Shown here: piece after piece, positions 1 to 64,000 of the stretch
How positions within the stretch are numbered: position 1 is the first letter of the stretch
Layout of the letters: every line of letters begins with the position of its first letter
Source: Jatrophihabitans sp.
Lineage (GTDB): Bacteria; Actinomycetota; Actinomycetes; Mycobacteriales; Jatrophihabitantaceae
NCBI GenBank assembly: GCA_025963285.1
Contig: JAOPUX010000151.1
Location: forward strand, 1 to 64,000
Length of the DNA: 64,000 nucleotides
Reading direction: 5' to 3'
Position numbers and translations under genes: made by a program
The notes under the pieces: generated by a model
What the model saw: only the letters and a program-made list of their open reading frames with translations
Database searches by the model: none
Told to the model about the DNA's origin: nothing

Positions 1-2
1 AG

Positions 3-383
3 CGGGAGCGGGGGGTGACCCGCTGGCGCTGGTCGAACGCCGGGCACCCGCCCCCGATGGTGCTCAACCCGGACGGCACGGTCGCGGTGCTGGGCGGGGT
101 GAGCGCCGACCTGCTGCTCGGGATCGACCCGGGCACCGAGCGGGTGGAGTCAGAGGTCACGCTGGACCGGGGGTCCACCGTCCTGCTCTACACCGACGGG
201 CTCGTCGAGCGCACTGACGAGGACCTCGACGAGAGCCTGGCCCGGCTGGCCCTCGCCCTGGCCGGCACCGACTCCTGGTCGCTGGACGACATCTGCGACT
301 GGGCCCTCTCCGGACGCCGGAACGCGCGCCGGGACGACATCGCGCTGCTGGCCTTCCGGCTCACCGGCATCGATCCGCGCTGA
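3..383 (+). CDS. SpoIIE-family PP2C protein phosphatase, C-terminal part (5' end outside window)
   Basis: The frame is open from the first bases, so the gene begins upstream of the window; the GTG at 15 is internal. The visible 127 residues match the end of a SpoIIE/RsbU-type serine phosphatase domain. They show the NAGHPPP motif near the start, a central LLLGIDPG turn, the LLYTDGLVE strand-turn that carries a metal-binding Asp in the family, and the closing RRDDIALL motif with another metal-binding Asp. Such enzymes dephosphorylate anti-anti-sigma factors or similar partners in partner-switching pathways. The sensory N-terminal domain that would indicate the signal is not in the window. The next gene is 16 bases downstream on the same strand but is functionally unrelated. 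The family call is firm; the target is unknown. Confidence 0.9.
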   Translation, partial: RERGVTRWRWSNAGHPPPMVLNPDGTVAVLGGVSADLLLGIDPGTERVESEVTLDRGSTVLLYTDGLVERTDEDLDESLARLALALAGTDSWSLDDICDWALSGRRNARRDDIALLAFRLTGIDPR

Positions 384-399
384 GCGCGTCACCGCTCAA

Positions 400-756
400 G
401 TGGACGATGGACTCATGGACCTCGTTGAGCCCGAGCGGTTCGAGCTGATGGTGAGCAGGGCGCTGGACGACATGCCGCCGAAGCTGGGCAAGGCGATGCG
501 CAACGTCGCCGTCACCGTCGACCACGACTCGACCGACCTGCGGCTGCTCGGCCTCTACGAAGGCTTCCCGCTGACGGAGCGGACCTCGCACTACTCGACC
601 GTGATGCCGGATCGGATCACGATCTTCCGCCACGCCATCTGCGCCAGCTGCCGCTCGGAGGAGGAGGTGGTCGAGCAGGTGCGGCGCACCGTGATCCACG
701 AGATCGGCCACCACTTCGGCATAAGCGACGGACGCCTGCACGAGCTGGGTTGGTGA
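400..756 (+). CDS. Zincin-like metallopeptidase family protein
   Basis: This 118-residue protein has the compact single-domain layout of the actinobacterial zincin-like metallopeptidase family (PF06262). The signature HEIGHHFGISD lies at residues 100-110, with HExxH at 100-104 and the downstream Asp as probable third ligand. The family segments DLRLLGLYEG (46-55) and DRITIFR (71-77) are also present. There is no signal peptide or membrane segment, so it is cytosolic. Substrates of the family are not well established. An in-frame ATG at 415 is an alternative start; neither start has a strong ribosome binding site. The gene ends just before a long perfect hairpin that probably terminates transcription. 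Confidence 0.88.
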   Translation: MDDGLMDLVEPERFELMVSRALDDMPPKLGKAMRNVAVTVDHDSTDLRLLGLYEGFPLTERTSHYSTVMPDRITIFRHAICASCRSEEEVVEQVRRTVIHEIGHHFGISDGRLHELGW

Positions 757-769
757 TGCGCTGAGCCCG

Positions 770-814
770 ATTGTGCAACTTCTGCCGCCGCTGCGGCGGC
801 AGACGTTGCACAAT
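770..814. terminator. Long inverted repeat, probable intrinsic terminator or REP-like element
   Basis: Two arms of 21 bases (770-790 and 794-814) pair with a single mismatch (780/804) around a 3-base loop. The outer arm is ATTGTGCAAC with GTTGCACAAT, and the inner arm is TCTGCCGCCG with CGGCGGCAGA. It sits directly after the metallopeptidase stop and before the glutathione peroxidase. No T-tract follows, which is common for actinobacterial terminators. The symmetry would also fit a dispersed palindromic element. Confidence 0.6.
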
Positions 815-878
815 CCAGCGGGCTGGCCCAGTACCGTGGAAGTCGCCGGCGCCGGCCGGTCCGTAGAAGGAGCCTTCT

Positions 879-1427
879 GTGACCACCGCACTGCAGTCCG
901 TCCCGATCGACACCATCAGCGGCGAGCCGACGTCACTGGCCGAGTACGCCGGCCGCGTCCTCCTGGTGGTGAACGTCGCCTCCAAATGCGGGCTGACGCC
1001 TCAGTACGAAGGCCTGGAGGCGCTCTACGAGCGCTTCAACGGCCAGGGCCTGGAGGTGCTCGGCTTCCCGGCCAATGACTTCCGCGAGCAGGAGCCCGGG
1101 ACCAACGAGGAGATCCTCGAGTTCTGCCAGGCGACGTACGCGGTGAAGTTCCCGATCTTCGCCAAGATCGCGGTGACCGGCGAGGACAAGCACCCGCTCT
1201 ACGAGCTGCTCACCGAGGCCGTCCCACACGCGAGCGGCGACCCTGAGGCGCACCGGGAGCGGCTGCGCGGCTTCGGTATTCCCGCCAACGACGACCCCGA
1301 CATCCTCTGGAACTTCGAGAAGTTCCTCATCGGACGCGATGGCACCGTCCTGGCGCGCTTCGCTCCGAACCTCGTCCCCGAGGACCCGGCTCTCGTCGGA
1401 GCCATCGAGGACGCCCTCGCCAGCTGA
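879..1427 (+). CDS. Glutathione peroxidase-family thiol peroxidase
   Basis: A 182-residue cytosolic thioredoxin-fold peroxidase that reduces hydrogen or organic peroxides. In actinobacteria the reductant is more likely thioredoxin or a mycothiol system than glutathione. The peroxidatic cysteine is Cys37 in NVASKCGLTPQY. The second motif reads FPANDFREQEPG (residues 63-74), so the usual Gln is Asp67, a variant common in this branch. The Trp/Asn pair is present as WNFEKF (144-149). About 25 extra residues lie between the central domain and the WNF motif, as in other bacterial members. The GTG start at 879 is preceded by AGAAGGAG at 865-872, a good ribosome binding site. It converges on the DUF1992 gene. 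Confidence 0.92.
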   Translation: MTTALQSVPIDTISGEPTSLAEYAGRVLLVVNVASKCGLTPQYEGLEALYERFNGQGLEVLGFPANDFREQEPGTNEEILEFCQATYAVKFPIFAKIAVTGEDKHPLYELLTEAVPHASGDPEAHRERLRGFGIPANDDPDILWNFEKFLIGRDGTVLARFAPNLVPEDPALVGAIEDALAS

Positions 1428-1437
1428 CAGCTGCGGC

Positions 1438-1454
1438 GCTGCCGGGGCGGCAGC
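1438..1454. terminator. Short GC hairpin between convergent genes
   Basis: GCTGCC (1438-1443) pairs with GGCAGC (1449-1454) around a GGGGC loop. It lies in the 55-base gap between the convergent peroxidase and DUF1992 genes. The stem is only six base pairs and has no T-tract, so termination is a guess from position. Confidence 0.3.
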
Positions 1455-1482
1455 CAGCAGGGTCCGACACCGGCTCCGGTGA

Positions 1483-1971
1483 TCATCGGCGCCGGAACCA
1501 CCCGCGCCTGCCCCGCCGCTCCGCCGGTTCAGTCGGTTGGACACGCGGGACTGCGGTCGCCTCGGCCTCTCGCTGGCGTGCCCACTCACTGATCGTGGCC
1601 TCGACGTCGACGCACTTGACGCGGAACGGGGGGCCGTCCGGGGGCAGCGCATGGGCGCGGAGGATGCGCGCGTTGAGGTCGTCGATCAGCCGTCGGGCGT
1701 CGCCCTCGGAGCGGACTCGACGAAGCCGCTCGGGCAGCGTCTCGACCTCCTTGGCCAGTGCCAGCGACGGCGGCAACAGCGAAGCGGCATCGACGCCCTC
1801 CCGCTTGAGGTAGCCGGCCAGCCACGCCAGCTCGGGCTGAGGCTCGTCGAGGCCGGCGATGGGTTTGCCCTTGCCAGGAAGGCGATCGAAGGCACCGTCA
1901 GCCTCCGCTTCCTTGATCTGGCGCTCGATCCAGCCTGGGAACGACATGCCGGGAGGCTTCCGTGGTGTCAT
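1483..1971 (-). CDS. DUF1992 domain-containing protein
   Basis: The 162-residue product contains the DUF1992 (DnaJ-C28 conserved) domain in its first 120 residues. The family core is FPGWIERQIKEAE followed by FDRLPGKGKP (Gly/Lys-rich turn), then an LDEPQPELAW strand and helix. The C-terminus is Arg/Pro-rich and charged. The function of this family is not established, and there is no DnaJ J-domain. The open frame extends upstream to 2004, but the ATG at 1971 has GGAGGGAGC just upstream and places the domain at the N-terminus, so that start is preferred. It stands alone, converging with the peroxidase gene. Confidence 0.85.
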   Translation of the reverse strand: MTPRKPPGMSFPGWIERQIKEAEADGAFDRLPGKGKPIAGLDEPQPELAWLAGYLKREGVDAASLLPPSLALAKEVETLPERLRRVRSEGDARRLIDDLNARILRAHALPPDGPPFRVKCVDVEATISEWARQREAEATAVPRVQPTEPAERRGRRGWFRRR

Positions 1972-2248
1972 TGCCGGCTCCCTCCGCGCAGTCGAGTGGG
2001 ACACCGCAGCAACCCAGGATCAACTACTTCAACGGTAGCAATCGAGCTCGCCTGCCGAGCGGGCCTTGCGCAGACGACGGATCGGCCCCTACGGGTGGGA
2101 CGTCTGCGGGTTCGTGTTGCCGTTGGGACGTAGCGCAGCACGAAGAGGACGCGCACTGAGCGCCGCTGTTGCACGCGCGATGAGTCTGCGGAAGCGCTGC
2201 GCTGCGAGGTGTGTCCCGGCGTTCACCTTGCTAGGACACAATCGGCCG

Positions 2249-3406
2249 GTGGCCGAGCCTGGCGTGGGACAGCCGACGCTCCCCACCATCGCGCGCGAGT
2301 GGGGCCGGATCGGCTGCATCGGGTTCGGCGGGCCGCCCGCTCATATCGCCCTGCTCCGGCGGCTGTGCGTTCAGGACAGAGGCTGGATCGACGCCGCTGA
2401 GTTCGAGGACGGCATAGCCGCCACGAACCTGCTACCTGGTCCGGCCTCGACGCAGCTGGCGATCTTCTGCGCCTGGCGGCTGCGCGGGGCGCGCGGCGCG
2501 GTGATCGGCGGGCTTAGTTTCATCGTGCCGGGTCTCGTCGTGATCCTTGCCCTCGCAGCGCTCTTCCTCGCCGGTCATCCACCCCTCGCTATCCGTGGTG
2601 CCGCGGCGGGGGCGGGCGCGGCTGTTGCCGCCGTTGCCGCCCAGGCCGCCAGCGCGTTGGTCCCGACCAGCTGGCGGCGGGCGCACCGTCCTCGACAGCA
2701 CCTCCGCTGGGTTGCCTACGCACTGGCTGGTGCGCTGGCCGCGATCGCCATCGGGCCGTTCGTGGTGGCGGTGCTGGTCGCGGCCGGCTTCGTCGAGGTC
2801 GCGTTCCGGCACGCGCCAAGGCTCGACGTCCGACGCGCTATCCCCTTCGCGGTAGGCAGTCACGTGGCCACGGGCGGGCTTGCGGCGCTCGCGTGGACGG
2901 CAATCAAGGTCGGAGCCCTGTCCTACGGCGGCGGGTTCGTGATCATCCCGCTGATGCGTTCGGACGCCGTCGATCACTACCACTGGATGACCAACGCCCA
3001 GTTCCTCAACGCGGTGGCGCTGGGGCAGGTCACGCCCGGACCCGTCGTGCAGACCGTGGCCGTGGTCGGCTACGCCGCCGGCGGTATCGGCGGTGGCCTA
3101 CTCGCGGCAGCCATCGCATTCGGCCCCTCGTTCCTGTTCGTGATGGCGGGCGGCCCACGCTTCGACCGCCTGCGCACCAACCTCCGCGTCCAGGCCTTCC
3201 TCGACGGAGCCGGCCCGGCCGCGATCGGCGCCATCGCCGGATCAGCCGTCGTCCTGGCCGCCGAGCTCAGTCATGCGTGGCAGATCGCGATCCTCGTCGC
3301 CGCGGCGATCTGGCTCCTGATTCTTCGGCGTGGCGTCGTGCTGGCGCTCGTCGCCGCCGGGGTGGTCGGAGCGGTCGGCGCGGTCGCCGGGCTACCCGTC
3401 AGCTAG
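2249..3406 (+). CDS. chrA: Chromate transporter (CHR family), two-domain form
   Basis: A 385-residue inner-membrane protein with two homologous CHR halves, each of about six hydrophobic segments. The first half opens with the motif IGCIGFGGPPAHIALLRR and contains NLLPGPASTQLAIF. The second opens with KVGALSYGGGFVIIPLM and contains ALGQVTPGPVVQTVAVVGY. CHR proteins export chromate by a proton-linked mechanism; some members have other anion roles. The open frame reaches back to 2066, but the upstream 61 residues are basic and unlike the family. The GTG at 2249 (VAEPGVGQ) gives the standard length and has an AGGA-type site upstream. No chrB-type regulator is adjacent. Confidence 0.9.
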   Translation: MAEPGVGQPTLPTIAREWGRIGCIGFGGPPAHIALLRRLCVQDRGWIDAAEFEDGIAATNLLPGPASTQLAIFCAWRLRGARGAVIGGLSFIVPGLVVILALAALFLAGHPPLAIRGAAAGAGAAVAAVAAQAASALVPTSWRRAHRPRQHLRWVAYALAGALAAIAIGPFVVAVLVAAGFVEVAFRHAPRLDVRRAIPFAVGSHVATGGLAALAWTAIKVGALSYGGGFVIIPLMRSDAVDHYHWMTNAQFLNAVALGQVTPGPVVQTVAVVGYAAGGIGGGLLAAAIAFGPSFLFVMAGGPRFDRLRTNLRVQAFLDGAGPAAIGAIAGSAVVLAAELSHAWQIAILVAAAIWLLILRRGVVLALVAAGVVGAVGAVAGLPVS

Positions 3407-3999
3407 GCCAATCCGGGCGCCGGAATTACTGACCATAACCAGCCCAATACCGAAGCATTCGTCGTCGCCGGGCATATTCCCTTTATGTGTTTGTCGTGCT
3501 GCGGGAACGCTAATCTTATTTGCCGTGGACTGGCCGCCGAACTCCCCCCGCTGACGACGTCAGGATCGAAGATCGAATAGCGATGGACCGGAGACGCGGT
3601 CCGCCGTGCTGGGTCAGCTCCCCAGCACGAGATCCGGAACGGGCCACGGGAAGGTCGTCTCGCACGACCAGCGCCTCCGTGGTCGGCTCCACGACCGATC
3701 GCTGCCCATCTCGTTGGGGATTCCGTCGACGAGTCCCTTGGTGCAGGTCAACAGTTACTGAGCGGTAGCGGTTTCAGGTCACATTCCGCGCGCGACAGCC
3801 TCGGCGACCGCCGAGATAGATAGGGTTCCACTTAGCTCACATTCCTGGGCGACGCAGCATGCGGAAACCCGTCAGGAAGTCTCGACCTGAGATCCCAATG
3901 TGTCCGTCGGCGTGCATCGTGGGCGGCGTGACCAGGTCGAGGTCAAGCGAATCTAACTAAAGCGCCTTATTTGGCACGCGGATATGCAGGTGGGTGGAT
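3407..3999. other. Intergenic region without a recognisable gene
   Basis: About 590 bases between chrA and the response regulator. Short open frames exist on the plus strand (around 3330-3554 and 3520-3768), but their translations are Arg/Ser/Pro-rich with no recognisable motif and no ribosome binding sites. The region is less GC-rich than its flanks. It may contain the promoter of the response regulator or gene debris. Confidence 0.5.
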
Positions 4000-4722
4000 A
4001 TGCGGGTGCTGGTCATCGAGAGGGATCAGCCGACCACGATCATGTTGGTGCGGCAGCTTCGCCATGCGGGCATGCACGTGGATGCCGCCGTCGACGGGAC
4101 CGACGGTCTCGAGAAGGCGCTGCTCGGACACTACGACGTCGTCGTCCTCGAACGGGACCTCGACGGCCTGTCCGGTGATGAGGTCTGTTGGCGGCTGCAC
4201 TCGACCCGCCAACCCGCGCGCCTGCTCATGCTGTCAACCCGCGCCGAGGTCGAGGAACGGGTCTCCGGACTGGACCTCGGAGCCGATGACTACCTGACCA
4301 AACCCTTCGCGCAGACCGAGTTCGTGGCCAGGGTGCGCGCGCTGGGCCGCCGCCAGACAACGGCCGCTGCAGTGATGCTGCGGTGCGGCGATCTCGAGCT
4401 CGACCCGCACAACCGCAGCGTGCACCGAGGCGGTGCGCGGATACATCTGGCCAACAAGGAGTTCCGCGTGCTGGAGATGCTGCTGCGAGCCGACGGGGCG
4501 CTCGTCAGCAGTCGTCAGCTCATCCAGGAGGTGTGGGCGCGAGGGACCACGAAGGAAGTATCGACATCAGTACTGCGGGTGACGATGCGGACGCTGCGGG
4601 TCAAGCTGGGCGAGCCGCCGATCATTCAGACCGTCGTACGCGTCGGCTACCAGGTTCGACCTCCTGCCCCCGCCGAGGCCGAACCACTCGCCGAACCAGA
4701 CGCGGCTCGTGACAGCGCCTAA
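4000..4722 (+). CDS. OmpR/PhoB-family response regulator with atypical receiver
   Basis: The 240-residue product has a receiver domain (about 1-115) and a winged-helix DNA-binding domain (about 128-222), with the OmpR-type signature LANKEFRVLEMLL and the recognition segment VSTSVLRVTMRTLRVKLG. Aligning the receiver with PhoB puts Glu51 (VVLERDLDG) where the phosphoacceptor Asp should be. The acidic pair is reduced to Glu7-Arg8. The conserved Lys101 (LTKPF) and a Ser79 switch residue are kept. It may therefore act without phosphorylation. No histidine kinase is adjacent, so it is an orphan. A GTG lies six bases upstream, but AGGTGG at 3988-3993 is better spaced for the ATG at 4000. Confidence 0.9.
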   Translation: MRVLVIERDQPTTIMLVRQLRHAGMHVDAAVDGTDGLEKALLGHYDVVVLERDLDGLSGDEVCWRLHSTRQPARLLMLSTRAEVEERVSGLDLGADDYLTKPFAQTEFVARVRALGRRQTTAAAVMLRCGDLELDPHNRSVHRGGARIHLANKEFRVLEMLLRADGALVSSRQLIQEVWARGTTKEVSTSVLRVTMRTLRVKLGEPPIIQTVVRVGYQVRPPAPAEAEPLAEPDAARDSA

Positions 4723-4778
4723 CAGCAGATGCGACGAGCCGATGCGCGCGCGGAGACTCGACAAGGAAGCGTGAGACG

Positions 4779-5003
4779 GTGACGACGTCAGGTTTCGAAG
4801 CGGAACTGCTGCAGCGCTGGCTCCGAGCCCAGGCTGAGCTCGATGAGGCCCAGGAGCGAGGCGCGCCGGCGGAAGAGCTACGTCGACTGCGGACCCGCGT
4901 CGTCGCCGCGCGGTCGCAGTGTCACAAGGCCCGGTTCAGCCACGCGAAGATCGCACGGAGGGATACCTCAGACCCGACAGGCGAATCCGAGGCCACAGCC
5001 TGA
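4779..5003 (+). CDS. Small helical hypothetical protein
   Basis: A 74-residue charged protein, mostly Arg/Glu/Ala with heptad-like spacing across residues 5-50 (for example AELLQRWLRAQAELDEAQER), suggesting a short coiled coil. It is cytosolic with one Cys. It starts at a GTG 56 bases after the response regulator, with a GGAAG site upstream, and may be cotranscribed with it. No family is recognised. Its GC-rich third positions are consistent with coding. Confidence 0.5.
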   Translation: MTTSGFEAELLQRWLRAQAELDEAQERGAPAEELRRLRTRVVAARSQCHKARFSHAKIARRDTSDPTGESEATA

Positions 5004-5118
5004 CTTGACCGGCCGCCAAGCGGACGAGAAACCGGCGAGGTCGCAGCCAACTCAAGGCTGCCTTGGACCTGCAGTCGGACCACGCGGCAGAGACTCGGCA
5101 TGCTTCGGGCTCGGGAAT

Positions 5119-5361
5119 TTACAGGGCTTTTCGACCGGTACGCCGGTACAACAAGCCTCGCTCTGAGAGTACGGAGCGTGCAGCGCTGTTGACACGGTCA
5201 GCTGCCAGTGCAGCGTGTCCGCGCGGCCCCAGCTCGTTCGGGCACAACTCGTGGGCGAGTACTTCGACGCTCCCGCGGTCGGCGATGCAGACCTCGACTT
5301 CGATCAACGTCCTACATTCTGGACACGGCACGTACAACTCGAGGTATCGCTTCTCGGACAT
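5119..5361 (-). CDS. Small CxxC-containing hypothetical protein
   Basis: An 80-residue frame starting at an ATG. The N-terminal half reads LELYVPCPECRTLIEVEV, a CPEC knuckle within alternating beta-like residues, followed by two more cysteines (VCIAD and ELCPNE) that could complete a zinc ribbon. The C-terminal half is Arg/Ala-rich. Third positions are only moderately GC-rich and the ribosome binding site is poor. No family is recognised, and it could be a chance frame. Confidence 0.4.
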   Translation of the reverse strand: MSEKRYLELYVPCPECRTLIEVEVCIADRGSVEVLAHELCPNELGPRGHAALAADRVNSAARSVLSERGLLYRRTGRKAL

Positions 5362-5746
5362 GCCATCTGCGCCCTCGGTCCCGAATTCATGGTGCTGTGC
5401 TCAGTACAGGGAGGGGCGCCAGTGGTCGGATCGACCGCTCAGGCTGCCTTGCTCTTGTCCTCGGGCGACGCGGATGCTGGCGTGCGCGACATCAACTGGT
5501 CGAGGCTATCGAGCCGAACGCGCTTGGGGTTGGCCACCGACCCGCCGACGGGTCGAGCCGGACGTGGGTTCTCGCTCATGCCAGACCTACCCGTTGGATG
5601 GAGGAGCGCTGCGGAGGTGTATCGCTCCAGGATGACGTGGGCAGATTGCGGGACAGTTTCGACGCCGCGAACATCGCGAGCCGTCCCGGTGATCCTCGAC
5701 GCTGGGCGAGCGCGCCGCGTGCAGCAGCGGGGCCCGGACGTGAAGA
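5362..5746. other. Intergenic region, no convincing gene
   Basis: About 385 bases between the small CxxC frame and the tRNA-Ser terminator. A plus-strand frame (5215-5763) crosses it but overlaps the CxxC frame antisense, has no ribosome binding site and has no recognisable motif. Nothing else could be supported. Confidence 0.45.
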
Positions 5747-5778
5747 AACCCTCGGCGCGCTAACGCGTGCCGAGGGTT
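5747..5778 (-). terminator. Intrinsic terminator downstream of tRNA-Ser
   Basis: AACCCTCGGC (5747-5756) pairs perfectly with GCCGAGGGTT (5769-5778), extended by a partial GCG/CGC inner stem. Read on the minus strand the hairpin is followed by TTTCTT, a U-rich tail. It lies 16 bases past the 3' end of tRNA-Ser. Confidence 0.8.
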
Positions 5779-5793
5779 CTGACATAGATCAGT

Positions 5794-5881
5794 TGGCGGT
5801 GGCGGTGGGATTCGAACCCACGGTGGTGTTACCCACACACGCTTTCGAGGCGTGCTCCTTTGGCCGCTCGGACACGCCACC
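5794..5881 (-). tRNA. tRNA-Ser (anticodon CGA)
   Basis: An 88-base type II tRNA with encoded CCA. The acceptor arms GGTGGCG and CGCCACC pair, and the anticodon stem CACGC/GCGTG encloses CTCGAAA, giving anticodon CGA. A long variable arm and the T-loop TTCGAAT are present. It reads UCG serine codons. The frames crossing it on both strands are tRNA-derived artefacts. Confidence 0.97.
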
Positions 5882-5918
5882 GTCGAACAGACTACAGGAG
5901 CCACAACGGCGGCGATCC

Positions 5919-6368
5919 TCACCGCTTGGCGGCGAAGAACTCCTCGAGCAGCGCCCCGCACTCGGCCTCGCGCACGCCGCCGAGCACCTCGGGACGGTGA
6001 TTGAGACGGCGGTCCCGCACGACATCCCAGAGCGACCCCACCGCCCCGGCCTTCGGGTCCCACGCGCCGAAGACCAGGCGTGACACCCTCGCCAGCACGA
6101 TCGCGCCCGCGCACATGGTGCACGGCTCGAGGGTGACGGCCAGCGTGCAGCCGGTCAGGTTCCACGAGCCGAGGGCGGCACCGGCCCGGCGCAGGGCCAG
6201 TACCTCGGCGTGCGCGGTCGGATCGAACTCCAGCGCCCGCTCGTTGTGGCCCGTCGCCAGCACGGCGCCGGACGGGTCGAAGACCACCGCTCCGATCGGG
6301 ACCTCGCCCACGGCGAGAGCAGCGCGCGCCGAGACGAGGGCGGCCTCGAGCTGATCAGGGGCGGTCAC
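5919..6368 (-). CDS. tadA: tRNA-specific adenosine-34 deaminase
   Basis: This 149-residue enzyme converts wobble adenosine-34 to inosine in tRNA-Arg(ACG). The zinc site is complete: His53 with catalytic Glu55 (TAHAEVLAL) and PCTMC with Cys83 and Cys86. The N-terminal VGEVPIGAVV motif is typical. The start is GTG at 6368, overlapping the upstream stop by four bases (GTGA). The longer open frame to 6458 runs inside the neighbour and is not used. It is the third gene of a translationally coupled trio with two partner-protein genes. Confidence 0.95.
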   Translation of the reverse strand: MTAPDQLEAALVSARAALAVGEVPIGAVVFDPSGAVLATGHNERALEFDPTAHAEVLALRRAGAALGSWNLTGCTLAVTLEPCTMCAGAIVLARVSRLVFGAWDPKAGAVGSLWDVVRDRRLNHRPEVLGGVREAECGALLEEFFAAKR

Positions 6369-6850
6369 GCGCGCAGGTCGTCGAACGCCTCGCCGCAGCC
6401 GGCCTTCTCGCAGACGGCAACGAGCACGTCCATCGGCAGGGTGCCCTCGTGCGCGCACATGGCGATCAGCTCGCTGGCCGAGATGCCGAGGTCGTCGACG
6501 ATCTCGGCGTCACCGAACGGTGCACTGTCGTGGGCAGGCGGGGCGTCCTCGTCATCATCGAGTTCGGCCTCACCGATCTCGACGAGGTCCTCGGCGATCA
6601 CCGCCGCGATCGGGTAGGCGTCGGCCGCGTGGCCGTCGGACAGGAACGCGCGCGGCTCGTCGTCGGGGTCGTCGATGCGGATGATCCCGGCGTACTCGTC
6701 GTCCTGCTCGACCACGAGCAGCCGCAGCTCACCGTCGATGTCGACGGCGACGTCTGCCATGTCGGTGAGGCTCTCGCAGCCGTCGAGGGAGACCTCGACC
6801 GCCGTCCACGACTTACCCGTCCGCGCAAGGACGCAGGCGAAGTGACTCAT
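6365..6850 (-). CDS. tRNA adenosine deaminase-associated protein (copy adjacent to tadA)
   Basis: A 161-residue acidic cytosolic protein of the actinobacterial family that accompanies tadA. It starts MSHFACVLARTG, has an LLVVEQDDEYAGIIRID beta-rich core, a very acidic linker (about residues 93-110, DDDEDAPP) and a C-terminal helical ELIAMCAHEGTLPMDVL segment. The function of the family is not known. The gene overlaps both neighbours by four bases (ATGA and GTGA), so all three are probably translated together. It is the same length as the upstream gene and has the same layout, so the two look like tandem paralogues. Confidence 0.85.
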   Translation of the reverse strand: MSHFACVLARTGKSWTAVEVSLDGCESLTDMADVAVDIDGELRLLVVEQDDEYAGIIRIDDPDDEPRAFLSDGHAADAYPIAAVIAEDLVEIGEAELDDDEDAPPAHDSAPFGDAEIVDDLGISASELIAMCAHEGTLPMDVLVAVCEKAGCGEAFDDLRA

Positions 6851-7332
6851 CGGGCCGCCTGCGCCAGCTCACTTGCTGCCGTGTACGTGTCACCTAGGCC
6901 GAGCCGCTCGACGATCGCGTCGAGCATCTCGTCGGGGTAGGCGTCGATGTCGTCCAAGATCTGCTCCATCTCGTCCTCGGAGAGCCCCAGGTCGGAGAAG
7001 AGGTCGAGGTCGCCGACCGGCCAGACCTCGTCCAGTTCGTCGTCGTCCGGCGGTTCCTCACCGAGACGCGTCATCGCCTGCTCGGCCAGCGGGTATTCGA
7101 CCGACGCCGTGAGGTCGGAGAGCAGCAGCGAGATCCGGCCGCCCTCCAGCCGGGCGATGAGGAAGAACTCGTCGTCGACGCAGGCGACGACGAACGGCCC
7201 ACCCTCGATGGGTTGCGACCGCAGTGCCTGCAGCAGCACACCGAGATCGGCGAGCATCGCGGGTGGCAGCGGTTCGGCGCGCCACTCCCCCGCGTCGCGA
7301 TAAGCCGCGACAGCGAAGCCACGCTGCGCCAT
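6847..7332 (-). CDS. tRNA adenosine deaminase-associated protein (first copy)
   Basis: A 161-residue acidic protein with the family pattern: FAVAAYRDAGEW near the start, a beta-rich core (FFLIARLEGG, ISLLLSDLTASVEYPLAE), an acidic linker (PPDDDELDEV) and a C-terminal helical region (LDDIDAYPDEMLDAIVERLG). The chosen ATG at 7332 has AGAGAGG 11 bases upstream; GTG codons just upstream are alternatives. It leads the operon to the second copy and tadA. It diverges from the prephenate dehydrogenase gene, and the promoters of both must lie within 7333-7472. Confidence 0.85.
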   Translation of the reverse strand: MAQRGFAVAAYRDAGEWRAEPLPPAMLADLGVLLQALRSQPIEGGPFVVACVDDEFFLIARLEGGRISLLLSDLTASVEYPLAEQAMTRLGEEPPDDDELDEVWPVGDLDLFSDLGLSEDEMEQILDDIDAYPDEMLDAIVERLGLGDTYTAASELAQAAR

Positions 7333-7472
7333 GAAGACCACCACCTCTCTCACGATCCGACGACGGTGAGGTATCGATCCTGACACGTACGCGCCCACGG
7401 CGGGAAGTCGATCGATGTGAGGCGCTAGCGTCGACGAGTGCTCAGCCAACCCCCGACGTACGAGCTATCGCG

Positions 7473-8435
7473 ATGACCAACCGCCTGCACCGTGTCGCCG
7501 TCATGGGCCTGGGCCTGATCGGCGGCTCGCTCATGCACGCCATGCGGCAGGGCGGCCTGGAGGTGGTCGGCTACGACATCGACTCCCAGACGATGGCAGC
7601 AGCGTCCTCGGCGGGCTTCCCGGTTGCTCCGACCGACGCCGCTGCCGTGCACGGCGCCGACCTCGTCGTGCTGGCCATGCCGCTGCCGCAGGTGGCCAAC
7701 GCCCTCGCCTCGCTGGCCCCCCACCTCGCCCCGGGCACGCTGCTCACCGACGTCGGGACCCTCAAGCAGCCGGTGCTCGACGCGGCCCGCGCCCTCGCCC
7801 CGCACGCCCGCTTCGTCGGCGGGCATCCCCTGGCCGGTACCGAGGAGAGCGGCTGGGGCGCCACCGATCCGATGCTCTTCCGCGACGCGCCCTGGACGCT
7901 CTGCCTCGAGCCCGACACCGACACCGAGTCGTGGCTGCGCGTGGCCGAGCTGGTCTGCGACCTCGGGGCCAAGCCGGTACCGACCACCACCGCTGAGCAG
8001 GACACCGCCGTGGCCCGCGTGATCGGCCTGCCGCACGTGCTGGCCGAGGCGCTGGCCCTCACCGGCCTGGCCGGCGGACCGCTCGGCCTCTCGCTGGCCG
8101 CCGGCTCGTACACCTCCGGCTCGCGGGTGGCCCGCACCCGTCCCGACCTCGTCGCCACCTGGTGCGACGACAACCCGGCGCTCGTCACCGCCCTCGACGA
8201 CGTGATCGAGCGGCTCACGAGCGCCCGCGACGACCTGGCGGCCACGAAGTCCGTGCTGCCGCTGGCCGAGGCAGGGCATCGCGCGCGAATGAATTGGGAG
8301 CATCGTTCGTTCGAGCCGGTGGAGCTGCGGGTCGACCCCACCGAGCTCTGCGCGCACGGCCGGCTAGGCGGCTGGATCACCGCCGTGCTGCGCGACGACG
8401 ACGGGGTGCGGCTGCTCGGCATGCGTCCACTCTGA
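7473..8435 (+). CDS. tyrA: Prephenate dehydrogenase
   Basis: A 320-residue cytosolic enzyme of tyrosine biosynthesis that oxidatively decarboxylates prephenate with NAD(P)+. The N-terminal Rossmann fold starts VAVMGLGLIGGSL (residues 8-20). GHPLAGTEESGW contains the conserved HP(L/M)AG motif around the substrate pocket, and the helical dimerisation domain follows. There is no fused chorismate mutase or ACT domain; the length is standard for the monofunctional actinobacterial form. The start is ATG at 7473, although the ribosome binding site is weak. It diverges from the tadA operon and is followed 36 bases later by a small membrane protein gene. Confidence 0.94.
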   Translation: MTNRLHRVAVMGLGLIGGSLMHAMRQGGLEVVGYDIDSQTMAAASSAGFPVAPTDAAAVHGADLVVLAMPLPQVANALASLAPHLAPGTLLTDVGTLKQPVLDAARALAPHARFVGGHPLAGTEESGWGATDPMLFRDAPWTLCLEPDTDTESWLRVAELVCDLGAKPVPTTTAEQDTAVARVIGLPHVLAEALALTGLAGGPLGLSLAAGSYTSGSRVARTRPDLVATWCDDNPALVTALDDVIERLTSARDDLAATKSVLPLAEAGHRARMNWEHRSFEPVELRVDPTELCAHGRLGGWITAVLRDDDGVRLLGMRPL

Positions 8436-8471
8436 CCTGCCACCTACAGCGAACTAGACGAAGGGCATGAC

Positions 8472-8741
8472 GTGTTCTACATCCTGGGGCTCCTGCTCGT
8501 CGGCCTGCTCGCCGGCGCCATCGCCCGCCTCTTCGTAGGCAGCCCGGAGCGACTCGGCTGCCTCGGCACGTCGATCCTCGGCATCATCGGCTCCTACGCC
8601 GGCGGCTCGCTCTGGGCGATCCTCAGCCACGACAAGTTCGACCTCCGCAAGGCCTCGACCTTCATCGGGGCGGTCATCGGCAGCATCGTCGTACTGCTCA
8701 TCTGGCGAGCCTTCGACCGCGCTGGCTCCAGGCGACGCTAG
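8472..8741 (+). CDS. GlsB/YeaQ/YmgE-family membrane protein
   Basis: An 89-residue protein with three hydrophobic segments (about 3-19, 31-50 and 64-82) and Gly-rich helix contacts such as LLAGAIARLF and GAVIGSIVVLLIW. This is the transglycosylase-associated (PF04226) pattern of small stress-linked inner-membrane proteins. Their exact role is not settled. The GTG start at 8472 has GAAGGG seven bases upstream. It lies between tyrA and the tRNA-Glu/tRNA-Asp pair. Confidence 0.85.
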   Translation: MFYILGLLLVGLLAGAIARLFVGSPERLGCLGTSILGIIGSYAGGSLWAILSHDKFDLRKASTFIGAVIGSIVVLLIWRAFDRAGSRRR

Positions 8742-8819
8742 GCCGCGTTTTGGAGCGCGGTGGGCAGTCCCCTATGCTTAGGCGGTCTTCCAGCGGGGTT
8801 AGGATGATGAGGTTTTGAC

Positions 8820-8892
8820 GCCCTCATCGTCTAGTGGCCCAGGACGCCGCCCTTTCACGGCGGTAGCACGGGTTCGAATCCCGTTGGGGGTA
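8820..8892 (+). tRNA. tRNA-Glu (anticodon TTC)
   Basis: A 73-base cloverleaf. The acceptor GCCCTCA pairs with TGGGGGT, including G-U pairs at the first and fifth positions. The anticodon stem CCGCC/GGCGG encloses CTTTCAC (anticodon TTC). The T-arm is ACGGG TTCGAAT CCCGT. No CCA is encoded. The end base pair could be misjudged by one position. Confidence 0.95.
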
Positions 8893-8910
8893 CTGCAGTA
8901 CTAACACCAT

Positions 8911-8984
8911 GGCCCCGTAGCTCAGTTGGTTAGAGCGCTGCCCTGTCACGGCAGAGGTCGCCGGTTCAAGTCCGGTCGGGGTCG
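8911..8984 (+). tRNA. tRNA-Asp (anticodon GTC)
   Basis: A 74-base tRNA starting 18 bases after tRNA-Glu. The acceptor GGCCCCG pairs with CGGGGTC, and the anticodon stem CTGCC/GGCAG encloses CTGTCAC (anticodon GTC). The T-arm is GCCGG TTCAAGT CCGGT. No CCA is encoded. It is likely cotranscribed with tRNA-Glu and followed by a strong hairpin. Confidence 0.96.
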
Positions 8985-9001
8985 CACCGAGTCACGAAGA
9001 G

Positions 9002-9030
9002 GGGCGCTGCCAGCGGGCAGCGCCCTTTCT
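9002..9030 (+). terminator. Intrinsic terminator after the tRNA-Glu/tRNA-Asp unit
   Basis: GGGCGCTGCC (9002-9011) pairs perfectly with GGCAGCGCCC (9016-9025) around an AGCG loop and is followed by TTTCT. This is a classic rho-independent structure 17 bases past tRNA-Asp. Confidence 0.9.
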
Positions 9031-9193
9031 GGTCTGCGGTCGCCGTCCTGCCGAGCCGCGGTCAGAGCAGTGGCGCCGGTGCGGTCAGACACGCCGCGCG
9101 GCAGCCCGCACCGGCGCCGTTACCGGGCCGGCGCGTGCGTAGTCTTTCCAGACACCCCGCGAAAGGTCTGCTGCGAATGATGGGCGCGACACC

Positions 9194-10831
9194 GTGACGC
9201 GCTGGACGGCCGACGACCGCCTCCACGACGGTGGCCAGCCCGAGGCGGGGATCCGCCGCGGCTTCCCCGAGGTCGAGATCACGCAGCCGCTGCCGCGCAT
9301 CGCCGCGCAGGGCGCTCCAGGCCTCTTCGGCCCGCAGGACCAGTCGCTTACCCCCCTCAACCCACCCGCCGCCGCGCCCTCACTGATCGCCAATGCGGCG
9401 GCCCCGGTCCAGGACGCCACAGCTCCCGAGAGCGGGGTGGCGCCGGACGGGGCGGCGGGCGAGGCGCAGCGCGGCAAGCAGCGGGACAAGGCACTGGTGC
9501 GGGCCGCCGTCGCGACGCTGCTGGCCCGGCTCGTCACCACCTTCTCGGTGATCCTCACGCTCGGCATCGCGGCCCACTCCCTCGACAACGCCTCCCTCGG
9601 CGTCATCGCCGTGCTGACCACGCTCACGGCGTTCCTCGGCTTCGGCGACTTCGGCCTCGGCACCCTGTTGATGACGCGCCTGCCAGCCGCGCGCGCCCAC
9701 GGCGATGCCGACGGAGCGCGCCACATCGTCACCCTGACGTTCGGCACGCTCGCCTTCACCGGCACCGTGATCGGCGGCGCCGGGGCCGTCTCCTCGTTCT
9801 TCGCGCCGTGGCCGACCTTGCTCGGGGCGGAGAGCCTGCACGCCGCCGACGTCCGGCACGCAGTGCTGGCCTTCTTCATCCTCGGCGGCGTCTCCATCCC
9901 GGCAGCGATCGGCGGCCGGATCTACACCGCCAACCTCAAGGCCGCGGCTGCTCAGATGTGGCTGGCCGCCGGCTCGTTCCTGTCGCTGGTAGCCACCGGG
10001 GTATGCGGCGCGGAGAAGCTGTCGCTCCCGTACTACGTGCTCGCGATCAGTGGGGTACCTGCCGCCGCCGCCGCGTTGCAGACCGTCTGGGCCTTCGTCC
10101 GGCTCTTCCCGGAGCTGCGCCCACGCCCGACCACGTTCTCGTTCCGCGAGGCGTTCAGCTACCTCAAGGCCGGGCTGCTCTTCGCCGTGATGTCGCTCAG
10201 CGCGGTGATCTCGTACTCGATCGACTCGCTCGTCGTTTCGTCCAACCTCAACGCGGCCAGCGCCGCCGTCTTCGTGCTGGCCTCACGTCTCTTCACCCTG
10301 GTCGGCGGCACGATCGGGCTCGCCGGCCAGCAGCTCTGGTCGGCCCTCAGCGACGCCATCGCCCGGGGCGACGCGGCGTGGGCCCGGTCGCGCTTCTACA
10401 AGACGCTGCAGCTCTCGGTGGGGATCACCGGCGTCGCCAGCGTGCTGCTGGTGGTGGCCGGCCGCCCGATCGTCCATCTCCTGGGCAAGGCCAGCCTGAT
10501 GCCGCCAATGTCACTACTGATCGTTTTGGCCATCTATACCGTCTACTCCACGACGGTCACGCAGGCCGCCTACCTCCTCGCGGCAGTGGAGAAGGTCGGC
10601 GTCATCGCATCGTGCGGCGTGGTGATGGCCGCGGTGAACCTGGCACTGTCGATCTACCTGACCCGCCGCTACGGCCTCACCGGCCCGATCCTGGGCAGCA
10701 TCTTCGCGCTGCTGATCGTCCTGACCGCACCGGTGCTCTGGATGCTCCGCGAGCAGATCCGCGATCTCGACGCGCTGATCGCCGGCCGCCCCCGTGCGGG
10801 CGGCAGCGGCCGTCACCGCGTCAGCAGCTAG
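9194..10831 (+). CDS. Polysaccharide biosynthesis / Wzx-type flippase family membrane protein
   Basis: A 545-residue protein. The first 95 residues are hydrophilic, rich in Pro, Ala and Gln, and probably disordered in the cytoplasm. From about residue 100 there are 12-14 hydrophobic segments in the MOP (MATE/Wzx) superfamily arrangement, with family-type segments such as FGDFGLGTLLMTRLPAARA and a late YGLTGPILGS near residue 495. Such proteins flip lipid-linked glycans across the membrane for cell-surface polysaccharide assembly. The start is the GTG at 9194. The convergent SGNH gene overlaps its end by four bases. The neighbouring SGNH-type genes fit a glycan-modification theme, but no glycosyltransferase is present here. 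Confidence 0.82.
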   Translation: MTRWTADDRLHDGGQPEAGIRRGFPEVEITQPLPRIAAQGAPGLFGPQDQSLTPLNPPAAAPSLIANAAAPVQDATAPESGVAPDGAAGEAQRGKQRDKALVRAAVATLLARLVTTFSVILTLGIAAHSLDNASLGVIAVLTTLTAFLGFGDFGLGTLLMTRLPAARAHGDADGARHIVTLTFGTLAFTGTVIGGAGAVSSFFAPWPTLLGAESLHAADVRHAVLAFFILGGVSIPAAIGGRIYTANLKAAAAQMWLAAGSFLSLVATGVCGAEKLSLPYYVLAISGVPAAAAALQTVWAFVRLFPELRPRPTTFSFREAFSYLKAGLLFAVMSLSAVISYSIDSLVVSSNLNAASAAVFVLASRLFTLVGGTIGLAGQQLWSALSDAIARGDAAWARSRFYKTLQLSVGITGVASVLLVVAGRPIVHLLGKASLMPPMSLLIVLAIYTVYSTTVTQAAYLLAAVEKVGVIASCGVVMAAVNLALSIYLTRRYGLTGPILGSIFALLIVLTAPVLWMLREQIRDLDALIAGRPRAGGSGRHRVSS

Positions 10832-11835
10832 CTGCTGAGCTTCGCGAGCACCTCGGCCACTACCTGATCGGCGATGTGGTGCCTGCCGAGCTCGTTGACG
10901 TGCTCGGAGCCGTCGTTCGGATCGATGAACATCTCGTTCGGCAGCGACGTGCCGGAGTGCACGATCGTGGCCCGCGCGCTGCCGTCCGGGCTGAAGCCGG
11001 CCTGGAAGGCGTTCTCCAGGGCCAGCATGCGCGCCTCGATGAAGGGCTGCACCTCGGGGCCGAGGATCTTCTTCGCCTGCTCCATCGGTACCGGCATCTG
11101 GTAGAGCACGACGTCGAGACCGAGCTCGCGCACGCGCGCCCCCAGCGCCGTGGCGTCGGCCAGGTAACCCTCGTCGAGCTCCACCGTGGCGCCGTGGTGG
11201 TAGGCCATCAGCAGGTGCAGCGCCTGGTCGGCGTCCAGCCCCGCGGCGGCCGGGTTCTTCAACCTGCGCCGGTACTCGGAGACGGGCATGGTGCCGGCCA
11301 CCGTCGAGTGCGGCAGCTCGTCATGCCGCTTCATCTCAGCCGGCGAGGCAGGCGGTACGAGCGCCCGGAAGCGCGCCGAGCGGGCACCCGGCTTGATCTT
11401 GCGGAGCTTTGCAAGCGGCCGCACATACCCGTACTCGGGGTGGAAGAGCCAGGCGGGCTCACCGAGCCGGATGCAGAGGCCGATGATCAACAGCGGTCTG
11501 GAGCCATGCGCGGCAGCGATGTCCAGATAGGTCTTGAAGAGCGCCGGGTGATAACCCGGGCCGACCACGCTGTGGAAGCGGGTGCCCTGGGGCAGGCCGG
11601 CCGCATAGAGCTGCGGCAGGGTGCGCCTGTCCTCGTCGTAGTCGGCGGTGAAGAGGCTCTCCGACGCCCCGAAGTGCAGCACGTCGACCGGCCCCTGCTC
11701 GAGTGCCAGCGCGAGGTTGCGTGCCGCGCGCACCTCGGGGTTGTCGAGGCGCTTGCGGGTGCGACGGACCCGCGCACCGACGTTGCGGCGGAGCCGGACC
11801 TGTAGCGGCGGCTTCGGGGGGGCACTCTCGGACAT
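10828..11835 (-). CDS. SGNH-hydrolase-like protein, hypothetical
   Basis: A 335-residue protein with an Arg-rich N-terminus (about 1-40). A first strand and turn, VDVLHFGASESLF, resembles GDSL block I. LYQMPVPMEQ lies in the middle, and a C-terminal NELGRHHIADQVV resembles block V with a possible catalytic His. There is no obvious signal peptide. It is paired with the next gene, which also shows SGNH features, three bases apart on the same strand. Proteins like this in flippase neighbourhoods may deacylate or acylate glycans, but the activity is inferred from fold only. Confidence 0.55.
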   Translation of the reverse strand: MSESAPPKPPLQVRLRRNVGARVRRTRKRLDNPEVRAARNLALALEQGPVDVLHFGASESLFTADYDEDRRTLPQLYAAGLPQGTRFHSVVGPGYHPALFKTYLDIAAAHGSRPLLIIGLCIRLGEPAWLFHPEYGYVRPLAKLRKIKPGARSARFRALVPPASPAEMKRHDELPHSTVAGTMPVSEYRRRLKNPAAAGLDADQALHLLMAYHHGATVELDEGYLADATALGARVRELGLDVVLYQMPVPMEQAKKILGPEVQPFIEARMLALENAFQAGFSPDGSARATIVHSGTSLPNEMFIDPNDGSEHVNELGRHHIADQVVAEVLAKLSS

Positions 11836-11838
11836 CGG

Positions 11839-12588
11839 TCAAGCATCCTGTCTGGCGCGGAGGGTGTCGAATTCTGCACGGACCACCACGCGGCCTGCCG
11901 CGTTCACATGGCAGCCGTCGAAGGAGAGCTCAGTACGCAGCGCGCCGGTGCCGTCAGCGAGGCCAGGGGTCGCGTCGAGGAGCAGGGCGTCGGTGGGGTC
12001 GACGGCCGCCTGCAGGGCCGCGCGCAGGCGGCCGAAGACGTCGAGACGCTCGGCGAGCGTGCCGGCCACCGGGAAGCCCTGGGCATCCTGCACCTCGTCG
12101 CTCGGGGGCACCGGCACCACGAAGACGACCTGCTCGGCACGGGCTAGCGCGCCCAGCGCCTGGCCGTGCTCGACATAGGTGGCCGGGAAGTCGAGCGGCG
12201 TCGCGGTGCCGGCCAGCCGCGGCCCGAGGTGGCAGCGGATGTCGATCTCCCCCACGACGAGCAGGAGCGTGATGGGCACCCGGCCGTAGCGGCCGAGACG
12301 CCGGGCCAGACGGACGATGTCGGGCGGGAAGCCGTCCCGGGCCAGGGAGAACATCAGGCGCGGCCCGAGGTGGCGGACGTAGCGGCGCGGGGCAACCCGG
12401 TTCTGCGCGGGCACCGGCCAGTCGCTGGTGTTCAGATGGGAGGCGTGCGAGTCGCCCACCCAGAGCTCGATCGGGCCGCCGCCCAGCGAGAGCAGCACGA
12501 GCCCCCAGCCGCGGAGGTTCGTGGCCGCACGCTGACGCCAGAGCTGCCACCTGCGGCGCAGCACCCGCAGCCTGAATTTGATCGACAC
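11839..12588 (-). CDS. SGNH/GDSL-hydrolase-like protein
   Basis: A 249-residue protein with a basic N-terminus followed by IELWVGDSHASHLN, where GDSH matches block I with the nucleophile Ser. The middle holds LLLVVGEIDIRCH (block III-like), and the C-terminal SFDGCHVNAAG matches the DxxH block V. It is a plausible esterase or acyltransferase. The frame runs to 12837, but the upstream part overlaps the divergent ATPase gene antisense, so the GTG at 12588 is preferred; its ribosome binding site is weak. Together with the following SGNH-like gene it forms a two-gene unit. Confidence 0.65.
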   Translation of the reverse strand: MSIKFRLRVLRRRWQLWRQRAATNLRGWGLVLLSLGGGPIELWVGDSHASHLNTSDWPVPAQNRVAPRRYVRHLGPRLMFSLARDGFPPDIVRLARRLGRYGRVPITLLLVVGEIDIRCHLGPRLAGTATPLDFPATYVEHGQALGALARAEQVVFVVPVPPSDEVQDAQGFPVAGTLAERLDVFGRLRAALQAAVDPTDALLLDATPGLADGTGALRTELSFDGCHVNAAGRVVVRAEFDTLRARQDA

Positions 12589-12691
12589 CGGAACGAGGTT
12601 ATCTCGCGGTCCGCATCTAGACTCAACTCGTCCTGCCCCCGCAGGCGACCGTCGGCATCGCCGACGGTCTGTGTCATTGAGGGGGTGTGCC

Positions 12692-14677
12692 ATGCCGAGC
12701 CGCTTCGTTGGTCGCGCGGCCGAGCTCGAGCTGTTCGGCACCCTCCTGCAGACCGCTACGTGCGCCCAGCCGGCCGCCCTGGTGCTGCACGGGGTCGGCG
12801 GCATCGGGAAGTCAGCGCTGCTCTCGGTCGCTGCCAAGCGCGCTCAGCTGGCCGGCCATCCGGTGCTCGAGGTCGACCTGACGAGCGTCGAGCATCGGCG
12901 CGGAGCGCTCCGGGAGACGATCACCCGCGAGCTCGCGGACGAGGGCACCGTCATGTTCCTTGACGGATGGCAGCAGCCCGGCGCGCTGATGACCTGGCTG
13001 CGCCAGCACTGGAGCACCGACCTGCCCGGGGTCGCGCTCGTCGTGGCGGCCGGCCGACTGGCCCCGCCGCCGGACCTGCCACGCACGATCGGGTGGCACG
13101 CCACCGTGCACGCCGCCCTCCTCCCCCCGCTCAGCGCCGACGAGATGCGCGAATACCTCGCACCCGAGGCGTTGCCGGAGCAGGTGCGCGAGCAGATCGT
13201 GGCGTGCAGCGTCGGCAATCCGCTCGCGCTGACCGCACTCACGCACCTCGCCGTCACCTCCCCCGAGCGGCTGCCGGAGCGCTCGATCGGGGACGATCCG
13301 GAGTCGGCCCGACTCGTGATCGACGGCATCGTCGAGCCGGTGCCAGGCCGTCGTCACCGTCGTGCCCTGCAGGTGGCCGCCCACGCGCGGTACACCACCG
13401 AGGACCTCCTCGCGTCGGCGGTCGACGGCGACGTGCACGAGCTCTTCGAGTGGTTACGTCGCCAGCCCTACATCTCGTCGTCGCGGTGGGGGCTGTACCC
13501 GGACGAGCTGGTCCGGATGGTGGTCGACGGCGATCTGCGCTGGCGTGACCGGATGGCCTACAGCGCCATGCATCGACACCTCATGGCGCACCTCGTCGCC
13601 CGTATCCAGCAGCCTTACAGCGACGGGCCGACCCGCTTCCGGGACTCCCTCGACGCGATGTACCTGAACCGCAGCAGGCTGCCCGTGCAGTTCGCTTCGG
13701 CCGGTCAGCTCGAGTGGGGGATGCTGGAGAACGCGACGTTCCGCGGCTTCGACCCCGCGGACGAAGCCGCGGTGCTGGCCATCGCGGCGCGTGACGAGTC
13801 GGCCGTGCAGGTGGCGGCACTGCGGGCGAGCCTGGGCGACGATCCCGAGCGCTGCACGGTCTTCTGTGACCGGGACGGTGCCGTCTTCGGCTTCAGCCTG
13901 CACGTCGAGCGGGGGTCGGTCACCGACACCGCACTCGAACTCGTCCAGGCCCACACCCAGGAGTACGGCCCACCCCGCCCGGGTGAACGCGTCGGGGTGT
14001 TGCGTATCGGCGGCATCAGGTCGAGGCAGGCCGGTCTGGCCGTAGCACTCGGGGTCGGCACCACCGCGCTGCATGCGTTGAACAGCGCGCAGAACTCCTG
14101 GGACTTCCTGGTCGTGCCCTCCCCCGAACTCTGGCGGGACTCGCTGGCCTACTTCGACTTCCACGAGGTGGGCACGTACGACTCGGCCGGTCAGACCTTC
14201 GGTGTCTTCGGCCACGACTGGCGACGGCTCAGCGTGGACAAGTGGCTGGCGAAGGTGGTCGACCAGCCCTGGGACGCACCGCTGGCCGAGCCCACGGGGG
14301 TGGCTAGCCGCGTGGTGGCCAGTGAGGACGAGTTCGTCACCGCGGTGCGCGATGCGCTGCACAATTTGCACTCCGACCGCCGCCTGGCACTGAACCCGCT
14401 CGTCGACTCGCGGATCGTGCGCAGCGGCGACCCCGAATTCACCCCGGAGCGGCGGCTGCGCGCCTTGATCCTCGGGGCCGCGGAGTCGCTACGTGACGAG
14501 GACCCCGGCCTCTACCGCATCCTCGACCGGACCTACCTTCGCCAGAACGTGCCGCAGCAGCGCGTGGCCGAGACCCTGGGGATCCCGTTCAGCACCTACC
14601 GTCGGCACCGCAACCGGGCCGTCGAGCTCGTGGCGCAGCGGCTGTGGCGCCGTGAGCGGGGTGCCGGTGCACCTTGA
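12692..14677 (+). CDS. STAND-like P-loop ATPase with C-terminal HTH
   Basis: A 661-residue cytosolic protein. It starts with the AAA/NACHT-type entry FVGRAAELELF and Walker A GVGGIGKS (34-41), with a plausible Walker B (TVMFLDGW) near residue 90. The 250-350 region is helical. The 380-560 region alternates strands and helices and includes GERVGVLRIGGIRSRQAG, loosely like an acyltransferase (GNAT) fold. The last 60 residues contain VPQQRVAETLGIPFSTYRRHRNRAV, a sigma-region-4/LuxR-like helix-turn-helix. This architecture suggests a signal-responsive transcription factor. The ATG at 12692 follows GAGGGGG; the frame extends upstream without support. Confidence 0.75.
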   Translation: MPSRFVGRAAELELFGTLLQTATCAQPAALVLHGVGGIGKSALLSVAAKRAQLAGHPVLEVDLTSVEHRRGALRETITRELADEGTVMFLDGWQQPGALMTWLRQHWSTDLPGVALVVAAGRLAPPPDLPRTIGWHATVHAALLPPLSADEMREYLAPEALPEQVREQIVACSVGNPLALTALTHLAVTSPERLPERSIGDDPESARLVIDGIVEPVPGRRHRRALQVAAHARYTTEDLLASAVDGDVHELFEWLRRQPYISSSRWGLYPDELVRMVVDGDLRWRDRMAYSAMHRHLMAHLVARIQQPYSDGPTRFRDSLDAMYLNRSRLPVQFASAGQLEWGMLENATFRGFDPADEAAVLAIAARDESAVQVAALRASLGDDPERCTVFCDRDGAVFGFSLHVERGSVTDTALELVQAHTQEYGPPRPGERVGVLRIGGIRSRQAGLAVALGVGTTALHALNSAQNSWDFLVVPSPELWRDSLAYFDFHEVGTYDSAGQTFGVFGHDWRRLSVDKWLAKVVDQPWDAPLAEPTGVASRVVASEDEFVTAVRDALHNLHSDRRLALNPLVDSRIVRSGDPEFTPERRLRALILGAAESLRDEDPGLYRILDRTYLRQNVPQQRVAETLGIPFSTYRRHRNRAVELVAQRLWRRERGAGAP

Positions 14678-14700
14678 GCGGCTCGCTAGGGTCGTAGGAG

Positions 14701-15360
14701 ATGACTCCCACCCTGCTCCTGGCCGCGCACGGCACCGAATCACCGGCCGGGTCGGCCACCACCCGTGAGCTGGTCGCGGCGATCGCCGCGGCCCGGCCCG
14801 GCCTCGACGTGCAGCTCTGCTTCCTCGACGTCGCCACCCCGTCACTGGCAACCGCCCTGGACGGCCTGCCGGGCGACGTCGTGGTGGTGCCGCTGCTGCT
14901 CTCGGCCGGCTATCACGTCGCCACCGACATCCCGGCCGTCGTGGCGGGGCGCCCGAACGTGCGAGTGGCGGGCCACCTCGGCCCCGACCCCCTGATCATC
15001 GCAGCGGTGGCCGACCGACTGCTCGCCGCGCGGGGCTCGCAGACACCGGTCAGCACTGCCTTCGCCGCGATCGCCTCGTCCCGGTCGTCTGCGTGGGGCG
15101 AGGTCAACGAGGCGGTGGCCGCTCTCTCGCTGGCCGTCGGACGCGACGTCACCCTGCTACCGCTCGGCAGCGGCGCCGCCACGACACTCGCCACACTGCC
15201 CGCCCCGGTTGAGGTCGCCGTCTACCTGCTGGCCGAGGGGACCTTCCTCGGCGAACTGCAGGCGTCCGCGGGTACGGCGCTGGTCGCAGCGCCCATCGGG
15301 GTCCACCCCCTGCTCGTCTCGCTAGTGCTCGCCCGCTACGACACGGCGGTCGGACCATGA
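14701..15360 (+). CDS. Sirohydrochlorin chelatase-like (CbiX/SirB) protein
   Basis: A 219-residue protein that appears to contain two CbiX-type halves. The first (1-110) starts TPTLLLAAHGTESPAGS with the conserved metal-binding His10 and continues VVVPLLLSAGYHVATDIP with His72 and nearby residues. The second half is degenerate and lacks an obvious HG motif. Members insert iron or cobalt into sirohydrochlorin during siroheme or cobalamin synthesis. No other tetrapyrrole gene is adjacent, so the metal cannot be assigned. The ATG follows the STAND gene by 23 bases. Confidence 0.85.
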   Translation: MTPTLLLAAHGTESPAGSATTRELVAAIAAARPGLDVQLCFLDVATPSLATALDGLPGDVVVVPLLLSAGYHVATDIPAVVAGRPNVRVAGHLGPDPLIIAAVADRLLAARGSQTPVSTAFAAIASSRSSAWGEVNEAVAALSLAVGRDVTLLPLGSGAATTLATLPAPVEVAVYLLAEGTFLGELQASAGTALVAAPIGVHPLLVSLVLARYDTAVGP

Positions 15361-15446
15361 CGGCCCGCTGCTGAGTCGTCAAGACTGCCCTGGGCGGTCC
15401 GGTAGACTTCTGCCGGTTCCGCTTCGGGCATTCGCCCGGGCGGTAC

Positions 15447-15523
15447 GGCCAGGTAGCTCAGCTGGTACGAGCGACCGCCTGAAAAGCGGTAGGTCGGCGG
15501 TTCGATCCCGCCCCTGGCCACCA
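15447..15523 (+). tRNA. tRNA-Phe (anticodon GAA), probable integration locus
   Basis: A 77-base tRNA including encoded CCA. The acceptor GGCCAGG pairs with CCTGGCC, and the anticodon stem ACCGC/GCGGT encloses CTGAAAA (anticodon GAA). The T-loop is TTCGATC. A short CCCAG/CTGGG hairpin (15531-15545) follows. Mobile-element debris begins within 220 bases of its 3' end, consistent with tRNA-directed integration. Confidence 0.96.
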
Positions 15524-15737
15524 CGAATCCCCCAGAAAAACTGGGCTCCGGACTGGAGCAGCAGTGTCTGGCGATTTTCTGGTAGCGACGGTGATAGCCA
15601 CTCGGGCTACCGCACTGGACTACATCGATACGTCTCGGAACCGCGGTTCGGCATGCGCCGACCGGGTCCGAATCGGTCCGAATGGCACCTCGCCCGGCAC
15701 CTGCTTGTCGATACGACATCGGCGGCAGAAGGCTGCG

Positions 15738-15863
15738 ATGACCGGAAGAGCCGAAGAGGCACTTCGCGCGGCGACGGCACTCATCGACACGATCGAGGCC
15801 GAGCTAGCCGCGGCCCGCTCGGCGGTGGCGGCGGCTCAGGCCGCGTTGGAGTCGGATCTTTGA
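15738..15863 (+). CDS. Small helical ORF coupled to the excisionase remnant
   Basis: A 41-residue Ala/Glu-rich product (starting MTGRAEEALRAATALIDTIE) predicted as one long helix. Its TGA overlaps a TTG codon by four bases (TTGA), which then reads into an excisionase-like HTH sequence. That arrangement resembles the small gene pairs at the edge of actinobacterial integrative elements. A longer frame back to 15564 exists but reads low-complexity sequence. Function unknown. Confidence 0.4.
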   Translation: MTGRAEEALRAATALIDTIEAELAAARSAVAAAQAALESDL

Positions 15864-15928
15864 CTCCGGCCGCGTACACGACCGAGCAAGTAGCGCAGCT
15901 CCTCGGACTCTCACAGTCGCTCAGATGA
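15860..15928 (+). pseudogene. Truncated excisionase/MerR-type HTH remnant
   Basis: Starting at a TTG coupled to the preceding ORF, the 22-residue product contains AYTTEQVAQLLGLSQS. This is the first two helices of a helix-turn-helix 17/excisionase domain. The frame then stops at TGA (15926-15928) with the rest of the roughly 60-residue domain missing. It is best read as the broken end of an xis-like gene left by recombination next to tRNA-Phe. Confidence 0.55.
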
Positions 15929-16211
15929 TCAAGTCCGGCAAGTTCGTCGTCCGGCGGGTGCTCTTGCCACCCCAGGATGCGATGCCCGCGCTCGTCACAC
16001 TCGGCGACATTGCTGTGCTGACGCCCGCATCGGTCAGCACCGGCAGGCCACGCTCGCCCCGCAGCACCGATTTCGACAGCGGCGGGCGGTCGTACGGGTC
16101 ACGTCGCTCGGCGCTCACCATGACAATCTCGTCGGTGTTTCCGTTCCTTCGCAAGTGCTGCGCCAAGCGCACGGCGGCAATACCAGCTCCGACCAGAACG
16201 AGACGGGCCAT
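15921..16211 (-). pseudogene. Ferredoxin reductase, N-terminal fragment
   Basis: From the ATG at 16211 the first 63 residues (to about 16023) match the start of an FAD-dependent ferredoxin-NAD(P)+ reductase. They include the dinucleotide-binding LVLVGAGIAAVRLAQHL and the family motif DPYDRPPLSKSVL. After PVLTD the reading changes to a sequence without similarity and stops at 15921. A full-length reductase of this class has about 400 residues, so more than 80 per cent is missing. The upstream GAAGGG site is still present. It probably once served the P450/ferredoxin systems of the island and was cut at the junction. Confidence 0.7.
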
Positions 16212-16524
16212 GAGCCCGTTGCCCTTCATCCGCAGGCGTAGGTGTGTCTTCGCCCGTGTCACTGGACCGTTCCGTGTCGGCGTGAATGCTTGCGTCGAGT
16301 CCAGCGTCGCGTTCGCTACCGTTGAAAGGGTGGTCGCGCTCAGATCGACCCCGGTCTTGGACCAGGACCGTGGCTGGGGCCTCGATCGTGCACCGGCTAG
16401 CGCTTGGCTGAAGCGCCAGTCACTCGCACAACTTGTAAAACTTTACTATATCGTGTTCACAACGTGTGCTGCTGACTGCGCTGCTGGCCGGAGGGCCCGA
16501 CCTCTGTCCAGCAGAGGGTAAACG
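16212..16524. other. Intergenic region upstream of the GntR regulator with an AT-rich promoter patch
   Basis: About 310 bases without a supported gene. Bases 16431-16452 (containing TTGTAAAACTTTACTATAT) are strikingly AT-rich against a GC-rich background and resemble the AT-rich patches upstream of other island operons. TACTAT (16444-16449) could be a -10 element for the regulator. Autoregulation is possible. Confidence 0.4.
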
Positions 16525-17415
16525 GTGCCGATGATCGTGCCCAGCGAACGACCCGAGGAGACACCGCCGGTGACTGACGAATACGCGTTCCGACCGGCTC
16601 ACACCCGACCGATACGCCTCGCAGAGTCGATCGCGGCGCAGTTGCGGGAGAGAATCCTCAATGGCTCGCTGCCCAGTGGGACGCTCCCAAAGCAGGAAGA
16701 GCTCATGGACATGTTCCGGGTGAGCGGACCGTCTCTGCGCGAAGCGTTACGCATTCTCGAGGTCGAAGGACTCATCACGGTGCGGCGCGGCAAGATCGGC
16801 GGCGCCGAGATCCATCGCCCGGATGGCGCATCGGCAGCCCACGCGATCGGCTTGACCCTGCAGGGTGAGGGAACTCGGCTGCACGAATTGGCAGAGACTC
16901 TGCTGGCGTTCGAGCCGACCTGTGCCTCCGCGTGCGCCCTCCGCGAGGATCGGCTTGAAGTGATCCACGTAGCCTTGGAGGCCAATCTCGACCAGACCGC
17001 CGAGGCAGTTGGCAACGGGCCGGCATTCACCCGGCTCGCGCGAGAATTCCACGACCTCGTCGTCGAGCGCACCCCCAACTCTGCTCTGCGAATGCTGGTG
17101 CGGAGCCTCGTCGCAATCTGGTCTGCACAGGAAGAGAGCTGGGCTGTAAAGGCCTCTGAGGTCGGCCAGTACCCGAGCAATGAGGCCCAGACCGAGGTAC
17201 TGGAGACCCACCGCAAGATCGCAGCGAACATTTACCGCGGAAACGCATCCGCAGCCGAGAAGCTCGCCCGTAAGCACTTGAGCGTGTCACAGGACCTCGT
17301 CCTCGCACAGTACGGAGACCGGATCATCGATGCCGCCTCACCGCTCGCGATCGAGGGGTTCCGCAACCTCTCCTACGCGCGACGCGAGGATACTCAACCC
17401 TTACGCGTGATCTAG
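16525..17415 (+). CDS. GntR/FadR-family transcriptional regulator
   Basis: The 296-residue protein has an N-terminal winged helix (about 30-98) with QLRERILNGSLPSGTLPKQEEL and the recognition region VSGPSLREALRILEVEGLI. A C-terminal FCD-type all-helical effector domain (about 115-270) includes the spaced REFHDLVVERTPN and THRKIAANIYRGN segments that usually supply metal- or ligand-contact residues. Members typically bind acyl-CoA or organic acids and derepress catabolic genes. It is the only regulator found in the island, so it is the leading candidate to control the shared AT-rich operator. The GTG start at 16525 has AGAGGG six bases upstream. It converges with the CoA ligase, sharing a CTAG stop. 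Confidence 0.9.
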   Translation: MPMIVPSERPEETPPVTDEYAFRPAHTRPIRLAESIAAQLRERILNGSLPSGTLPKQEELMDMFRVSGPSLREALRILEVEGLITVRRGKIGGAEIHRPDGASAAHAIGLTLQGEGTRLHELAETLLAFEPTCASACALREDRLEVIHVALEANLDQTAEAVGNGPAFTRLAREFHDLVVERTPNSALRMLVRSLVAIWSAQEESWAVKASEVGQYPSNEAQTEVLETHRKIAANIYRGNASAAEKLARKHLSVSQDLVLAQYGDRIIDAASPLAIEGFRNLSYARREDTQPLRVI

Positions 17416-18923
17416 GGCTGCTGGCCAACATCCAAGAGCGTCGATGCCACCCCAACCGCGACCTGTCGCCGAAGCAGCTTGCCGACCGGGCTGTAGGGCA
17501 GCGGCTCAGCGGAGATCAAAACAACGTCCGGGGTGAGTGAACTCCGCACACGCCCACGTGCATATTCGCGCACCTGATCAGGCTGCAGGCCCGATTGGGC
17601 TTCGGACTCGACAACAGCAACGGTCCGCTCTCCCCACTCATCGTCAGCCAAGCCGACCACACATACGTCGCGGATACCGGCTAGGTCGCGCAGCACATCC
17701 TCGATCTCCGACGGCGAGATGTTCTCGCCACCGCGGATGATCGTGTCGTCCATTCGCCCGTGGAGGTAGACGAAGCCGTCGGCATCCAGCTCAGCCAGAT
17801 CGCGAGTCGGGAACCAGCCCTCGCCATCGAGAGCAGAGCCCGATCCGCCGTAACGGCCAGACACCTGCGCTCCGCGGACCCAGAGCTCACCAAGTTCCCA
17901 GGGCGCGCAGCGTTCACCCTGCTCAGACCGAACCTCCAGCTCGATCCCCGGCACGGCGCGTCCGGCCGAGCGAAGCCGGTGACGGTGCCCCGGCTGGTCC
18001 ATCGCGTCGCGATGCTCGGCCGGTCCAAGGACCGTGATCGTCGAACTCGTCTCGGTCAGCCCATAGGCATTGGTGAAGTCGACGGAGGGCATCAGCTCAA
18101 GCGCCCGGGTCAGGACCGACTCTGGGATCGCCGCCCCGCCGTAGGCAAGACTGCGCAGGCTCACGAGCCGCGGATCCGAGGGCTCAAGGACCTCGACAAT
18201 GCGGGCAAGCATTGTCGGCACCACCATGGCACTGGTAATCCTCTCTCGAAGGACGGTCTCTGCCCAGTCGGCCGCGTCGAAGTTCGGCAGGTGCACCATC
18301 CGGCGACCCGCGTAGATGTTGCTGAGCGTGCTGGCCACGCCCGCCACGTGGTAGGGCGGCACGCTCACCAGCACGGCGTCGTCCGCAGCGGCCGAGCCAA
18401 ACTCGACGGTCGCGAAGACGTAGCTGCTGAGGTTCCCGTGCCGCAGCTCGACCACCTTCGGCTCCCCCGTGGTGCCGCTCGTGAAGAGAATGACCGCGGT
18501 TTCCTCGGCATCGGCGGGCGTCGCAGCGATCGGCTCGGCCGTCTCGACAGCGGCGAGCCATTGAGCCGTCGTCAAGACGGTGGCCTCTCCCCATTCCAGA
18601 CGCTCCGCCAGCGCGCTGTCGACGACAACGAGGGGCCGATCCAGCCGCTGAACGAGAGCGAGGATCCGCTCGTCAGCCAGCCGGTAGTTGAGGGGCGCGA
18701 AGGGCACTCGCGCAGCGGCGGCGGCGAAGAGCAGCGTGGAGAGCACTGGCCCGTTGACCCCGACGAACGCCACCGACCCAGCCCCGCTGTCCGCGATGAC
18801 CGCTGCTCCCGCGCGAGCCACGCGTTCGAGACCGGCATAGCTGAGCGTCTGCGGATGCTCGCCGAGTGCAGTTCGGTCGTCGTAGCCCTGCGCGGCCATC
18901 TCCAGCAGCACAAGCAGACTCAT
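17412..18923 (-). CDS. Acyl-CoA synthetase (AMP-forming, FadD-like)
   Basis: A 503-residue cytosolic ligase that activates a carboxylic acid to its CoA thioester via an acyl-adenylate. The ANL-superfamily motifs are intact: A3 FTSGTTGEPK, A5 NAYGLTETSS, A7 FPTRDLAELD, A8 GRMDDTIIRGGENISPSEIE and A10 PYSPVGKLLRR with the catalytic Lys. The true start is the ATG at 18923, overlapping the SDR stop by four bases; the frame to 19097 is spurious. It is last in a six-gene operon with thiolase, FadJ-type enzyme and acyl-CoA dehydrogenases, so it probably loads a degradation intermediate. The substrate is not predictable. Confidence 0.93.
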   Translation of the reverse strand: MSLLVLLEMAAQGYDDRTALGEHPQTLSYAGLERVARAGAAVIADSGAGSVAFVGVNGPVLSTLLFAAAAARVPFAPLNYRLADERILALVQRLDRPLVVVDSALAERLEWGEATVLTTAQWLAAVETAEPIAATPADAEETAVILFTSGTTGEPKVVELRHGNLSSYVFATVEFGSAAADDAVLVSVPPYHVAGVASTLSNIYAGRRMVHLPNFDAADWAETVLRERITSAMVVPTMLARIVEVLEPSDPRLVSLRSLAYGGAAIPESVLTRALELMPSVDFTNAYGLTETSSTITVLGPAEHRDAMDQPGHRHRLRSAGRAVPGIELEVRSEQGERCAPWELGELWVRGAQVSGRYGGSGSALDGEGWFPTRDLAELDADGFVYLHGRMDDTIIRGGENISPSEIEDVLRDLAGIRDVCVVGLADDEWGERTVAVVESEAQSGLQPDQVREYARGRVRSSLTPDVVLISAEPLPYSPVGKLLRRQVAVGVASTLLDVGQQP

Positions 18924-19693
18924 AGCGGCCCCGGGGTGCGCTCGTGCTCGACCAGCAACGGGGTGGAGTAGGCGATCTGCCCGCTGATGTCGGAGGAGGC
19001 CAAGAGCAGCGCCGCCTCGGCCATCACGCCGACGTCCTCGACCACCATGTCCGTGAGATCGTGGTGGGCCGTCCCCGGCGTAGCGACGTTGTCCCACGGC
19101 GAGAGCGCATTGACCCGGACGCCGAGGTGGGTGACCTCTGCGGCGAGCCCGGTACTCATCCTCTCCAGGGCGGATTTACACATCCCGTAGACCGTGAAGC
19201 CGCGACGGGCCAGCGTCCCGAACGGTGGGCCAGCTGGATGGCTCGCCGCTCGGGAGGAGATGTTGACGATCCAGCCAGAGCCGCGTTCGACCATATCCGG
19301 AAGAACGAGTTGCGCGAGATGAAACGGAGCGTTCACCTGAAGCTCAAACATCAGCCGATAGCGCTTGTCGGGGTAGTCGACGAAAGGGATGAGAAAGGTC
19401 GCCGCAGCATTGTTCACGAGAATGTCGATCGGCCCGAAAGCCTTGACTACTTCGGCCACCGCACTCGCACGATCGGCAGGGACCGAGAGGTCAGCCTGGA
19501 CGGCGAGGGCTGAGCCGCCGGCGGCTTCGATAGCACCAACGGTCTCTTCAAGGGACCCCGCGCCACCAGTGAGAGTTCTCCCGAGCACCGCGACTCGGGC
19601 CCCCTCCGAAGCCAGCCGGGCCGCGATCGCAGCACCGATCCCCCGGCTCCCACCAGTGACGAGCGCGACCCGATCCTGCACGTTGCTCTGCAC
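18920..19693 (-). CDS. Short-chain dehydrogenase/reductase
   Basis: A 257-residue classical SDR: TGGSRGIG cofactor loop (13-20), NNAA (94-97), catalytic Ser near 146-147, and Tyr169 and Lys173 in YGMCK. The Arg at the end of the second strand suggests NADP(H). A Pro/Gly-rich insert (SHPAGPPFGTLARRG) sits just before the active Tyr. In an operon of beta-oxidation genes it likely oxidises or reduces a hydroxy- or keto-acyl-CoA intermediate. The gene starts 14 bases after the upstream acyl-CoA dehydrogenase stop and overlaps the CoA ligase start. Confidence 0.9.
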   Translation of the reverse strand: MQSNVQDRVALVTGGSRGIGAAIAARLASEGARVAVLGRTLTGGAGSLEETVGAIEAAGGSALAVQADLSVPADRASAVAEVVKAFGPIDILVNNAAATFLIPFVDYPDKRYRLMFELQVNAPFHLAQLVLPDMVERGSGWIVNISSRAASHPAGPPFGTLARRGFTVYGMCKSALERMSTGLAAEVTHLGVRVNALSPWDNVATPGTAHHDLTDMVVEDVGVMAEAALLLASSDISGQIAYSTPLLVEHERTPGPL

Positions 19694-19707
19694 TGAAGCC
19701 CTTTCGT

Positions 19708-20637
19708 TCAGAATTTGCCGACCCGGACCGGGTCGGCACCGTCAGCGAGCGCCTGGCCGAATGAACGGATGATGTCGCGGCCGGAGGCGAAGAAGGCGTC
19801 GAGCAGAAATCCACGCCGGACAAACCCGGCTAGCGGGAACTCAGCCGACAGGCCCACCGCTCCGCATACCTGGATCGCTTCCCTGGCAACGCGGTCATGC
19901 GCGCGCCCTGCCGCTGCCTTGGCCAGCCGCGCGGCAGGCAAGCCTCCCTCGACCGTCGCCGCCGTCAGTAGAGACTGCGCTCCAGCCAAAGCGGCGTAAG
20001 CCCCAGCCAGGCGGTGTCGGACGCCTTGATAAGACCCGACGGCCTGGCCGAACTGGTGCCGAGATCGGACGTGGGCGATGGCCACCTCCAGCGCGCTCTC
20101 GGCAAGGGCGAGCAATGAGCTGGCCAGGCCACGCGTCGCGGCGAGCTCAGCCAACGCCCAGTCCCGCTCAGGCCGCGAGAGGCGCAGCGTGCCGGAGACG
20201 AGGTGCCACCCCGCTGTCGGATCGACGCCGCCGATCGGCCTCACCTCGAGCGAGGCGAGATCGCAGCTGAACACTCCGCCGCCCCCTGGAACCATCGCTG
20301 CGTCCGGGATATCGCCAAGCAGAAGGCCCCGCACCTCGACCAGCCCCGAACACGGGCTGGGCAGACCTCGGGAGGATGCGCCGAAGTACGGCCAAACGAA
20401 GCGCGTCGAGGCGGCGAGGCCCAGCGCGGCGGCTGCCACCGCGTCCAACGCGGGCGCAGTCGAGAGCGCACGGGCATGTTCGGCCATCAGCAGGTCTTGA
20501 GCCAGTTCGGTGTCGGCGTCGACGACGTCGGCCCAGCCGAGCTCATCCAGGGCCGTGGCAAGGTCGTGGGGACGGTCACCGAACATCGAGGCGAGCGAGC
20601 CTCGGAGTAGCTCCGCCGTTGCGGCGTCGACCGTCAC
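19708..20637 (-). CDS. Acyl-CoA dehydrogenase family protein, short subunit type
   Basis: A 309-residue acyl-CoA dehydrogenase-like protein, about 70 residues shorter than usual. The C-terminal four-helix domain is recognisable by RHQFGQAVGSYQGVRHRLA and QVCGAVGLSAEFPLAGFVRR. It lacks the GGxxEIQR FAD-contact loop found in its neighbour. Short partners of this kind form alpha2beta2 heterotetramers with a full-length dehydrogenase in steroid side-chain and ring degradation. It overlaps the full-length gene by four bases, supporting a complex. It probably does not act alone. Confidence 0.85.
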   Translation of the reverse strand: MTVDAATAELLRGSLASMFGDRPHDLATALDELGWADVVDADTELAQDLLMAEHARALSTAPALDAVAAAALGLAASTRFVWPYFGASSRGLPSPCSGLVEVRGLLLGDIPDAAMVPGGGGVFSCDLASLEVRPIGGVDPTAGWHLVSGTLRLSRPERDWALAELAATRGLASSLLALAESALEVAIAHVRSRHQFGQAVGSYQGVRHRLAGAYAALAGAQSLLTAATVEGGLPAARLAKAAAGRAHDRVAREAIQVCGAVGLSAEFPLAGFVRRGFLLDAFFASGRDIIRSFGQALADGADPVRVGKF

Positions 20638-21815
20638 GACGGCGCTCCGATCCGCGCTGCCCTGGCCTGCTCGGGCGGCAGCCCCAACACGCGATCGGCG
20701 AGGATCGTGCGCTGTATCTCTGCCGAGCCGCCGTAGATGCTTGATGCCCGGCTATACCACCACTGGGCTCGCCAGCTGGCATTCTCGTCCAGCGCATCAA
20801 AGCCGGCCCCGAGCAGCTCGCGCGCCGCGTCGAGGACGCCCTGCTCGGCGGCAGCGAGCAGTACCTTGTCAGCTGAGGCAGCTGGGCCCACGGTCTCACC
20901 AGCATCGAGGCGAGCCACTGTCTGCGCCGATTTGGTCCGCAGCAGGGACACTGCCAACCAAGCCCGTCCAAGCACATCCGCTGCAGCCGGATCACCGGAC
21001 TGTCCGGTCCGGCGCAGCTGAGCCGCCAGCTCACGCAGCCGGGCGAGCAGCCAGGCCTGTCGCTGTGCCGAATACATCGCTCGCTCGAACTGGAGCAAGA
21101 ACATGGCGATGGCCCAGCCTTCGTTCTCGGCGCCGATCCGCCGAGCGGTCGGCACCGTCACATCGTCGAAGAAGGTCTCGCACATCTCATGAGCGCCGCT
21201 GGCGAATTCGAGCGGCCGGCGGAGCACCCCTGGTGAGTCGGCATCGATGAAGAGTACGGAGATGCCCCGGTGCCTACTGTCGGCAGGACCCGTGCGGACC
21301 AGCGTGAACAGTCGATCGGCGAGATGGCCGTTACTCGTCCAGACCTTCTGACCGTTGACCAGGTAGCCGCCCTCGGTCGGCGTCGCCCTCGTCCGCAAGG
21401 CGGCCAGATCGCTACCCGCCTCGGGCTCTGAGAACCCTTGACCCCAGAGTTCGCGGCCCGAAAGCATGGCTGCCCCGTACTCGGCAGCAAGCGCTGGTGC
21501 ATACCTGATGACGGCCGGGCCCAGCACCTCCCCGGAGAAGTCGCCCTCGGGCACGAAGAGTCCGGCCGCGCAGAGCTCGTCGTAATAGACGGCCCGATAG
21601 CGTGGACCGCCGCCCAGGCCGCCCACCTCGACCGGCCAGCCGAAGCGCTTGAAGCCCCGCTCCCACGTGATGGCGCTGAGCTCTTGGCCTAGCGCGACGT
21701 AGCGCTCGTGTTCCAGCTCGGCCCATCCCCGGAGATCTCGAAGGGCAGCTGGATCCGAGCTGAGCCAGTCCCGCAGCTCAACCCGGTACTCCTCCAGCGA
21801 TGTCGGAGCGGTCAC
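20634..21815 (-). CDS. Acyl-CoA dehydrogenase, full-length
   Basis: A 393-residue FAD enzyme that introduces an alpha,beta double bond in an acyl-CoA. Motifs are GFSEPEAGSDLAALRT (substrate/FAD loop), NGQKVWTSNGHLAD, and the C-terminal SIYGGSAEIQRTILADRVLGLP. In the last motif the residue matching the MCAD catalytic Glu (YEGT) is Gly, so the base must come from another position, as in several FadE proteins. Four-base overlaps link it to the short subunit downstream and to the FadJ-type gene upstream. Confidence 0.92.
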   Translation of the reverse strand: MTAPTSLEEYRVELRDWLSSDPAALRDLRGWAELEHERYVALGQELSAITWERGFKRFGWPVEVGGLGGGPRYRAVYYDELCAAGLFVPEGDFSGEVLGPAVIRYAPALAAEYGAAMLSGRELWGQGFSEPEAGSDLAALRTRATPTEGGYLVNGQKVWTSNGHLADRLFTLVRTGPADSRHRGISVLFIDADSPGVLRRPLEFASGAHEMCETFFDDVTVPTARRIGAENEGWAIAMFLLQFERAMYSAQRQAWLLARLRELAAQLRRTGQSGDPAAADVLGRAWLAVSLLRTKSAQTVARLDAGETVGPAASADKVLLAAAEQGVLDAARELLGAGFDALDENASWRAQWWYSRASSIYGGSAEIQRTILADRVLGLPPEQARAARIGAPS

Positions 21816-23971
21816 TCGAAGCGGCCGCCAGCCAGCGCGACCTCACGGAGCCGGGCCGGCGGCTCGAAGCGTTCGCCGTACAACTTGGCCAGCTCGTCGG
21901 CACGCCGGGTGAAGCCCGCCGCGCCGCCTTCGTACTGGTTGATGTAGCCGAAAACGCCGCCCGTCCATGCGGGGTAGCCGATGCCCATAACTGAACCGAC
22001 GTTGCCGTCCAGCGGGCTGGTCAGTACACCCTCCTGCAGGCAGCGAACGCTCTCCACGGCCTCGATGAACAGCAAGCGCTCCTGCATATCGAGGAACGGT
22101 ATCTCGTGTTCGGCGTCGTTGAATGTGGTTCGCACCTGCGACCACAGCCCGGTCCGTCGACCGTCGGGTCCATAGTCGTAGAAGCCGGCGCCCCGCAGCC
22201 GTCCCGGCCGGCCGAGGTCATACATCTTCTGGATGACGAGCTCGGCGGGGTGCGGTACGTACGGCTCGCCGGCAGCCTCCCGGGCCTGACGTGCCTCGCC
22301 GAAGACCTTCACCGAGAGTTCCATGTTCAGTTCATCGGTCAGCTGCAGCATGCCCACGGGGTAGCCCGCGGTCGTTGCCGCACGTTCGATTGACGACGGG
22401 TTGAGTCCCTCGCCGAGCATCGCCACGCCCTCGTTGACGACCGTCCCGATCACCCGGCTGGTGAAGAAGCCCCGGTTGTCGTTTACGACGATCGGGGTCT
22501 TCTTCAGCAGCAGCGCTGCATCAAAGGCCCTGGCCAGGGTCTGGTCGCTCGTGTGCTTGGCGCGAATGATCTCGAGTAGCGGCATCCGGTCGACGGGCGA
22601 GAAGAAGTGCATGCCGACCACGCGAGTCTGATCGGAGACTGCGACGGCAAGGTCGGTGATCGGAATCGTGGAGGTGTTCGACCCGATCACCGCATCGGGC
22701 GAGACGACGGCGTCGATCTCGCGCAACACCTCGTGCTTGAGCGACTCGCTCTCGAACACCGCCTCGATCACAAGATCCGCGCCGGAGCAATCCGCAGTGT
22801 CGGCGGTTGCGTGAATCCGCTTGAGGATCGCGTCACGTTCCTCAGGCGTCCGGCTGCCCGCAGCCACCGCCTTCTCCAGCAGCTTGACGCTGTAGGCCTT
22901 GCCGCGCTCTGCTGCCTCGATCGAGGTGTCCTTCAGGACCACGTCCAGCCCCACGATCGCGGCCTGATAGGCGATCCCCGCGCCCATCATTCCCGCTCCG
23001 AGGATGGCGAGCTTCGTCGGCTTCCAGGTTGGCTGACCGGCTGGGCGCGAGCTGCCCCTGCGTGCGGCGAGCGGATCGAGGAACCGCGCCCGAATGAGGC
23101 TCTTCGCCTGCTGACCGGTGACGAGATCGATGAAGTAGCGCGTCTCGATCACCGATGCGACGTCCAGTGACTTGTCCTTCCCCTCGACCGCTGCGCAGAG
23201 CACGTGATGCTGGGAGAGCGCCGGCGCCCCCTTCGTCTTCTTGCGCAGCCCGGCAACGAGCGCCGGGAGGTAGAGCTCGTCGCTCCATCCTGCTGGCACC
23301 GGAATTGAGAACCCCGGGCGATCCCATGGCTGCTTGGCGTCGGGGTGCGCGGCGATCCAGACCTTGGCCTGCGCGATCAACTCCTCCGGGGTGTCGACGA
23401 CCTCGTCGACGATGCCCTTCGAGCGCGCGTCGTCGGCCGAGTAGCGCCGGCCTTCGAGCAGCAGGATGTCGAGGGCGGGCTGCAGACCAAGTAGTCGGAC
23501 CGAACGAACCACGCCGCCCGCGCCGGGCAGAAGACCCAAGGTGACCTCTGGCAGGCCGAACTCGACTCGCGCACCCCGAAGGGCGATCCGGTGGTGGGTG
23601 GCAAAGGCGATCTCCAGGCCGCCGCCGAGCGCTGCTCCGTTGAGAGCCGCAACGACAGGTACCGGCAGGGTCTCGAGCGCTCGCAGAGTCGCCTTGAAGG
23701 CAAGCGCGGCGCCGAAGAGCTCGTCCGCGCTGTCGGGGTGCACCGCCAACATGTCGTGCAGGTCGCCACCGGCGAAGAAGGTCGGCTTGCCCGAGGTGAC
23801 GATGACGCCGGTCAGCCCGTCGAGGGCACCGAGCTCGCTCACCTTGGCCCGGAGTTCGTGCTGGAGTGCCACGTTGAGCGTGTTGGTGGACTGCTCAGGG
23901 TCGTCGAAGGTAAGCGTCGCGACACCATCTGCGTCGAGGACGACCGTGATCTTGTCGGCCACGCTCGTCAC
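21812..23971 (-). CDS. 3-hydroxyacyl-CoA dehydrogenase / enoyl-CoA hydratase (FadB/FadJ type)
   Basis: The 719-residue bifunctional enzyme has an N-terminal crotonase domain (about 10-190), with the oxyanion-hole sequence [21 protein letters not shown] and [18 protein letters not shown] Rossmann domain follows from about 310 ([18 protein letters not shown]), then the C-terminal 3HCDH domains with [15 protein letters not shown]. It hydrates enoyl-CoA and oxidises the 3-hydroxyacyl-CoA with NAD+. Paired with the thiolase gene directly upstream, it supplies the last steps of beta-oxidation for the whole island. Confidence 0.94.
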
Positions 23972-25176
23972 ACCCGCTCGATGATCGTCGCGATGCCGAG
24001 GCCGCCACCCGCGCAGAGGCTAGCCAGGCCGTAGCGCAGTTCCCGGCGCTCGAGTTCATCAAGCAGCGTGCCGAGAATCATGGCTCCGGTCGCGCCGATC
24101 GGGTGGCCCATCGCGATTGCTCCTCCATTGACATTGATCTGGTCGAGTGAGATGTCGAGCTCGGCAACGAAGCGCAGTACCACCGAAGCGAAGGCCTCGT
24201 TCAGCTCGAAGAGATCGATATCGGTTGCGGTGAGGCCGGCCCGCGCCAGGGCCTTGCGTGCCGCGCCGGCCGGTGCGGTCAGCATGATGGTCGGATCGTC
24301 GCCGATGATCGCGGTGGCGACGATGCGTGCGCGCGGACGGAGCCCGAGCTCAGCTCCGACGGCAGCGCTGCCCACGAGCACGATACCGGCGCCGTCCACG
24401 ATCCCGGAGGAGTTCCCGGCCGTGTGGACGTGGTTGATCCTTTCGACCTGGTGATACTTCTGCAGCGCTACGTCGTCGAAGCCTGCCGCGCCTGCGGCAA
24501 CGAAGGCGGGCTTGAGGGCTGCCAGACCCTCAGCGCTGGTCTCCGGGCGCATGTACTCGTCTCGATCGAGAACGACCAGGCCGTTACGGTCCCGAACCGG
24601 GATGACCGAGTTGTCGAAGTACCCCTGCTTCCACGCATCCTCGGAGCGGCGCTGCGAGGTCAAGGCGTAGGCATCGACATCCTCGCGGGTGATGCCATCG
24701 AGCGTGGCGATCAGGTCGGCCCCTACCCCCTGGGGCACGAATTGCAGCTCCCAGCTCGTCTCCGGGTCGAGAGCCCAGGCACCTCCATCAGCTCCCATCG
24801 CGACATGCGAGAGCGACTCGACGCCACCGGCAATGAAGAGCTCCTCCCAGCCGGAGGCGACCTTTTGCGCGGCGGTGTTGACGGCCTCGAGCCCGGAGGC
24901 GCAGAAGCGGCTGAGTTGGACGCCTCCCACCGTGTTGGGCAGCCCGGCGGCCAGCGCGGCGATCCGGGCTAGTACGGCTCCCTGATCGCGAAGGGGCGAA
25001 CCGACACCAAGGATGACGTCATCGATCCGATTCGGGTCGAGGCCCTTGTGGCGGTGGAGCATCTCGGTCAACAGCCCGGTGACCAGCGAGATCGGCTTCA
25101 CACCGGCCAAGGCACCCTTCTGATTGCCGCGACCTCGCGGGGTCCGAATCGCGTCGTAGATGAAGGCCTCGACCAT
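23968..25176 (-). CDS. Acetyl-CoA acyltransferase (thiolase)
   Basis: A 402-residue thiolase that cleaves 3-ketoacyl-CoA with CoA. The nucleophile is Cys92 in [15 protein letters not shown]. The C-terminal motifs [21 protein letters not shown] (catalytic His) and LCAGGGLG (second Cys) are all present. The first gene of a six-gene leftward operon. The ATG at 25176 is preferred over a GTG three bases upstream because GAGGATGG is better spaced. The AT-rich operator candidate lies about 20-40 bases upstream and is shared with the divergent hotdog gene. Confidence 0.95.
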
Positions 25177-25193
25177 CACACCATCCTCGTCTG

Positions 25194-25219
25194 CTAATTT
25201 CTACAAAGATAACAAGTTT
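25194..25219. promoter_or_regulatory. Candidate shared operator, thiolase/hotdog divergent promoter
   Basis: An AT-rich stretch in GC-rich surroundings with core TTTCTACAAAGA (25198-25209). On the minus strand it reads GTTATCTTTGTAG, sharing the 9-mer TTATCTTTG with the sites near 55010 and 60609. It may be an operator, a -10 region, or both. Confidence 0.45.
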
Positions 25220-25263
25220 CTGGAGCAGGTCAAGCCTCTGCAGCGCGATGAACTGGGAGAGAA

Positions 25264-25875
25264 ATGGCGGAGCAGTCAGAGCACGAGCTACGCCCGGTCG
25301 GTGCCGATACGCTCGCCGACCTGGAACGCCTGGTCCGTGCCATACGCGCCTTGGAGAATGCCTACTCCGAAGCAAGCGTGCCGCCCGGCGTCGCGGGCGA
25401 GGTGGCCGCGACAATCGAGGCGCAGGTGGCCGTTCTTGCCCGCTTCGCCGCGCCGGAGGTCGACCGTGTGGCGGGACGGCGGCCTGAGCTGGAGGGCTTT
25501 GCACAGGTACTCGTCCCGCCGTTGACCTATCTCGAAACTAGCGAGGCGCAGATCAAGGCCGAGGTCACATGCGGGCCGCTTTACCTAGGCTCGGGAGCGG
25601 CCCTGCACGGGGGGGTGGCGCCGCTGCTCCTAGACGACGTGATGGGGCGCCTGGCCAATGGCAACCGCTTGGCTGACCCGGACGCCACCTCGACGATCCG
25701 CACGGCTTACCTGCACGTCAACTATCGGGGCCTCGCTCCCGTCGGACGCACACTCCAGGTACGTGCCTGGGCCGAGCGAACCGACGGTCGCAAGAGGTGG
25801 TTCGCTGCTGAGATCACCCTCGACGGGCGCGTACTCGTCGACGCCGAGGCGATGATCGTCCAACCGCGGCATTAG
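25264..25875 (+). CDS. Hotdog-fold thioesterase (PaaI/4HBT-like)
   Basis: A 203-residue protein with an alpha-helical N-terminal extension (1-75) and a C-terminal hotdog domain. The domain motif ALHGGVAPLLLDDVMG (about 118-133) matches the PaaI-type helix that carries the active-site Gly/Asp, and YLHVNYRGLAPVG matches the second strand. It would hydrolyse or bind an acyl-CoA, perhaps recycling CoA from dead-end intermediates. The start is ATG 25264, with GGAGAGAA immediately upstream. It is a single rightward gene divergent from the thiolase operon, ending 17 bases before the convergent hydratase gene. Confidence 0.88.
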   Translation: MAEQSEHELRPVGADTLADLERLVRAIRALENAYSEASVPPGVAGEVAATIEAQVAVLARFAAPEVDRVAGRRPELEGFAQVLVPPLTYLETSEAQIKAEVTCGPLYLGSGAALHGGVAPLLLDDVMGRLANGNRLADPDATSTIRTAYLHVNYRGLAPVGRTLQVRAWAERTDGRKRWFAAEITLDGRVLVDAEAMIVQPRH

Positions 25876-25892
25876 TGATCCCGCGAACGAGG

Positions 25893-26693
25893 CTAGCGGC
25901 GCCAGGACTTCGCGGGCTTGGCGTCTGTTCTGTCGAGCCCCGCGGTGCCCAGCGGATTCCCGACCTGGGTGTACAGCAGCGCCGTGCTCAACGCCTGAGA
26001 CCGCGCGACGTCGAGGGACTGCCAGATAGCCTTCACCGTCCCCTCGATCGCCGCCGGAGGCTGAGCCGCGATGGCGCGGGCAAGCTCCTGAGCGCGCTCG
26101 ACGACTTCGGCGCCGGCCAGCACCTCGGTGACCAGCCCGCATTGCAGAGCTCGGTCGGCCGTCATGCGCTCGTAGAGGCCCAGTAGCGACATCCGGAGTA
26201 CGTCGGACAGGTGCATTCGGTAGCTCATCGCGATCGGTTCGAGAGCGGCGACCAGCCCATAGGTGACATGCGGGTCGAAGAAGGTCGCATCCTCGGAGCA
26301 GACGACGATGTCGCACTCGGCGATCCAATAGAACGCACCACCAGCACACATGCCGCGGACTGCGGCGATGACCGGCTTCCAGAAATCATTGCGCTTGGGG
26401 CTCAGGTCGCGGCCCGGATCCTCGGTCTCGGCCCACGGACGGATCTGGTCGACCCAGGGACTGTCCGAACCCGAGATGCGCTCAGTGACGTCGAGACCGG
26501 TGGAGAACGCGCGCTCGCCCGCGCCGGTCAGGACGACTGCCCGGACCGCCTCGTCGTCGGCCAGATCGCGCCAGAGCCGCGAGAAGTCGGACCGCATCGC
26601 ATTGTTAAAGGCATTGAGCACCTCAGGGCGGTTGATGGTCACCGTCGCGATCCCGTCCGCGCGGGTGACCAGCAGGGTCTCGTAGGAGCTCAT
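25893..26693 (-). CDS. Enoyl-CoA hydratase/isomerase family protein
   Basis: A 266-residue crotonase-fold protein. VIAAVRGMCAGGAFYWIAECDIVV supplies the oxyanion hole, and FFDPHVTYGLVAALEPIAM occupies the active-site loop, where the usual Glu pair is not obvious. The reaction may therefore be hydration, isomerisation or C-C hydrolysis. It is last in an operon with three acyl-CoA dehydrogenases, overlapping the previous gene by four bases. Confidence 0.9.
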   Translation of the reverse strand: MSSYETLLVTRADGIATVTINRPEVLNAFNNAMRSDFSRLWRDLADDEAVRAVVLTGAGERAFSTGLDVTERISGSDSPWVDQIRPWAETEDPGRDLSPKRNDFWKPVIAAVRGMCAGGAFYWIAECDIVVCSEDATFFDPHVTYGLVAALEPIAMSYRMHLSDVLRMSLLGLYERMTADRALQCGLVTEVLAGAEVVERAQELARAIAAQPPAAIEGTVKAIWQSLDVARSQALSTALLYTQVGNPLGTAGLDRTDAKPAKSWRR

Positions 26694-27634
26694 AGGGCAG
26701 TTCTAACACGCTCGAACGGGCCGGCAAATGTTGTCTCGTCCACCAGCTCCACCAGCCTGGCCTCGGTCTGGCTCAGACCCCACGGCAGGCGCCGCAGCGT
26801 CTGACTGGAGCGAGAGAGCCACGAGATCGGGGTCTCGTCGCAGAACCCGATTGCTCCGTGGAGCTGATGTCCTGCGCGGAAGGTCGTGTCAGCGGTCTCG
26901 GTGGCTGCCAGCCGCAGGGCGACCGCGTCCACCATCGCCGCCGGACCACCCTTGATCGATGACCAAAGCGCGTACTTGGCCAGCTCAGCCAGCCCGTCAA
27001 CCGCGACCGCCACGTCAGTGAGTGTGAACTGGATCGCCTGGAAATGAGCAAGCGGGTGACCGAACTGGATACGTTCCTGCACGTAGCGGTACGTCAGTTG
27101 GCTCGCCTGCTCGACAAGTCCGAGGAGGGTCCAGCCCTGCAGAGTGATCAGGCGGGCGGCCTGATCAGTCTGCGTGTGCGTCCACGCGCCGGGGTTGGCT
27201 GAGCAGACGAAGCGGCTCAGCTTCCCGCCGAACGCGGCGCCCACCGTGGCTACCGGTGCGACGAATCCGCGGGAATCACAGAGCTGCCAGTCAAGATCGA
27301 GATCGAGGTGGGCCACGCGAGCTGGAGCGTCCCGATCGACGAGCGCCAATGCTGCGCGCGCTGGGTCAGCAGAAGACAGGCGCTCTGCGACCGGGTACGG
27401 CAGCGCATAGCGCCCAGCCGCCCGGCACACGGCTGCAGCCGCCTCAGCCTGTACCGGGTCGGCTGCCGGCTCCAGGTCCCATACCCCGAGGTTGCCGAGC
27501 ATCGCGGCGATCTTGTCCCGCTCGGCTGGTTCGGCATCGGCGTGCTGGGCCAGCGCGACACCGCCCGCACTCCGGATGGCCTCGTCGACCACTCGTCCGA
27601 AGCTCTCGGCCTCGGCCGACATGGCGGACCTCAT
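26690..27634 (-). CDS. Acyl-CoA dehydrogenase family protein, short subunit type
   Basis: A 314-residue protein with the C-terminal acyl-CoA dehydrogenase domain: RIQFGHPLAHFQAIQFTLTD and GHQLHGAIGFCDETPISW. The middle beta domain is reduced and there is no EIQR loop, as in beta-type partners of heteromeric dehydrogenases. The ATG at 27634 overlaps the preceding stop as ATGA; a second ATG lies 12 bases on. The long upstream frame to 27985 is spurious. It probably complexes with the adjacent 390-residue dehydrogenase. Confidence 0.85.
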   Translation of the reverse strand: MRSAMSAEAESFGRVVDEAIRSAGGVALAQHADAEPAERDKIAAMLGNLGVWDLEPAADPVQAEAAAAVCRAAGRYALPYPVAERLSSADPARAALALVDRDAPARVAHLDLDLDWQLCDSRGFVAPVATVGAAFGGKLSRFVCSANPGAWTHTQTDQAARLITLQGWTLLGLVEQASQLTYRYVQERIQFGHPLAHFQAIQFTLTDVAVAVDGLAELAKYALWSSIKGGPAAMVDAVALRLAATETADTTFRAGHQLHGAIGFCDETPISWLSRSSQTLRRLPWGLSQTEARLVELVDETTFAGPFERVRTAL

Positions 27635-28803
27635 CGTGCCGCCTCGCCCAAGAGTGCCCGCGACAGCAGGACGCGCTGCATCTCGATGCTCCCCGAGGCC
27701 ACTGTCGAGGCCTGGGCGTAGCGCCAATGATCCTCGACTGCTCGCGAGAAAAGATCCGTCTCGTCGTCCGTTCCGACTGCATCGGAGCCGATCACATCCA
27801 TCAGTACCTCGCCCACTTCTTGATCGAGTCTGGTGACCGCGATCCGATACGCGGCAGAGTCGCGCGGGTCGACGACACCGGTATCGTGTCGTTCGACGAC
27901 TCGGTGAGCCAGCAGCCGTGCCTGACGGGTATGGACAAGGGCCTTGACCCAGCGATGTTTGAGGGCACCTGGCAGTCGGGCCCACCGGTCGCCCAGAGCA
28001 TCCGGCGCCTCGTTCAGGAGTCGTTCGCAGCGGGCGTAGCGGGCGATGCCGACGCGCTCGAAGGCCAGCGCCTCGCGTACGACCTGCCAGCCTTGGCCGA
28101 CGGTGCCGAGGACGTCGGCCTCGGTGACCTGCACTCCGCTGAGAAAGACCTCATTGAGGTGATGCGGACCAAGCATGGCCGGAATCGGGCGCACCTCTAT
28201 ACCCGGGCGGCTCATGGGGACAAGGAACACCGTGATCCCCTGCTGCTTGGGGCCGGTATTGCTCGTGCGTGCAAGCAAGAAGATCCACTCGGCCATCGTG
28301 GCGTAGGACGTCCACACCTTCTGCCCGTTTACCTCCCAGCCGCCCTTGACGGGCCGAGCTGCGGTCTTGAGCGACGCAAGGTCGGACCCGGAGTCGGGTT
28401 CGCTGAACCCCTGGCACCAGATCACCTCGCCAGCGGAGATGGGAGGTAGATGGAGCTCCTGCTGAGCTGGGGTGCCGAACCGCATGATCGCCGGACCGAT
28501 CCAGTTCACGCCCATGTACTGCGCGCCGCGCGGCTCGTGCCGGGCCCACATCTCCTCGCGGAGCACCGTCAGCTCGCCGGAGTTCCCAGCGCGGCCGCCG
28601 AACTCCTCCGGCCACGCCAGGGCGAGGAGCCGGCGTTGCGCCAGCACCTTGCAGAAGTTCTGGGCCACGGCGAGATCGTTCTCGTTATGGGTGAACGCGC
28701 CGAGATAGGCCTCAGGGACATGTTCGTCGAGCAACGAACGGAGCTCACTACGAAGCTCGCTCTCCTCGGCGGTATCAGCGAAGTCCACAATTCCCTCTCT
28801 CAT
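27631..28803 (-). CDS. Acyl-CoA dehydrogenase, full-length
   Basis: A 390-residue FAD enzyme with LAWPEEFGGRAGN near the N-terminus, CQGFSEPDSGSDLASLKT, NGQKVWTSYATMAEW and a C-terminal ASGSIEMQRVLLSRALLG loop. The start is uncertain: ATG at 28821, ATG at 28803 and GTG at 28788 are all in frame. The last is closest to AGAGAGGG but with short spacing. It sits between a second full-length dehydrogenase and a short partner, within one leftward operon. Confidence 0.9.
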   Translation of the reverse strand: MREGIVDFADTAEESELRSELRSLLDEHVPEAYLGAFTHNENDLAVAQNFCKVLAQRRLLALAWPEEFGGRAGNSGELTVLREEMWARHEPRGAQYMGVNWIGPAIMRFGTPAQQELHLPPISAGEVIWCQGFSEPDSGSDLASLKTAARPVKGGWEVNGQKVWTSYATMAEWIFLLARTSNTGPKQQGITVFLVPMSRPGIEVRPIPAMLGPHHLNEVFLSGVQVTEADVLGTVGQGWQVVREALAFERVGIARYARCERLLNEAPDALGDRWARLPGALKHRWVKALVHTRQARLLAHRVVERHDTGVVDPRDSAAYRIAVTRLDQEVGEVLMDVIGSDAVGTDDETDLFSRAVEDHWRYAQASTVASGSIEMQRVLLSRALLGEAAR

Positions 28804-28830
28804 CGCGACGCCGTGTCGCATACATCGAAC

Positions 28831-30036
28831 TCATCCCCGTGGCACCTGACTCCATGCGACGTCCTTATCCACCCGCGGTTCACCCGGCAGTCGTAGTAGG
28901 CGCTCGCCGATGACGTTGCGGGCGATCTCTGAGGTGCCACCCTCGATGGGGTTCGCCCTGGCTCGCAGGAACGCGTTCTGCACGCCCGCATAGTCGAACG
29001 GACTGCGCGATGAGCGGGCAAGCGGATAGCCATCAGGTTTGAGTAGACCGGCCGGCCCCAGCACATCCAACGCGAGGGACGTGAGTTCGAGGTTGAGTTC
29101 GGCATCGCTCAGCTTGGAGATCCACCCCTCAGGGCCGGGCCCGCTGGCGTCATCGCGCGTCGCGGCTGAATGCGCGTTGAAGAGCCGCAGAGCTTCGGCC
29201 CGAATCCAGAGCTTCATCAGTTCGTCGAGCAGTTCTGGACGTGTGGATCCCTCCGACTGCGCGTCTTGCCAAGCCTGCATTAGGTGCCCGATCAGTCCCT
29301 CACCGCGCGCCGGGACCTGACCGCCGATCGCGACACGCTCGTTTAGCAAGGTGGTGAGGACGACGCGCCAGCCGTCCCCAACGGCGCCTAGCCGGTGCCT
29401 GTCCTGGACCACTACGTCGTTCAGGAAGACCTCGTTGAACTCGGCGTCACCGGTCATCTGATACAGCGGTCGGATCTCCACACCCGGAGCGGACATCTCG
29501 ACCAGGAACATCGTCAGGCCCTTGTGCTTGGGCTGGTCCGGGTCGGTACGAGCAAGCAATAGACCCCAGGCCGCCTTGTGCGCATAGCTCGTCCACACCT
29601 TGGCGCCGTTCACTACCCAGGAACCATCCGGAGCACGAACCGCGGACGTGGCCACCGAGGCCAGGTCGCTGCCTGCACCGGGCTCACTGAAGAGCTGGCA
29701 CCACACCTCCTCGCCCGTGAACAACGGACGTAGGAGGCGTTGGCACTGGTACTGCGTGCCGTGGTCGTGGATGGTCGGTGCGACCATGCCGACCCCGAGC
29801 GGATTGCCATGGAAGGCGACTGGGCTGCCTGCGGCGACGATGGCTCGTTCGACAGTCTGCTGGAGCGCCGAGCTCCCACCGATCCCGCCGTCGCCTGCTC
29901 GGAAATGTACCCACGCCAGCCCGAGATCGAACTGGCGTCCGAGGAACTCACTCGGGGTCTCAGCATTCTGGCCAGGATCGAGCAGCCGGGCCAACAGGCC
30001 GGCGATCTCGGGGCTCGTCATGTCGCTCGTGCTCAC
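28831..30036 (-). CDS. Acyl-CoA dehydrogenase, full-length
   Basis: A 401-residue enzyme with a short N-terminal helical region, CQLFSEPGAGSDLASVAT, NGAKVWTSYAHKAAWG, and the C-terminal NPIEGGTSEIARNVIGERLLRLP. The last motif is typical of FadE proteins acting on bulky acyl groups. It is the first gene of the leftward dehydrogenase operon. The divergent promoter region with the SDR gene holds an AT-rich operator candidate. The ATG start at 30036 gives a standard N-terminus. Confidence 0.92.
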   Translation of the reverse strand: MSTSDMTSPEIAGLLARLLDPGQNAETPSEFLGRQFDLGLAWVHFRAGDGGIGGSSALQQTVERAIVAAGSPVAFHGNPLGVGMVAPTIHDHGTQYQCQRLLRPLFTGEEVWCQLFSEPGAGSDLASVATSAVRAPDGSWVVNGAKVWTSYAHKAAWGLLLARTDPDQPKHKGLTMFLVEMSAPGVEIRPLYQMTGDAEFNEVFLNDVVVQDRHRLGAVGDGWRVVLTTLLNERVAIGGQVPARGEGLIGHLMQAWQDAQSEGSTRPELLDELMKLWIRAEALRLFNAHSAATRDDASGPGPEGWISKLSDAELNLELTSLALDVLGPAGLLKPDGYPLARSSRSPFDYAGVQNAFLRARANPIEGGTSEIARNVIGERLLRLPGEPRVDKDVAWSQVPRG

Positions 30037-30070
30037 GGAGGCAAGCTACCACGATCGAGTGATAACTCTA

Positions 30071-30089
30071 TAGTCTTTACAAGGATTGT
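30071..30089. promoter_or_regulatory. Candidate shared operator, dehydrogenase/SDR divergent promoter
   Basis: TAGTCTTTACAAGGATTGT with core TCTTTACAAGGA (30074-30085), an imperfect inverted repeat in an AT-rich patch between genes starting at 30036 (minus) and 30169 (plus). It is related to the cores at 25198, 36386 and 42598. Confidence 0.45.
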
Positions 30090-30168
30090 GCGAGGCTTTA
30101 CTGTTGGCTTGCCTCGCCATCCGTGATCACACCGAACGCGGATGCCCGCCACCGGAGGGTTCCCATCC

Positions 30169-30941
30169 GTGTTCGATGTGACCGCGGCCGCTGACCTGTT
30201 CTCCCTCAAGGGCAAGACAGCCGTCATCACGGGAGCTAGCGCTGGGCTCGGAGCCCACCTGGCCCGCGTCCTCGCCACCGCCGGCGCCCGCACCGCCCTG
30301 GTGGCGAGGCGACGTGACCTACTCGACAAGATCGTGGTGGACCTGCCGGGGTCGATTGCTCTCGAGGCCGATCTCGCTGATATCGACCAGGTCGACACAG
30401 TTGCCCGGCGCGCCCTCGACGAGTTGGGCAGGGTGGACATCCTCGTCAACAACGCGGCCTACATCGCCGGTGGGGTGAAGGCCGAGGATGAGACGAGCGA
30501 GCAGATCCAGCGCACCCTCGCAGTGAACCTGCACGCCCCGATCAGGCTTGGCCAGGCCTTCGTCCCGGGGATGTTCGCGGCCGGGTCAGGCAGCATCGTC
30601 AACGTCACCTCGATCGTCGCCCATGGCGGGATCGGACGGTTCCCACAGGCCACCTACGCCGCGACGAAGGGCGGGTTGGAGGCCCTGACCCGCGAATGGG
30701 CTGCCCAGTGGAGCAGGCGCGGAGTACGGATCAACAACCTCTCTCCCGGCTTCGTCGAGAGCGAGATGACCGAGCCCATCCTGGGCGATGAGAAGGTCCG
30801 CAGCTGGATCGCGGCGAACACCCTCATCGGCAGGCATGGGGTGCCTGCTGATTTCGACGGGGCACTGTTGTTCCTGGCCAGCGATGCGAGCCGGTACGTG
30901 ACCGGACAGACCCTCAGGGTCGACGGGGGATGGAGCGCACG

Positions 30942-30945
<4 letters not shown>
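30169..30945 (+). CDS. Short-chain dehydrogenase/reductase
   Basis: A 258-residue SDR with TGASAGLG (21-28), NNAA (94-97) and the catalytic YAATK (Tyr163, Lys167). ARR after the second strand favours NADP(H). The GTG at 30169 follows GGAGGG by nine bases and is preferred over the ATG at 30142. It is the first gene of a three-gene rightward operon, overlapping the next start by four bases. It likely acts on a hydroxy- or keto-acyl-CoA of the pathway. Confidence 0.9.
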
Positions 30946-33900
<2,955 letters not shown>

Positions 33901-33941
33901 GTTAACTGCCCTGCTTTCGATGCTCGTGGGTGATCGCTGGC

Positions 33942-35396
33942 CTAGCTGACGATCTGGATACTCTTCGTCGAGGTGAACTCCAGCACTCCGGCCAGGCCGC
34001 CTTGCTTGCCGTGGCCGCTGCTCTTCCGCCCGCCGAACGGGGCCTGTGCGCTGATCGGCACGGTTCCCCCGTTGACGGTGACCGATCCGACGTCGAACTG
34101 GGCTGCGAGCCGGTGCGCCCGTGATGCGTCAGCAGTGAAGACGTAGCCTGCCAGCCCGTACTCGGAGTCGTTGGCGATCCGGACGGCCTCGGCATCGTCG
34201 CCGTACTCAAGCAGGCCGACCAACGGCCCGAAGGCCTCGGTACGGGCGAGTTCGCTTGAGTTGTCGATCCGGTCGACCAGCGTAGGAGCGATGAAGAAGC
34301 CCTCCGCCAACTCGCCGCCGCGGCGCTCACCCCCCGTGACGACCCGCCCATAGCCTCTGGCGCGGTCGATCAGGCCCAGAATCCGCTCACATGCCGCGTC
34401 GTTGATCACCGGCCCGAGCATCGTTGCGGGATCGGCCGGGTTGCCCTGCCTCAGGCTCTCGAAGGCGGCGACAAGGCGGTCGGTGAGCTCACCGACAACG
34501 GACCGATGGACCACCAGCCGGGACCCGAGGGTGCACGACTGCCCGGCGGCAAAGCTCAGCCCCAGCACGCTGCTGACGACCCGGTCCAGGTCGGCGTCGG
34601 CACAGACAATCACTGCAGACTTCCCACCCAACTCGAAGAGAGTCGGGGTGAGGTGCTGCGCGCACGCCGCGGCGATGAGGCGTGCGGTCGGCGGACTGCC
34701 GGTGAACACCACCTTGTCGATCCCCGGGTGACCCACCAGGGCCTCCCCTGCCTCGGCACGACCCGGCAGGACACTCACCACACCCGGCGGGATGCCTGCC
34801 TCGGCGCAGAGCTGTGCGATTCGAAGCGCTCCGAACGGGGCCAACTCAGACGGCTTCACCACCACCGTGCAGCCGGCTGCCAGCGCGGGGGCTACGGCCA
34901 TCGCGAACGCAGCGATCGGTCCGTTCCACGTCGTAAGCGCACCCACCACACCGAGGGGGTCGGCCTGGGTGTAGATCAGATCACCTGGGGCGGACGGCAA
35001 GACCTCCCCGCCAAGCCGGTCAGCCCACCTCGCCGACTCCTCGATCCAGTCGGCGGCGAAGTCGACGCTGAACGGGGCCATCGAGATCGGAATTCCCACC
35101 TCGGCCGTGGTCACCGCAGCCAGGCCGTCGCGATCTCGGCGCACGAGGTCGGCCAAGTTCGACAGCGCCCTGCGGCGGCCGGCACCGCCAACATCGCGCC
35201 ACGACGGCAGGGCAACCCGAGCGGCACCAACAGCATCGCCGATCTCCGCCGCGCCAGCGAGTGGCACCGACCTCTGTACGCGGCCGGTGGCGGGATTGAC
35301 GTGCGGAAAGTCGCCTCCGGATGCAGCGTGGAGCCAGGTCGCTCCAGCGAGGATGCGATCGGGAAGATCTTCTGTCTCTAGCTGAACGACGCTCAC
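33942..35396 (-). CDS. Aldehyde dehydrogenase
   Basis: A 484-residue NAD(P)-dependent aldehyde dehydrogenase: TTWNGPIAAFAMAVAPALAAG (cofactor domain), FELGGKSAV with the catalytic Glu, and AAGQSCTLGSRLVV with the nucleophilic Cys. The C-terminal FGGRKSSGHGKQGG is normal. The GTG at 35396 starts the protein just before the conserved fold; the open frame to a TTG at 35432 overlaps the probable promoter. It forms an operon with the mycofactocin SDR downstream, suggesting sequential alcohol-to-aldehyde-to-acid oxidation. Confidence 0.93.
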   Translation of the reverse strand: MSVVQLETEDLPDRILAGATWLHAASGGDFPHVNPATGRVQRSVPLAGAAEIGDAVGAARVALPSWRDVGGAGRRRALSNLADLVRRDRDGLAAVTTAEVGIPISMAPFSVDFAADWIEESARWADRLGGEVLPSAPGDLIYTQADPLGVVGALTTWNGPIAAFAMAVAPALAAGCTVVVKPSELAPFGALRIAQLCAEAGIPPGVVSVLPGRAEAGEALVGHPGIDKVVFTGSPPTARLIAAACAQHLTPTLFELGGKSAVIVCADADLDRVVSSVLGLSFAAGQSCTLGSRLVVHRSVVGELTDRLVAAFESLRQGNPADPATMLGPVINDAACERILGLIDRARGYGRVVTGGERRGGELAEGFFIAPTLVDRIDNSSELARTEAFGPLVGLLEYGDDAEAVRIANDSEYGLAGYVFTADASRAHRLAAQFDVGSVTVNGGTVPISAQAPFGGRKSSGHGKQGGLAGVLEFTSTKSIQIVS

Positions 35397-35419
35397 TCGA
35401 CGACGGTAGTGGCGAAGCG

Positions 35420-35439
35420 GTAATCTAGTCAATGATTAC
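35420..35439. promoter_or_regulatory. AT-rich palindrome in the ALDH/VOC divergent promoter
   Basis: GTAATC (35420-35425) and GATTAC (35434-35439) form a perfect inverted repeat with an 8-base spacer in an AT-rich patch. It resembles a repressor operator but differs from the TCTTT-type sites of other island promoters. Confidence 0.4.
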
Positions 35440-35482
35440 TTATTTAAGAGGCCACTTAGCAACCTTGGAACAGGGCGTAGAC

Positions 35483-35953
35483 ATGAGCGGGTACTTCCAC
35501 ATCGGGCTGCTCGTGGACGAGCTCGAGCCCGCGATGGAGTCGCTGGGTGCCGCGTTGGGGGTGACCTGGCGGCCGATCTACGACGTGCCGCTGACGCTCA
35601 CATCGGCCGACCGTGCCGTCGCGAAGATCCGTCTCCGGTTGGTCTACTCGGCCGGCCCGACACCGGCGATCGAGTTGATCGAGCGAGCGCCGGGAACACC
35701 GTTTGCCGACGCTCCAGGGGGCGGGCGGCTACATCACCTCGGCAAGTGGAGCACAGACCTGCCTGCGGATGTCGCGGAGGCTCGTGGCTGGTCAGCTGGC
35801 GGCGGAGGTGCCCTCGCAGGCACAGTCGCCGACCATAATGGAGCACCCAGCTGCCTGGCCCTCTTGTCGACTCCCCTGGGCTTCTACCTCGAACTCGTCG
35901 ACCCGCAGTTCGCGCGCCCCGGACTAGCCGATCTCATCCCGGACTGGACTTAG
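35483..35953 (+). CDS. VOC (glyoxalase-like) family protein
   Basis: A 156-residue protein with a vicinal-oxygen-chelate pattern: FHIGLLVDELEPAMESLGAALG at the start (metal His) and LHHLGKWSTDLPADV in the middle (second metal His). FYLELVDPQF near the end contributes a Glu. The family covers isomerases, epimerases such as methylmalonyl-CoA epimerase, and extradiol dioxygenases. In this context an acyl-CoA epimerase or isomerase is possible. The ATG at 35483 has ACAGGG upstream; the frame further upstream overlaps the operator. Its 3' end overlaps the convergent nitroreductase by 20 bases. Confidence 0.82.
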   Translation: MSGYFHIGLLVDELEPAMESLGAALGVTWRPIYDVPLTLTSADRAVAKIRLRLVYSAGPTPAIELIERAPGTPFADAPGGGRLHHLGKWSTDLPADVAEARGWSAGGGGALAGTVADHNGAPSCLALLSTPLGFYLELVDPQFARPGLADLIPDWT

Positions 35954-36371
35954 CTGCGGCACGGTCGAGGAGTAACACCGGAATCTCGCGCTCGGTGCGG
36001 GTCTGGTACCGCTCGTAGGCAGGCCAGATCTCGTTCATCAGAGCCCAGAGCCGCGCCCGCTCGTCGCCGCGTGCTGTACGTGCCACGGCCTCGAAATGCT
36101 CGGCTCCGACCTGGACGGAGACCGCGGGATCAGCCTCGACGTTGGTGTACCAGAACGGATGCTGTGTAGACCCACCACGCGAGGCCACGACCACGAACCG
36201 GTGACCGTCCTCGCCATAAATCAGCGGCACCGACCGAATCTCACCGGATGCTCTCCCCCGGGTGAAGAGCACTAGGCAGTTCACCCCGTTCCAAAAATGC
36301 CCAATCTCTCCGTTCGTCGCCAGATAGCGTGCGACGTGGTCGTGGCCCATCATCGAGAAGTCTTTTGTCAT
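35934..36371 (-). CDS. Deazaflavin (F420)-dependent nitroreductase/quinone reductase family protein
   Basis: A 145-residue single-domain protein of the DDN family. The core has LVLFTRGRASGEIRSVPLIY, FVVVASRGGSTQHPFWYTNVEADPAVSVQVG and a C-terminal RTEREIPVLLL. Members reduce quinones or nitro compounds with F420H2 at the membrane face. The ATG at 36371 gives the family-length product; the frame to 36632 lacks similarity. It is divergent from the EthD gene across an AT-rich palindromic site. Confidence 0.85.
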   Translation of the reverse strand: MTKDFSMMGHDHVARYLATNGEIGHFWNGVNCLVLFTRGRASGEIRSVPLIYGEDGHRFVVVASRGGSTQHPFWYTNVEADPAVSVQVGAEHFEAVARTARGDERARLWALMNEIWPAYERYQTRTEREIPVLLLDRAAAKSSPG

Positions 36372-36385
36372 CGTGTGGCTCGCCC

Positions 36386-36397
36386 TTTCTTCGAAGA
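36386..36397. promoter_or_regulatory. Candidate shared operator, nitroreductase/EthD divergent promoter
   Basis: TTTCTTCGAAGA contains the perfect palindrome TCTTCGAAGA. It closely matches TTTCTACAAAGA at 25198 and TCTTTTCAAAGA at 42598, and lies 15 bases upstream of the nitroreductase start. Confidence 0.45.
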
Positions 36398-36473
36398 TTT
36401 CTGTTGCTATCCCGACGGTTCGCCGTAGATTGCAGAAGACGCAAGTCGAGGCTACTGAAATAGTGGAGAAGCC

Positions 36474-36791
36474 ATGATCAAGGTAATTTTTGCCGCCCAC
36501 CGACGCACCGATATGACACGGGAGGAATTCGTCGAGTACTGGACGACCACGCACGCTGATCTGGCTCGTGCGATTCCTGGTGTGCGCCGCTACGTCGTCA
36601 ATATCACGATTGGTCGGTCGGCCGACGCCCAATACGACGGCGTCGCGGAGGTCGCCTACGATTCGATCGATGACCTCAAGGTGGCGGCCCGATCAGCCCA
36701 GGCAGCTGCCGTGATCGCCGACGAGCCGAACCTCTTCGACCTCGACAACTGCGTGCGATTGGTTGCGAGCGAGCGACTAGTAGTGGGCTGA
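36474..36791 (+). CDS. EthD domain-containing protein
   Basis: A 105-residue dimeric alpha-beta barrel protein with the EthD signature RTDMTREEFVEYWTTTHADLARAIPGVRRYVVN. Members assist P450 or other oxidations, as in the ethyl tert-butyl ether cluster, or catalyse small isomerisation steps. The ATG is preceded by GGAG. It is a single rightward gene ending 10 bases before the convergent mycofactocin SDR. Confidence 0.87.
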   Translation: MIKVIFAAHRRTDMTREEFVEYWTTTHADLARAIPGVRRYVVNITIGRSADAQYDGVAEVAYDSIDDLKVAARSAQAAAVIADEPNLFDLDNCVRLVASERLVVG

Positions 36792-36801
36792 AGGCTCGGC
36801 C

Positions 36802-37635
36802 TCAGCCGTCAGAGAACGCGATCAAGCCCGCGCTCACCGTTAGCACCTCTCCGGTCACGTAGCGCGCGTCATCGGAGACCAGGTACAGCATCTGCCGCGA
36901 GACGTCCTCCGGCTCAACGTACGGTACCCGCAGCGGGTGCACACTGGACATCCTCTCCAAGACGTCCTCCTTGGTTGGATCCTCGATGTCTGGGCACCAC
37001 GCCGAATAGACCGTCGGATTCAACGCCATCTCGGTGTTGACGTTGGTGGGGCAGATCGCGTTAACCCGGATACCTACCGGCCCGACCTCGATAGCCGTGG
37101 ACTTCACCAATCCGATGACACCGAACTTGGCAGCGGTGTAGTGGCCGATGCTGCCATGCGGATTTCGGGCCGCCATCGACGATGTCGCCACGATACTGCC
37201 GCGCTTGCGTTCGATCATGTACGGCAATACTGCCCGAAAGGAATTGAACACCCCGGTCAGGTTCGTATCGACCATCGTCTGCCAGGTGTGCGCGCTCATC
37301 TCGGCGATCACGCTCTTCGTTAGAATCCCGGCATTCGCGCAGAGAATGTCGATCCTCCCGAATTCGGCGATGACATCGGCTGCAAACGACTGCATCGCAC
37401 CGAGATCGCGCACGTCTACCTGACCGGTCAGGCACCGGCCACCCGCCTTTTCGACGAGCCGGCGCGTCTCTTCGAGATCGTCGATGGTCGAGTGCGAGTA
37501 AGGCGCATCTGTCTCACCGCAGATATCGCACACGGCAATGTCGGCGCCCTCCTCCGCGAAGAGGACCGCGTGCGCCCGTCCCTGTCCGCGGGCGCCGCCG
37601 GTGATCAATGCGACCTGTCCGTCCAACTTCCCCAT
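36802..37635 (-). CDS. Mycofactocin-coupled SDR family oxidoreductase
   Basis: A 277-residue mycofactocin-type SDR: GKLDGQVALITGGARGQGRAHAV, the insert CGETDAPYSHSTIDDLEETRRLVE, NAGIL, Tyr166 and Lys170 in YTAAK. WCPDIEDPTKEDVLERM is an additional C-terminal loop. It is close in sequence to the SDR at 51104-51937, sharing the NVNTEM and HPLRVPYVEP segments, so the two look like paralogues within the island. It stands alone, separated from the transporter operon by a strong hairpin. Confidence 0.9.
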   Translation of the reverse strand: MGKLDGQVALITGGARGQGRAHAVLFAEEGADIAVCDICGETDAPYSHSTIDDLEETRRLVEKAGGRCLTGQVDVRDLGAMQSFAADVIAEFGRIDILCANAGILTKSVIAEMSAHTWQTMVDTNLTGVFNSFRAVLPYMIERKRGSIVATSSMAARNPHGSIGHYTAAKFGVIGLVKSTAIEVGPVGIRVNAICPTNVNTEMALNPTVYSAWCPDIEDPTKEDVLERMSSVHPLRVPYVEPEDVSRQMLYLVSDDARYVTGEVLTVSAGLIAFSDG

Positions 37636-37693
37636 ACCGGTCCCCTCGCGTGCTCACGGCCGCCGGTGAGTGGCTCTTCCTAGCAGCAATGAC

Positions 37694-37729
37694 GGGTGGT
37701 GCACCGCTCCGAGGAGCGGTGCACCACCC
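37694..37729 (-). terminator. Strong hairpin at the end of the transporter operon
   Basis: A perfect 17-base inverted repeat, GGGTGGTGCACCGCTCC (37694-37710) and its complement (37713-37729), with a two-base nominal loop. It lies 20 bases past the stop of the substrate-binding protein and in front of the next leftward gene. There is no T-tract, but the stem is very stable. Confidence 0.75.
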
Positions 37730-37749
37730 TTCGAGCCCGTGCTGAATCT

Positions 37750-39045
37750 CTACTTAGAAGCCTTCACCGCTGCTGCCGTGATCGTGTCCAGGGCAGAGAC
37801 GTTGGACGCCGACGGGCAGGTCACGGTCAGACCGCCCGGAGTGGTCCACTTTCCGTTGACGACCTCGGCGGGGTAGAAGCAATAGGACGATGGCTGAGCG
37901 GCACCTGCCACGAACGACAGCGGCGGAGTGAGTCCGCCGAAGGTGTCGTTCTTGATCTGGCCCAGCGCGGTGATCAAGCTGGCGCTGGTGAGAGTGCCAC
38001 CCGAGGCAAGGGCAGTCGTCGCAGCCTTCTGGAAGATCAGCCCGGAGACCCACCCCTCAGCGGCGCTCTCGGTGATCGCCTTGCCCGAGACGTACTTTGC
38101 CATCGAGGCCCGGAAGCTAGCCGTGGCCGGGTCGGTCGAGAACCAAGGGAAATCTGGCAGCGCAGCCAGCAGCTTGGTGGAGCCGAGCTTGGACGGCAGA
38201 CTGTCGTTGGCCACGACGCCCGGAATGACGTAGGTCGGCTTGAAGCCCTGCTTGGCGCAGTCATTCGCAATCCGGATGACGGTGTTCGGGTCAGCGCCGA
38301 GACCGAGCGTCTGTACGCCGGCCTGCTTTGCGGCCAGGCATTCAGCGGTGTACGAGGGCTGGCTCAGGCTTACGGCTCGCGAGAAGACCGGGTCGGTTCC
38401 GGCGAGCTTGGCAACACCGCCCTTGAACAGGCTGGCGTTGGTCTCGGCGCAGCCCGGCGCCTCCTTGCAGTACAGGTACCCGAACTTCGTCTCGCCCGGG
38501 TTGTGTGCAGCCAGGCCCAGCGCATTTCCGATCACGGAACTGCCCTCGGGGAAGAGCATCGGGCTGTCGTTGTAGGAGATCGACGCGTTGTTCCCGCCGA
38601 TCACCGGCACGCCCTTGCCTTCGAGGAAGTTGATCCATGCCGGCGGGTTGATGTTGCCGTTACCGACAAACGCGACCACGTGGTCGTTGCCCACGATCTG
38701 CTGGATCTGCGAAGCCTCAGTCGTGGAGTCAGACTTGCTGTCGCCAGTGACGAGCTTGATCTTGTGGCCGGAGATGCCGCCGTTGTCGTTGACGTAGCCG
38801 ACCCAAGCCTTGACGCCGTCCAGGAACGGCCCGTTCGAGTCGGCCTGAGCGCCTGAGAGCGGGCTGACGTTGCCGATGACGATATCGGCGCCGGTTGTCG
38901 CCGCGCTGGTGCTCGAGCTTCCCGTGCTCGCGGGCGTCGACGCCCCAGAGCTGTCGCCCCCGCTCTTGCCGCCGCTGCTACTACACGCAGTTGCCAGCAC
39001 GGCGATCGCCACCGAGGCGATTGCCAGGTTCAACTTCCGATGCAT
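37750..39045 (-). CDS. Branched-chain-type ABC transporter substrate-binding lipoprotein (LivK-like)
   Basis: A 431-residue lipoprotein. The signal peptide ends at the lipobox LATA-Cys21, followed by a Ser/Thr/Gly-rich linker to about residue 50. The periplasmic-binding fold (type 1, Leu/Ile/Val family) starts DIVIGNVSPLSGAQ and runs to the end. In actinobacteria such proteins bind aromatic acids, steroidal acids, amides or amino acids. Its location suggests it binds the island's substrate outside the cell. It is the last gene of the transporter operon rather than the usual first. Confidence 0.92.
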   Translation of the reverse strand: MHRKLNLAIASVAIAVLATACSSSGGKSGGDSSGASTPASTGSSSTSAATTGADIVIGNVSPLSGAQADSNGPFLDGVKAWVGYVNDNGGISGHKIKLVTGDSKSDSTTEASQIQQIVGNDHVVAFVGNGNINPPAWINFLEGKGVPVIGGNNASISYNDSPMLFPEGSSVIGNALGLAAHNPGETKFGYLYCKEAPGCAETNASLFKGGVAKLAGTDPVFSRAVSLSQPSYTAECLAAKQAGVQTLGLGADPNTVIRIANDCAKQGFKPTYVIPGVVANDSLPSKLGSTKLLAALPDFPWFSTDPATASFRASMAKYVSGKAITESAAEGWVSGLIFQKAATTALASGGTLTSASLITALGQIKNDTFGGLTPPLSFVAGAAQPSSYCFYPAEVVNGKWTTPGGLTVTCPSASNVSALDTITAAAVKASK

Positions 39046-39104
39046 GGTTCAGTCCTCCAAATAGTTGAAGCGCGTACAGAGATGTCCGAGATGATTGGCG
39101 TTAC

Positions 39105-39821
39105 CTAGGTCGAGCGGCTCTGCTCCAGATCGCCCTCCAAGTAGCGTTCGAACAGCTGTTCCTGGCTGCCGAGTTCGTTGGGAGCGCCGGAGTACACCAG
39201 CGCTCCGCGCTGCAGGACGTAGACGTGCGAGGCGAAGCGCAACGCGTGCGTCACGTACTGCTCGACGACGAGTACGCCGATGCCCTCGGAGACGATGCGG
39301 CCGAGGAAGTCATAGATCTCATCGACGATGACGGGGGCCAGGCCCAACGAGGCCTCGTCGATGAGCACAACAGACGGGTTACTGACGACCACCCTGCTGA
39401 GCGCAAGCATCTGCTGCTGGCCGCCCGAGAGACTGCCTGCGCGCTGATTGAGATGCTTCGTCAATTGCGGGAAGGCACTGAGCCCTCTCTCGACCGCAGT
39501 GCGCTTACCGTCGGAGCCGGCAAACAGCATCATGTTGTCGCGTACCGACAGACCTGGGAAGACACCCCGTCCCTCGGGGATATGACATACCCCCGCCCGC
39601 GCGATGGCATGCACACTTTGTGCGGTCGCGTCGACACCGTCGATGATCCTCGCCCCGCTGCGCACGGGAAGGAGGCCACAAATCGTCCGGATCAGCGTGG
39701 TCTTACCTGCGCCGTTGGGACCGACCACAGAGACTGCCTGCCCGGCCGAGACTTCGATTGAGACTCCGCGGAGCACAGTGCTGTCCCCGTAGCCGGCTAC
39801 TGCCTCGCGTAGCTCAAGCAT
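39105..39821 (-). CDS. ABC transporter ATP-binding protein (LivF-like)
   Basis: A 238-residue ATPase with Walker A GPNGAGKTT, the LivF-type GRGVFPGLSVRDNM, signature LSGGQQQMLALSR and Walker B VVLIDEASLGLAP. The ATG at 39821 overlaps the LivG stop by eight bases; the frame to 39944 is upstream noise. It energises import together with LivG. Confidence 0.94.
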   Translation of the reverse strand: MLELREAVAGYGDSTVLRGVSIEVSAGQAVSVVGPNGAGKTTLIRTICGLLPVRSGARIIDGVDATAQSVHAIARAGVCHIPEGRGVFPGLSVRDNMMLFAGSDGKRTAVERGLSAFPQLTKHLNQRAGSLSGGQQQMLALSRVVVSNPSVVLIDEASLGLAPVIVDEIYDFLGRIVSEGIGVLVVEQYVTHALRFASHVYVLQRGALVYSGAPNELGSQEQLFERYLEGDLEQSRST

Positions 39822-40605
39822 CGGAACCCGCCGGCACGTCAGTGAGCTCCTGGCCGAGATACGCAGCCCTGACCAGCGGGCTCGTGAGCGTCTCCGACAT
39901 CGTTCCTTCGAAAATCTTGATGCCGAAGTCGAGCACGTAGACATAGCGGCAGACCCGCGAGACCAGGCTCATGTCATGCTCCACAAGGAGCACGCCGATC
40001 CCTCGATCGCGCACGATCGACTCCAGCACCGTGCCGAAGCCTTCGGTCTCACGCACGTCGAGGCCTGAGGACGGTTCGTCCAGAAGCAGGAAGCGAGGCT
40101 CGTTTGCGATGGCCCGGGCGAACTCGACGAGTCGGCGCTGCCCGGTCGACAGGTTCCGCACGGTGCGATCCCGCAGCTCCTCGATGCCACACGCGTTCAG
40201 TGCGTCGCGCGTAGCGGCCTCGCACTGACGTCGGCTGGCCGGGCTCGAGACGAATTGGGTCAGCCAGGTGGTCCCAGCCGCCTTCGCCTCCCGACCCATC
40301 GATACGTTCTCCTCGACGGTCAAGGTGTCAAACAGGCGCATTCGCTGGAAGGTCCGTGTCATGCCCAGTCGGCTGCGTCCCACGGCGCCCTTGCGGGTCA
40401 TATTGACCCCGAAGAGGTGCTGCTCACCGGCTGACTTGACCACGCCGAAGCACGCGTTGAGCGTTGTGGTCTTACCCGCTCCGTTCGGGCCGATCAGCCC
40501 GGTGACAGAGCCTGCTGGTGCACTGAGCGACACGTTCGAGACGGCGACATGCCCTCCGTAGCGGACGGTGAGATTCTCGACGGTGAGCCCAGTGTCGGTC
40601 GTCAT
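39814..40605 (-). CDS. ABC transporter ATP-binding protein (LivG-like)
   Basis: A 263-residue ATPase: Walker A GPNGAGKTTT, signature NLSTGQRRLVEFARAI, Walker B FLLLDEPSSGLD and the H-loop VEHDMSLVSRVC. The AFQRMRLFDTLTVEENV-type Q-loop region (here TFQRMRLFD) is typical of LivG. It is coupled to the permease by a four-base overlap. Confidence 0.94.
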   Translation of the reverse strand: MTTDTGLTVENLTVRYGGHVAVSNVSLSAPAGSVTGLIGPNGAGKTTTLNACFGVVKSAGEQHLFGVNMTRKGAVGRSRLGMTRTFQRMRLFDTLTVEENVSMGREAKAAGTTWLTQFVSSPASRRQCEAATRDALNACGIEELRDRTVRNLSTGQRRLVEFARAIANEPRFLLLDEPSSGLDVRETEGFGTVLESIVRDRGIGVLLVEHDMSLVSRVCRYVYVLDFGIKIFEGTMSETLTSPLVRAAYLGQELTDVPAGSDA

Positions 40606-42512
40606 TTGGGGGCCTCTATAAGGATGGGGACGCTCAGCCTCGACGACGGCTGATCTGGCGCGATCGGCGAGCCCGGGGATCGCAGGCGTTTGATTCGGCT
40701 GGACAGTCCGTAGCCGCGGTAGGCGAACGCAACCTCGATCGCGCCGGCCCCGAACAGCACGTTCAGCCAGGACTGCAATGTGCCGGAGGTTATGTAGTCA
40801 GGCACGACCACGAGTGCCGCTGCAGCGATCATGCATGCGCCGAGCGTCCCGGCTGAACGGTTTCGCGAGCCAAGCACTAGCAGGACGACGAGGAGCATTG
40901 AGGTTGGCACGGTCTGGAAGGTGCTCTGGCCGATGACGCCGAAGATCGGGCCGATGAGAGCTCCGCCCATCCCTGCCATGGCAGCGGAGATGGCAAAGAC
41001 AATCATCGACGTGCTTCGGATGTTGAGCCCCAGTGCGGTCAGCGCCTCGGGAGCATCCGCTCTCGCTCGTAGGATCCGGCCTAGACGGCCCTGCTCGATC
41101 GCACGGACTGCGATGTAGGTAATCACCACGAACCCGACCACCAAGTAGTAGTAGGCCTTCGGGCCGCTGGCAAAGGAAGGTCGCGGGGTGGCCAGAGACA
41201 GCGCGTCGCCGAACATGAACGAGCGCGCATAGAAGAGCTGTTCGACAAGGATCCCGAAGCCGAGCGTGGCCAGGGCGAGGTATACGCCGGAGAGGCGGAT
41301 CGCCGGGATCGAGATCAGCAGCCCTACCGGCAGCACTATTAGGCCTGAGATCAGCACGGCCAGAACCCAGGGAACAGAGCCCGTGAGGTGATGGAACGCT
41401 AGTGCGCCGATCGCGGCGAAGGTCATGTGACAGAGCGAGATCTGGTTTGACGTCCGCACGAGCAGCGAGAGCGATAGCAGGATGATGAGGTACGCCGCGG
41501 CCAGTGTGTAGACGGCCAGGTGGGCGCCCACGACCGACGGCACGATCAGCAGCAGGATCGCGGCTACCGCAGCCTTGCTGGACCTAGCCGCGCGACCGCC
41601 GGTCACTCGACCAATCGTGCGTTCCTGAACGGCGGAGCCGAGCTCGACCAGCAGCCGACGGGGCAGCACGATCAGCATGACGAACAAGACGATGAATGGA
41701 AGACCCTGCGGCATGCCTTGGAGCCAGTCGTTGGTGCCGGAGTACTTGGTCGAAAGCGCGCTGAGCACGCCAATGACCAGGCCTCCGATGAATGTCATGG
41801 GTAGGTTGGAGAAGGCACCGATCGCGGCGGCTCCGAAGCTCTGGATTACCAGCAGCGTGAGCAGCGTTCCGTCGAGCCCGAGGCTCGGAGCGATCAGGAT
41901 GCCTGAAATCGCGGCGAATGCAGTACTGATGAACCACGCAAGCGACCTGACCGAGTAACCGCTCAGCCCAGTCAGGCTGAGCAGCTCCGGATCCTCGACG
42001 ATCGCCCGCATAGCTCGGCCGCGCTGGCTGTAGCGCAGCATCAGACTCATCGAGGCAACGGCAACGATCCCGATGGCCACCGTGATGACCTGGTCGTAGC
42101 CGACCAGCACGCTGCCGAGCTTGAACGTGCTCGATGGCAGGAACGAAGGGAACTGCAGCGGCGCCGGCCCGTACCAGATCACGATCACCGCGGTGAGCGC
42201 GATCGACAGGCCGACGGTCGCCGCAACGCTGAGTGTGGTGGGCACTCGAGCCAGCACGGCAGCGATCCGCTCCATGACGGCACCGGCTACCAGCGCGAGG
42301 CCGAGTACGGCGATCAGCGCTGCGAATGGCCACGCCATGCCGTGCTCGTCGTGGAGCCAGTAGAAGATCCCGGCGGCGACAGCAGCGGTTGAGCCATGGG
42401 CGAAATTGATGACGCCCGAGGTCCGGTAAGCGAGCACGAGGCCGGAGGCGGCAACGCCGTACACGGCCCCACTGGTGAGGCCAAGAATGATGAATGGCAG
42501 GAACGTCGTCAA
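40602..42512 (-). CDS. LivH-LivM fused ABC permease
   Basis: The 636-residue membrane protein joins both permease subunits. Residues 1-290 are LivH-like (LAYRTSGVINFAHGSTAAVAAG; EDPELLSLTGLSGYSVRSLAWFIST). Residues 310-610 are LivM-like (SNQISLCHMTFAAIGALAF; RADAPEALTALGLNIRSTSMIVFAISAAMAGMGG). About 16-18 hydrophobic segments are visible. The only in-frame start is TTG at 42512, supported by AGAGGG seven bases upstream with a stop just before it. It leads the operon permease-LivG-LivF-LivK. Confidence 0.92.
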   Translation of the reverse strand: MTTFLPFIILGLTSGAVYGVAASGLVLAYRTSGVINFAHGSTAAVAAGIFYWLHDEHGMAWPFAALIAVLGLALVAGAVMERIAAVLARVPTTLSVAATVGLSIALTAVIVIWYGPAPLQFPSFLPSSTFKLGSVLVGYDQVITVAIGIVAVASMSLMLRYSQRGRAMRAIVEDPELLSLTGLSGYSVRSLAWFISTAFAAISGILIAPSLGLDGTLLTLLVIQSFGAAAIGAFSNLPMTFIGGLVIGVLSALSTKYSGTNDWLQGMPQGLPFIVLFVMLIVLPRRLLVELGSAVQERTIGRVTGGRAARSSKAAVAAILLLIVPSVVGAHLAVYTLAAAYLIILLSLSLLVRTSNQISLCHMTFAAIGALAFHHLTGSVPWVLAVLISGLIVLPVGLLISIPAIRLSGVYLALATLGFGILVEQLFYARSFMFGDALSLATPRPSFASGPKAYYYLVVGFVVITYIAVRAIEQGRLGRILRARADAPEALTALGLNIRSTSMIVFAISAAMAGMGGALIGPIFGVIGQSTFQTVPTSMLLVVLLVLGSRNRSAGTLGACMIAAAALVVVPDYITSGTLQSWLNVLFGAGAIEVAFAYRGYGLSSRIKRLRSPGSPIAPDQPSSRLSVPILIEAPK

Positions 42513-42597
42513 CTGTCATCCCTCTGCGTCTGCGATTGAGCGGGGCGACTGAGACAGCCCCGCAGGCCCGTGAGTGCTCGTGCTCGCAGGACGCTAA

Positions 42598-42609
42598 TCT
42601 TTTCAAAGA
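42598..42609. promoter_or_regulatory. Candidate shared operator upstream of the transporter operon
   Basis: TCTTTTCAAAGA, a perfect TCTTT/AAAGA inverted repeat with a two-base spacer, flanked by more A/T (AATCTTTTCAAAGAATATAG). It lies 86 bases upstream of the TTG start of the permease. It is the most symmetric member of the island motif. Confidence 0.5.
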
Positions 42610-42694
42610 ATATAGTCAAGCGAAAAAGGTTGCGTCGGTCACAGTCGTCGCGCAGTAGCCACTACAGCCCGATGACAGCCCCGTGAAGCTGCAA

Positions 42695-42727
42695 AAGGCA
42701 CGACCGACTTGGGGTCGGTCGTGCCTT
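42695..42727 (-). terminator. Intrinsic terminator of the amidohydrolase gene
   Basis: AAGGCACGACCGA (42695-42707) pairs perfectly with TCGGTCGTGCCTT (42715-42727) around a seven-base loop. On the minus strand it ends in CCTTTTGC, giving a U-tract. It separates the amidohydrolase from the transporter operon. Confidence 0.85.
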
Positions 42728-42804
42728 CTGCTCCAGCAGCTCCGCTGCCAGATCGGCTCAGCGGGGCTCTCTTAGGCCCTCCGAACCGTGACGATTTCGT
42801 AACC

Positions 42805-43968
42805 TCAGGCGGGTAGTGAGACCCCCGCAGGCAGCTGGTCGGCGGTGGGGGTCACCAGCTTCCAGTTGAAGACCTTTTCGGCGTTGGAGTACGTGACCTT
42901 CGCCAGGTCCTTGTCGCTTAGATCGGGGAACATCTCGTCGATGTGCTTCTGTGTGTGCGGCCACGGTGTCTCAGCGTGCGGATAGTCGGTCTCCCACATG
43001 ACGTGCTCGAGGTCAGGATCCCAGTCCGTCACGGACTTGAAGCCGATCGGCTCGTCGATGATGCTGAAGTAGAAGCTGCGCTTGGCAACGTCGGAGGGGC
43101 GGAAGTCCGGAAGGTCATTCCACATCCGGTGACGTGCCCACTGCCCGTCGACCCGCTCGAGCGCCGAGGAGACCCAGCCGATGCCGGACTCGGACCACAC
43201 GTACTTGACGTCCGGAAAATTTCGCGCAGTGGGACTGCACATGAGGTTCGTGGCACAGACCGCTGCCATGGTGAAGGTCGATACCGCGAACTGAACGACG
43301 GGATGGCTGCCCTCGTCAATGCTGCCGGAGCCGCCTGATCCCATGTGCATGCACAGCGGGATCCCGGCCTCCTGAACCAACGCCATCAGCGGGTCCCAGT
43401 AATTCGTGAAGTAGCCGGGCAGCCCCATCTTCGCCGGATCCTCGACGAACGTCAGGGCCTTGGTCCCCTTCGCCAGACAGCGCTCGACCTCGGCCACGAC
43501 CAGATCGATATCCCACAGCGGGGTCATCGTCATCGGAACGAGCAGGTCAGGCGCCCCTGGGCACCACTCGTCGAGGATGAAGTCGTTCCAGGCCTTGACG
43601 CACTCGAGCGCCAGGTCCTTGTCCTCGAGTTGGGCGAACTTGCGTCCTCCGAAGCCGGGCAGAGTAGGGAAGCTCAGCGAGGCCAGGATGCCGTTGGAGT
43701 ACATGTCCGCGGCGCGTGCCTGCGGGTCATAGCATCCGGGAATCATCTCCTCGAAGGAGACCTGGTCGATTCCCCAGTCCTCCTGGGGGCGGCCGGCTAC
43801 GGCCAGCACTCCAAGCGTCGGATCGACGATGTCCTCATAGACCCACACCTGAGCCCCGTCACGCCACTCGAGGTGGGGCGCTCGATCCTTGTACTTGGCC
43901 GAGACGCGCGAACTCCACGTCGTGGGCGGTTCGAGAACGTGGTCATCGACGCTGAAAAGCTTGTGCAT
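42805..43968 (-). CDS. Amidohydrolase family protein (ACMSD-like TIM barrel)
   Basis: A 387-residue metal-dependent hydrolase or decarboxylase of the amidohydrolase_2 family. The metal motif SVDDHVLEPP (Asp/His near residues 8-10), a mid-barrel LCMHMGSGGSGS with a His ligand and the C-terminal MWETDYPHAETPWPHT with the final Asp are all visible. Members hydrolyse or decarboxylate ring-cleavage products. Here it might open or decarboxylate an alicyclic intermediate. It is a single gene between two strong boundaries (terminator downstream, divergent P450 upstream). Confidence 0.9.
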   Translation of the reverse strand: MHKLFSVDDHVLEPPTTWSSRVSAKYKDRAPHLEWRDGAQVWVYEDIVDPTLGVLAVAGRPQEDWGIDQVSFEEMIPGCYDPQARAADMYSNGILASLSFPTLPGFGGRKFAQLEDKDLALECVKAWNDFILDEWCPGAPDLLVPMTMTPLWDIDLVVAEVERCLAKGTKALTFVEDPAKMGLPGYFTNYWDPLMALVQEAGIPLCMHMGSGGSGSIDEGSHPVVQFAVSTFTMAAVCATNLMCSPTARNFPDVKYVWSESGIGWVSSALERVDGQWARHRMWNDLPDFRPSDVAKRSFYFSIIDEPIGFKSVTDWDPDLEHVMWETDYPHAETPWPHTQKHIDEMFPDLSDKDLAKVTYSNAEKVFNWKLVTPTADQLPAGVSLPA

Positions 43969-44030
43969 GCGAATCCCCTAGTGCGCGAGGTTTGAGGCGT
44001 CAGGCGAACTCCTGAGCATGGCATTGTTAT

Positions 44031-44055
44031 TATTATAGTTTTTACGTATCTTACG
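44031..44055. promoter_or_regulatory. AT-rich divergent promoter, amidohydrolase/P450
   Basis: An extended A/T run (TATTATAGTTTTTACGTATCTTACG) within the 111 bases between the divergent starts at 43968 and 44080. It resembles the other island sites in base composition, but the TCTTT/AAAGA symmetry is weak (TTTTTACGTATC, 44039-44050). Confidence 0.35.
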
Positions 44056-44079
44056 TCAAGACGTGCGACTGGAGGAATC

Positions 44080-45267
44080 GTGAACGACCCGACTCACTGC
44101 CCGTTCGCTGGCTTCGACCACAACCTCCCGGATCACCGCGCCACCGCCGAGACACAGTGGCGAGGACTCCGAGCCGAGCCTGGGCTGCCGCGCTCAGCAG
44201 CCCATGGCGGCTTCCACATCCTGAGCAGGTATGAGGATGTGACTGCGGCTGCTCTGGACTGGGAGACGTTCAGCTCGGCCCAGGGCATCGCGATTCCGGA
44301 CCTGCACTTCAACGAGCGGTTGGTCCCGGTTGAATACGACCCGCCTCGACTACGCGCCTTCCGCCGAATCGTCATGCGGTTCCTGACACCCACGGCGGTT
44401 GCGCAGCACGAGGCCGCGGCGCGAGATATTGCGCGATCGCTGGTCGATGCTCTTCCGAGAGCGGGACGAATTGACTTCGTCGAAACCTTTGCCCGCCCTT
44501 TCCCGACCGGGGTGGCACTCACCGTCTTCGGCTTCCCGAATAGTGATGCCGACCGTCTCGACAAACTCATCAACAGCGCGATCGGCGGTCGGGGCGACGA
44601 GGCCGCCAGGGCTGCGTCGGAGGAGCTAGAGGCCTACCTGACGGCCTTCGTCACCAACCGCCGTGAGCACCCGGTCGGGAGTGACAACATCATCGACGCG
44701 ATCGTTGCCAGCAGCGATGACGACCTGCTCAGCCCTGCCGAGCAGCTGTCCTTCGTCAAGCTGCTGCTCTTCGGCGGGTTCACAACGACGACCTTTGCCC
44801 TGTCATCGTTCATCGCCTGGATCGCGGAACATCCCCAGGATCGTGAGCGGCTAGTTCACCACCCCGATCTCATGCGCTCGGCCGCCGACGAGATCGTGCG
44901 CTACTCATCGCCGGGAACCTATCTGGGCCGGACGACCATGCGAGAGGTCGAGCTGGCGGGAACCTCGCTCGCAGCCGGATCGCGCGTGGTCTTGGGCTAC
45001 GGCTCCGCCAATCGCGACCCAGCTCAGTTCGATCGGCCCGATGAGCTGATCCTGGACCGTAGCCCGAATCCTCACCTCGGCTTCGGCATGGGTCCACACC
45101 GCTGCATCGGCGTACACCTGGCCAAGCTCGAGCTGACCGTCGCAGCCGAGACGCTGCTCAGTGCACTTCCGGCGTTCCGTCTCGACCCGGAGGGCGAGCC
45201 GATCCACTGGATGAGCGGGGAGACACAGGGCATGACCAATCTGCCACTCATCCTCGGCGACGCGTAG
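44080..45267 (+). CDS. Cytochrome P450
   Basis: A 395-residue soluble class I P450. The I-helix reads LLFGGFTTTTFAL (oxygen-activating Thr), the heme-binding loop is HLGFGMGPHRCIG with the axial Cys, and an ExxR pair lies in the K-helix. The GTG start follows GGAGGA by four bases. Electron supply must come from a ferredoxin, the nearest being at 51994-52188, and a reductase that is not intact in the window. Regioselectivity is unknown. A 12-bp hairpin terminates it. Confidence 0.94.
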   Translation: MNDPTHCPFAGFDHNLPDHRATAETQWRGLRAEPGLPRSAAHGGFHILSRYEDVTAAALDWETFSSAQGIAIPDLHFNERLVPVEYDPPRLRAFRRIVMRFLTPTAVAQHEAAARDIARSLVDALPRAGRIDFVETFARPFPTGVALTVFGFPNSDADRLDKLINSAIGGRGDEAARAASEELEAYLTAFVTNRREHPVGSDNIIDAIVASSDDDLLSPAEQLSFVKLLLFGGFTTTTFALSSFIAWIAEHPQDRERLVHHPDLMRSAADEIVRYSSPGTYLGRTTMREVELAGTSLAAGSRVVLGYGSANRDPAQFDRPDELILDRSPNPHLGFGMGPHRCIGVHLAKLELTVAAETLLSALPAFRLDPEGEPIHWMSGETQGMTNLPLILGDA

Positions 45268-45269
45268 CC

Positions 45270-45305
45270 ACTCATCCGCGCCGGCCCAGGCTCGCGCGGA
45301 TGAGT
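45270..45305. terminator. Bidirectional hairpin between convergent genes
   Basis: ACTCATCCGCGC (45270-45281) pairs perfectly with GCGCGGATGAGT (45294-45305). It fills the 48-base gap between the P450 and the convergent CmcJ-like gene. Confidence 0.75.
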
Positions 45306-45315
45306 TCGGGCAGGC

Positions 45316-46170
45316 TCAGTCGAAGTAGACGACGAAGCGCGCTTCGATGCTGGCCCGCGGGTGCAGCGGCCCTAGTTCGTCCGGCATCCGGAACGAGGTG
45401 TGCAGCACGTTCACCTTGTTCGGCTTGCGAGAGTCGAACCCGTTGAAGACGAGCACTTCAGCTTCGTTCATCCCGGAGAAGTAGAACCAGCGCTGGTCTG
45501 GAGACGGAGTCCCAAGACGCAGCTCAAGACTGTTGCCCGGCACGTCCTCGGGGCCGATGACACTGTCGGCAACCATCCAGAACGGCTCTTGGACCGTCCG
45601 GCCATCACACAAGGCCAGCATCGAGTCGTGCTCAGGCTCCGACACCGCGCGCCAGGTCTGAACGATGGCAAACGGGCTACCCGCCGGCACCACGCCGTCG
45701 GGGTCCTCTGCGGCCCGAACCAGATCGGCCATGGTGGCCGCCGACACCTCGGTGTAGTCCAGGTGTGCGAAGCCGGCAGGCTTTGCCACCTTCTCAGCGA
45801 TCGTGCCGTCAACGCGTCGCAGTAGCAATCCGCTGCGCTGCGGCAGGACGTGGGCGGCACCTGTAACGGTGCGGACAAGCTCGATCATGTCTGCGTGATA
45901 GTCACGGTCGAGCACGTCGACGTCAGTCGAACTCGCGTGTTCGCTGCGGTGATCGACGAGCTCGAAACCGTTCTCACCAAGCGAGAGCGTCTCGCGCAGG
46001 GGCCGTGCGTCGTAAATCTCGACCGTTTCGGGCGTCAAGGCCATATTGGTCTTTTCTCGCTGGTAGCTGTCGTAGCGAGCGCGCCCGTCGACGGGAGCTC
46101 CGAACTTGACGGTAGCCGTGACTGAGGTCAATCCGGCGGTTGACAGAGATCCCTCGTCAGTGCGCGTCAT
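45316..46170 (-). CDS. CmcJ/NvfI-family oxidoreductase (Fe/2-oxoglutarate oxygenase-like)
   Basis: A 284-residue protein with the layout of CmcJ/NvfI and fungal AsaB-type hydroxylase/desaturase proteins. Features are the N-terminal VTATVKFGAPVDGRARYDSY, a mid-protein QTWRAVSEPEHDSMLALCDG, then RWFYFSGMNEAEVLVFNGFDS and the C-terminal VLHTSFRMP and PRASIEARFVVYF. Relatives perform oxidations in natural-product pathways and some lack clear iron ligands, so the reaction cannot be assigned. The ATG at 46170 follows GGGGAG closely. It diverges from a SnoaL-like gene. Confidence 0.72.
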   Translation of the reverse strand: MTRTDEGSLSTAGLTSVTATVKFGAPVDGRARYDSYQREKTNMALTPETVEIYDARPLRETLSLGENGFELVDHRSEHASSTDVDVLDRDYHADMIELVRTVTGAAHVLPQRSGLLLRRVDGTIAEKVAKPAGFAHLDYTEVSAATMADLVRAAEDPDGVVPAGSPFAIVQTWRAVSEPEHDSMLALCDGRTVQEPFWMVADSVIGPEDVPGNSLELRLGTPSPDQRWFYFSGMNEAEVLVFNGFDSRKPNKVNVLHTSFRMPDELGPLHPRASIEARFVVYFD

Positions 46171-46185
46171 CGTACTCCCCTGTCT

Positions 46186-46211
46186 TAATACCTTTAAAGA
46201 ATAGTAGTATT
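46186..46211. promoter_or_regulatory. Candidate shared operator, CmcJ-like/SnoaL divergent promoter
   Basis: AT-rich stretch with core CCTTTAAAGA (46191-46200), nested in a wider inverted repeat AATAC (46187-46191) and GTATT (46207-46211). The spacing of the core differs by two bases from the 42598 site. Confidence 0.4.
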
Positions 46212-46256
46212 CGGCACGATAGCATGCAAGCTCCGGACCGAAGGGTGGGCTGGTCG

Positions 46257-46661
46257 ATGTACGTTTCGCCGTCGGACTACACCGAGATCTGCATGGTTCT
46301 AGCGCTCTACGGCCATGTGGTCGACGAACGGGCCTGGCAGCGGCTGGACGAGGTCTTCACCGCAGATCTGCAGTTCGTACCTAGTACCGGTCCGGAGAAT
46401 GTCACGACCTCGCTGGCTGCACTGGTCGAGCGGTGGAGTCAGCCTGGCTTCCCACACCCCGCCGGACACCACTCCACGAATGTGGTCGTCGAATCACTCG
46501 GACCGGACTGGGCACGGTCGCGCTGCAAGGGGCTTGCGGTGGAGCTCGACGGCCGAGTGTGGAGCATCGTCTATGACGATGAACTCGTCCGTACCGATAT
46601 GGGCTGGCGAAGCCGGCGGCGAGCAGCGACCATCAGGCCGACCACCGCCCGCCCGGCCTGA
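46257..46661 (+). CDS. SnoaL-like / NTF2-fold protein
   Basis: A 134-residue cone-shaped alpha-beta protein: YTEICMVLALYGHVVDERAWQRLDEVFTADLQF at the start and HHSTNVVVESLG in the middle, typical of SnoaL-like nuclear-transport-factor-2 folds. Members include ketosteroid isomerase-type, cyclase and hydratase enzymes. An acidic residue near the start could be catalytic. The ATG at 46257 has GAAGGGTGG upstream; ATG 46224 is an alternative. It ends one base before the convergent LLM gene. Confidence 0.82.
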   Translation: MYVSPSDYTEICMVLALYGHVVDERAWQRLDEVFTADLQFVPSTGPENVTTSLAALVERWSQPGFPHPAGHHSTNVVVESLGPDWARSRCKGLAVELDGRVWSIVYDDELVRTDMGWRSRRRAATIRPTTARPA

Positions 46662-47546
46662 TCAGAGCTCGAGAGCGATGGCCACCTGAGCGAGCAGGTC
46701 CAGGTGCTCTGCGTTGCGACGCCGGCTGCGACGGGTATCGATCGTGATGTGGGTGGCACCAAGACTGATCCACTCATCGACAACAGCCGGCACGCCGTAC
46801 GGGTCGAGCCCACGTCCTACGGTGATGCGCCCCTCAAATCCGATCGTGGCCGGGTCGCGCCCAGCCGCCTCGGCTGCCCGGTCGACCACCTGCTTGGCCG
46901 CCTTCAGCTCGGGGCCCGGGTCGATCGACGTCGGCATCCACCCGTCGGCGAGCTCTCCGATCCGACGAAGCGGCGCGGCGGCGCGGGCCCAGGTGCCGAA
47001 CCAGATCGGGATTGGTCGCTGTGCCGGTAGCGGTGCGATCCCTGCTCGATCGATGCTGTTGTACGCCGAGTTCCAGGTCACGGTCCGAGTGGTCCAGAGC
47101 CTCCTGAGCAGCGCGATCTGATCCTCCAGTCGCTCTGCACGACCCGCATAAGGTACGCCGAGGGCCTCATATTCGACCTCGTTCCATCCGATGCCCACGC
47201 CGAGGCGCAGCCGGCCGCCTGACAGTTGGTCGAGCGTGGCGGCCTGCTTGGCCACGAGCACGGTCTGCCGTTGCGGCAGAATGATCACCGCTGAGGTGAA
47301 CTCCAACTCGGTGGCTGCGGCAAGGTAGGCGAAGAGCACGAGTGGCTCGTGAAACTCGTCATCGACGTCGTAGTGGCCGTTCCAGTCCGGTCGGGTGGCG
47401 GTGTCAGCACCGACCACGTGATCGAACGCGGCCACATGACGGAATCCGAGCTCCTCGACACCGCGCCCGAAGGCCAGCGTATGGACGCCCGCCGGGTCGA
47501 TCTCATTCTGCGGGAAGACCACCCCGAACTGGGGCCGCCGCGTCAT
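46662..47546 (-). CDS. LLM-class F420-dependent oxidoreductase
   Basis: A 294-residue luciferase-like TIM barrel: FGVVFPQNEIDP at the N-terminus, HVAAFDHVVGAD, then GGRLRLGVGIGWNEVEYEALGVPYAGRAERLEDQIALLR, the typical F420-binding family signature. It oxidises or reduces a carbonyl or double bond with F420. It is the last gene of the eight-gene operon running down from the P450 at 54954, overlapping the ligase gene by four bases. Confidence 0.92.
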   Translation of the reverse strand: MTRRPQFGVVFPQNEIDPAGVHTLAFGRGVEELGFRHVAAFDHVVGADTATRPDWNGHYDVDDEFHEPLVLFAYLAAATELEFTSAVIILPQRQTVLVAKQAATLDQLSGGRLRLGVGIGWNEVEYEALGVPYAGRAERLEDQIALLRRLWTTRTVTWNSAYNSIDRAGIAPLPAQRPIPIWFGTWARAAAPLRRIGELADGWMPTSIDPGPELKAAKQVVDRAAEAAGRDPATIGFEGRITVGRGLDPYGVPAVVDEWISLGATHITIDTRRSRRRNAEHLDLLAQVAIALEL

Positions 47547-49090
47547 GTGGACCGGGTGCCCGCACCCGGGTAGTTACCGCCGCCGTGGACTCGGTCAAGT
47601 TCGTCGTAGTCGATCTCTGAACCGGCGCGTGGCAAGCTGACGTGCTGGAAGTGGAATTGACGGGCGATCTTGTAGGGCGCCAGCCGAACACGACAGTGAG
47701 CTGTGAGTTCGGCCTCCAACTCCGGCCCGGCCACGACACCGTCGGCCAGCACGATGACAGCCATTACCCGCTGGATCCATACCTCGTCCGGAATGCCCAA
47801 CACCGCCGCCTCTGCCACCGCGGCGTGCTCGGAGAGACAGCGCTCCACCTCGGTGGCGTAGATGTTCTCCGCGCCGGACTTGAGCATGCGTCCCATCGGC
47901 GAGACGAAGCTGATGCTGCCATCGCGGTCTCGACGGCCCAGGTCGCCGGTGTGCCACCAGCCTCCGCGGAAGCGGTGCATGTTCAGAGCGGGGCGATTCC
48001 AGTAGCCCCGGTGCACGCTCGGTCCGCGCACCACGATCTCCCCGAGTTCGTCCACGCCGCATTCACGCTCAGCCGCATCGACGATCCGCACTTCGGCATA
48101 GGGCGCAGCACAGCCGGAGGTCGACGAGGCGTCGGCTCGGCCCAGTGCGGAGAGCACCGCCATGTTGGTCTCGGTCTGGCCGTAACCACCCGTTCGCCGT
48201 CCCCAGGGGCTGTCGTCCCGAGCTACGAGGTCGGTCCAGCCCGGTAGGTCCAGGTTGCTTCGCAGGCTCGACAGGTCGACGGGGCGCTCGCGCGCGATTG
48301 CCAGCATCGCCTCGGCTGTCGGCCTGACCAGATAGGCGTGCGTACACCGGTACTGCTCGACGGCCGCGCACAGCCTCTCCGGATCAGGCCGCCCGACCAT
48401 CACGTTGGTGCCGCGGAACTGGAAGGTCGGGAGGATCGAGAACAGCGCGGCGATGTGGAACAGCGGTGCGCTGGCGAGGTTCACGGTACTGGCGTCGATG
48501 TGCTGGAGCGGCCCGAGAACGAGTGCCGGGATGAGCAGGTTCCGGTGCGATAGGAGCGCTACCGGGTTGTCATTGGTTGCCGAAGCCACAACCATTGCGA
48601 GAACTGGATCGTCGGGGTTCTCGACGTGCGCTGGGCGGCTCGCCCCAGCCGCAGCGTGGACGCGGGCCTCGTACCCATCAGGGCCCACGCCATCGTGCTG
48701 GATCCACTCAGCGCCGAGCGCCTGCGGTGCAACCGCATCGACGAGCTCCTTAAGTTCGCGCTCCTGCCAGACGATCACGCGCGGCGCCAGGTCGGCGGTG
48801 ATCTGGCCGAGTTCTGCGGCCGGCTGACGCCAACTCAGGCTGCAGAGCGTCGCACCGATCCGGCCGGCTGCGACGAGGATCTCCAACCAGCGATGACAGT
48901 TCTGTCCGAGCCAGACCACCCGGTCTCCAGGCACGACTCCGGCCATCGCCAGCATCGCGGCGACCGCGTCGACGCGCTCATCGAGCTCGGCATAGGTGAG
49001 GCTGTCACCCTCGCACACCACGGCCACGGCTGATCCCGCTGAGCGCGCGTTCTCGCCGAGTACCGAGCCGAGCGTCCATCCTGAGTTCAC
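47543..49090 (-). CDS. AMP-dependent ligase-like protein with degenerate catalytic motifs
   Basis: A 515-residue ANL-superfamily protein. The fold motifs A5 (GGYGQTETN), A7 (WWHTGDLG) and A8 (GRMLKSGAENIYATEVE) are intact. The A3 phosphate loop is altered to ASATNDNPVALLSH in place of TSGTTGxPKG (residues about 169-182), and the C-terminal A10 motif reads LPRAGSEIDYDEL, without the Gly-Lys that supplies the catalytic lysine. It may not adenylate in the standard way, or may work with the partner genes. The start is GTG at 49090 (GTGA overlap). Confidence 0.85.
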   Translation of the reverse strand: MNSGWTLGSVLGENARSAGSAVAVVCEGDSLTYAELDERVDAVAAMLAMAGVVPGDRVVWLGQNCHRWLEILVAAGRIGATLCSLSWRQPAAELGQITADLAPRVIVWQERELKELVDAVAPQALGAEWIQHDGVGPDGYEARVHAAAGASRPAHVENPDDPVLAMVVASATNDNPVALLSHRNLLIPALVLGPLQHIDASTVNLASAPLFHIAALFSILPTFQFRGTNVMVGRPDPERLCAAVEQYRCTHAYLVRPTAEAMLAIARERPVDLSSLRSNLDLPGWTDLVARDDSPWGRRTGGYGQTETNMAVLSALGRADASSTSGCAAPYAEVRIVDAAERECGVDELGEIVVRGPSVHRGYWNRPALNMHRFRGGWWHTGDLGRRDRDGSISFVSPMGRMLKSGAENIYATEVERCLSEHAAVAEAAVLGIPDEVWIQRVMAVIVLADGVVAGPELEAELTAHCRVRLAPYKIARQFHFQHVSLPRAGSEIDYDELDRVHGGGNYPGAGTRST

Positions 49091-49803
49091 GATGGCGCAA
49101 TCAGGCGGCCGAGGGAGCGGCCGAGGGAGCAGCACTCCGGCCGGCCGCCCGCATCGAGTGCACCCGACACGTCGAGTGCGCTGAGGGACTCGTGGCGGAT
49201 CGGACGGCTGGACAGTTCCGCCCTGCCTGAGGCCGACTGAATCCAGGCCGATCCGTTGACATGGGCCAGGCCATTATCGGGACACGTCAGGGCGAGCGCG
49301 GGCCCCAGCGCGGTGACCACACCCTGAGCCACGTCGAGCTCCGCGGCGAGCACGGCTGCTTCGGGACGGGCCAGCATGAAGCGCAGCCCCGATTCGAGCA
49401 GGCCCTCGCGTACCAGCGCCGGGCCAAGTGTCGAATCCAGACCGATGACCGCCGCGATCGTGAAGCGACGGAAGAACATCCCTGCTCTGCCGATCTCGAA
49501 CTCAGCGGGTTCTAGCGGGCACACCGTGGCGCCAAGACTGTTGAGGGCATCGATGATCGGTCCGTACAGGGCGGCCTCGTGACCAGTGGAGATGACCACG
49601 ACGAAGTCGCCCGCACTCACACCCCATGCCGCGAGGACCGTCTGGGCCCAGGCAATATCGTCGGCCCAGTCCGACCAGGACACGACGTAGTCGACGAGGG
49701 TCTCCCCGTCGGCGTACTGCGCGATGCAGCGCTCCGCCGAACGCGGGATCGCCTCCAGCGCCTCGAGGATAGGTGCCATGGTGGTGAGGTCGACGGAGCT
49801 CAA
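49087..49803 (-). CDS. Standalone N-terminal ANL-ligase-like protein
   Basis: A 238-residue protein resembling only the N-terminal region of acyl-CoA ligases. TLVDYVVSWSDWADDIAWAQTVLAAWGVSAGDFVVV is the opening helix-strand unit and YGPIIDALNSLGATVCPLE the next. No A5, A8 or A10 motif follows. It lies between a PaaK-like ligase and a degenerate ligase with four-base overlaps on both sides, so it is not a decayed fragment. It may be a subunit of a split ligase. No specific family name can be given. Confidence 0.6.
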   Translation of the reverse strand: MSSVDLTTMAPILEALEAIPRSAERCIAQYADGETLVDYVVSWSDWADDIAWAQTVLAAWGVSAGDFVVVISTGHEAALYGPIIDALNSLGATVCPLEPAEFEIGRAGMFFRRFTIAAVIGLDSTLGPALVREGLLESGLRFMLARPEAAVLAAELDVAQGVVTALGPALALTCPDNGLAHVNGSAWIQSASGRAELSSRPIRHESLSALDVSGALDAGGRPECCSLGRSLGRLIAPS

Positions 49804-51107
49804 CTGCGCACCACCCTTGGCAGCTTGATCCCGCTGCTGCTTCGCGCCTGCAGCTCCGACTCCTCGTACATCTCCAGCGACGGGTCCAGACCTGATTCGG
49901 CCTCGATCGCACGGCGAAGTCGCTCTTGTAGCTCGAGCACGTCGTCGGTGCGACGTGCATTGAAGCCGATGCGCACGCGGAGCACGTCGGAGCCGCCCTC
50001 GGGGGCAACGATCTGGAAGACCGCCGCCGATGTCTCGTCGAACTGCTCGATCACGCGCCAGAGCTGCATCGGCAGTACGTCGGTGTCACCGACCCGGACG
50101 CGATCGCTGATCCTGCCCAGTAAGTGGAAACGAAGGTGGGTTCGGCCACACGAGCAGGGACTCCGGTCGAAACGCACCAGGTCACCGCTGCGGTGCCGGA
50201 TCAAGGGCCAGGCCTTATTGGCCAGCGCGGTGCACACCAGCTCCCCAGGCTCCCCGTCAGGAACGGGTAGACCGGTGATCGGGTCGAGGCACTCCGGAAG
50301 GACGTAGTCCTCCCACACGTGGTAGCCGTCGTGTGCCGAGCACTCCCAGGCGACGCCTGTGTCCGCAGTGCCGGTGACGTCGTAGAGCTCCAGGCCCCAT
50401 TCTTGGGTGAGCTTGCGCCGCATCCGCGCTCCAAGCGGCTCTCCGCTCACGACGGCGAACTTGATGCAGGAGAAGACCTCGGCCAGGTCGACGTCTTCGC
50501 TCAACCGGTCGAGCTCGGGCAGCATCGGACCGAGCAGGTAGATGTGGCTCGGCTGGTGCCGCCGGATCATCTCGAAGACGTTGCTCCAGTCCGCACCTGG
50601 CCGGACATTGACCATCAGCGGAACACAGCCGATGGCCTCGTTCACCCGGTCCTGGGGTCCGCGCTGGGTAGCCATGACATGAATGACCCGATCGCCCGGC
50701 CGTAGGCCAGCGCCCCACATATCCCGCACCGTCGAGGCAAACGGAACCGCACCGCTGACAAGCTCGACCAGCGGCATCGGCTCCGCGGTCGTACCCGAAC
50801 TCGTGCCGATGTTGTCAACCTCCACCGGGTCGACACAGAGCAGGCCGCAGTATGGATCACCCGTGCGATCGCGGTACCCAACGAGATCAGCCTTGCCCAG
50901 CAGTGGAACCAGCTTCTGAAAGTCAGCCAGAGAGCTCACATCGCTAGGTGAGAGCCCGATCGAGTCCCACATCTCGCGGTAGAGCGGAGAATGGTCGTAC
51001 GCGTGCGCGATCAACGCGACGAGTGAGTGCTCCTGAAGCGCGTCAAGCTCCGGCCTCGGCATCGTCTCGATGTCTGGTTGGAGATACGCAGACTGAAGAT
51101 CGATCAC
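49800..51107 (-). CDS. Phenylacetate-CoA ligase (PaaK)-like protein
   Basis: A 435-residue ligase of the PaaK branch: AHAYDHSPLYREMWDSIGL near the N-terminus, TSSGTTAEPM as phosphate loop, ELYDVTGTADTG as A5-like, HRSGDLVRF as A7, CSCGRTHLRF and LLGRISDRVRV as A8-like. SGIKLPRVV carries the terminal Lys. It activates a carboxylic acid, not necessarily aromatic, to the CoA thioester. Within the operon it follows mycofactocin SDR and precedes the two other ligase-like genes, so it may act on the acid made by the P450, SDR and aldehyde dehydrogenase. Confidence 0.87.
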   Translation of the reverse strand: MIDLQSAYLQPDIETMPRPELDALQEHSLVALIAHAYDHSPLYREMWDSIGLSPSDVSSLADFQKLVPLLGKADLVGYRDRTGDPYCGLLCVDPVEVDNIGTSSGTTAEPMPLVELVSGAVPFASTVRDMWGAGLRPGDRVIHVMATQRGPQDRVNEAIGCVPLMVNVRPGADWSNVFEMIRRHQPSHIYLLGPMLPELDRLSEDVDLAEVFSCIKFAVVSGEPLGARMRRKLTQEWGLELYDVTGTADTGVAWECSAHDGYHVWEDYVLPECLDPITGLPVPDGEPGELVCTALANKAWPLIRHRSGDLVRFDRSPCSCGRTHLRFHLLGRISDRVRVGDTDVLPMQLWRVIEQFDETSAAVFQIVAPEGGSDVLRVRIGFNARRTDDVLELQERLRRAIEAESGLDPSLEMYEESELQARSSSGIKLPRVVRS

Positions 51108-51937
51108 GCGTCGGTACCTGCAGTGAGCCCGGCACTAACGGTAAGAACCTCGCCGGTGACGTAGCGGGCGTCATCGGAGACGAGGTACAGAATGGCGCGG
51201 GAGATGTCGATCGGCTCGACATAGGGCACGCGCAGGGGGTGGGTCGCCGACATCCGAGCCTCGACATCGGCAAGCGTCGGCTGAGCAAGGTCGGGACACC
51301 AGACCTCGAAGACCGAGTCGTTGATGACCATTTCGGTGTTGACGTTCGTCGGGCACACTGCGTTGACCCGCACGCCCGAGGGCCCCACTTCGATCGCTGT
51401 CGACTTGACCAGACCGATGATCCCGAACTTGGCAGCGGTGTAGTGAGCGACGCTGGGGAATGGCGTGCGTGCCGCCATCGAGGAGGTCGCGACGATGCTG
51501 CCCTTACCCCGCTCGACCATGTGTGGCAGGACGGCGCGGATCGAGTTGAAGGCTCCGGTCAGGTTCGTGTCGATCATCGACCGCCAAGTCTCCGGAGACA
51601 TATCCACGACCAGCGACGTGTTGAGGATGCCCGCGTTGGCGCAGAGGATGTCCACCCCGCCGAGTTCTGTGATGGTCTGATCCACGAACGCCTGCACCTG
51701 GCCGAAGTCCCGCACATCGACCACGCCGGACAGACACCGCTGCCCGGTCTTCTCGACCAGCGCGCGGGTCTCTTCGAGATCCTCCAGGGTCGAGGCGCGA
51801 TACGGCACATCGATCGCGGCGCAGATGTCGAAGATGGCGATGTCCGCGCCCTCCTCGGCGAGGGTGATGGCGTGCGATCGACCTTGACCGCGTGCGGCGC
51901 CGGTGATGAGCGCAACTCGGCCGTCCAGCTTTCCCAT
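51104..51937 (-). CDS. Mycofactocin-coupled SDR family oxidoreductase
   Basis: A 277-residue mycofactocin-type SDR: GKLDGRVALITGAARGQGRSHAI, the insert CAAIDVPYRASTLEDLEETRALVE, NAGIL and the YTAAK active site. It is closely similar to the SDR at 36802-37635 along its whole length. The ATG at 51937 is the family start; the frame to 52027 runs into the ferredoxin gene. It sits between ferredoxin and PaaK genes in the P450 operon, fitting oxidation of the hydroxylated substrate to an aldehyde or ketone. Confidence 0.91.
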   Translation of the reverse strand: MGKLDGRVALITGAARGQGRSHAITLAEEGADIAIFDICAAIDVPYRASTLEDLEETRALVEKTGQRCLSGVVDVRDFGQVQAFVDQTITELGGVDILCANAGILNTSLVVDMSPETWRSMIDTNLTGAFNSIRAVLPHMVERGKGSIVATSSMAARTPFPSVAHYTAAKFGIIGLVKSTAIEVGPSGVRVNAVCPTNVNTEMVINDSVFEVWCPDLAQPTLADVEARMSATHPLRVPYVEPIDISRAILYLVSDDARYVTGEVLTVSAGLTAGTDA

Positions 51938-51993
51938 GTCATGCCTTTCCACATTGTGCCGGCGGGTCACCAGGTGGCACCGACCAGCTCGCG

Positions 51994-52188
51994 TCAGTTC
52001 AGGATGGAGATAGCGCCTTCGGGGCATCCGAAGGCCGCTGACTTCGCAGCTGCCTCGTCCTCGACGGGGATCTCGTCGACCAGCACGTAGCTATAGCCGT
52101 CCGACTCCCCCACCTCGAACACGCTTGGCGCGGTGAGGGCGCAGACGCCGTGCGCCTGGCACTTCTGGTTGTCCACTGTTGCTCGCAT
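51994..52188 (-). CDS. 3Fe-4S ferredoxin (P450 partner type)
   Basis: A 64-residue ferredoxin with CQAHGVCALTAPSVFEV, GYSYVLVDEIPVE and FGCPEGAI. Three Cys in the spacing of the [3Fe-4S] ferredoxins (a His replaces the fourth ligand region) carry electrons to class I P450s. It is encoded in one operon with the P450 at 53695-54954. ATG 52188 gives the family length; the frame starting at 52221 adds 11 residues without similarity. It is the only ferredoxin in the window for three P450s. Confidence 0.92.
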   Translation of the reverse strand: MRATVDNQKCQAHGVCALTAPSVFEVGESDGYSYVLVDEIPVEDEAAAKSAAFGCPEGAISILN

Positions 52189-52222
52189 GAATCCGTCCAC
52201 TCCGTAATGTCTGAGGTGCAAC

Positions 52223-53698
52223 TCAGAACTTGATCGCGACGTTCTTGATCCTCAAGAACTCCTCGATGCCTGCTCGGCCGCCCTCACGCCCGTAGCCGCT
52301 CGCGCCGATCCCGCCGAACGGTGCGGCATAGGTGGCGGGGAGCATCTTGCCGTTGATCCCAACCCCGCCCGCTTCGAGTTCGCGGGCGAGCCGCAGGGCG
52401 CGGGACAAGTCGCTCGTGTGGACATAGGCAGCCAGGCCGAACCGGGTGCTGTTTGCCAGCTCGATCGCCTCTTCCTCGGTGTCGAAGGCAAAGACGCTCA
52501 GCACCGGTCCGAAGACCTCCCGCTGGGCGATGTCGGATCCTGGTTCGACGTCGACCAGAACGGTCGGGCCGACGTAGAACCCTTCGGCCAGCTCGCCACC
52601 GAGCCGTTCGCCACCGAGCGCGCACGTCGCGCCGGCCGCTCTGGCGTCGGCGACCAGCGTCAAGATCCGCTCCAGGGCGGCCTCGTTCAATACCGGGCCC
52701 ATCTGCACGTCAGCCGCGAACGGGTCGCCCACTGAGACCGTGCCAAGCAGCGCCACCATCTGCTCGAGAACCTCCGCGAAGACGCTGCGCTCGACGAGCA
52801 AGCGGGTTGGCAGCGAGCAGCCCTGTCCACTGAGGGCGGTGACGACGGTGTTGAAGGCCGTGGCACTCGCGAGGTCTGCGTCAGCAAAGACCAGGTGGGC
52901 TGACTTGCCGCCGAGTTCCAACACCAAGGGGGTCACGTTCTCTGCCGCGGCTGCCTGGAGCGCGGAGCCGGTCGCGGTGCCACCCGTGAAGCTCACCTTG
53001 CCCACGCCAGGATGCCGCACTAGGTAATCGCCCGCCTCGCGGTCGCCGACCACGACGTTGACAACACCGTCGGGAACACCCGCCGCGGTGCAGATTCGGG
53101 CGAACTCCACTGCGGCGAACGGGGCCTGCTCCGCGGGCTTGAGGACGACCGTGCACCCCGCAGCCAGGGCAGCGGCCACTGACATCGAGATGCCCCCGAT
53201 GGGTGTGTTCCAGGTGAGGACCTTGACGACAACCCCCACCGGTTCGTACACGGTGAAGTCGAGGCCCTCCTCCTGTGGCACCGGGATCGTGTCGCCGGTG
53301 ATCTTGTCGGTCCAGCCGGCGTAGTAGTCGAACCAGGCAGCCGCGTCAGCAACCGCCCAGCGGCCGAAGTTCAGCGGCGTACCCACCTCGAGCGCGTTGA
53401 TCTCGGCCAGGGTCTCCGTCTGCTCGCGCAGCGTGGCAGCAATACGGTGCAGCACCGCACTGCGCTCGGCTGGCGCGACCCGCTTCCAGGACTGGAACGC
53501 GGTGGCCGAGGAGCGCATGGCGGTCTCTGCATCTGCTGTGCTGGCGAGGCCGAACTCCTTCTGGACTCGCCCAGTGGCCGGGTTGACGTGCTGATAGGTG
53601 CGAGTGCCAGTCACCGGCACGAGCCGACCGTCTACATACATGCCGTCGGCTAGTTCGGCGCGCGTGGTGCCCATTGGGGTCTCGAGATCGGTGCTCAC
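52223..53698 (-). CDS. Aldehyde dehydrogenase
   Basis: A 491-residue NAD(P)-dependent aldehyde dehydrogenase: LTWNTPIGGISMSVAAALAAG, LELGGKSAHLVF with the catalytic Glu and LSGQGCSLPTRLLVE with the nucleophilic Cys. The C-terminal PFGGIGASGYGREGG is normal. The GTG at 53698 overlaps the P450 stop (GTGA). It is similar to the dehydrogenase at 33942-35396 but clearly diverged. In this operon it would convert the aldehyde from the mycofactocin SDR to the carboxylic acid. Confidence 0.94.
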   Translation of the reverse strand: MSTDLETPMGTTRAELADGMYVDGRLVPVTGTRTYQHVNPATGRVQKEFGLASTADAETAMRSSATAFQSWKRVAPAERSAVLHRIAATLREQTETLAEINALEVGTPLNFGRWAVADAAAWFDYYAGWTDKITGDTIPVPQEEGLDFTVYEPVGVVVKVLTWNTPIGGISMSVAAALAAGCTVVLKPAEQAPFAAVEFARICTAAGVPDGVVNVVVGDREAGDYLVRHPGVGKVSFTGGTATGSALQAAAAENVTPLVLELGGKSAHLVFADADLASATAFNTVVTALSGQGCSLPTRLLVERSVFAEVLEQMVALLGTVSVGDPFAADVQMGPVLNEAALERILTLVADARAAGATCALGGERLGGELAEGFYVGPTVLVDVEPGSDIAQREVFGPVLSVFAFDTEEEAIELANSTRFGLAAYVHTSDLSRALRLARELEAGGVGINGKMLPATYAAPFGGIGASGYGREGGRAGIEEFLRIKNVAIKF

Positions 53699-54954
53699 GC
53701 TGAGGCCAGCTCCTCGGTCAGCTCTGGCGAGACGCCAACGCGCGCACCCGGCGTGAAGATCGCAGGCACGGCGATGTAGTTGTTACTGACCCCGATCGAC
53801 GGGTAGCGCACCGCGCCGCCAGGCACGAGCTCGTAGTCCGGCATCCGGGTGAGCACGTGCTCGAGCATGATTGGGATGTCGGCTCGCGCGATTCGCGAGC
53901 CGATGCAGCGGTGCACGCCGCTGCCGAAGGTTACGTGGTTGGCCGCACCGCGGTCGATGTCGAGTTCGGTGGGGTTTTGGAAGACGCTGGCATCCATGTT
54001 GGCACCGTGCCACATGAGGATCAGCCTGTCGCCAGCCTTGATCTGCTGGCCCCCGAGTTCGGTGTCACTGACCGCTGTCCGGCCGAGGCTGGTCACCGGG
54101 CTGATGAAGCGGAGGAACTCCTCCATTGCCTGCGGGATCAGGGCAGGGTCGTCGATCAGCCGCTGCCGGACCTCGGTGTGCTCGCCCAGGTGCTTCAGTG
54201 CTCCGGCGACGACGGCCGCGGTGGTGTCAATCCCACCGGCCACGATCGTGCCACAGGCCGAGGCGATGTCCTCGTCGCTGAGCCGCTGGCCTGCGACCTC
54301 CATGGTCGCGAGGAGCGAGAGCAGGTCCCCGGTGGGATTCTCGCGCCGCTCGCGTGCCACGACGACGATCTCGCCGAGCATGGCGTCGAACATCTCGAAT
54401 GTCCGCTGACGCTCGTCCCCCGAGCTGTAGTTGATGGCGTGCGTCATCTCCGCGTAGGTACGCCACCGCGAGAGCGGCAGCCCGAGCAAGTGCAGCGTCA
54501 CGAGCGCCGGTACCGGAGCCGCAAGGCCCATCACGAAGTCGATCTCACCGCTCTCGATGCACTGGTCCAGCGCCCAGTCGGAGTAGGCGTGCATGAGGGG
54601 CTTCATGGCATCGACCGCTCCCGGAGCGAACATCGCCCCCAGCGCCCGGCGCCATTCGAGCTGCTCGGGCGGATCGAGTTCGATCGGGAGGTAGCGCCCA
54701 GGAGCAGGCGGGATGTTGATGCCCTGGAACGCCGTGCACCCGGTCGGGAGGTCATGCCGGCTCGAGAAGAGCTTGGCATCACGCGAGGCCTCGACGACGG
54801 CGTCGTACCCCGACACCACCCAGAATCCGCCATGGTTCTCAGACCAGGCCACCGGGCAGGTGTTGGCGAGCTCGGACGCAGTGCCCCACGGATCCTGTGA
54901 GTACTCGGGGCCATGGTGGTCAAACTCGACCGTGGGTCGATGCTGGGTGTCCAT
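53695..54954 (-). CDS. Cytochrome P450
   Basis: A 419-residue class I P450: I-helix IVAGGIDTTAAVV, K-helix EEFLRF, heme loop VTFGSGVHRCIGSRIAR. The N-terminal PEYSQDPWGTASELANTCPVAWSENHGGFWVVS is typical of catabolic actinobacterial P450s. The first gene of an eight-gene operon with its own ferredoxin, aldehyde dehydrogenase, mycofactocin SDR and ligases, so terminal-methyl oxidation to an acid is the likely job. The ATG lies about 60 bases from the divergent operator. Confidence 0.95.
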   Translation of the reverse strand: MDTQHRPTVEFDHHGPEYSQDPWGTASELANTCPVAWSENHGGFWVVSGYDAVVEASRDAKLFSSRHDLPTGCTAFQGINIPPAPGRYLPIELDPPEQLEWRRALGAMFAPGAVDAMKPLMHAYSDWALDQCIESGEIDFVMGLAAPVPALVTLHLLGLPLSRWRTYAEMTHAINYSSGDERQRTFEMFDAMLGEIVVVARERRENPTGDLLSLLATMEVAGQRLSDEDIASACGTIVAGGIDTTAAVVAGALKHLGEHTEVRQRLIDDPALIPQAMEEFLRFISPVTSLGRTAVSDTELGGQQIKAGDRLILMWHGANMDASVFQNPTELDIDRGAANHVTFGSGVHRCIGSRIARADIPIMLEHVLTRMPDYELVPGGAVRYPSIGVSNNYIAVPAIFTPGARVGVSPELTEELASA

Positions 54955-55004
54955 ATGTTGCCCCTTGAGTTCTGGTTGCCGTGGCGGACCGGGCGTGCCG
55001 GAAT

Positions 55005-55024
55005 ATACGTTATCTTTGAGATGA
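55005..55024. promoter_or_regulatory. Candidate shared operator/-10 region, P450 operon and racemase
   Basis: TATACGTTATCTTTGAGATGA region with TTATCTTTG at 55010-55018 and core TCTTTGAGATGA (55013-55024). The 9-mer recurs at 60609 and, on the minus strand, at 25204-25212. It lies between the divergent starts at 54954 and 55059. Confidence 0.45.
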
Positions 55025-55058
55025 ATCGTTGTCGAGCGTTGAGACGGATGGATAGTCC

Positions 55059-56120
55059 ATGAACACCCTCGGATCGGATGGACAAGCCCCGGGGGCCGCC
55101 GGCCCGCTGTCCGGTCTGCGTGTCATCGAGATGGATGCGCTCGGCCCGGTCCCCCACGCGGCGATGATCCTCGCCGACGCTGGCGCAGCGGTTGTGCGCG
55201 TGGTGCGCTCAGGGGGGCCGCCAGACACGGGCACGCACCCGCTGCTGCGCGGGAGACGAACGGTCGCGCTCAATCTCAAGAGTGAGGACGGGCGGGAGGC
55301 AGTGCTCGCGCTGCTCGAGGAGTCCGACGTGCTGCTCGAGGGATTCCGCCCGGGCGTGATGGAGCGCCTCGGGCTCGGACCGGCCGACTGCGCCGCGCGT
55401 AATCCCGGGCTGATCTACGGTCGCATGACCGGCTGGGGTCAGACGGGGCCACTGGCCGACCGCGCGGGCCACGATATCAACTACATCTCGCTGACCGGGG
55501 CGCTGCACGCGATCGGGGAGGCCCACCGGGCGCCGATCGTGCCGCTGAATCTCGTCGGAGACTACGGCGGCGGGTCGATGCTGCTCCTCGTGGGCGTCCT
55601 GTCCGCGCTCTGGGAGCGCGAGCGGACGGGGCAGGGCCAGGTCGTTGATGCCGCGATGGTCGACGGGGTTCTCTCCCTGCAACAGCTCATCTGGGATCTA
55701 CGGTCCAACGGCCTGTGGAACGAAGACCGTCAATCGAACCAACTCGACGGTGGTGCGCCCTTCTATCGGACCTACCCGTGCAGCGATGGCCGCTGGGTCG
55801 CCGTGGGAGCCCTCGAGCCCCAGTTCTACCGGCTGCTCATCGAAGGTCTCGGCCTGGCCGGGGAGGAGCTGCCCGAACAGCTCGACGAGGCGTCGTGGCC
55901 AGCGCTGGCTGAGCGCATCGCCTCGGTGTTCGCGACCCAGCCGCGTGACCACTGGGCCGAGACCTTTGCCGATGTCGACGCCTGTGTCACTCCGGTGCTG
56001 AGCTACGACGAGGTTCGGGGACACCCGCACGTCGCCGCACGTGCAGGGTTGATCGAGGTCGACGGTGTCGTCCAGGCAGCGCCCGTCCCCCGCTTCAGCG
56101 GCTATCCGACGCCGCGCTGA
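55059..56120 (+). CDS. Alpha-methylacyl-CoA racemase-like CaiB/BaiF family protein
   Basis: A 353-residue family III CoA-transferase-fold protein of racemase length. The racemase pair is visible as His138 in AGHDINY and Asp168 in LNLVGDYGGGSM, followed by TGQGQVVDAAMVDG. Alpha-methylacyl-CoA racemase interconverts 2R and 2S methyl-branched acyl-CoAs so that stereospecific acyl-CoA dehydrogenases can act. It is needed for isoprenoid and sterol side chains. The gene is divergent from the P450 operon and overlaps the end of the convergent CaiB gene by 26 bases. A transferase role remains possible. Confidence 0.85.
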   Translation: MNTLGSDGQAPGAAGPLSGLRVIEMDALGPVPHAAMILADAGAAVVRVVRSGGPPDTGTHPLLRGRRTVALNLKSEDGREAVLALLEESDVLLEGFRPGVMERLGLGPADCAARNPGLIYGRMTGWGQTGPLADRAGHDINYISLTGALHAIGEAHRAPIVPLNLVGDYGGGSMLLLVGVLSALWERERTGQGQVVDAAMVDGVLSLQQLIWDLRSNGLWNEDRQSNQLDGGAPFYRTYPCSDGRWVAVGALEPQFYRLLIEGLGLAGEELPEQLDEASWPALAERIASVFATQPRDHWAETFADVDACVTPVLSYDEVRGHPHVAARAGLIEVDGVVQAAPVPRFSGYPTPR

Positions 56121-57300
56121 TCTCCCGCCAGCTCACACCCGCAGGATCGACGGGAGCTGCCGCAGCCGGTGTGACGTCTGGTTGGGCGCGGCCGACCAGC
56201 TTGATCGGCGAGGGCAACTGGTCGGCGCCGAACACTGCCGCCGGCAACCAGGGCATCCGATGACGGAACTGAGCCACCTCCCCAGCCTCGTCACGAGCGG
56301 TGACCGGCGCCAGGCTCAGACCATGCTCCTCAGCCAGCGCCAGCCACTCGGCTACGGTCCGCTGGGCGAAGACGGCGCGCAGAGCATCCGCCAAGTCGAC
56401 ATCGCCGGCTGCGTCGTCGGCCCCCGGCGCCCCGGGCCAGCGCTCGGCCAGCTCAGCACAACCGGCGACGGCGCAGAACTGGATCCAGAACTTCTCCTCC
56501 AGCGCCATCAGGTAGACGAACCGTCCGTCCGAAGTCGGGTAGACCTGCTGTCGCACCCCGTCGATCAGACCGCCCATTCCTGCTGGCCTGCGCCGACCTC
56601 CGTCGGCCGGCAGCCCGGTCACGTCGCTGTCCGGGCGGTGGTAGGCCTGAGCCGTCTCAATCCGGTACCAGTCGAATGCCGCGGCCGCGTCGGCCTGAGC
56701 CACGTCGAACTCGTGACCCCGCCCGGTGGCCCGCGCCTCGATCACCCCGGCCAGGATGGCCAAGGCTCCATAGAGCGGTCCGGCATTCAGCCCGATGGAC
56801 GGTTGGTCGGCGAAGTGCCACCGTCCGTCGGCGCCCTCGACAGGGTCCAGGATGCCCGGGAGGGTGTCGAAGGCGACGGCGTGGGCCGGCATGTCGCGCA
56901 TCGGACCAGTGAGCCCGTACCCGGTTAGCCGGCACAGGACCAGGCGCGGGTTGGCGGCCCACAACGCTGCGGCGGTCAGCCCGCGGCGGTCGAGCCCACC
57001 GGGCCGCATCGCTTCGACCACCACATCGGCCTCGGCCGCCAGCTCCAAGAATCGATCACGGCCAGGCGCCTCACGCAGGTCGAGGGCTATGCAGCGCTTT
57101 CCACGGTTCACATGCAGATGCATCAACGACGTCCCGTGAACCAGTGGCCAGCTGGCCCCCCGAATCGGGTCCCCGTTGGGGGGCTCGATCTTGATGACGT
57201 CGGCCCCCAGGTCGGCCAGTGGCGTCGATACCGCGGCGGAGTCGTAGAGCGACGCCTCGAGAATGCGCACGCCGGCGAGCGGTCCACGTCCTTCACTCAT
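56095..57300 (-). CDS. CaiB/BaiF CoA-transferase family protein
   Basis: A 401-residue family III CoA-transferase-fold protein: LAGVRILEASLYDSAAVSTPLADLGADVIKIEPPNGDPIRG at the start and LVLCRLTGYGLTGPMRD. TGRGHEFDVAQADAAAAF follows. Where transferases usually have a catalytic Asp (P-x-x-D-x-x-A-G), this one reads PSIGLNAG, so the Asp appears replaced by Gly; the alignment is by eye. It may be an inactive partner of the tandem transferase upstream. The ATG at 57300 is chosen after GGGCGGG; the longer frame overlaps the previous gene. Confidence 0.85.
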   Translation of the reverse strand: MSEGRGPLAGVRILEASLYDSAAVSTPLADLGADVIKIEPPNGDPIRGASWPLVHGTSLMHLHVNRGKRCIALDLREAPGRDRFLELAAEADVVVEAMRPGGLDRRGLTAAALWAANPRLVLCRLTGYGLTGPMRDMPAHAVAFDTLPGILDPVEGADGRWHFADQPSIGLNAGPLYGALAILAGVIEARATGRGHEFDVAQADAAAAFDWYRIETAQAYHRPDSDVTGLPADGGRRRPAGMGGLIDGVRQQVYPTSDGRFVYLMALEEKFWIQFCAVAGCAELAERWPGAPGADDAAGDVDLADALRAVFAQRTVAEWLALAEEHGLSLAPVTARDEAGEVAQFRHRMPWLPAAVFGADQLPSPIKLVGRAQPDVTPAAAAPVDPAGVSWREISAASDSR

Positions 57301-57316
57301 CGCAGACACCCGCCCG

Positions 57317-59692
57317 TCAGCCGAAGCCGACGAGTGCTGCGGGCCGCGTGCCGGTGACACCGGCGGCGCGCAGTTCGGAGAGTCTCTCGGAGCTCAGTCC
57401 GAGCAGGTCAGCCAGCACCGCGTCGGTGTCGGCCCCGAAGTCAGCGACGAGCCGGCGTTGAACCTTGTGGGGACCGTGCTCGAGTCGCATCGGCAGGCCC
57501 GGAAGGCGGTACTCACCGATCACCGGATGGTGAACCGTCTCATGCAGGCCGCGCTCCCTGAGCGGGAGCAGATCCGCGACCTCGAAGGTGTTGATCACCT
57601 CGGCGTACGGAACGCCGGCAGCGGCCAGCAATGCGACCGAGTCCTCACGCGGCCGATCGGCAGCCCAGGAATGCAGCCGGTCGGCAATCACCTCCGGCGC
57701 GGCTCCCGAGACTCCCAGCAGCTCGGCCAGACGGGCCGCTTGGGCCGATGTCTCCGCCGAAACGAGTAGCCACCGCTGGTCCACCGGATCGGGCTGTGGC
57801 GGGCCGCACTGCAGCATCTCCTGGACAACGGTCAGGGGATCGCGGGCCCCCGCGCGCCGAATCAACCGCCCGTAGGCCTGCTGCTCGACGACCTGCTCGG
57901 CGCTGAACTGAAGAGCGCCGTTGACCATCGGCACCTCGACCAGCATTCCGAGCCCGGCATTTTGACGGTGCTGCAAGGCCAGCAGGATCGCCTGCGTGGC
58001 GTGCAGAGCAGCAATCAGGTCACACGGACCGTTCGGCACGACCGGCGGGCCGTCGGGGTACCCCGTGCAGTAGGCGAGTCCCGACACCTGCTCCATCGTC
58101 TGGGCGAAGCCGCCTCGCTCTCGCCAAGGACCGCGGGTGCCGAAGGCCGGAAGCCGCGCCAGAATGATCTGGGAATTGATGGCCGAGAGTCGCTCGTAGG
58201 TCAGGCCCCACTGCTCGCTGACCCGCGGCGTGAAGTTCTCGATCACCAGGTCGCATCGACTCGCGAAATCGATACCAATCTCAGCTCCTTCGGGGGACTG
58301 CATATCGATGGTGACGTTCTGCTTGTTGGCGTTGGCGACGTGATAGTGCGGCGTCCAGTGCCACCAGTCCTCGTCTGCCAGCCCATGCACCGCCTGGAAA
58401 CGCATGCCGTCCGGCCGGCGCGGCGACTCTACGTGAATCACGTCGGCGCCCAGCCCCGCCAGGATCTGGCCGACCAGCGGACCGGCCCAGAACGCGGTGA
58501 AGTCCGCGATACGAATTCCGGAGAGCGGCAGCGATCCGGCACGGTGCCGAGTGGGCCGGTCGGGATGGTCCACGATGCCGCGGGTATCGTCGCCCAGGCG
58601 CGGGGCGGGGGTGAACGGCCGGCGGCCCGCGCCGCTGCCCAAGGTGTAATGCACATCTGGCCGCAGGAAGCCGCCCCGAGGATCGGGGACGTAGCATCCC
58701 AGCGCCTCGAACTGATCCACCTGAGGGATGGTCGCGCCGTTGGCAACCGGCGCCGCGGGGATCCGGAGGGCCTGCGCGAGGTCGAGTACCTCCCCACTCG
58801 TCCGGCTCGAAGTCCATTCGTCGATTGCTGCGACGAACTCGTCTCGGCGGCTGATTCGGGCATCGAAGCTGATCAGCGCCTCGTCGGCCATCCAGTCACC
58901 ACGCTCGACCAGGACGCAGAAATCGAGCCATTGCTGGCCCGTCACCACCATGAAGCCGACATGGCCGTCGAGGGTTGGATGGATGTCGGGCACGTTCATC
59001 GTGCGGGAGTAGCGAAAGGGCCGATGCGCCATGTCCATGTAGGTCGGCCCCTCGATCGGACCGATGTAGACGTTCGAGTCCAGGGCACTGATATCGATCA
59101 GCTCGCCGTCGGTGTCGGCCAGCACGGACACCTGCACTCCGATCGCGGCAATGATGCCGGTGGCCCACTCGCCCGGCCGCCCTCCGATCATGACGGGAGG
59201 GGTCTGGGCCGTGCCGCGCTGGAACGGGCCCCCTGCGAGCGTCTGCAGGACACCATCGGTCACCGGACGGTCTGCCCAGACCGAGTCCAGGCCGAAGGGC
59301 GTTAAGGCGACGACCTTGAGTCGGGGGTAGCGCCGCCGGAGCTCCCTGGGGCCCCACCTCTCGGCAAGGCCTGCAGTCTCCGACCAGATGACAACGTCAG
59401 CGGCGCGCAGGAGTTGATCCAGCGCCGCGGCATCGGGCGCCTCGTCGAGTTGGAGCACCCGGCTCGCCTTACTGGCTGCGAGGTGCATGAAGAGCGCACC
59501 ATCCTCGCCTTCGGCTCGTCCCCTAGTGACCGACCGGCGCCGCAGCGAGTTCCCGCGCTCGGACTCGATCATGGTGACGTCCGCTCCGGCATCGGCGAGC
59601 AGCTTGCTGCAATAGGCGCCGGAGAGGCCGTCGGACAGGTCGATGACGGCCAGCCCGTCAAGCGGCAGGGCCACTGGCTCTTCCATCGTCAC
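57317..59692 (-). CDS. Tandem (two-domain) CaiB/BaiF CoA-transferase-like protein
   Basis: A 791-residue fusion of two family III transferase domains. The first (about 10-385) has LDGLAVIDLSDGLSGAYCSKLLADAGADVTMIE and a site reading RPGEWATG, so the usual Asp looks like Glu. The second (about 395-785) opens LSGIRIADFTAFWAGPLVGQILAGLGADVIHVES and keeps an Asp in NGPCDLIAAL. Linked domains of this kind normally act as intramolecular dimers transferring CoA between acids. The GTG at 59692 follows AGAGGG by six bases; ATG 59686 is an alternative. Confidence 0.88.
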   Translation of the reverse strand: MTMEEPVALPLDGLAVIDLSDGLSGAYCSKLLADAGADVTMIESERGNSLRRRSVTRGRAEGEDGALFMHLAASKASRVLQLDEAPDAAALDQLLRAADVVIWSETAGLAERWGPRELRRRYPRLKVVALTPFGLDSVWADRPVTDGVLQTLAGGPFQRGTAQTPPVMIGGRPGEWATGIIAAIGVQVSVLADTDGELIDISALDSNVYIGPIEGPTYMDMAHRPFRYSRTMNVPDIHPTLDGHVGFMVVTGQQWLDFCVLVERGDWMADEALISFDARISRRDEFVAAIDEWTSSRTSGEVLDLAQALRIPAAPVANGATIPQVDQFEALGCYVPDPRGGFLRPDVHYTLGSGAGRRPFTPAPRLGDDTRGIVDHPDRPTRHRAGSLPLSGIRIADFTAFWAGPLVGQILAGLGADVIHVESPRRPDGMRFQAVHGLADEDWWHWTPHYHVANANKQNVTIDMQSPEGAEIGIDFASRCDLVIENFTPRVSEQWGLTYERLSAINSQIILARLPAFGTRGPWRERGGFAQTMEQVSGLAYCTGYPDGPPVVPNGPCDLIAALHATQAILLALQHRQNAGLGMLVEVPMVNGALQFSAEQVVEQQAYGRLIRRAGARDPLTVVQEMLQCGPPQPDPVDQRWLLVSAETSAQAARLAELLGVSGAAPEVIADRLHSWAADRPREDSVALLAAAGVPYAEVINTFEVADLLPLRERGLHETVHHPVIGEYRLPGLPMRLEHGPHKVQRRLVADFGADTDAVLADLLGLSSERLSELRAAGVTGTRPAALVGFG

Positions 59693-59746
59693 GCGGTTCC
59701 CTCTCTCTGCCACGAATCGGCATGGTATTTATTCATTTTCGGGAAC

Positions 59747-60268
59747 TCATGCTTCGATCAGCCGGGCGGAGGAGGCGAAGGTTCGGGCCATCTCCATGTA
59801 CTCCGCAGATCCCGCTCGGACGAGGTCACCCACCCAGTCCGCAGGCTTGATTCGAGCCGGGACGCCCACCGCAATGTGCCCTCGGGGGACACAGAGACCC
59901 TCGGTCACAAGAGCCTGAGCAGCGACGGCAGCTTCATCCTCGATGACCGCCCGGTTCAGCACCACGGACCCCGATCCGATCAGGCAGTCTGACCCGACGT
60001 CGCACCCCTCCAGGTGGACGAGATGGCCGACGATGGTGCCGTCGCCAACCACGGTCGGCCGAGCCCGGATGCAGTGCAGCACGCTGCCGTCCTGGATCGA
60101 GGCCCCACTACCGATGACTATCTCGCCAAAGTCCGCGCGAAGAACCGCACCCGGCCAGATCGACGAGCCGGCCCCGATTGTGACTGCCCCGATCACCGTC
60201 GCGGCCGGGTGTACGAACGCATCCCGATGAATCCTGGGCGCCTTGCCAGCGAGCTCCCACACTGCCAT
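59747..60268 (-). CDS. Gamma-carbonic-anhydrase-like hexapeptide-repeat protein
   Basis: A 173-residue left-handed beta-helix protein: HPAATVIGAVTIGAGSSIWPGAVLRADFGEIVIGSGASIQDGSVLHC, with imperfect hexads to about residue 125, then a helix. His ligands of the trimer interface are partly visible (VLHCI, VGHLVHLEGC). Relatives include gamma carbonic anhydrases and PaaY, a thioesterase-like accessory of phenylacetate degradation. In a CaiB operon a CoA-hydrolysing role is as plausible as CO2 hydration. ATG 60268 follows the preceding stop by two bases. Confidence 0.85.
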   Translation of the reverse strand: MAVWELAGKAPRIHRDAFVHPAATVIGAVTIGAGSSIWPGAVLRADFGEIVIGSGASIQDGSVLHCIRARPTVVGDGTIVGHLVHLEGCDVGSDCLIGSGSVVLNRAVIEDEAAVAAQALVTEGLCVPRGHIAVGVPARIKPADWVGDLVRAGSAEYMEMARTFASSARLIEA

Positions 60269-60270
60269 GG

Positions 60271-60573
60271 TCAATCGCTCGCAGGGAGCGCGCGGGTCTC
60301 AGCGAGCTCGAGCGGAACTCCGTCAACACTCAGCTGTCCGACACCGGGCTTGGTCACCAGTACCTGAAGTGCACCGCCCGAGCCGTCGTAGCGCTTGCCG
60401 ATCAAGTTCGCTGCCTCGGCATCGAGGTGCAGTCCGAGCGCCGGCTCGGCCGCGATCTCGATCATGGGATGTCCCCCGCATTCCAGCAGGGCCTCGACCT
60501 CGGGCGCCCGAGTGACGATGATCTGGCTCTCGCACACCTGGCTCTTCATGCGCTGGCCCACCTTCAGCAACAT
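60271..60573 (-). CDS. Conserved small protein, operon leader of the CaiB set
   Basis: A 100-residue soluble protein: MLLKVGQRMKSQVCESQIIV, then a Cys in LLECGGHPM, and the C-terminal LIGKRYDGSGGALQVLVTKPG and LSVDGVPLEL. Two Cys (about residues 14 and 32) and the CGG turn suggest a small metal-binding or beta-barrel fold. I have a sense of similar proteins next to actinobacterial CoA-ligase and transferase genes but cannot name the family. The ATG at 60573 has GGAGG seven bases upstream. The longer frame to 61341 is antisense to the SDR gene. Confidence 0.72.
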   Translation of the reverse strand: MLLKVGQRMKSQVCESQIIVTRAPEVEALLECGGHPMIEIAAEPALGLHLDAEAANLIGKRYDGSGGALQVLVTKPGVGQLSVDGVPLELAETRALPASD

Positions 60574-60600
60574 GCTTGACCTCCAGCAATTGACACGGGA

Positions 60601-60623
60601 TATTCCTATTATCTTTGTGACAA
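60601..60623. promoter_or_regulatory. Candidate shared operator/-10 region, CaiB operon and SDR-P450 operon
   Basis: TATTCCTATTATCTTTGTGACAA with TTATCTTTG at 60609-60617 and core TCTTTGTGACAA (60612-60623), lying 13 bases upstream of the SDR start. It shares the 9-mer with the 25204 (minus strand) and 55010 sites. Confidence 0.45.
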
Positions 60624-60636
60624 TGAGGGAGACTAC

Positions 60637-61497
60637 ATGAAGCTGCTCGAGAACCAGGTTGTGCTCGTCACCGGCGGCGGAAGAGGTCAGGGCCGGGCTC
60701 ACGCGCTCGCCTCCGCGCGCGAGGGAGCAGACGTGGTGCTCGTCGACCTGGCAAGTCCGGCTGGCTTGGACAGTGTTTCCTATGGACTCGGTACCTCGGA
60801 GGACCTGGACGAGACCGCCAAGCTGGTCGAGAAGGAGGGCCAGCACGCCCTCATCGCGATCGCCGACGTCCGCGAGCAGTCCGAACTCGATGCGGCGGTT
60901 ACGGCGGGGATCAAGGAGTTCGGCCACATCGACGCCCTCATCGCCAACGCGGGGATCTGGACGCTGGCTCCGGTGTGGGAACTCTCCGAGGCTCAGTGGA
61001 CGCAGATGATCTCGGTCAACCTCACCGGGGCATGGCATGCCATCAAGGCAGTCGCGCCGCACATGATCGAGCGCCAGCGCGGCTCGATCGTGGTGACGTC
61101 CTCTGTCGCAGGGCTGGAAGCCGGGCACGACAATGCGCACTACACCGCCTCCAAGCACGGCGTGATCGGGCTGATGCGTAGCGCGGCGTTGGATCTCGCC
61201 CGCCACGGAATCCGCTGCAACGCGATCAGTCCCGGCGCCATCGACACTCCGATGACGAACAATCAGCAGGGTTGGGACATGCTCTCCGGCGGGCCCGGGG
61301 GACAGTCCGACGTAATGAAGGCCACCGGATTGCACTTCCACGCACTCAAGGGTGCCTCGTTCATGCCGCCGGACGTGATCGCGGATGCAGGGGTGTTCCT
61401 TAACTCTTACCTAGCCCGCGCGGTCACTGGGGTGGTCCTGCCCGTGGACGCCGGTCACATGCTCCTGGTTGGCTACAACCATGAGCCGGCGAGCTGA
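60637..61497 (+). CDS. Mycofactocin-coupled SDR family oxidoreductase
   Basis: A 286-residue mycofactocin-type SDR: QVVLVTGGGRGQGRAHALA, the insert ASPAGLDSVSYGLGTSEDLDETAKLVE, NAGIW, Tyr169 and Lys173 in YTASK, and a long C-terminal loop with FHALKGASFMPP. It is more diverged from the other three in the window. It is the first gene of a rightward operon; the P450 ATG overlaps its stop (TGATG). Together they suggest hydroxylation followed by alcohol oxidation. Confidence 0.9.
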   Translation: MKLLENQVVLVTGGGRGQGRAHALASAREGADVVLVDLASPAGLDSVSYGLGTSEDLDETAKLVEKEGQHALIAIADVREQSELDAAVTAGIKEFGHIDALIANAGIWTLAPVWELSEAQWTQMISVNLTGAWHAIKAVAPHMIERQRGSIVVTSSVAGLEAGHDNAHYTASKHGVIGLMRSAALDLARHGIRCNAISPGAIDTPMTNNQQGWDMLSGGPGGQSDVMKATGLHFHALKGASFMPPDVIADAGVFLNSYLARAVTGVVLPVDAGHMLLVGYNHEPAS

Positions 61498-62759
61498 TGC
61501 CCCTGCGCGACAAGCCGCCCGTACTGCCCGACCCCCTGCTTGATCCTGCGGTTCAAGATTGCCCCTACGACCACTACCGATCGCTGCGGGAGAGCGCCCC
61601 CGTCCACCGAATGCCCGACACGGGGTACTACGTGCTCAGCCGCCATGCAGACGTGCGAGCGGCGATGCTCGACACCGACACCTATTCGAGCCAGTACGAC
61701 TACGGCGACATCGCCTCGTTCAACGCGAGCCCGATGCGGATCGTGGACCAGGCGCTGGCTGAGCGCGGTTGGCCGCACGTCGCGACCCTGCAGCGCCAGG
61801 ATCCGCCGCTGCACGGCCGTGATCGAGAGCTCGTCCGACCGCTATTCGCACCCCGCGCGATCAAGGCGTTGACCAGCAACATTGAGGCCAAGGTCGAGCT
61901 TGTGATCGACGGCTTCATCGAACGCGGGGCGTGCGAGTTCGTCTCCGATTTTGCTGTGCCATTCCCTGCTCTGGTGATGGCCGAGCAGCTCGGACTCGGC
62001 GATCATGATCTGCCGACCCTGCACAGCTGGGTTGACGGCATGCTTGCCCCGGTCACCCGTCCGCTCAACGACGCTGAGGCATCCGCCGCGGTCGAAGCCG
62101 AGCTAGCGGCGCAGCACCATTTCGCCGATCTCTTTCGCCGACGGCGCGTCGAGCCTGGTGATGACATCGTGTCGTGGCTGGTGGCTTCGAGGGCTAGCGG
62201 CGATGACGCGGTCTACAGCGACGCCGACCTGCAGAGCATCATGCGCTTCCTGTTGACTGGCGGGCTCAACACCACCGCTCATGCACTGGCACACGGGATG
62301 CTCTACCTGACAATGAACCCCGGTATGTGGGAGGAGCTTGCGGCCGACCCAGCACAGTTGGGCCGTTTCATCGAAGAGATCATCCGACTCGACGGGCCGG
62401 TGCAGGGGCTGTTCCGCCGCACGACCAAGCCGGTGGACCTGCACGACGTCACCATCCCAGCGGGTTCCTTCGTGATGCTCCGGCACGGAGCGGCCAACCA
62501 CGACCCCGAGGTGTTCGCCGATCCCGAATCATGCGATATCAATCGTCAGGAGCTCGGGCAGCACGTCGGATTCGGCGCCGGACCGCACTATTGCATCGGC
62601 GCGCCGCTGGCCCGCGAGGAGATGCGCGCCGCGTTCGCCGCTCTGCTGACCCGGATTGATCGACCTCGCCTGGCTGCCACTCAGCCTGAGCCGGCCCATC
62701 TGCCCAGCCTGATGTTTCGTGGACTCAGCCGCCTTGACCTCACTTTCGAGGTGCGTTAG
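61497..62759 (+). CDS. Cytochrome P450
   Basis: A 420-residue class I P450: I-helix LLTGGLNTTAHAL, K-helix EEIIRL and heme loop VGFGAGPHYCIGAPLAREEM. The N-terminal PDTGYYVLSRHADVRAAMLDTDTYSSQYDYG is normal. The ATG overlaps the SDR stop by one base. It shares an operon with a SnoaL-like protein and an LLM oxidoreductase but no ferredoxin. Confidence 0.95.
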   Translation: MPLRDKPPVLPDPLLDPAVQDCPYDHYRSLRESAPVHRMPDTGYYVLSRHADVRAAMLDTDTYSSQYDYGDIASFNASPMRIVDQALAERGWPHVATLQRQDPPLHGRDRELVRPLFAPRAIKALTSNIEAKVELVIDGFIERGACEFVSDFAVPFPALVMAEQLGLGDHDLPTLHSWVDGMLAPVTRPLNDAEASAAVEAELAAQHHFADLFRRRRVEPGDDIVSWLVASRASGDDAVYSDADLQSIMRFLLTGGLNTTAHALAHGMLYLTMNPGMWEELAADPAQLGRFIEEIIRLDGPVQGLFRRTTKPVDLHDVTIPAGSFVMLRHGAANHDPEVFADPESCDINRQELGQHVGFGAGPHYCIGAPLAREEMRAAFAALLTRIDRPRLAATQPEPAHLPSLMFRGLSRLDLTFEVR

Positions 62760-62816
62760 CGAGTTCCAACGCCAGGCTGCATCATTCGCTCATTCCAGGT
62801 AAGCACCGGAGGAACA

Positions 62817-63245
62817 ATGGATACCGAACAGACACGTGCGTTGATCGACGACCTCTACGCGACGCTGGGGCGAGGCGACCGCGATCATCTGATGGAGTTG
62901 CTCGCGCCTGACATCAGCTGGCAGATGCCGGCGAGCATTCCCAACGGAACCGTGCATGGCGCGCAGCGCGTGGCCGAACAGCTCGGGTCGGCAACCGTTC
63001 GTCGCCTGTTCCAGCGCGGGACGTTCCGGCTGGAGATCTACAACGTCTGGGTGGAGGGCAATATCGCGATAGCCCAGACAGGGACACATGCGATAACGCA
63101 AGCCGGAAGGAAGTACGACATGGAGTACGTCTGGGTCTACACCTGCGCCGACGGCCGCATCGCTCACGTCCGGGAGTACCTGGACACCAAGCTCGCAGCC
63201 GAGGTCATCGGTGAGGCCAACATCGGCGTCCCGGACTCGGTGTAG
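62817..63245 (+). CDS. SnoaL-like / NTF2-fold protein
   Basis: A 142-residue protein: TRALIDDLYATLGRGDRDHLMELLAPDISWQMP is the conserved opening of SnoaL-like domains, with YNVWVEGNIAIAQTGTHA, then WVYTCADGRIAHVREYLDT at the end. A GGAGGA site lies four bases upstream of the ATG. Probable isomerase, hydratase or ligand-binding protein. It is followed three bases later by the LLM gene. Confidence 0.88.
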   Translation: MDTEQTRALIDDLYATLGRGDRDHLMELLAPDISWQMPASIPNGTVHGAQRVAEQLGSATVRRLFQRGTFRLEIYNVWVEGNIAIAQTGTHAITQAGRKYDMEYVWVYTCADGRIAHVREYLDTKLAAEVIGEANIGVPDSV

Positions 63246-63248
63246 ATC

Positions 63249-64000
63249 ATGTCGCCACGGTCGGGCCCGGCGCGACGACCGTTTCGTTTCGGCGTTCAGG
63301 CATTCGAGGCCACTGGACTACGCGACTGGAGCGAGACTGCCCGCCGCGCCGAGAGCCTCGGCTACTCCGCGCTCACCGCGACAGATCACTATTTCGGCTC
63401 AGGCGACATTGCGACACGGACCGGCCATAGGCCGATCCAACTGGCACCGCTCACGTCGATGGCGATGGCTGCGGCTGCAACGTCGACGCTCCGCGTCGGA
63501 TGCCGGGTCTTCTGCGTGGACTACCACCACCCCGTCGTCCTCGGAAAGGAACTGGCAACCCTCGACCTACTCTCCGGCGGGCGAGTTGAGGCCGGCCTTG
63601 GCGCGGGGTGGCTGCAGGCTGAGTATGAAGGCCTGGGAATCATTATGGAGCGGCCCGGACTCCGGATCGAGCGGCTGGCCGAGGTCGCCCAGCTTATGCG
63701 TGCGCAGTGGAGCGGCCAGCAGATCGGTTACACCGGTCAGCACTTCCAGGTGTCCGGCTTCGCCGGGATACCTATGCCAGCTCGTGCCGGTGGGCCGCCA
63801 ATTCTGATCGGTGGAGGCAGTCGGCGCGTCCTCGGCCTCGCCGGCCGCTACGCCGACATCGTCAGCGTCAACTTCGCCCAGGCGTCCGCAACGATGAGAG
63901 GGAGCGTCGCTGACAGCGCTCACGTGTCAACGACGACACGGGTCGAGTGGATCCGCGAAGCTGCGGGCGAGCGCTTCGGGTCGATCGAGCTGGAGGTGGG
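63249..64000 (+). CDS. LLM-class F420-dependent oxidoreductase (3' end outside window)
   Basis: The frame runs from ATG 63249 to the window edge without a stop, giving 250 residues. FRFGVQAFEATGLRDWSETARRAESLGYSALTATDHYF is the family start. STLRVGCRVFCVDYHHPVVLGKELATLDLLSGGRVEAGLGAGWLQAEYEGLGI is the core F420 signature, and PPILIGGGSRRVLGLAGRYADIV follows. It is a second LLM enzyme besides the one at 46662-47546. It lies three bases after the SnoaL-like stop, in the SDR-P450 operon. Confidence 0.92.
   Translation, partial: MSPRSGPARRPFRFGVQAFEATGLRDWSETARRAESLGYSALTATDHYFGSGDIATRTGHRPIQLAPLTSMAMAAAATSTLRVGCRVFCVDYHHPVVLGKELATLDLLSGGRVEAGLGAGWLQAEYEGLGIIMERPGLRIERLAEVAQLMRAQWSGQQIGYTGQHFQVSGFAGIPMPARAGGPPILIGGGSRRVLGLAGRYADIVSVNFAQASATMRGSVADSAHVSTTTRVEWIREAAGERFGSIELEV

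Follow-up and report, generated by a model that had tools for sequence, protein, structure and literature searches.

An 18-bp near-palindromic site in eight promoters of a catabolic island, the predicted operator of the island's own GntR-family regulator

The island, its borders and its regulator

The window analysed here is a stretch of 64,000 nucleotides from Jatrophihabitans sp., and its catabolic island has a tRNA-Phe gene at the left border. The 3' part of this gene belongs to an exact 50-bp direct repeat, the right copy of which lies outside the window (contig C149 64506-64555; L041:506-555). The two copies bracket the island, and such a repetition of the tRNA 3' end on the far side is expected of a tRNA-integrated island. 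No integrase was found in a scan of the 45 called genes between 16.5 and 63.3 kb, nor by match at 15925-16521 and 15921-16229. The latter stretch, on the minus strand, had been suspected of encoding an integrase and gave a weak Pyr_redox_2 match instead.

The island's left end also carries the gene of a GntR-family regulator. The predicted protein contains a GntR winged-helix domain (PF00392, 53.1 bits for a cut-off of 27) and a C-terminal FCD domain (PF07729, 49.6 bits for a cut-off of 24.3). Foldseek matched it to NanR, VanR, LldR and FadR structures; no close solved structure was returned at E <= 1e-15, and the 12 matches obtained were weaker. It is the only DNA-binding regulator recognised by Pfam among the 45 called genes, two of which (45316 and 49087) gave no Pfam match. 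By eye, its promoter may bear some resemblance to site b (Table 1).

The residues expected to read DNA differ from those of FadR. In an alignment with NanR, the G-reading arginines of FadR (HTH positions 28 and 38) are absent, and Glu43 and Gly53 are found instead; these we take to stand at FadR Arg35 and Arg45, assuming the NanR-to-FadR alignment register. Most relatives carry Q[ED] and a variable residue at the same two positions. The HTH positions of the G-reading arginines are those of Table 1 in PMC4494728.

Table 1. Features of the island in window coordinates, with the score of each site in the hold-out weight matrix.
Feature	Position	Strand	Setting	Evidence or hold-out score
tRNA-Phe	15447..15523	+	left end of island	ARAGORN
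50-bp direct repeat of tRNA-Phe 3' part, left copy	15477..15526	+		exact repeat
Weak candidate ACAACTTGTAAAACTTTA	16428..16445		gntR promoter region, possible autoregulation	only 6.8
GntR-family regulator with FCD domain, proposed operator binder	16570..17415 (start 16525 in the earlier note)	+		Pfam GntR and FCD; fold matches to GntR/FCD structures
Predicted operator TAATTTCTACAAAGATAA (site a)	25195..25212		between thiolase operon (-, 17412-25179) and thioesterase-like gene (+, 25264)	22.9
Predicted operator TAGTCTTTACAAGGATTG (site b)	30071..30088		between acyl-CoA dehydrogenase operon (-, 25893-30036) and SDR/acyl-CoA dehydrogenase/NMO operon (+, 30169-33049)	22.4
Predicted operator TAATCTAGTCAATGATTA (overlooked earlier)	35421..35438		between aldehyde dehydrogenase/SDR (-) and glyoxalase-like gene (+)	17.0; 3 mismatches to consensus
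Site c, outside the motif	36386..36397			-1.1
Predicted operator TAATCTTTTCAAAGAATA (site d), best copy	42595..42612		head of ABC-transporter operon (-, 37750-42512)	25.4
Possible operator TTATTATTATAGTTTTTA (overlooked earlier), least certain	44027..44044		between amidohydrolase gene (-) and P450 gene (+)	16.2
Predicted operator TAATACCTTTAAAGAATA (site e)	46186..46203		between CmcJ/NvfI-family oxidoreductase (-) and SnoaL-like gene (+)	16.9
Predicted operator TTATCTTTGAGATGAATC (site f)	55010..55027		between P450 operon (-) and CoA-transferase III gene (+)	13.5
Predicted operator TTATCTTTGTGACAATGA (site g)	60609..60626		20 nt ahead of SDR/P450 operon (+, 60637)	15.3

The shared site and its specificity

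An earlier note, made from the raw sequence, had described seven AT-rich strings in the island promoters as one palindromic motif. All seven strings, as well as three copies of TTATCTTTG, were found exactly where it had placed them. Motif discovery was run on the 19 island upstream regions. Palindromic EM, with no motif supplied, returned TaATctTtNNaAagATtA at a log-likelihood of 79.1, compared with a mean of 41.9 and a maximum of 47.5 in eight dinucleotide-shuffled sets run with fewer starts. The consensus TAATCTTTNNAAAGATTA, with the core ATCNTTNNAANGAT, emerged de novo not only from the window but also from an orthologous island and, in several clades, from DNA next to the regulator.

The sites were scored with a hold-out weight matrix built from 16 sites of other genomes, window sites excluded. 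Six of the seven strings (a, b, d, e, f and g) held together as one motif; the seventh, c, was dropped, and two sites that had been overlooked, at 35421 and 44027, were added. The unit is 18 bp long, most copies being imperfect with 3 to 7 of 9 pairs complementary, and palindromy by itself is not enriched: 16 twelve-mers have at least 5 of 6 pairs, compared with 11.7 in shuffles, and 49 of 300 shuffles equal that number. Half of the window sites have at least 4 mismatches to the consensus. The distance to the nearest start codon ranges from 20 to 92 nt. On the minus strand, the 42595 site falls within the TTGACT-N17-TAGCGT spacer, and the 44027 site, with 7 of 16 positions mismatched to the consensus, overlaps two good sigma70-like promoters.

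The matrix was scanned over about 0.5 Mb of the 4.2-Mb genome, and patterns over all of it. In 257,457 nt, nine matches of at least 9 were found, all of them intergenic and in the island, where they mark eight promoter regions (two overlap at 35421/35430). A score of 10 was reached by 8 of 19 island upstream regions and by 0 of 93 elsewhere. When these regions were shuffled 1000 times, an average of 0.25 regions reached this score, and region by region the observed score was attained in at most 0.3% of shuffles. A second control gave matches in 2 of 124 regions, in contigs C9 and C13. The former is a good match outside the island (C9:18815), ahead of a histidine kinase gene; the latter contig is AT-rich (3.3 kb, 37.8% GC) and holds 15 matches of at least 9, indicating that AT-rich DNA also scores. 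Thus, as expected of a regulon operator, the site lies ahead of several transcription units and is rare elsewhere. Three copies of the string TTATCTTTG exist genome-wide, each of them in an island promoter; base composition predicts about 2.3 anywhere.

Two other descriptions of the site were rejected. Allowing 2 mismatches, the 14-mer ATCTTTNNAAAGAT is unspecific in the genome of the window, with 16 sites, of which 3 fall in the island, and 10 for the reversed control. In other genomes it gave 6 of 10 sites in the island of G003 (control 0) and 9 sites in G012 (control 8). A calibrated profile carried too little information: across five genomes it returned 4 matches at E <= 10, a count in which two G003 sites are entered on both strands, and none in the genome of the window.

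The site beside regulator orthologues

The reverse hold-out was performed in the orthologous island of G003, where the window matrix scored at least 16.7 in 8 of 16 upstream regions. The motif was regained de novo around GntR orthologues in four of seven clade sets, and the other three yielded no motif. The site is thus conserved in promoters of orthologous genes, both in the G003 island and in the clade sets.

In GntR-positive genomes, 22 of 38 exact cores lie within 25 kb of a GntR orthologue, for 0.46 expected. All three genome-wide 18-mer sites in G144 and G333 are within 22 kb of GntR. In five genomes the exact core is at most 35 bp from the GntR match, upstream of it in G202, G296 and G336, whereas in G056 and G064 it lies past the 3' end. 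The sites accompany GntR even in clades that have few other island genes in common. The Blastococcus orthologue (61-64% identical) showed no site in its 20-kb neighbourhood, nor was one found genome-wide in G331, and core matches were sparse in Mycobacterium, with 3 in 62 loci. A search for syntenic relatives with the CoA-transferase returned no close homologue, the best being 40%.

The site as a predicted regulon operator

Altogether, the motif is specific to the island promoters, and in other genera it is conserved next to the regulator. The hold-out tests in both directions, from the window to G003 and from other genomes to the window, strongly support the reading as a candidate regulon operator that the earlier note had put forward. 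The 18-bp near-palindromic site common to eight island promoters is very probably the predicted docking site of the island's own GntR-type protein, because it accompanies this protein in related bacteria; to its assignment as operator of this FCD-domain regulator we give a probability of roughly 0.85. Binding by this GntR, which had also been proposed, is supported rather than proved: in several genera the motif occurs close to orthologues of this protein, which is also the only Pfam-recognised DNA-binding regulator among the 45 genes.

The site might be a true operator of another regulator, encoded elsewhere or by an island gene without a recognised domain, such as those at 45316 and 49087. 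Indeed, FadR-type GntRs do not usually have an even-length AT-rich palindrome that lacks GT/AC, the gntR promoter site is weak in the window, and Blastococcus has GntR without nearby sites. We nevertheless consider another binder unlikely, given the exact cores next to GntR in five genomes and the sites that follow it into clades sharing few other island genes.

The shared strings could also be ordinary sigma70 -10/-35 elements, conspicuous in a GC-rich genome. The earlier note's suggestion that part of the signal consists of -10 elements keeps some ground: sigma70-like hexamers overlap 7 of 8 sites in the window and 4 of 9 in G003 (counts with no chance control), TATCTT stands at -10 distance from TTGACC at 25195, and the matrix reacts to AT-rich C13. 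As the whole explanation it fails. Across 4.2 Mb TTATCTTTG turns up in three island promoters and nowhere else, and is therefore no generic -10 box. None of the 93 upstream regions elsewhere attains a score of 10, and the second control added only C9 besides C13. Moreover, composition-preserving shuffles do not produce the motif, and the site is palindromic and tracks GntR. This explanation is largely refuted and very improbable. Finally, chance resemblance in AT-rich intergenic DNA chosen by eye, which would fit the non-significant palindrome counts and the unspecific 14-mer, is refuted by the shuffles and by hold-out tests on data that the note's reader had not seen.

If the site is the operator of the island's GntR, a GntR dimer would bind it with one half-site per monomer. 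From the position of the sites, it would probably act by repression rather than activation. One operator in a divergent promoter could serve both operons by covering the promoter. A pathway compound would then free the repressor, and genes for uptake, CoA activation, P450 and acyl-CoA oxidation would be switched on together.

The winged HTH plus FCD architecture and the AT-rich palindromic operators resemble those of FadR-subfamily regulons (Suvorova et al. 2015, PMC4494728). The common consensus of that survey, TKGT/ACMA, separates GT from AC by 2-3 nt; it has known exceptions and hence is not strictly defining for the FCD/FadR subfamily. In contrast, ATCNTTNNAANGAT and the de novo consensus TAATCTTTNNAAAGATTA lack the TKGT/ACMA boxes. 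Judged from sequence, recognition residues and operator are both non-canonical for the subfamily. The exceptions named in PMC4494728 include the FadR-subfamily regulators BioR (TTATMKATAA) and NanR (TGGTATAW direct repeats), which share with the present site the departure from the common consensus; that of BioR begins TTAT. However, the BioR site is shorter (10 bp) and the NanR site is a direct repeat, and their targets, concerned with biotin and sialic acid, have no relation to those here. Another comparable system is AlkR of Pseudomonas aeruginosa (GntR/VanR; PMC12042122), an FCD-type GntR that represses a hydrocarbon/lipid catabolic gene and has its operator over the target's -10 regions. 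Unlike the site described here, the AlkR operator ATTGTCAGACAAT has canonical GT/AC; its effectors are C16- and C18-CoA, and the target set described there is not a whole island. Our literature search returned no description of this GntR subtype or its operator, and a search with the operator string gave unrelated plant work only.

What began as a raw-sequence guess is now a testable regulon, in which one regulator would act on eight promoters through a defined 18-bp operator. We think it likely that an FCD-GntR clade has replaced the base-reading residues of its subfamily and recognises operators of a new class, NNATCNTTNNAANGATNN, in which the variable position differs from clade to clade in step with the residue at HTH position 38. 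In the present island, bordered by tRNA-Phe, a member of this clade would control almost all of the catabolic cargo as one self-contained, transferable regulon. Among the loci fetched, this clade is mostly actinobacterial, with the typical HTH LPxQ[ED]xL...REALRILExEGL. The proposed non-canonical DNA-recognition group inside the GntR family would be a natural data set for residue-base reading rules. The predicted regulon also offers a handle on unstudied catabolic genes: in genera including Pseudonocardia and Nocardioides, site-bearing promoters close to the orthologue could be placed under the same control. As effector one would expect the substrate or an intermediate of the pathway, and the arrangement suggests that such pathways may travel with their own switch.

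Candidate operators in the island promoters

Genes were called with a codon-usage script, intergenic regions were listed, and products were annotated with Pfam and NCBIfam. The 45 genes called in the catabolic island, from 16.5 to 63.3 kb, encode acyl-CoA dehydrogenases, a thiolase, a FadB-type enzyme, CoA ligases, CoA-transferases III, P450s, short-chain dehydrogenases and a branched-chain-type ABC transporter. The only DNA-binding regulator detected among them by Pfam is the GntR/FCD protein (GntR hereafter). An exact 50-bp direct repeat of the 3' part of tRNA-Phe brackets GntR, the genes it is proposed to control and the eight candidate operators (about 49 kb), as in tRNA-integrated genomic islands. 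The GC content is 0.658 between the repeats versus 0.699 and 0.692 outside. No integrase was found among the island genes scanned.

Candidate operators (18-bp imperfect palindromes) and other features; window positions unless a contig is named.
Feature	Position	Strand	Core in earlier note	Remark
tRNA-Phe repeat, first copy	15477-15526
tRNA-Phe repeat, second copy	contig C149, 64506-64555 (L041:506-555)
GntR/FCD regulator	16570..17415	+
Operator	25195		a, 25198
Operator	30071		b, 30074
Operator	35421			overlapping match at 35430
Divergent region	36354-36473		c, 36386	no good site
Operator	42595		d, 42598
Operator	44027			least certain site; 7/16 mismatches
Oxidoreductase gene	45316-46170	-		CmcJ/NvfI family (NF041278), behind operator 46186; no Pfam match
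Operator	46186		e, 46191
Predicted 238-aa protein	49087-49803	-		in P450-headed operon; no Pfam match
Operator	55010		f, 55013
Operator	60609		g, 60612
Match outside the island	G000:C9:18815-18832 (L184:10816-10833)			score 18.5; 50 nt before MASE1/PAS histidine kinase gene

The seven AT-rich cores and three copies of TTATCTTTG listed in the earlier note were all located at the positions it gave. Core c had to be dropped as a motif member (hold-out score -1.1). The 4.21-Mb genome contains three copies of TTATCTTTG, all in island promoters, and a single copy of the reversed pattern; from base composition, about 2.3 copies would be expected. Counting palindromes alone revealed no significant excess (16 versus 11.7 in shuffles). 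TCTTT-N0-4-AAAGA with at most two mismatches was found 15 times versus 2.7 in shuffled sequence, a count reached by 0/300 shuffles. Because this motif was chosen after the fact, we relied on hold-out tests.

The hold-out matrix (A2) was built from 16 sites of G003 (a genome of the same family but another genus), Pseudonocardia, Nocardioides and a further genome, G012, with none from the window. In 257,457 nt of the window's genome it gave nine matches scoring at least 9, each in island intergenic DNA, which correspond to the eight sites. A score of at least 10 was reached in 8/19 island upstream regions versus 0/93 others (Fisher 1.6e-7). Because the matrix favours A+T, the 19 island regions were shuffled 1000 times with dinucleotides preserved; a mean of 0.25 regions, and at most 3, then reached 10 versus the 8 observed, and per region the observed score was reached by at most 0.3% of shuffles. 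Of the nine divergent regions in the 16.2-60.7 kb interval, seven contained sites; the other two, the gntR promoter (6.8) and the region of core c, had no good one. Another site heads the transporter operon.

In a second control set (239,828 nt), 2/124 upstream regions reached 10, one on contig C9 (Table) and one on contig C13; two more matches (10.2 and 9.4) lay off upstream regions. Contig C13 (L191, 3320 bp) has 37.8% GC, 15 matches of at least 9 and no called gene; sampled stretches of the window's genome have about 68-69% GC. This contig may be a contaminant.

De novo discovery and distribution among genomes

Palindromic EM of width 18, run with no prior motif and with fewer starts for shuffled than for real sets, returned a consensus resembling TAATCTTTNNAAAGATTA for the window (79 versus a shuffle maximum of 47.5), in G003 (100 versus 38) and in pooled GntR neighbourhoods of Pseudonocardia, Blastococcus, Nocardioides and Nocardia (127 versus 48, some loci being near-copies). 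Forty control regions yielded other motifs, at or slightly over shuffle level (47.9 versus 46.8; at width 16, 44.5 versus 37.3). A related motif was recovered in 4/7 further clade sets: f14 (four regions only), with the same motif as the window, f12 (CAATCCTTATAAGGATTG), f9 (CCATCATTATAATGATGG), and f7_g18 with one f7_g75 locus (CTATCNTTATAANGATAG). EM yielded no related motif in f7_g30, f16/f3 and f16_g67/g36.

GntR orthologues were detected at E <= 1e-45 in 61/397 genomes of the order. The 18-mer with at most three mismatches was absent from 334/397. It had five sites in the window's genome (four in the island), four in G003 (4/4 in the island) and three each, all within 22 kb of GntR, in G144 and G333, whose counts are not independent because these genomes belong to one genus. 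G012, with two GntR homologues, had no such site.

An exact core, ATCNTTNNAANGAT, was also tracked, its open position being taken from the clade-set EM results. It occurred 38 times in the 61 GntR-positive genomes and 74 times in the 336 others (0.62 versus 0.22 per genome). Twenty-two of the 38 lay within 25 kb of a GntR versus 0.46 expected, and 8 within 1 kb; the Poisson values for this comparison ignore shared ancestry. Despite the negative EM result, exact copies of the core were present in f7_g30 genomes on the contig that carries GntR. No exact match was found in the window's own genome, where every site is imperfect.

Intergenic sites scoring at least 10 were present in 11/16 loci, the others being L083, L084, L166, L180 and L181. 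None of the Blastococcus loci L083 (3.5 kb only), L084 and L166 (apparently one locus twice), whose GntR orthologues are 61-64% identical, had a site, and the Blastococcus genome G331 had none genome-wide. All 79 loci together gave 40 matches versus a permuted-matrix maximum of 39 (mean 14.85), with close clades alone standing out. Mycobacterium gave three core matches in 62 loci (permuted mean 0.4, maximum 2).

In G003, two GntR homologues (59% and 58%; C4, 229 and 259 kb) bracket homologues of many window genes, at both ends of the common block: NMO (64%), acyl-CoA dehydrogenase (67%), transporter (46-51%) and enoyl-CoA hydratase (72%, the match covering part of a longer protein). The same site is visible in many intergenic regions of this island. 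A matrix of window sites a, b, d, f and g, from which c and e were omitted because of their spacing, reached 16.7 in 8/16 G003-island upstream regions versus 1/22 other G003 regions (267739), and 16 in 1/74 control regions of the window's own genome. When all regions were ranked, significance was only marginal (P 0.03 and 0.05), because the remaining half of the island regions score low.

Regulator and proposed mechanism

The predicted GntR model (mean pLDDT 87.0) matches GntR/FCD structures at modest TM-scores. His161, His214 and His236 are conserved in all 23 orthologues compared; histidines of this kind in FCD domains can bind metal. In L005, L024 and L025, three canonical FCD regulators encoded in these genomes, LPPER stands where most of the GntR clade has LPxQ[ED], with exceptions such as LPPQA and LPREA. 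NanR aligns here as LPSER, and through it we take the residue register to extend to FadR. Gln42, Glu43 and Gly53 of GntR would then stand in place of Glu34, Arg35 and Arg45 of FadR. According to Suvorova et al. (PMC4494728), these positions hold Glu34 and Arg35 in FadR, G is read by Arg35 and Arg45, and TKGT/ACMA is the common operator consensus. The proposed operator differs in having no such box.

HTH position 38 is G/A in the window, G003 and Pseudonocardia (site ATCTTT), Y in f12 (ATCCTT), K in f9 (ATCATT) and L in Mycobacterium (mixed sites); in f7_g30 it is also Y, yet the sites are mixed. These few clades give a hint, from sequence comparison, that this residue may vary along with the operator's variable position.

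The centres of the candidate operators are 20-92 nt away from the closest start codon, and sigma70-like hexamers, by a lax consensus and in a count without a chance control, are overlapped at 7/8 window and 4/9 G003 sites. Repression by occlusion at the candidate operators is the best-supported reading: GntR would repress by occluding the promoter, a single site would control two divergent operons, and an inducer would lift repression. Homologues (56-71%) of the acyl-CoA dehydrogenase at 27631 were the most widely common close neighbours of GntR in the 20 loci compared. Acyl-CoA oxidation is therefore the probable core function.
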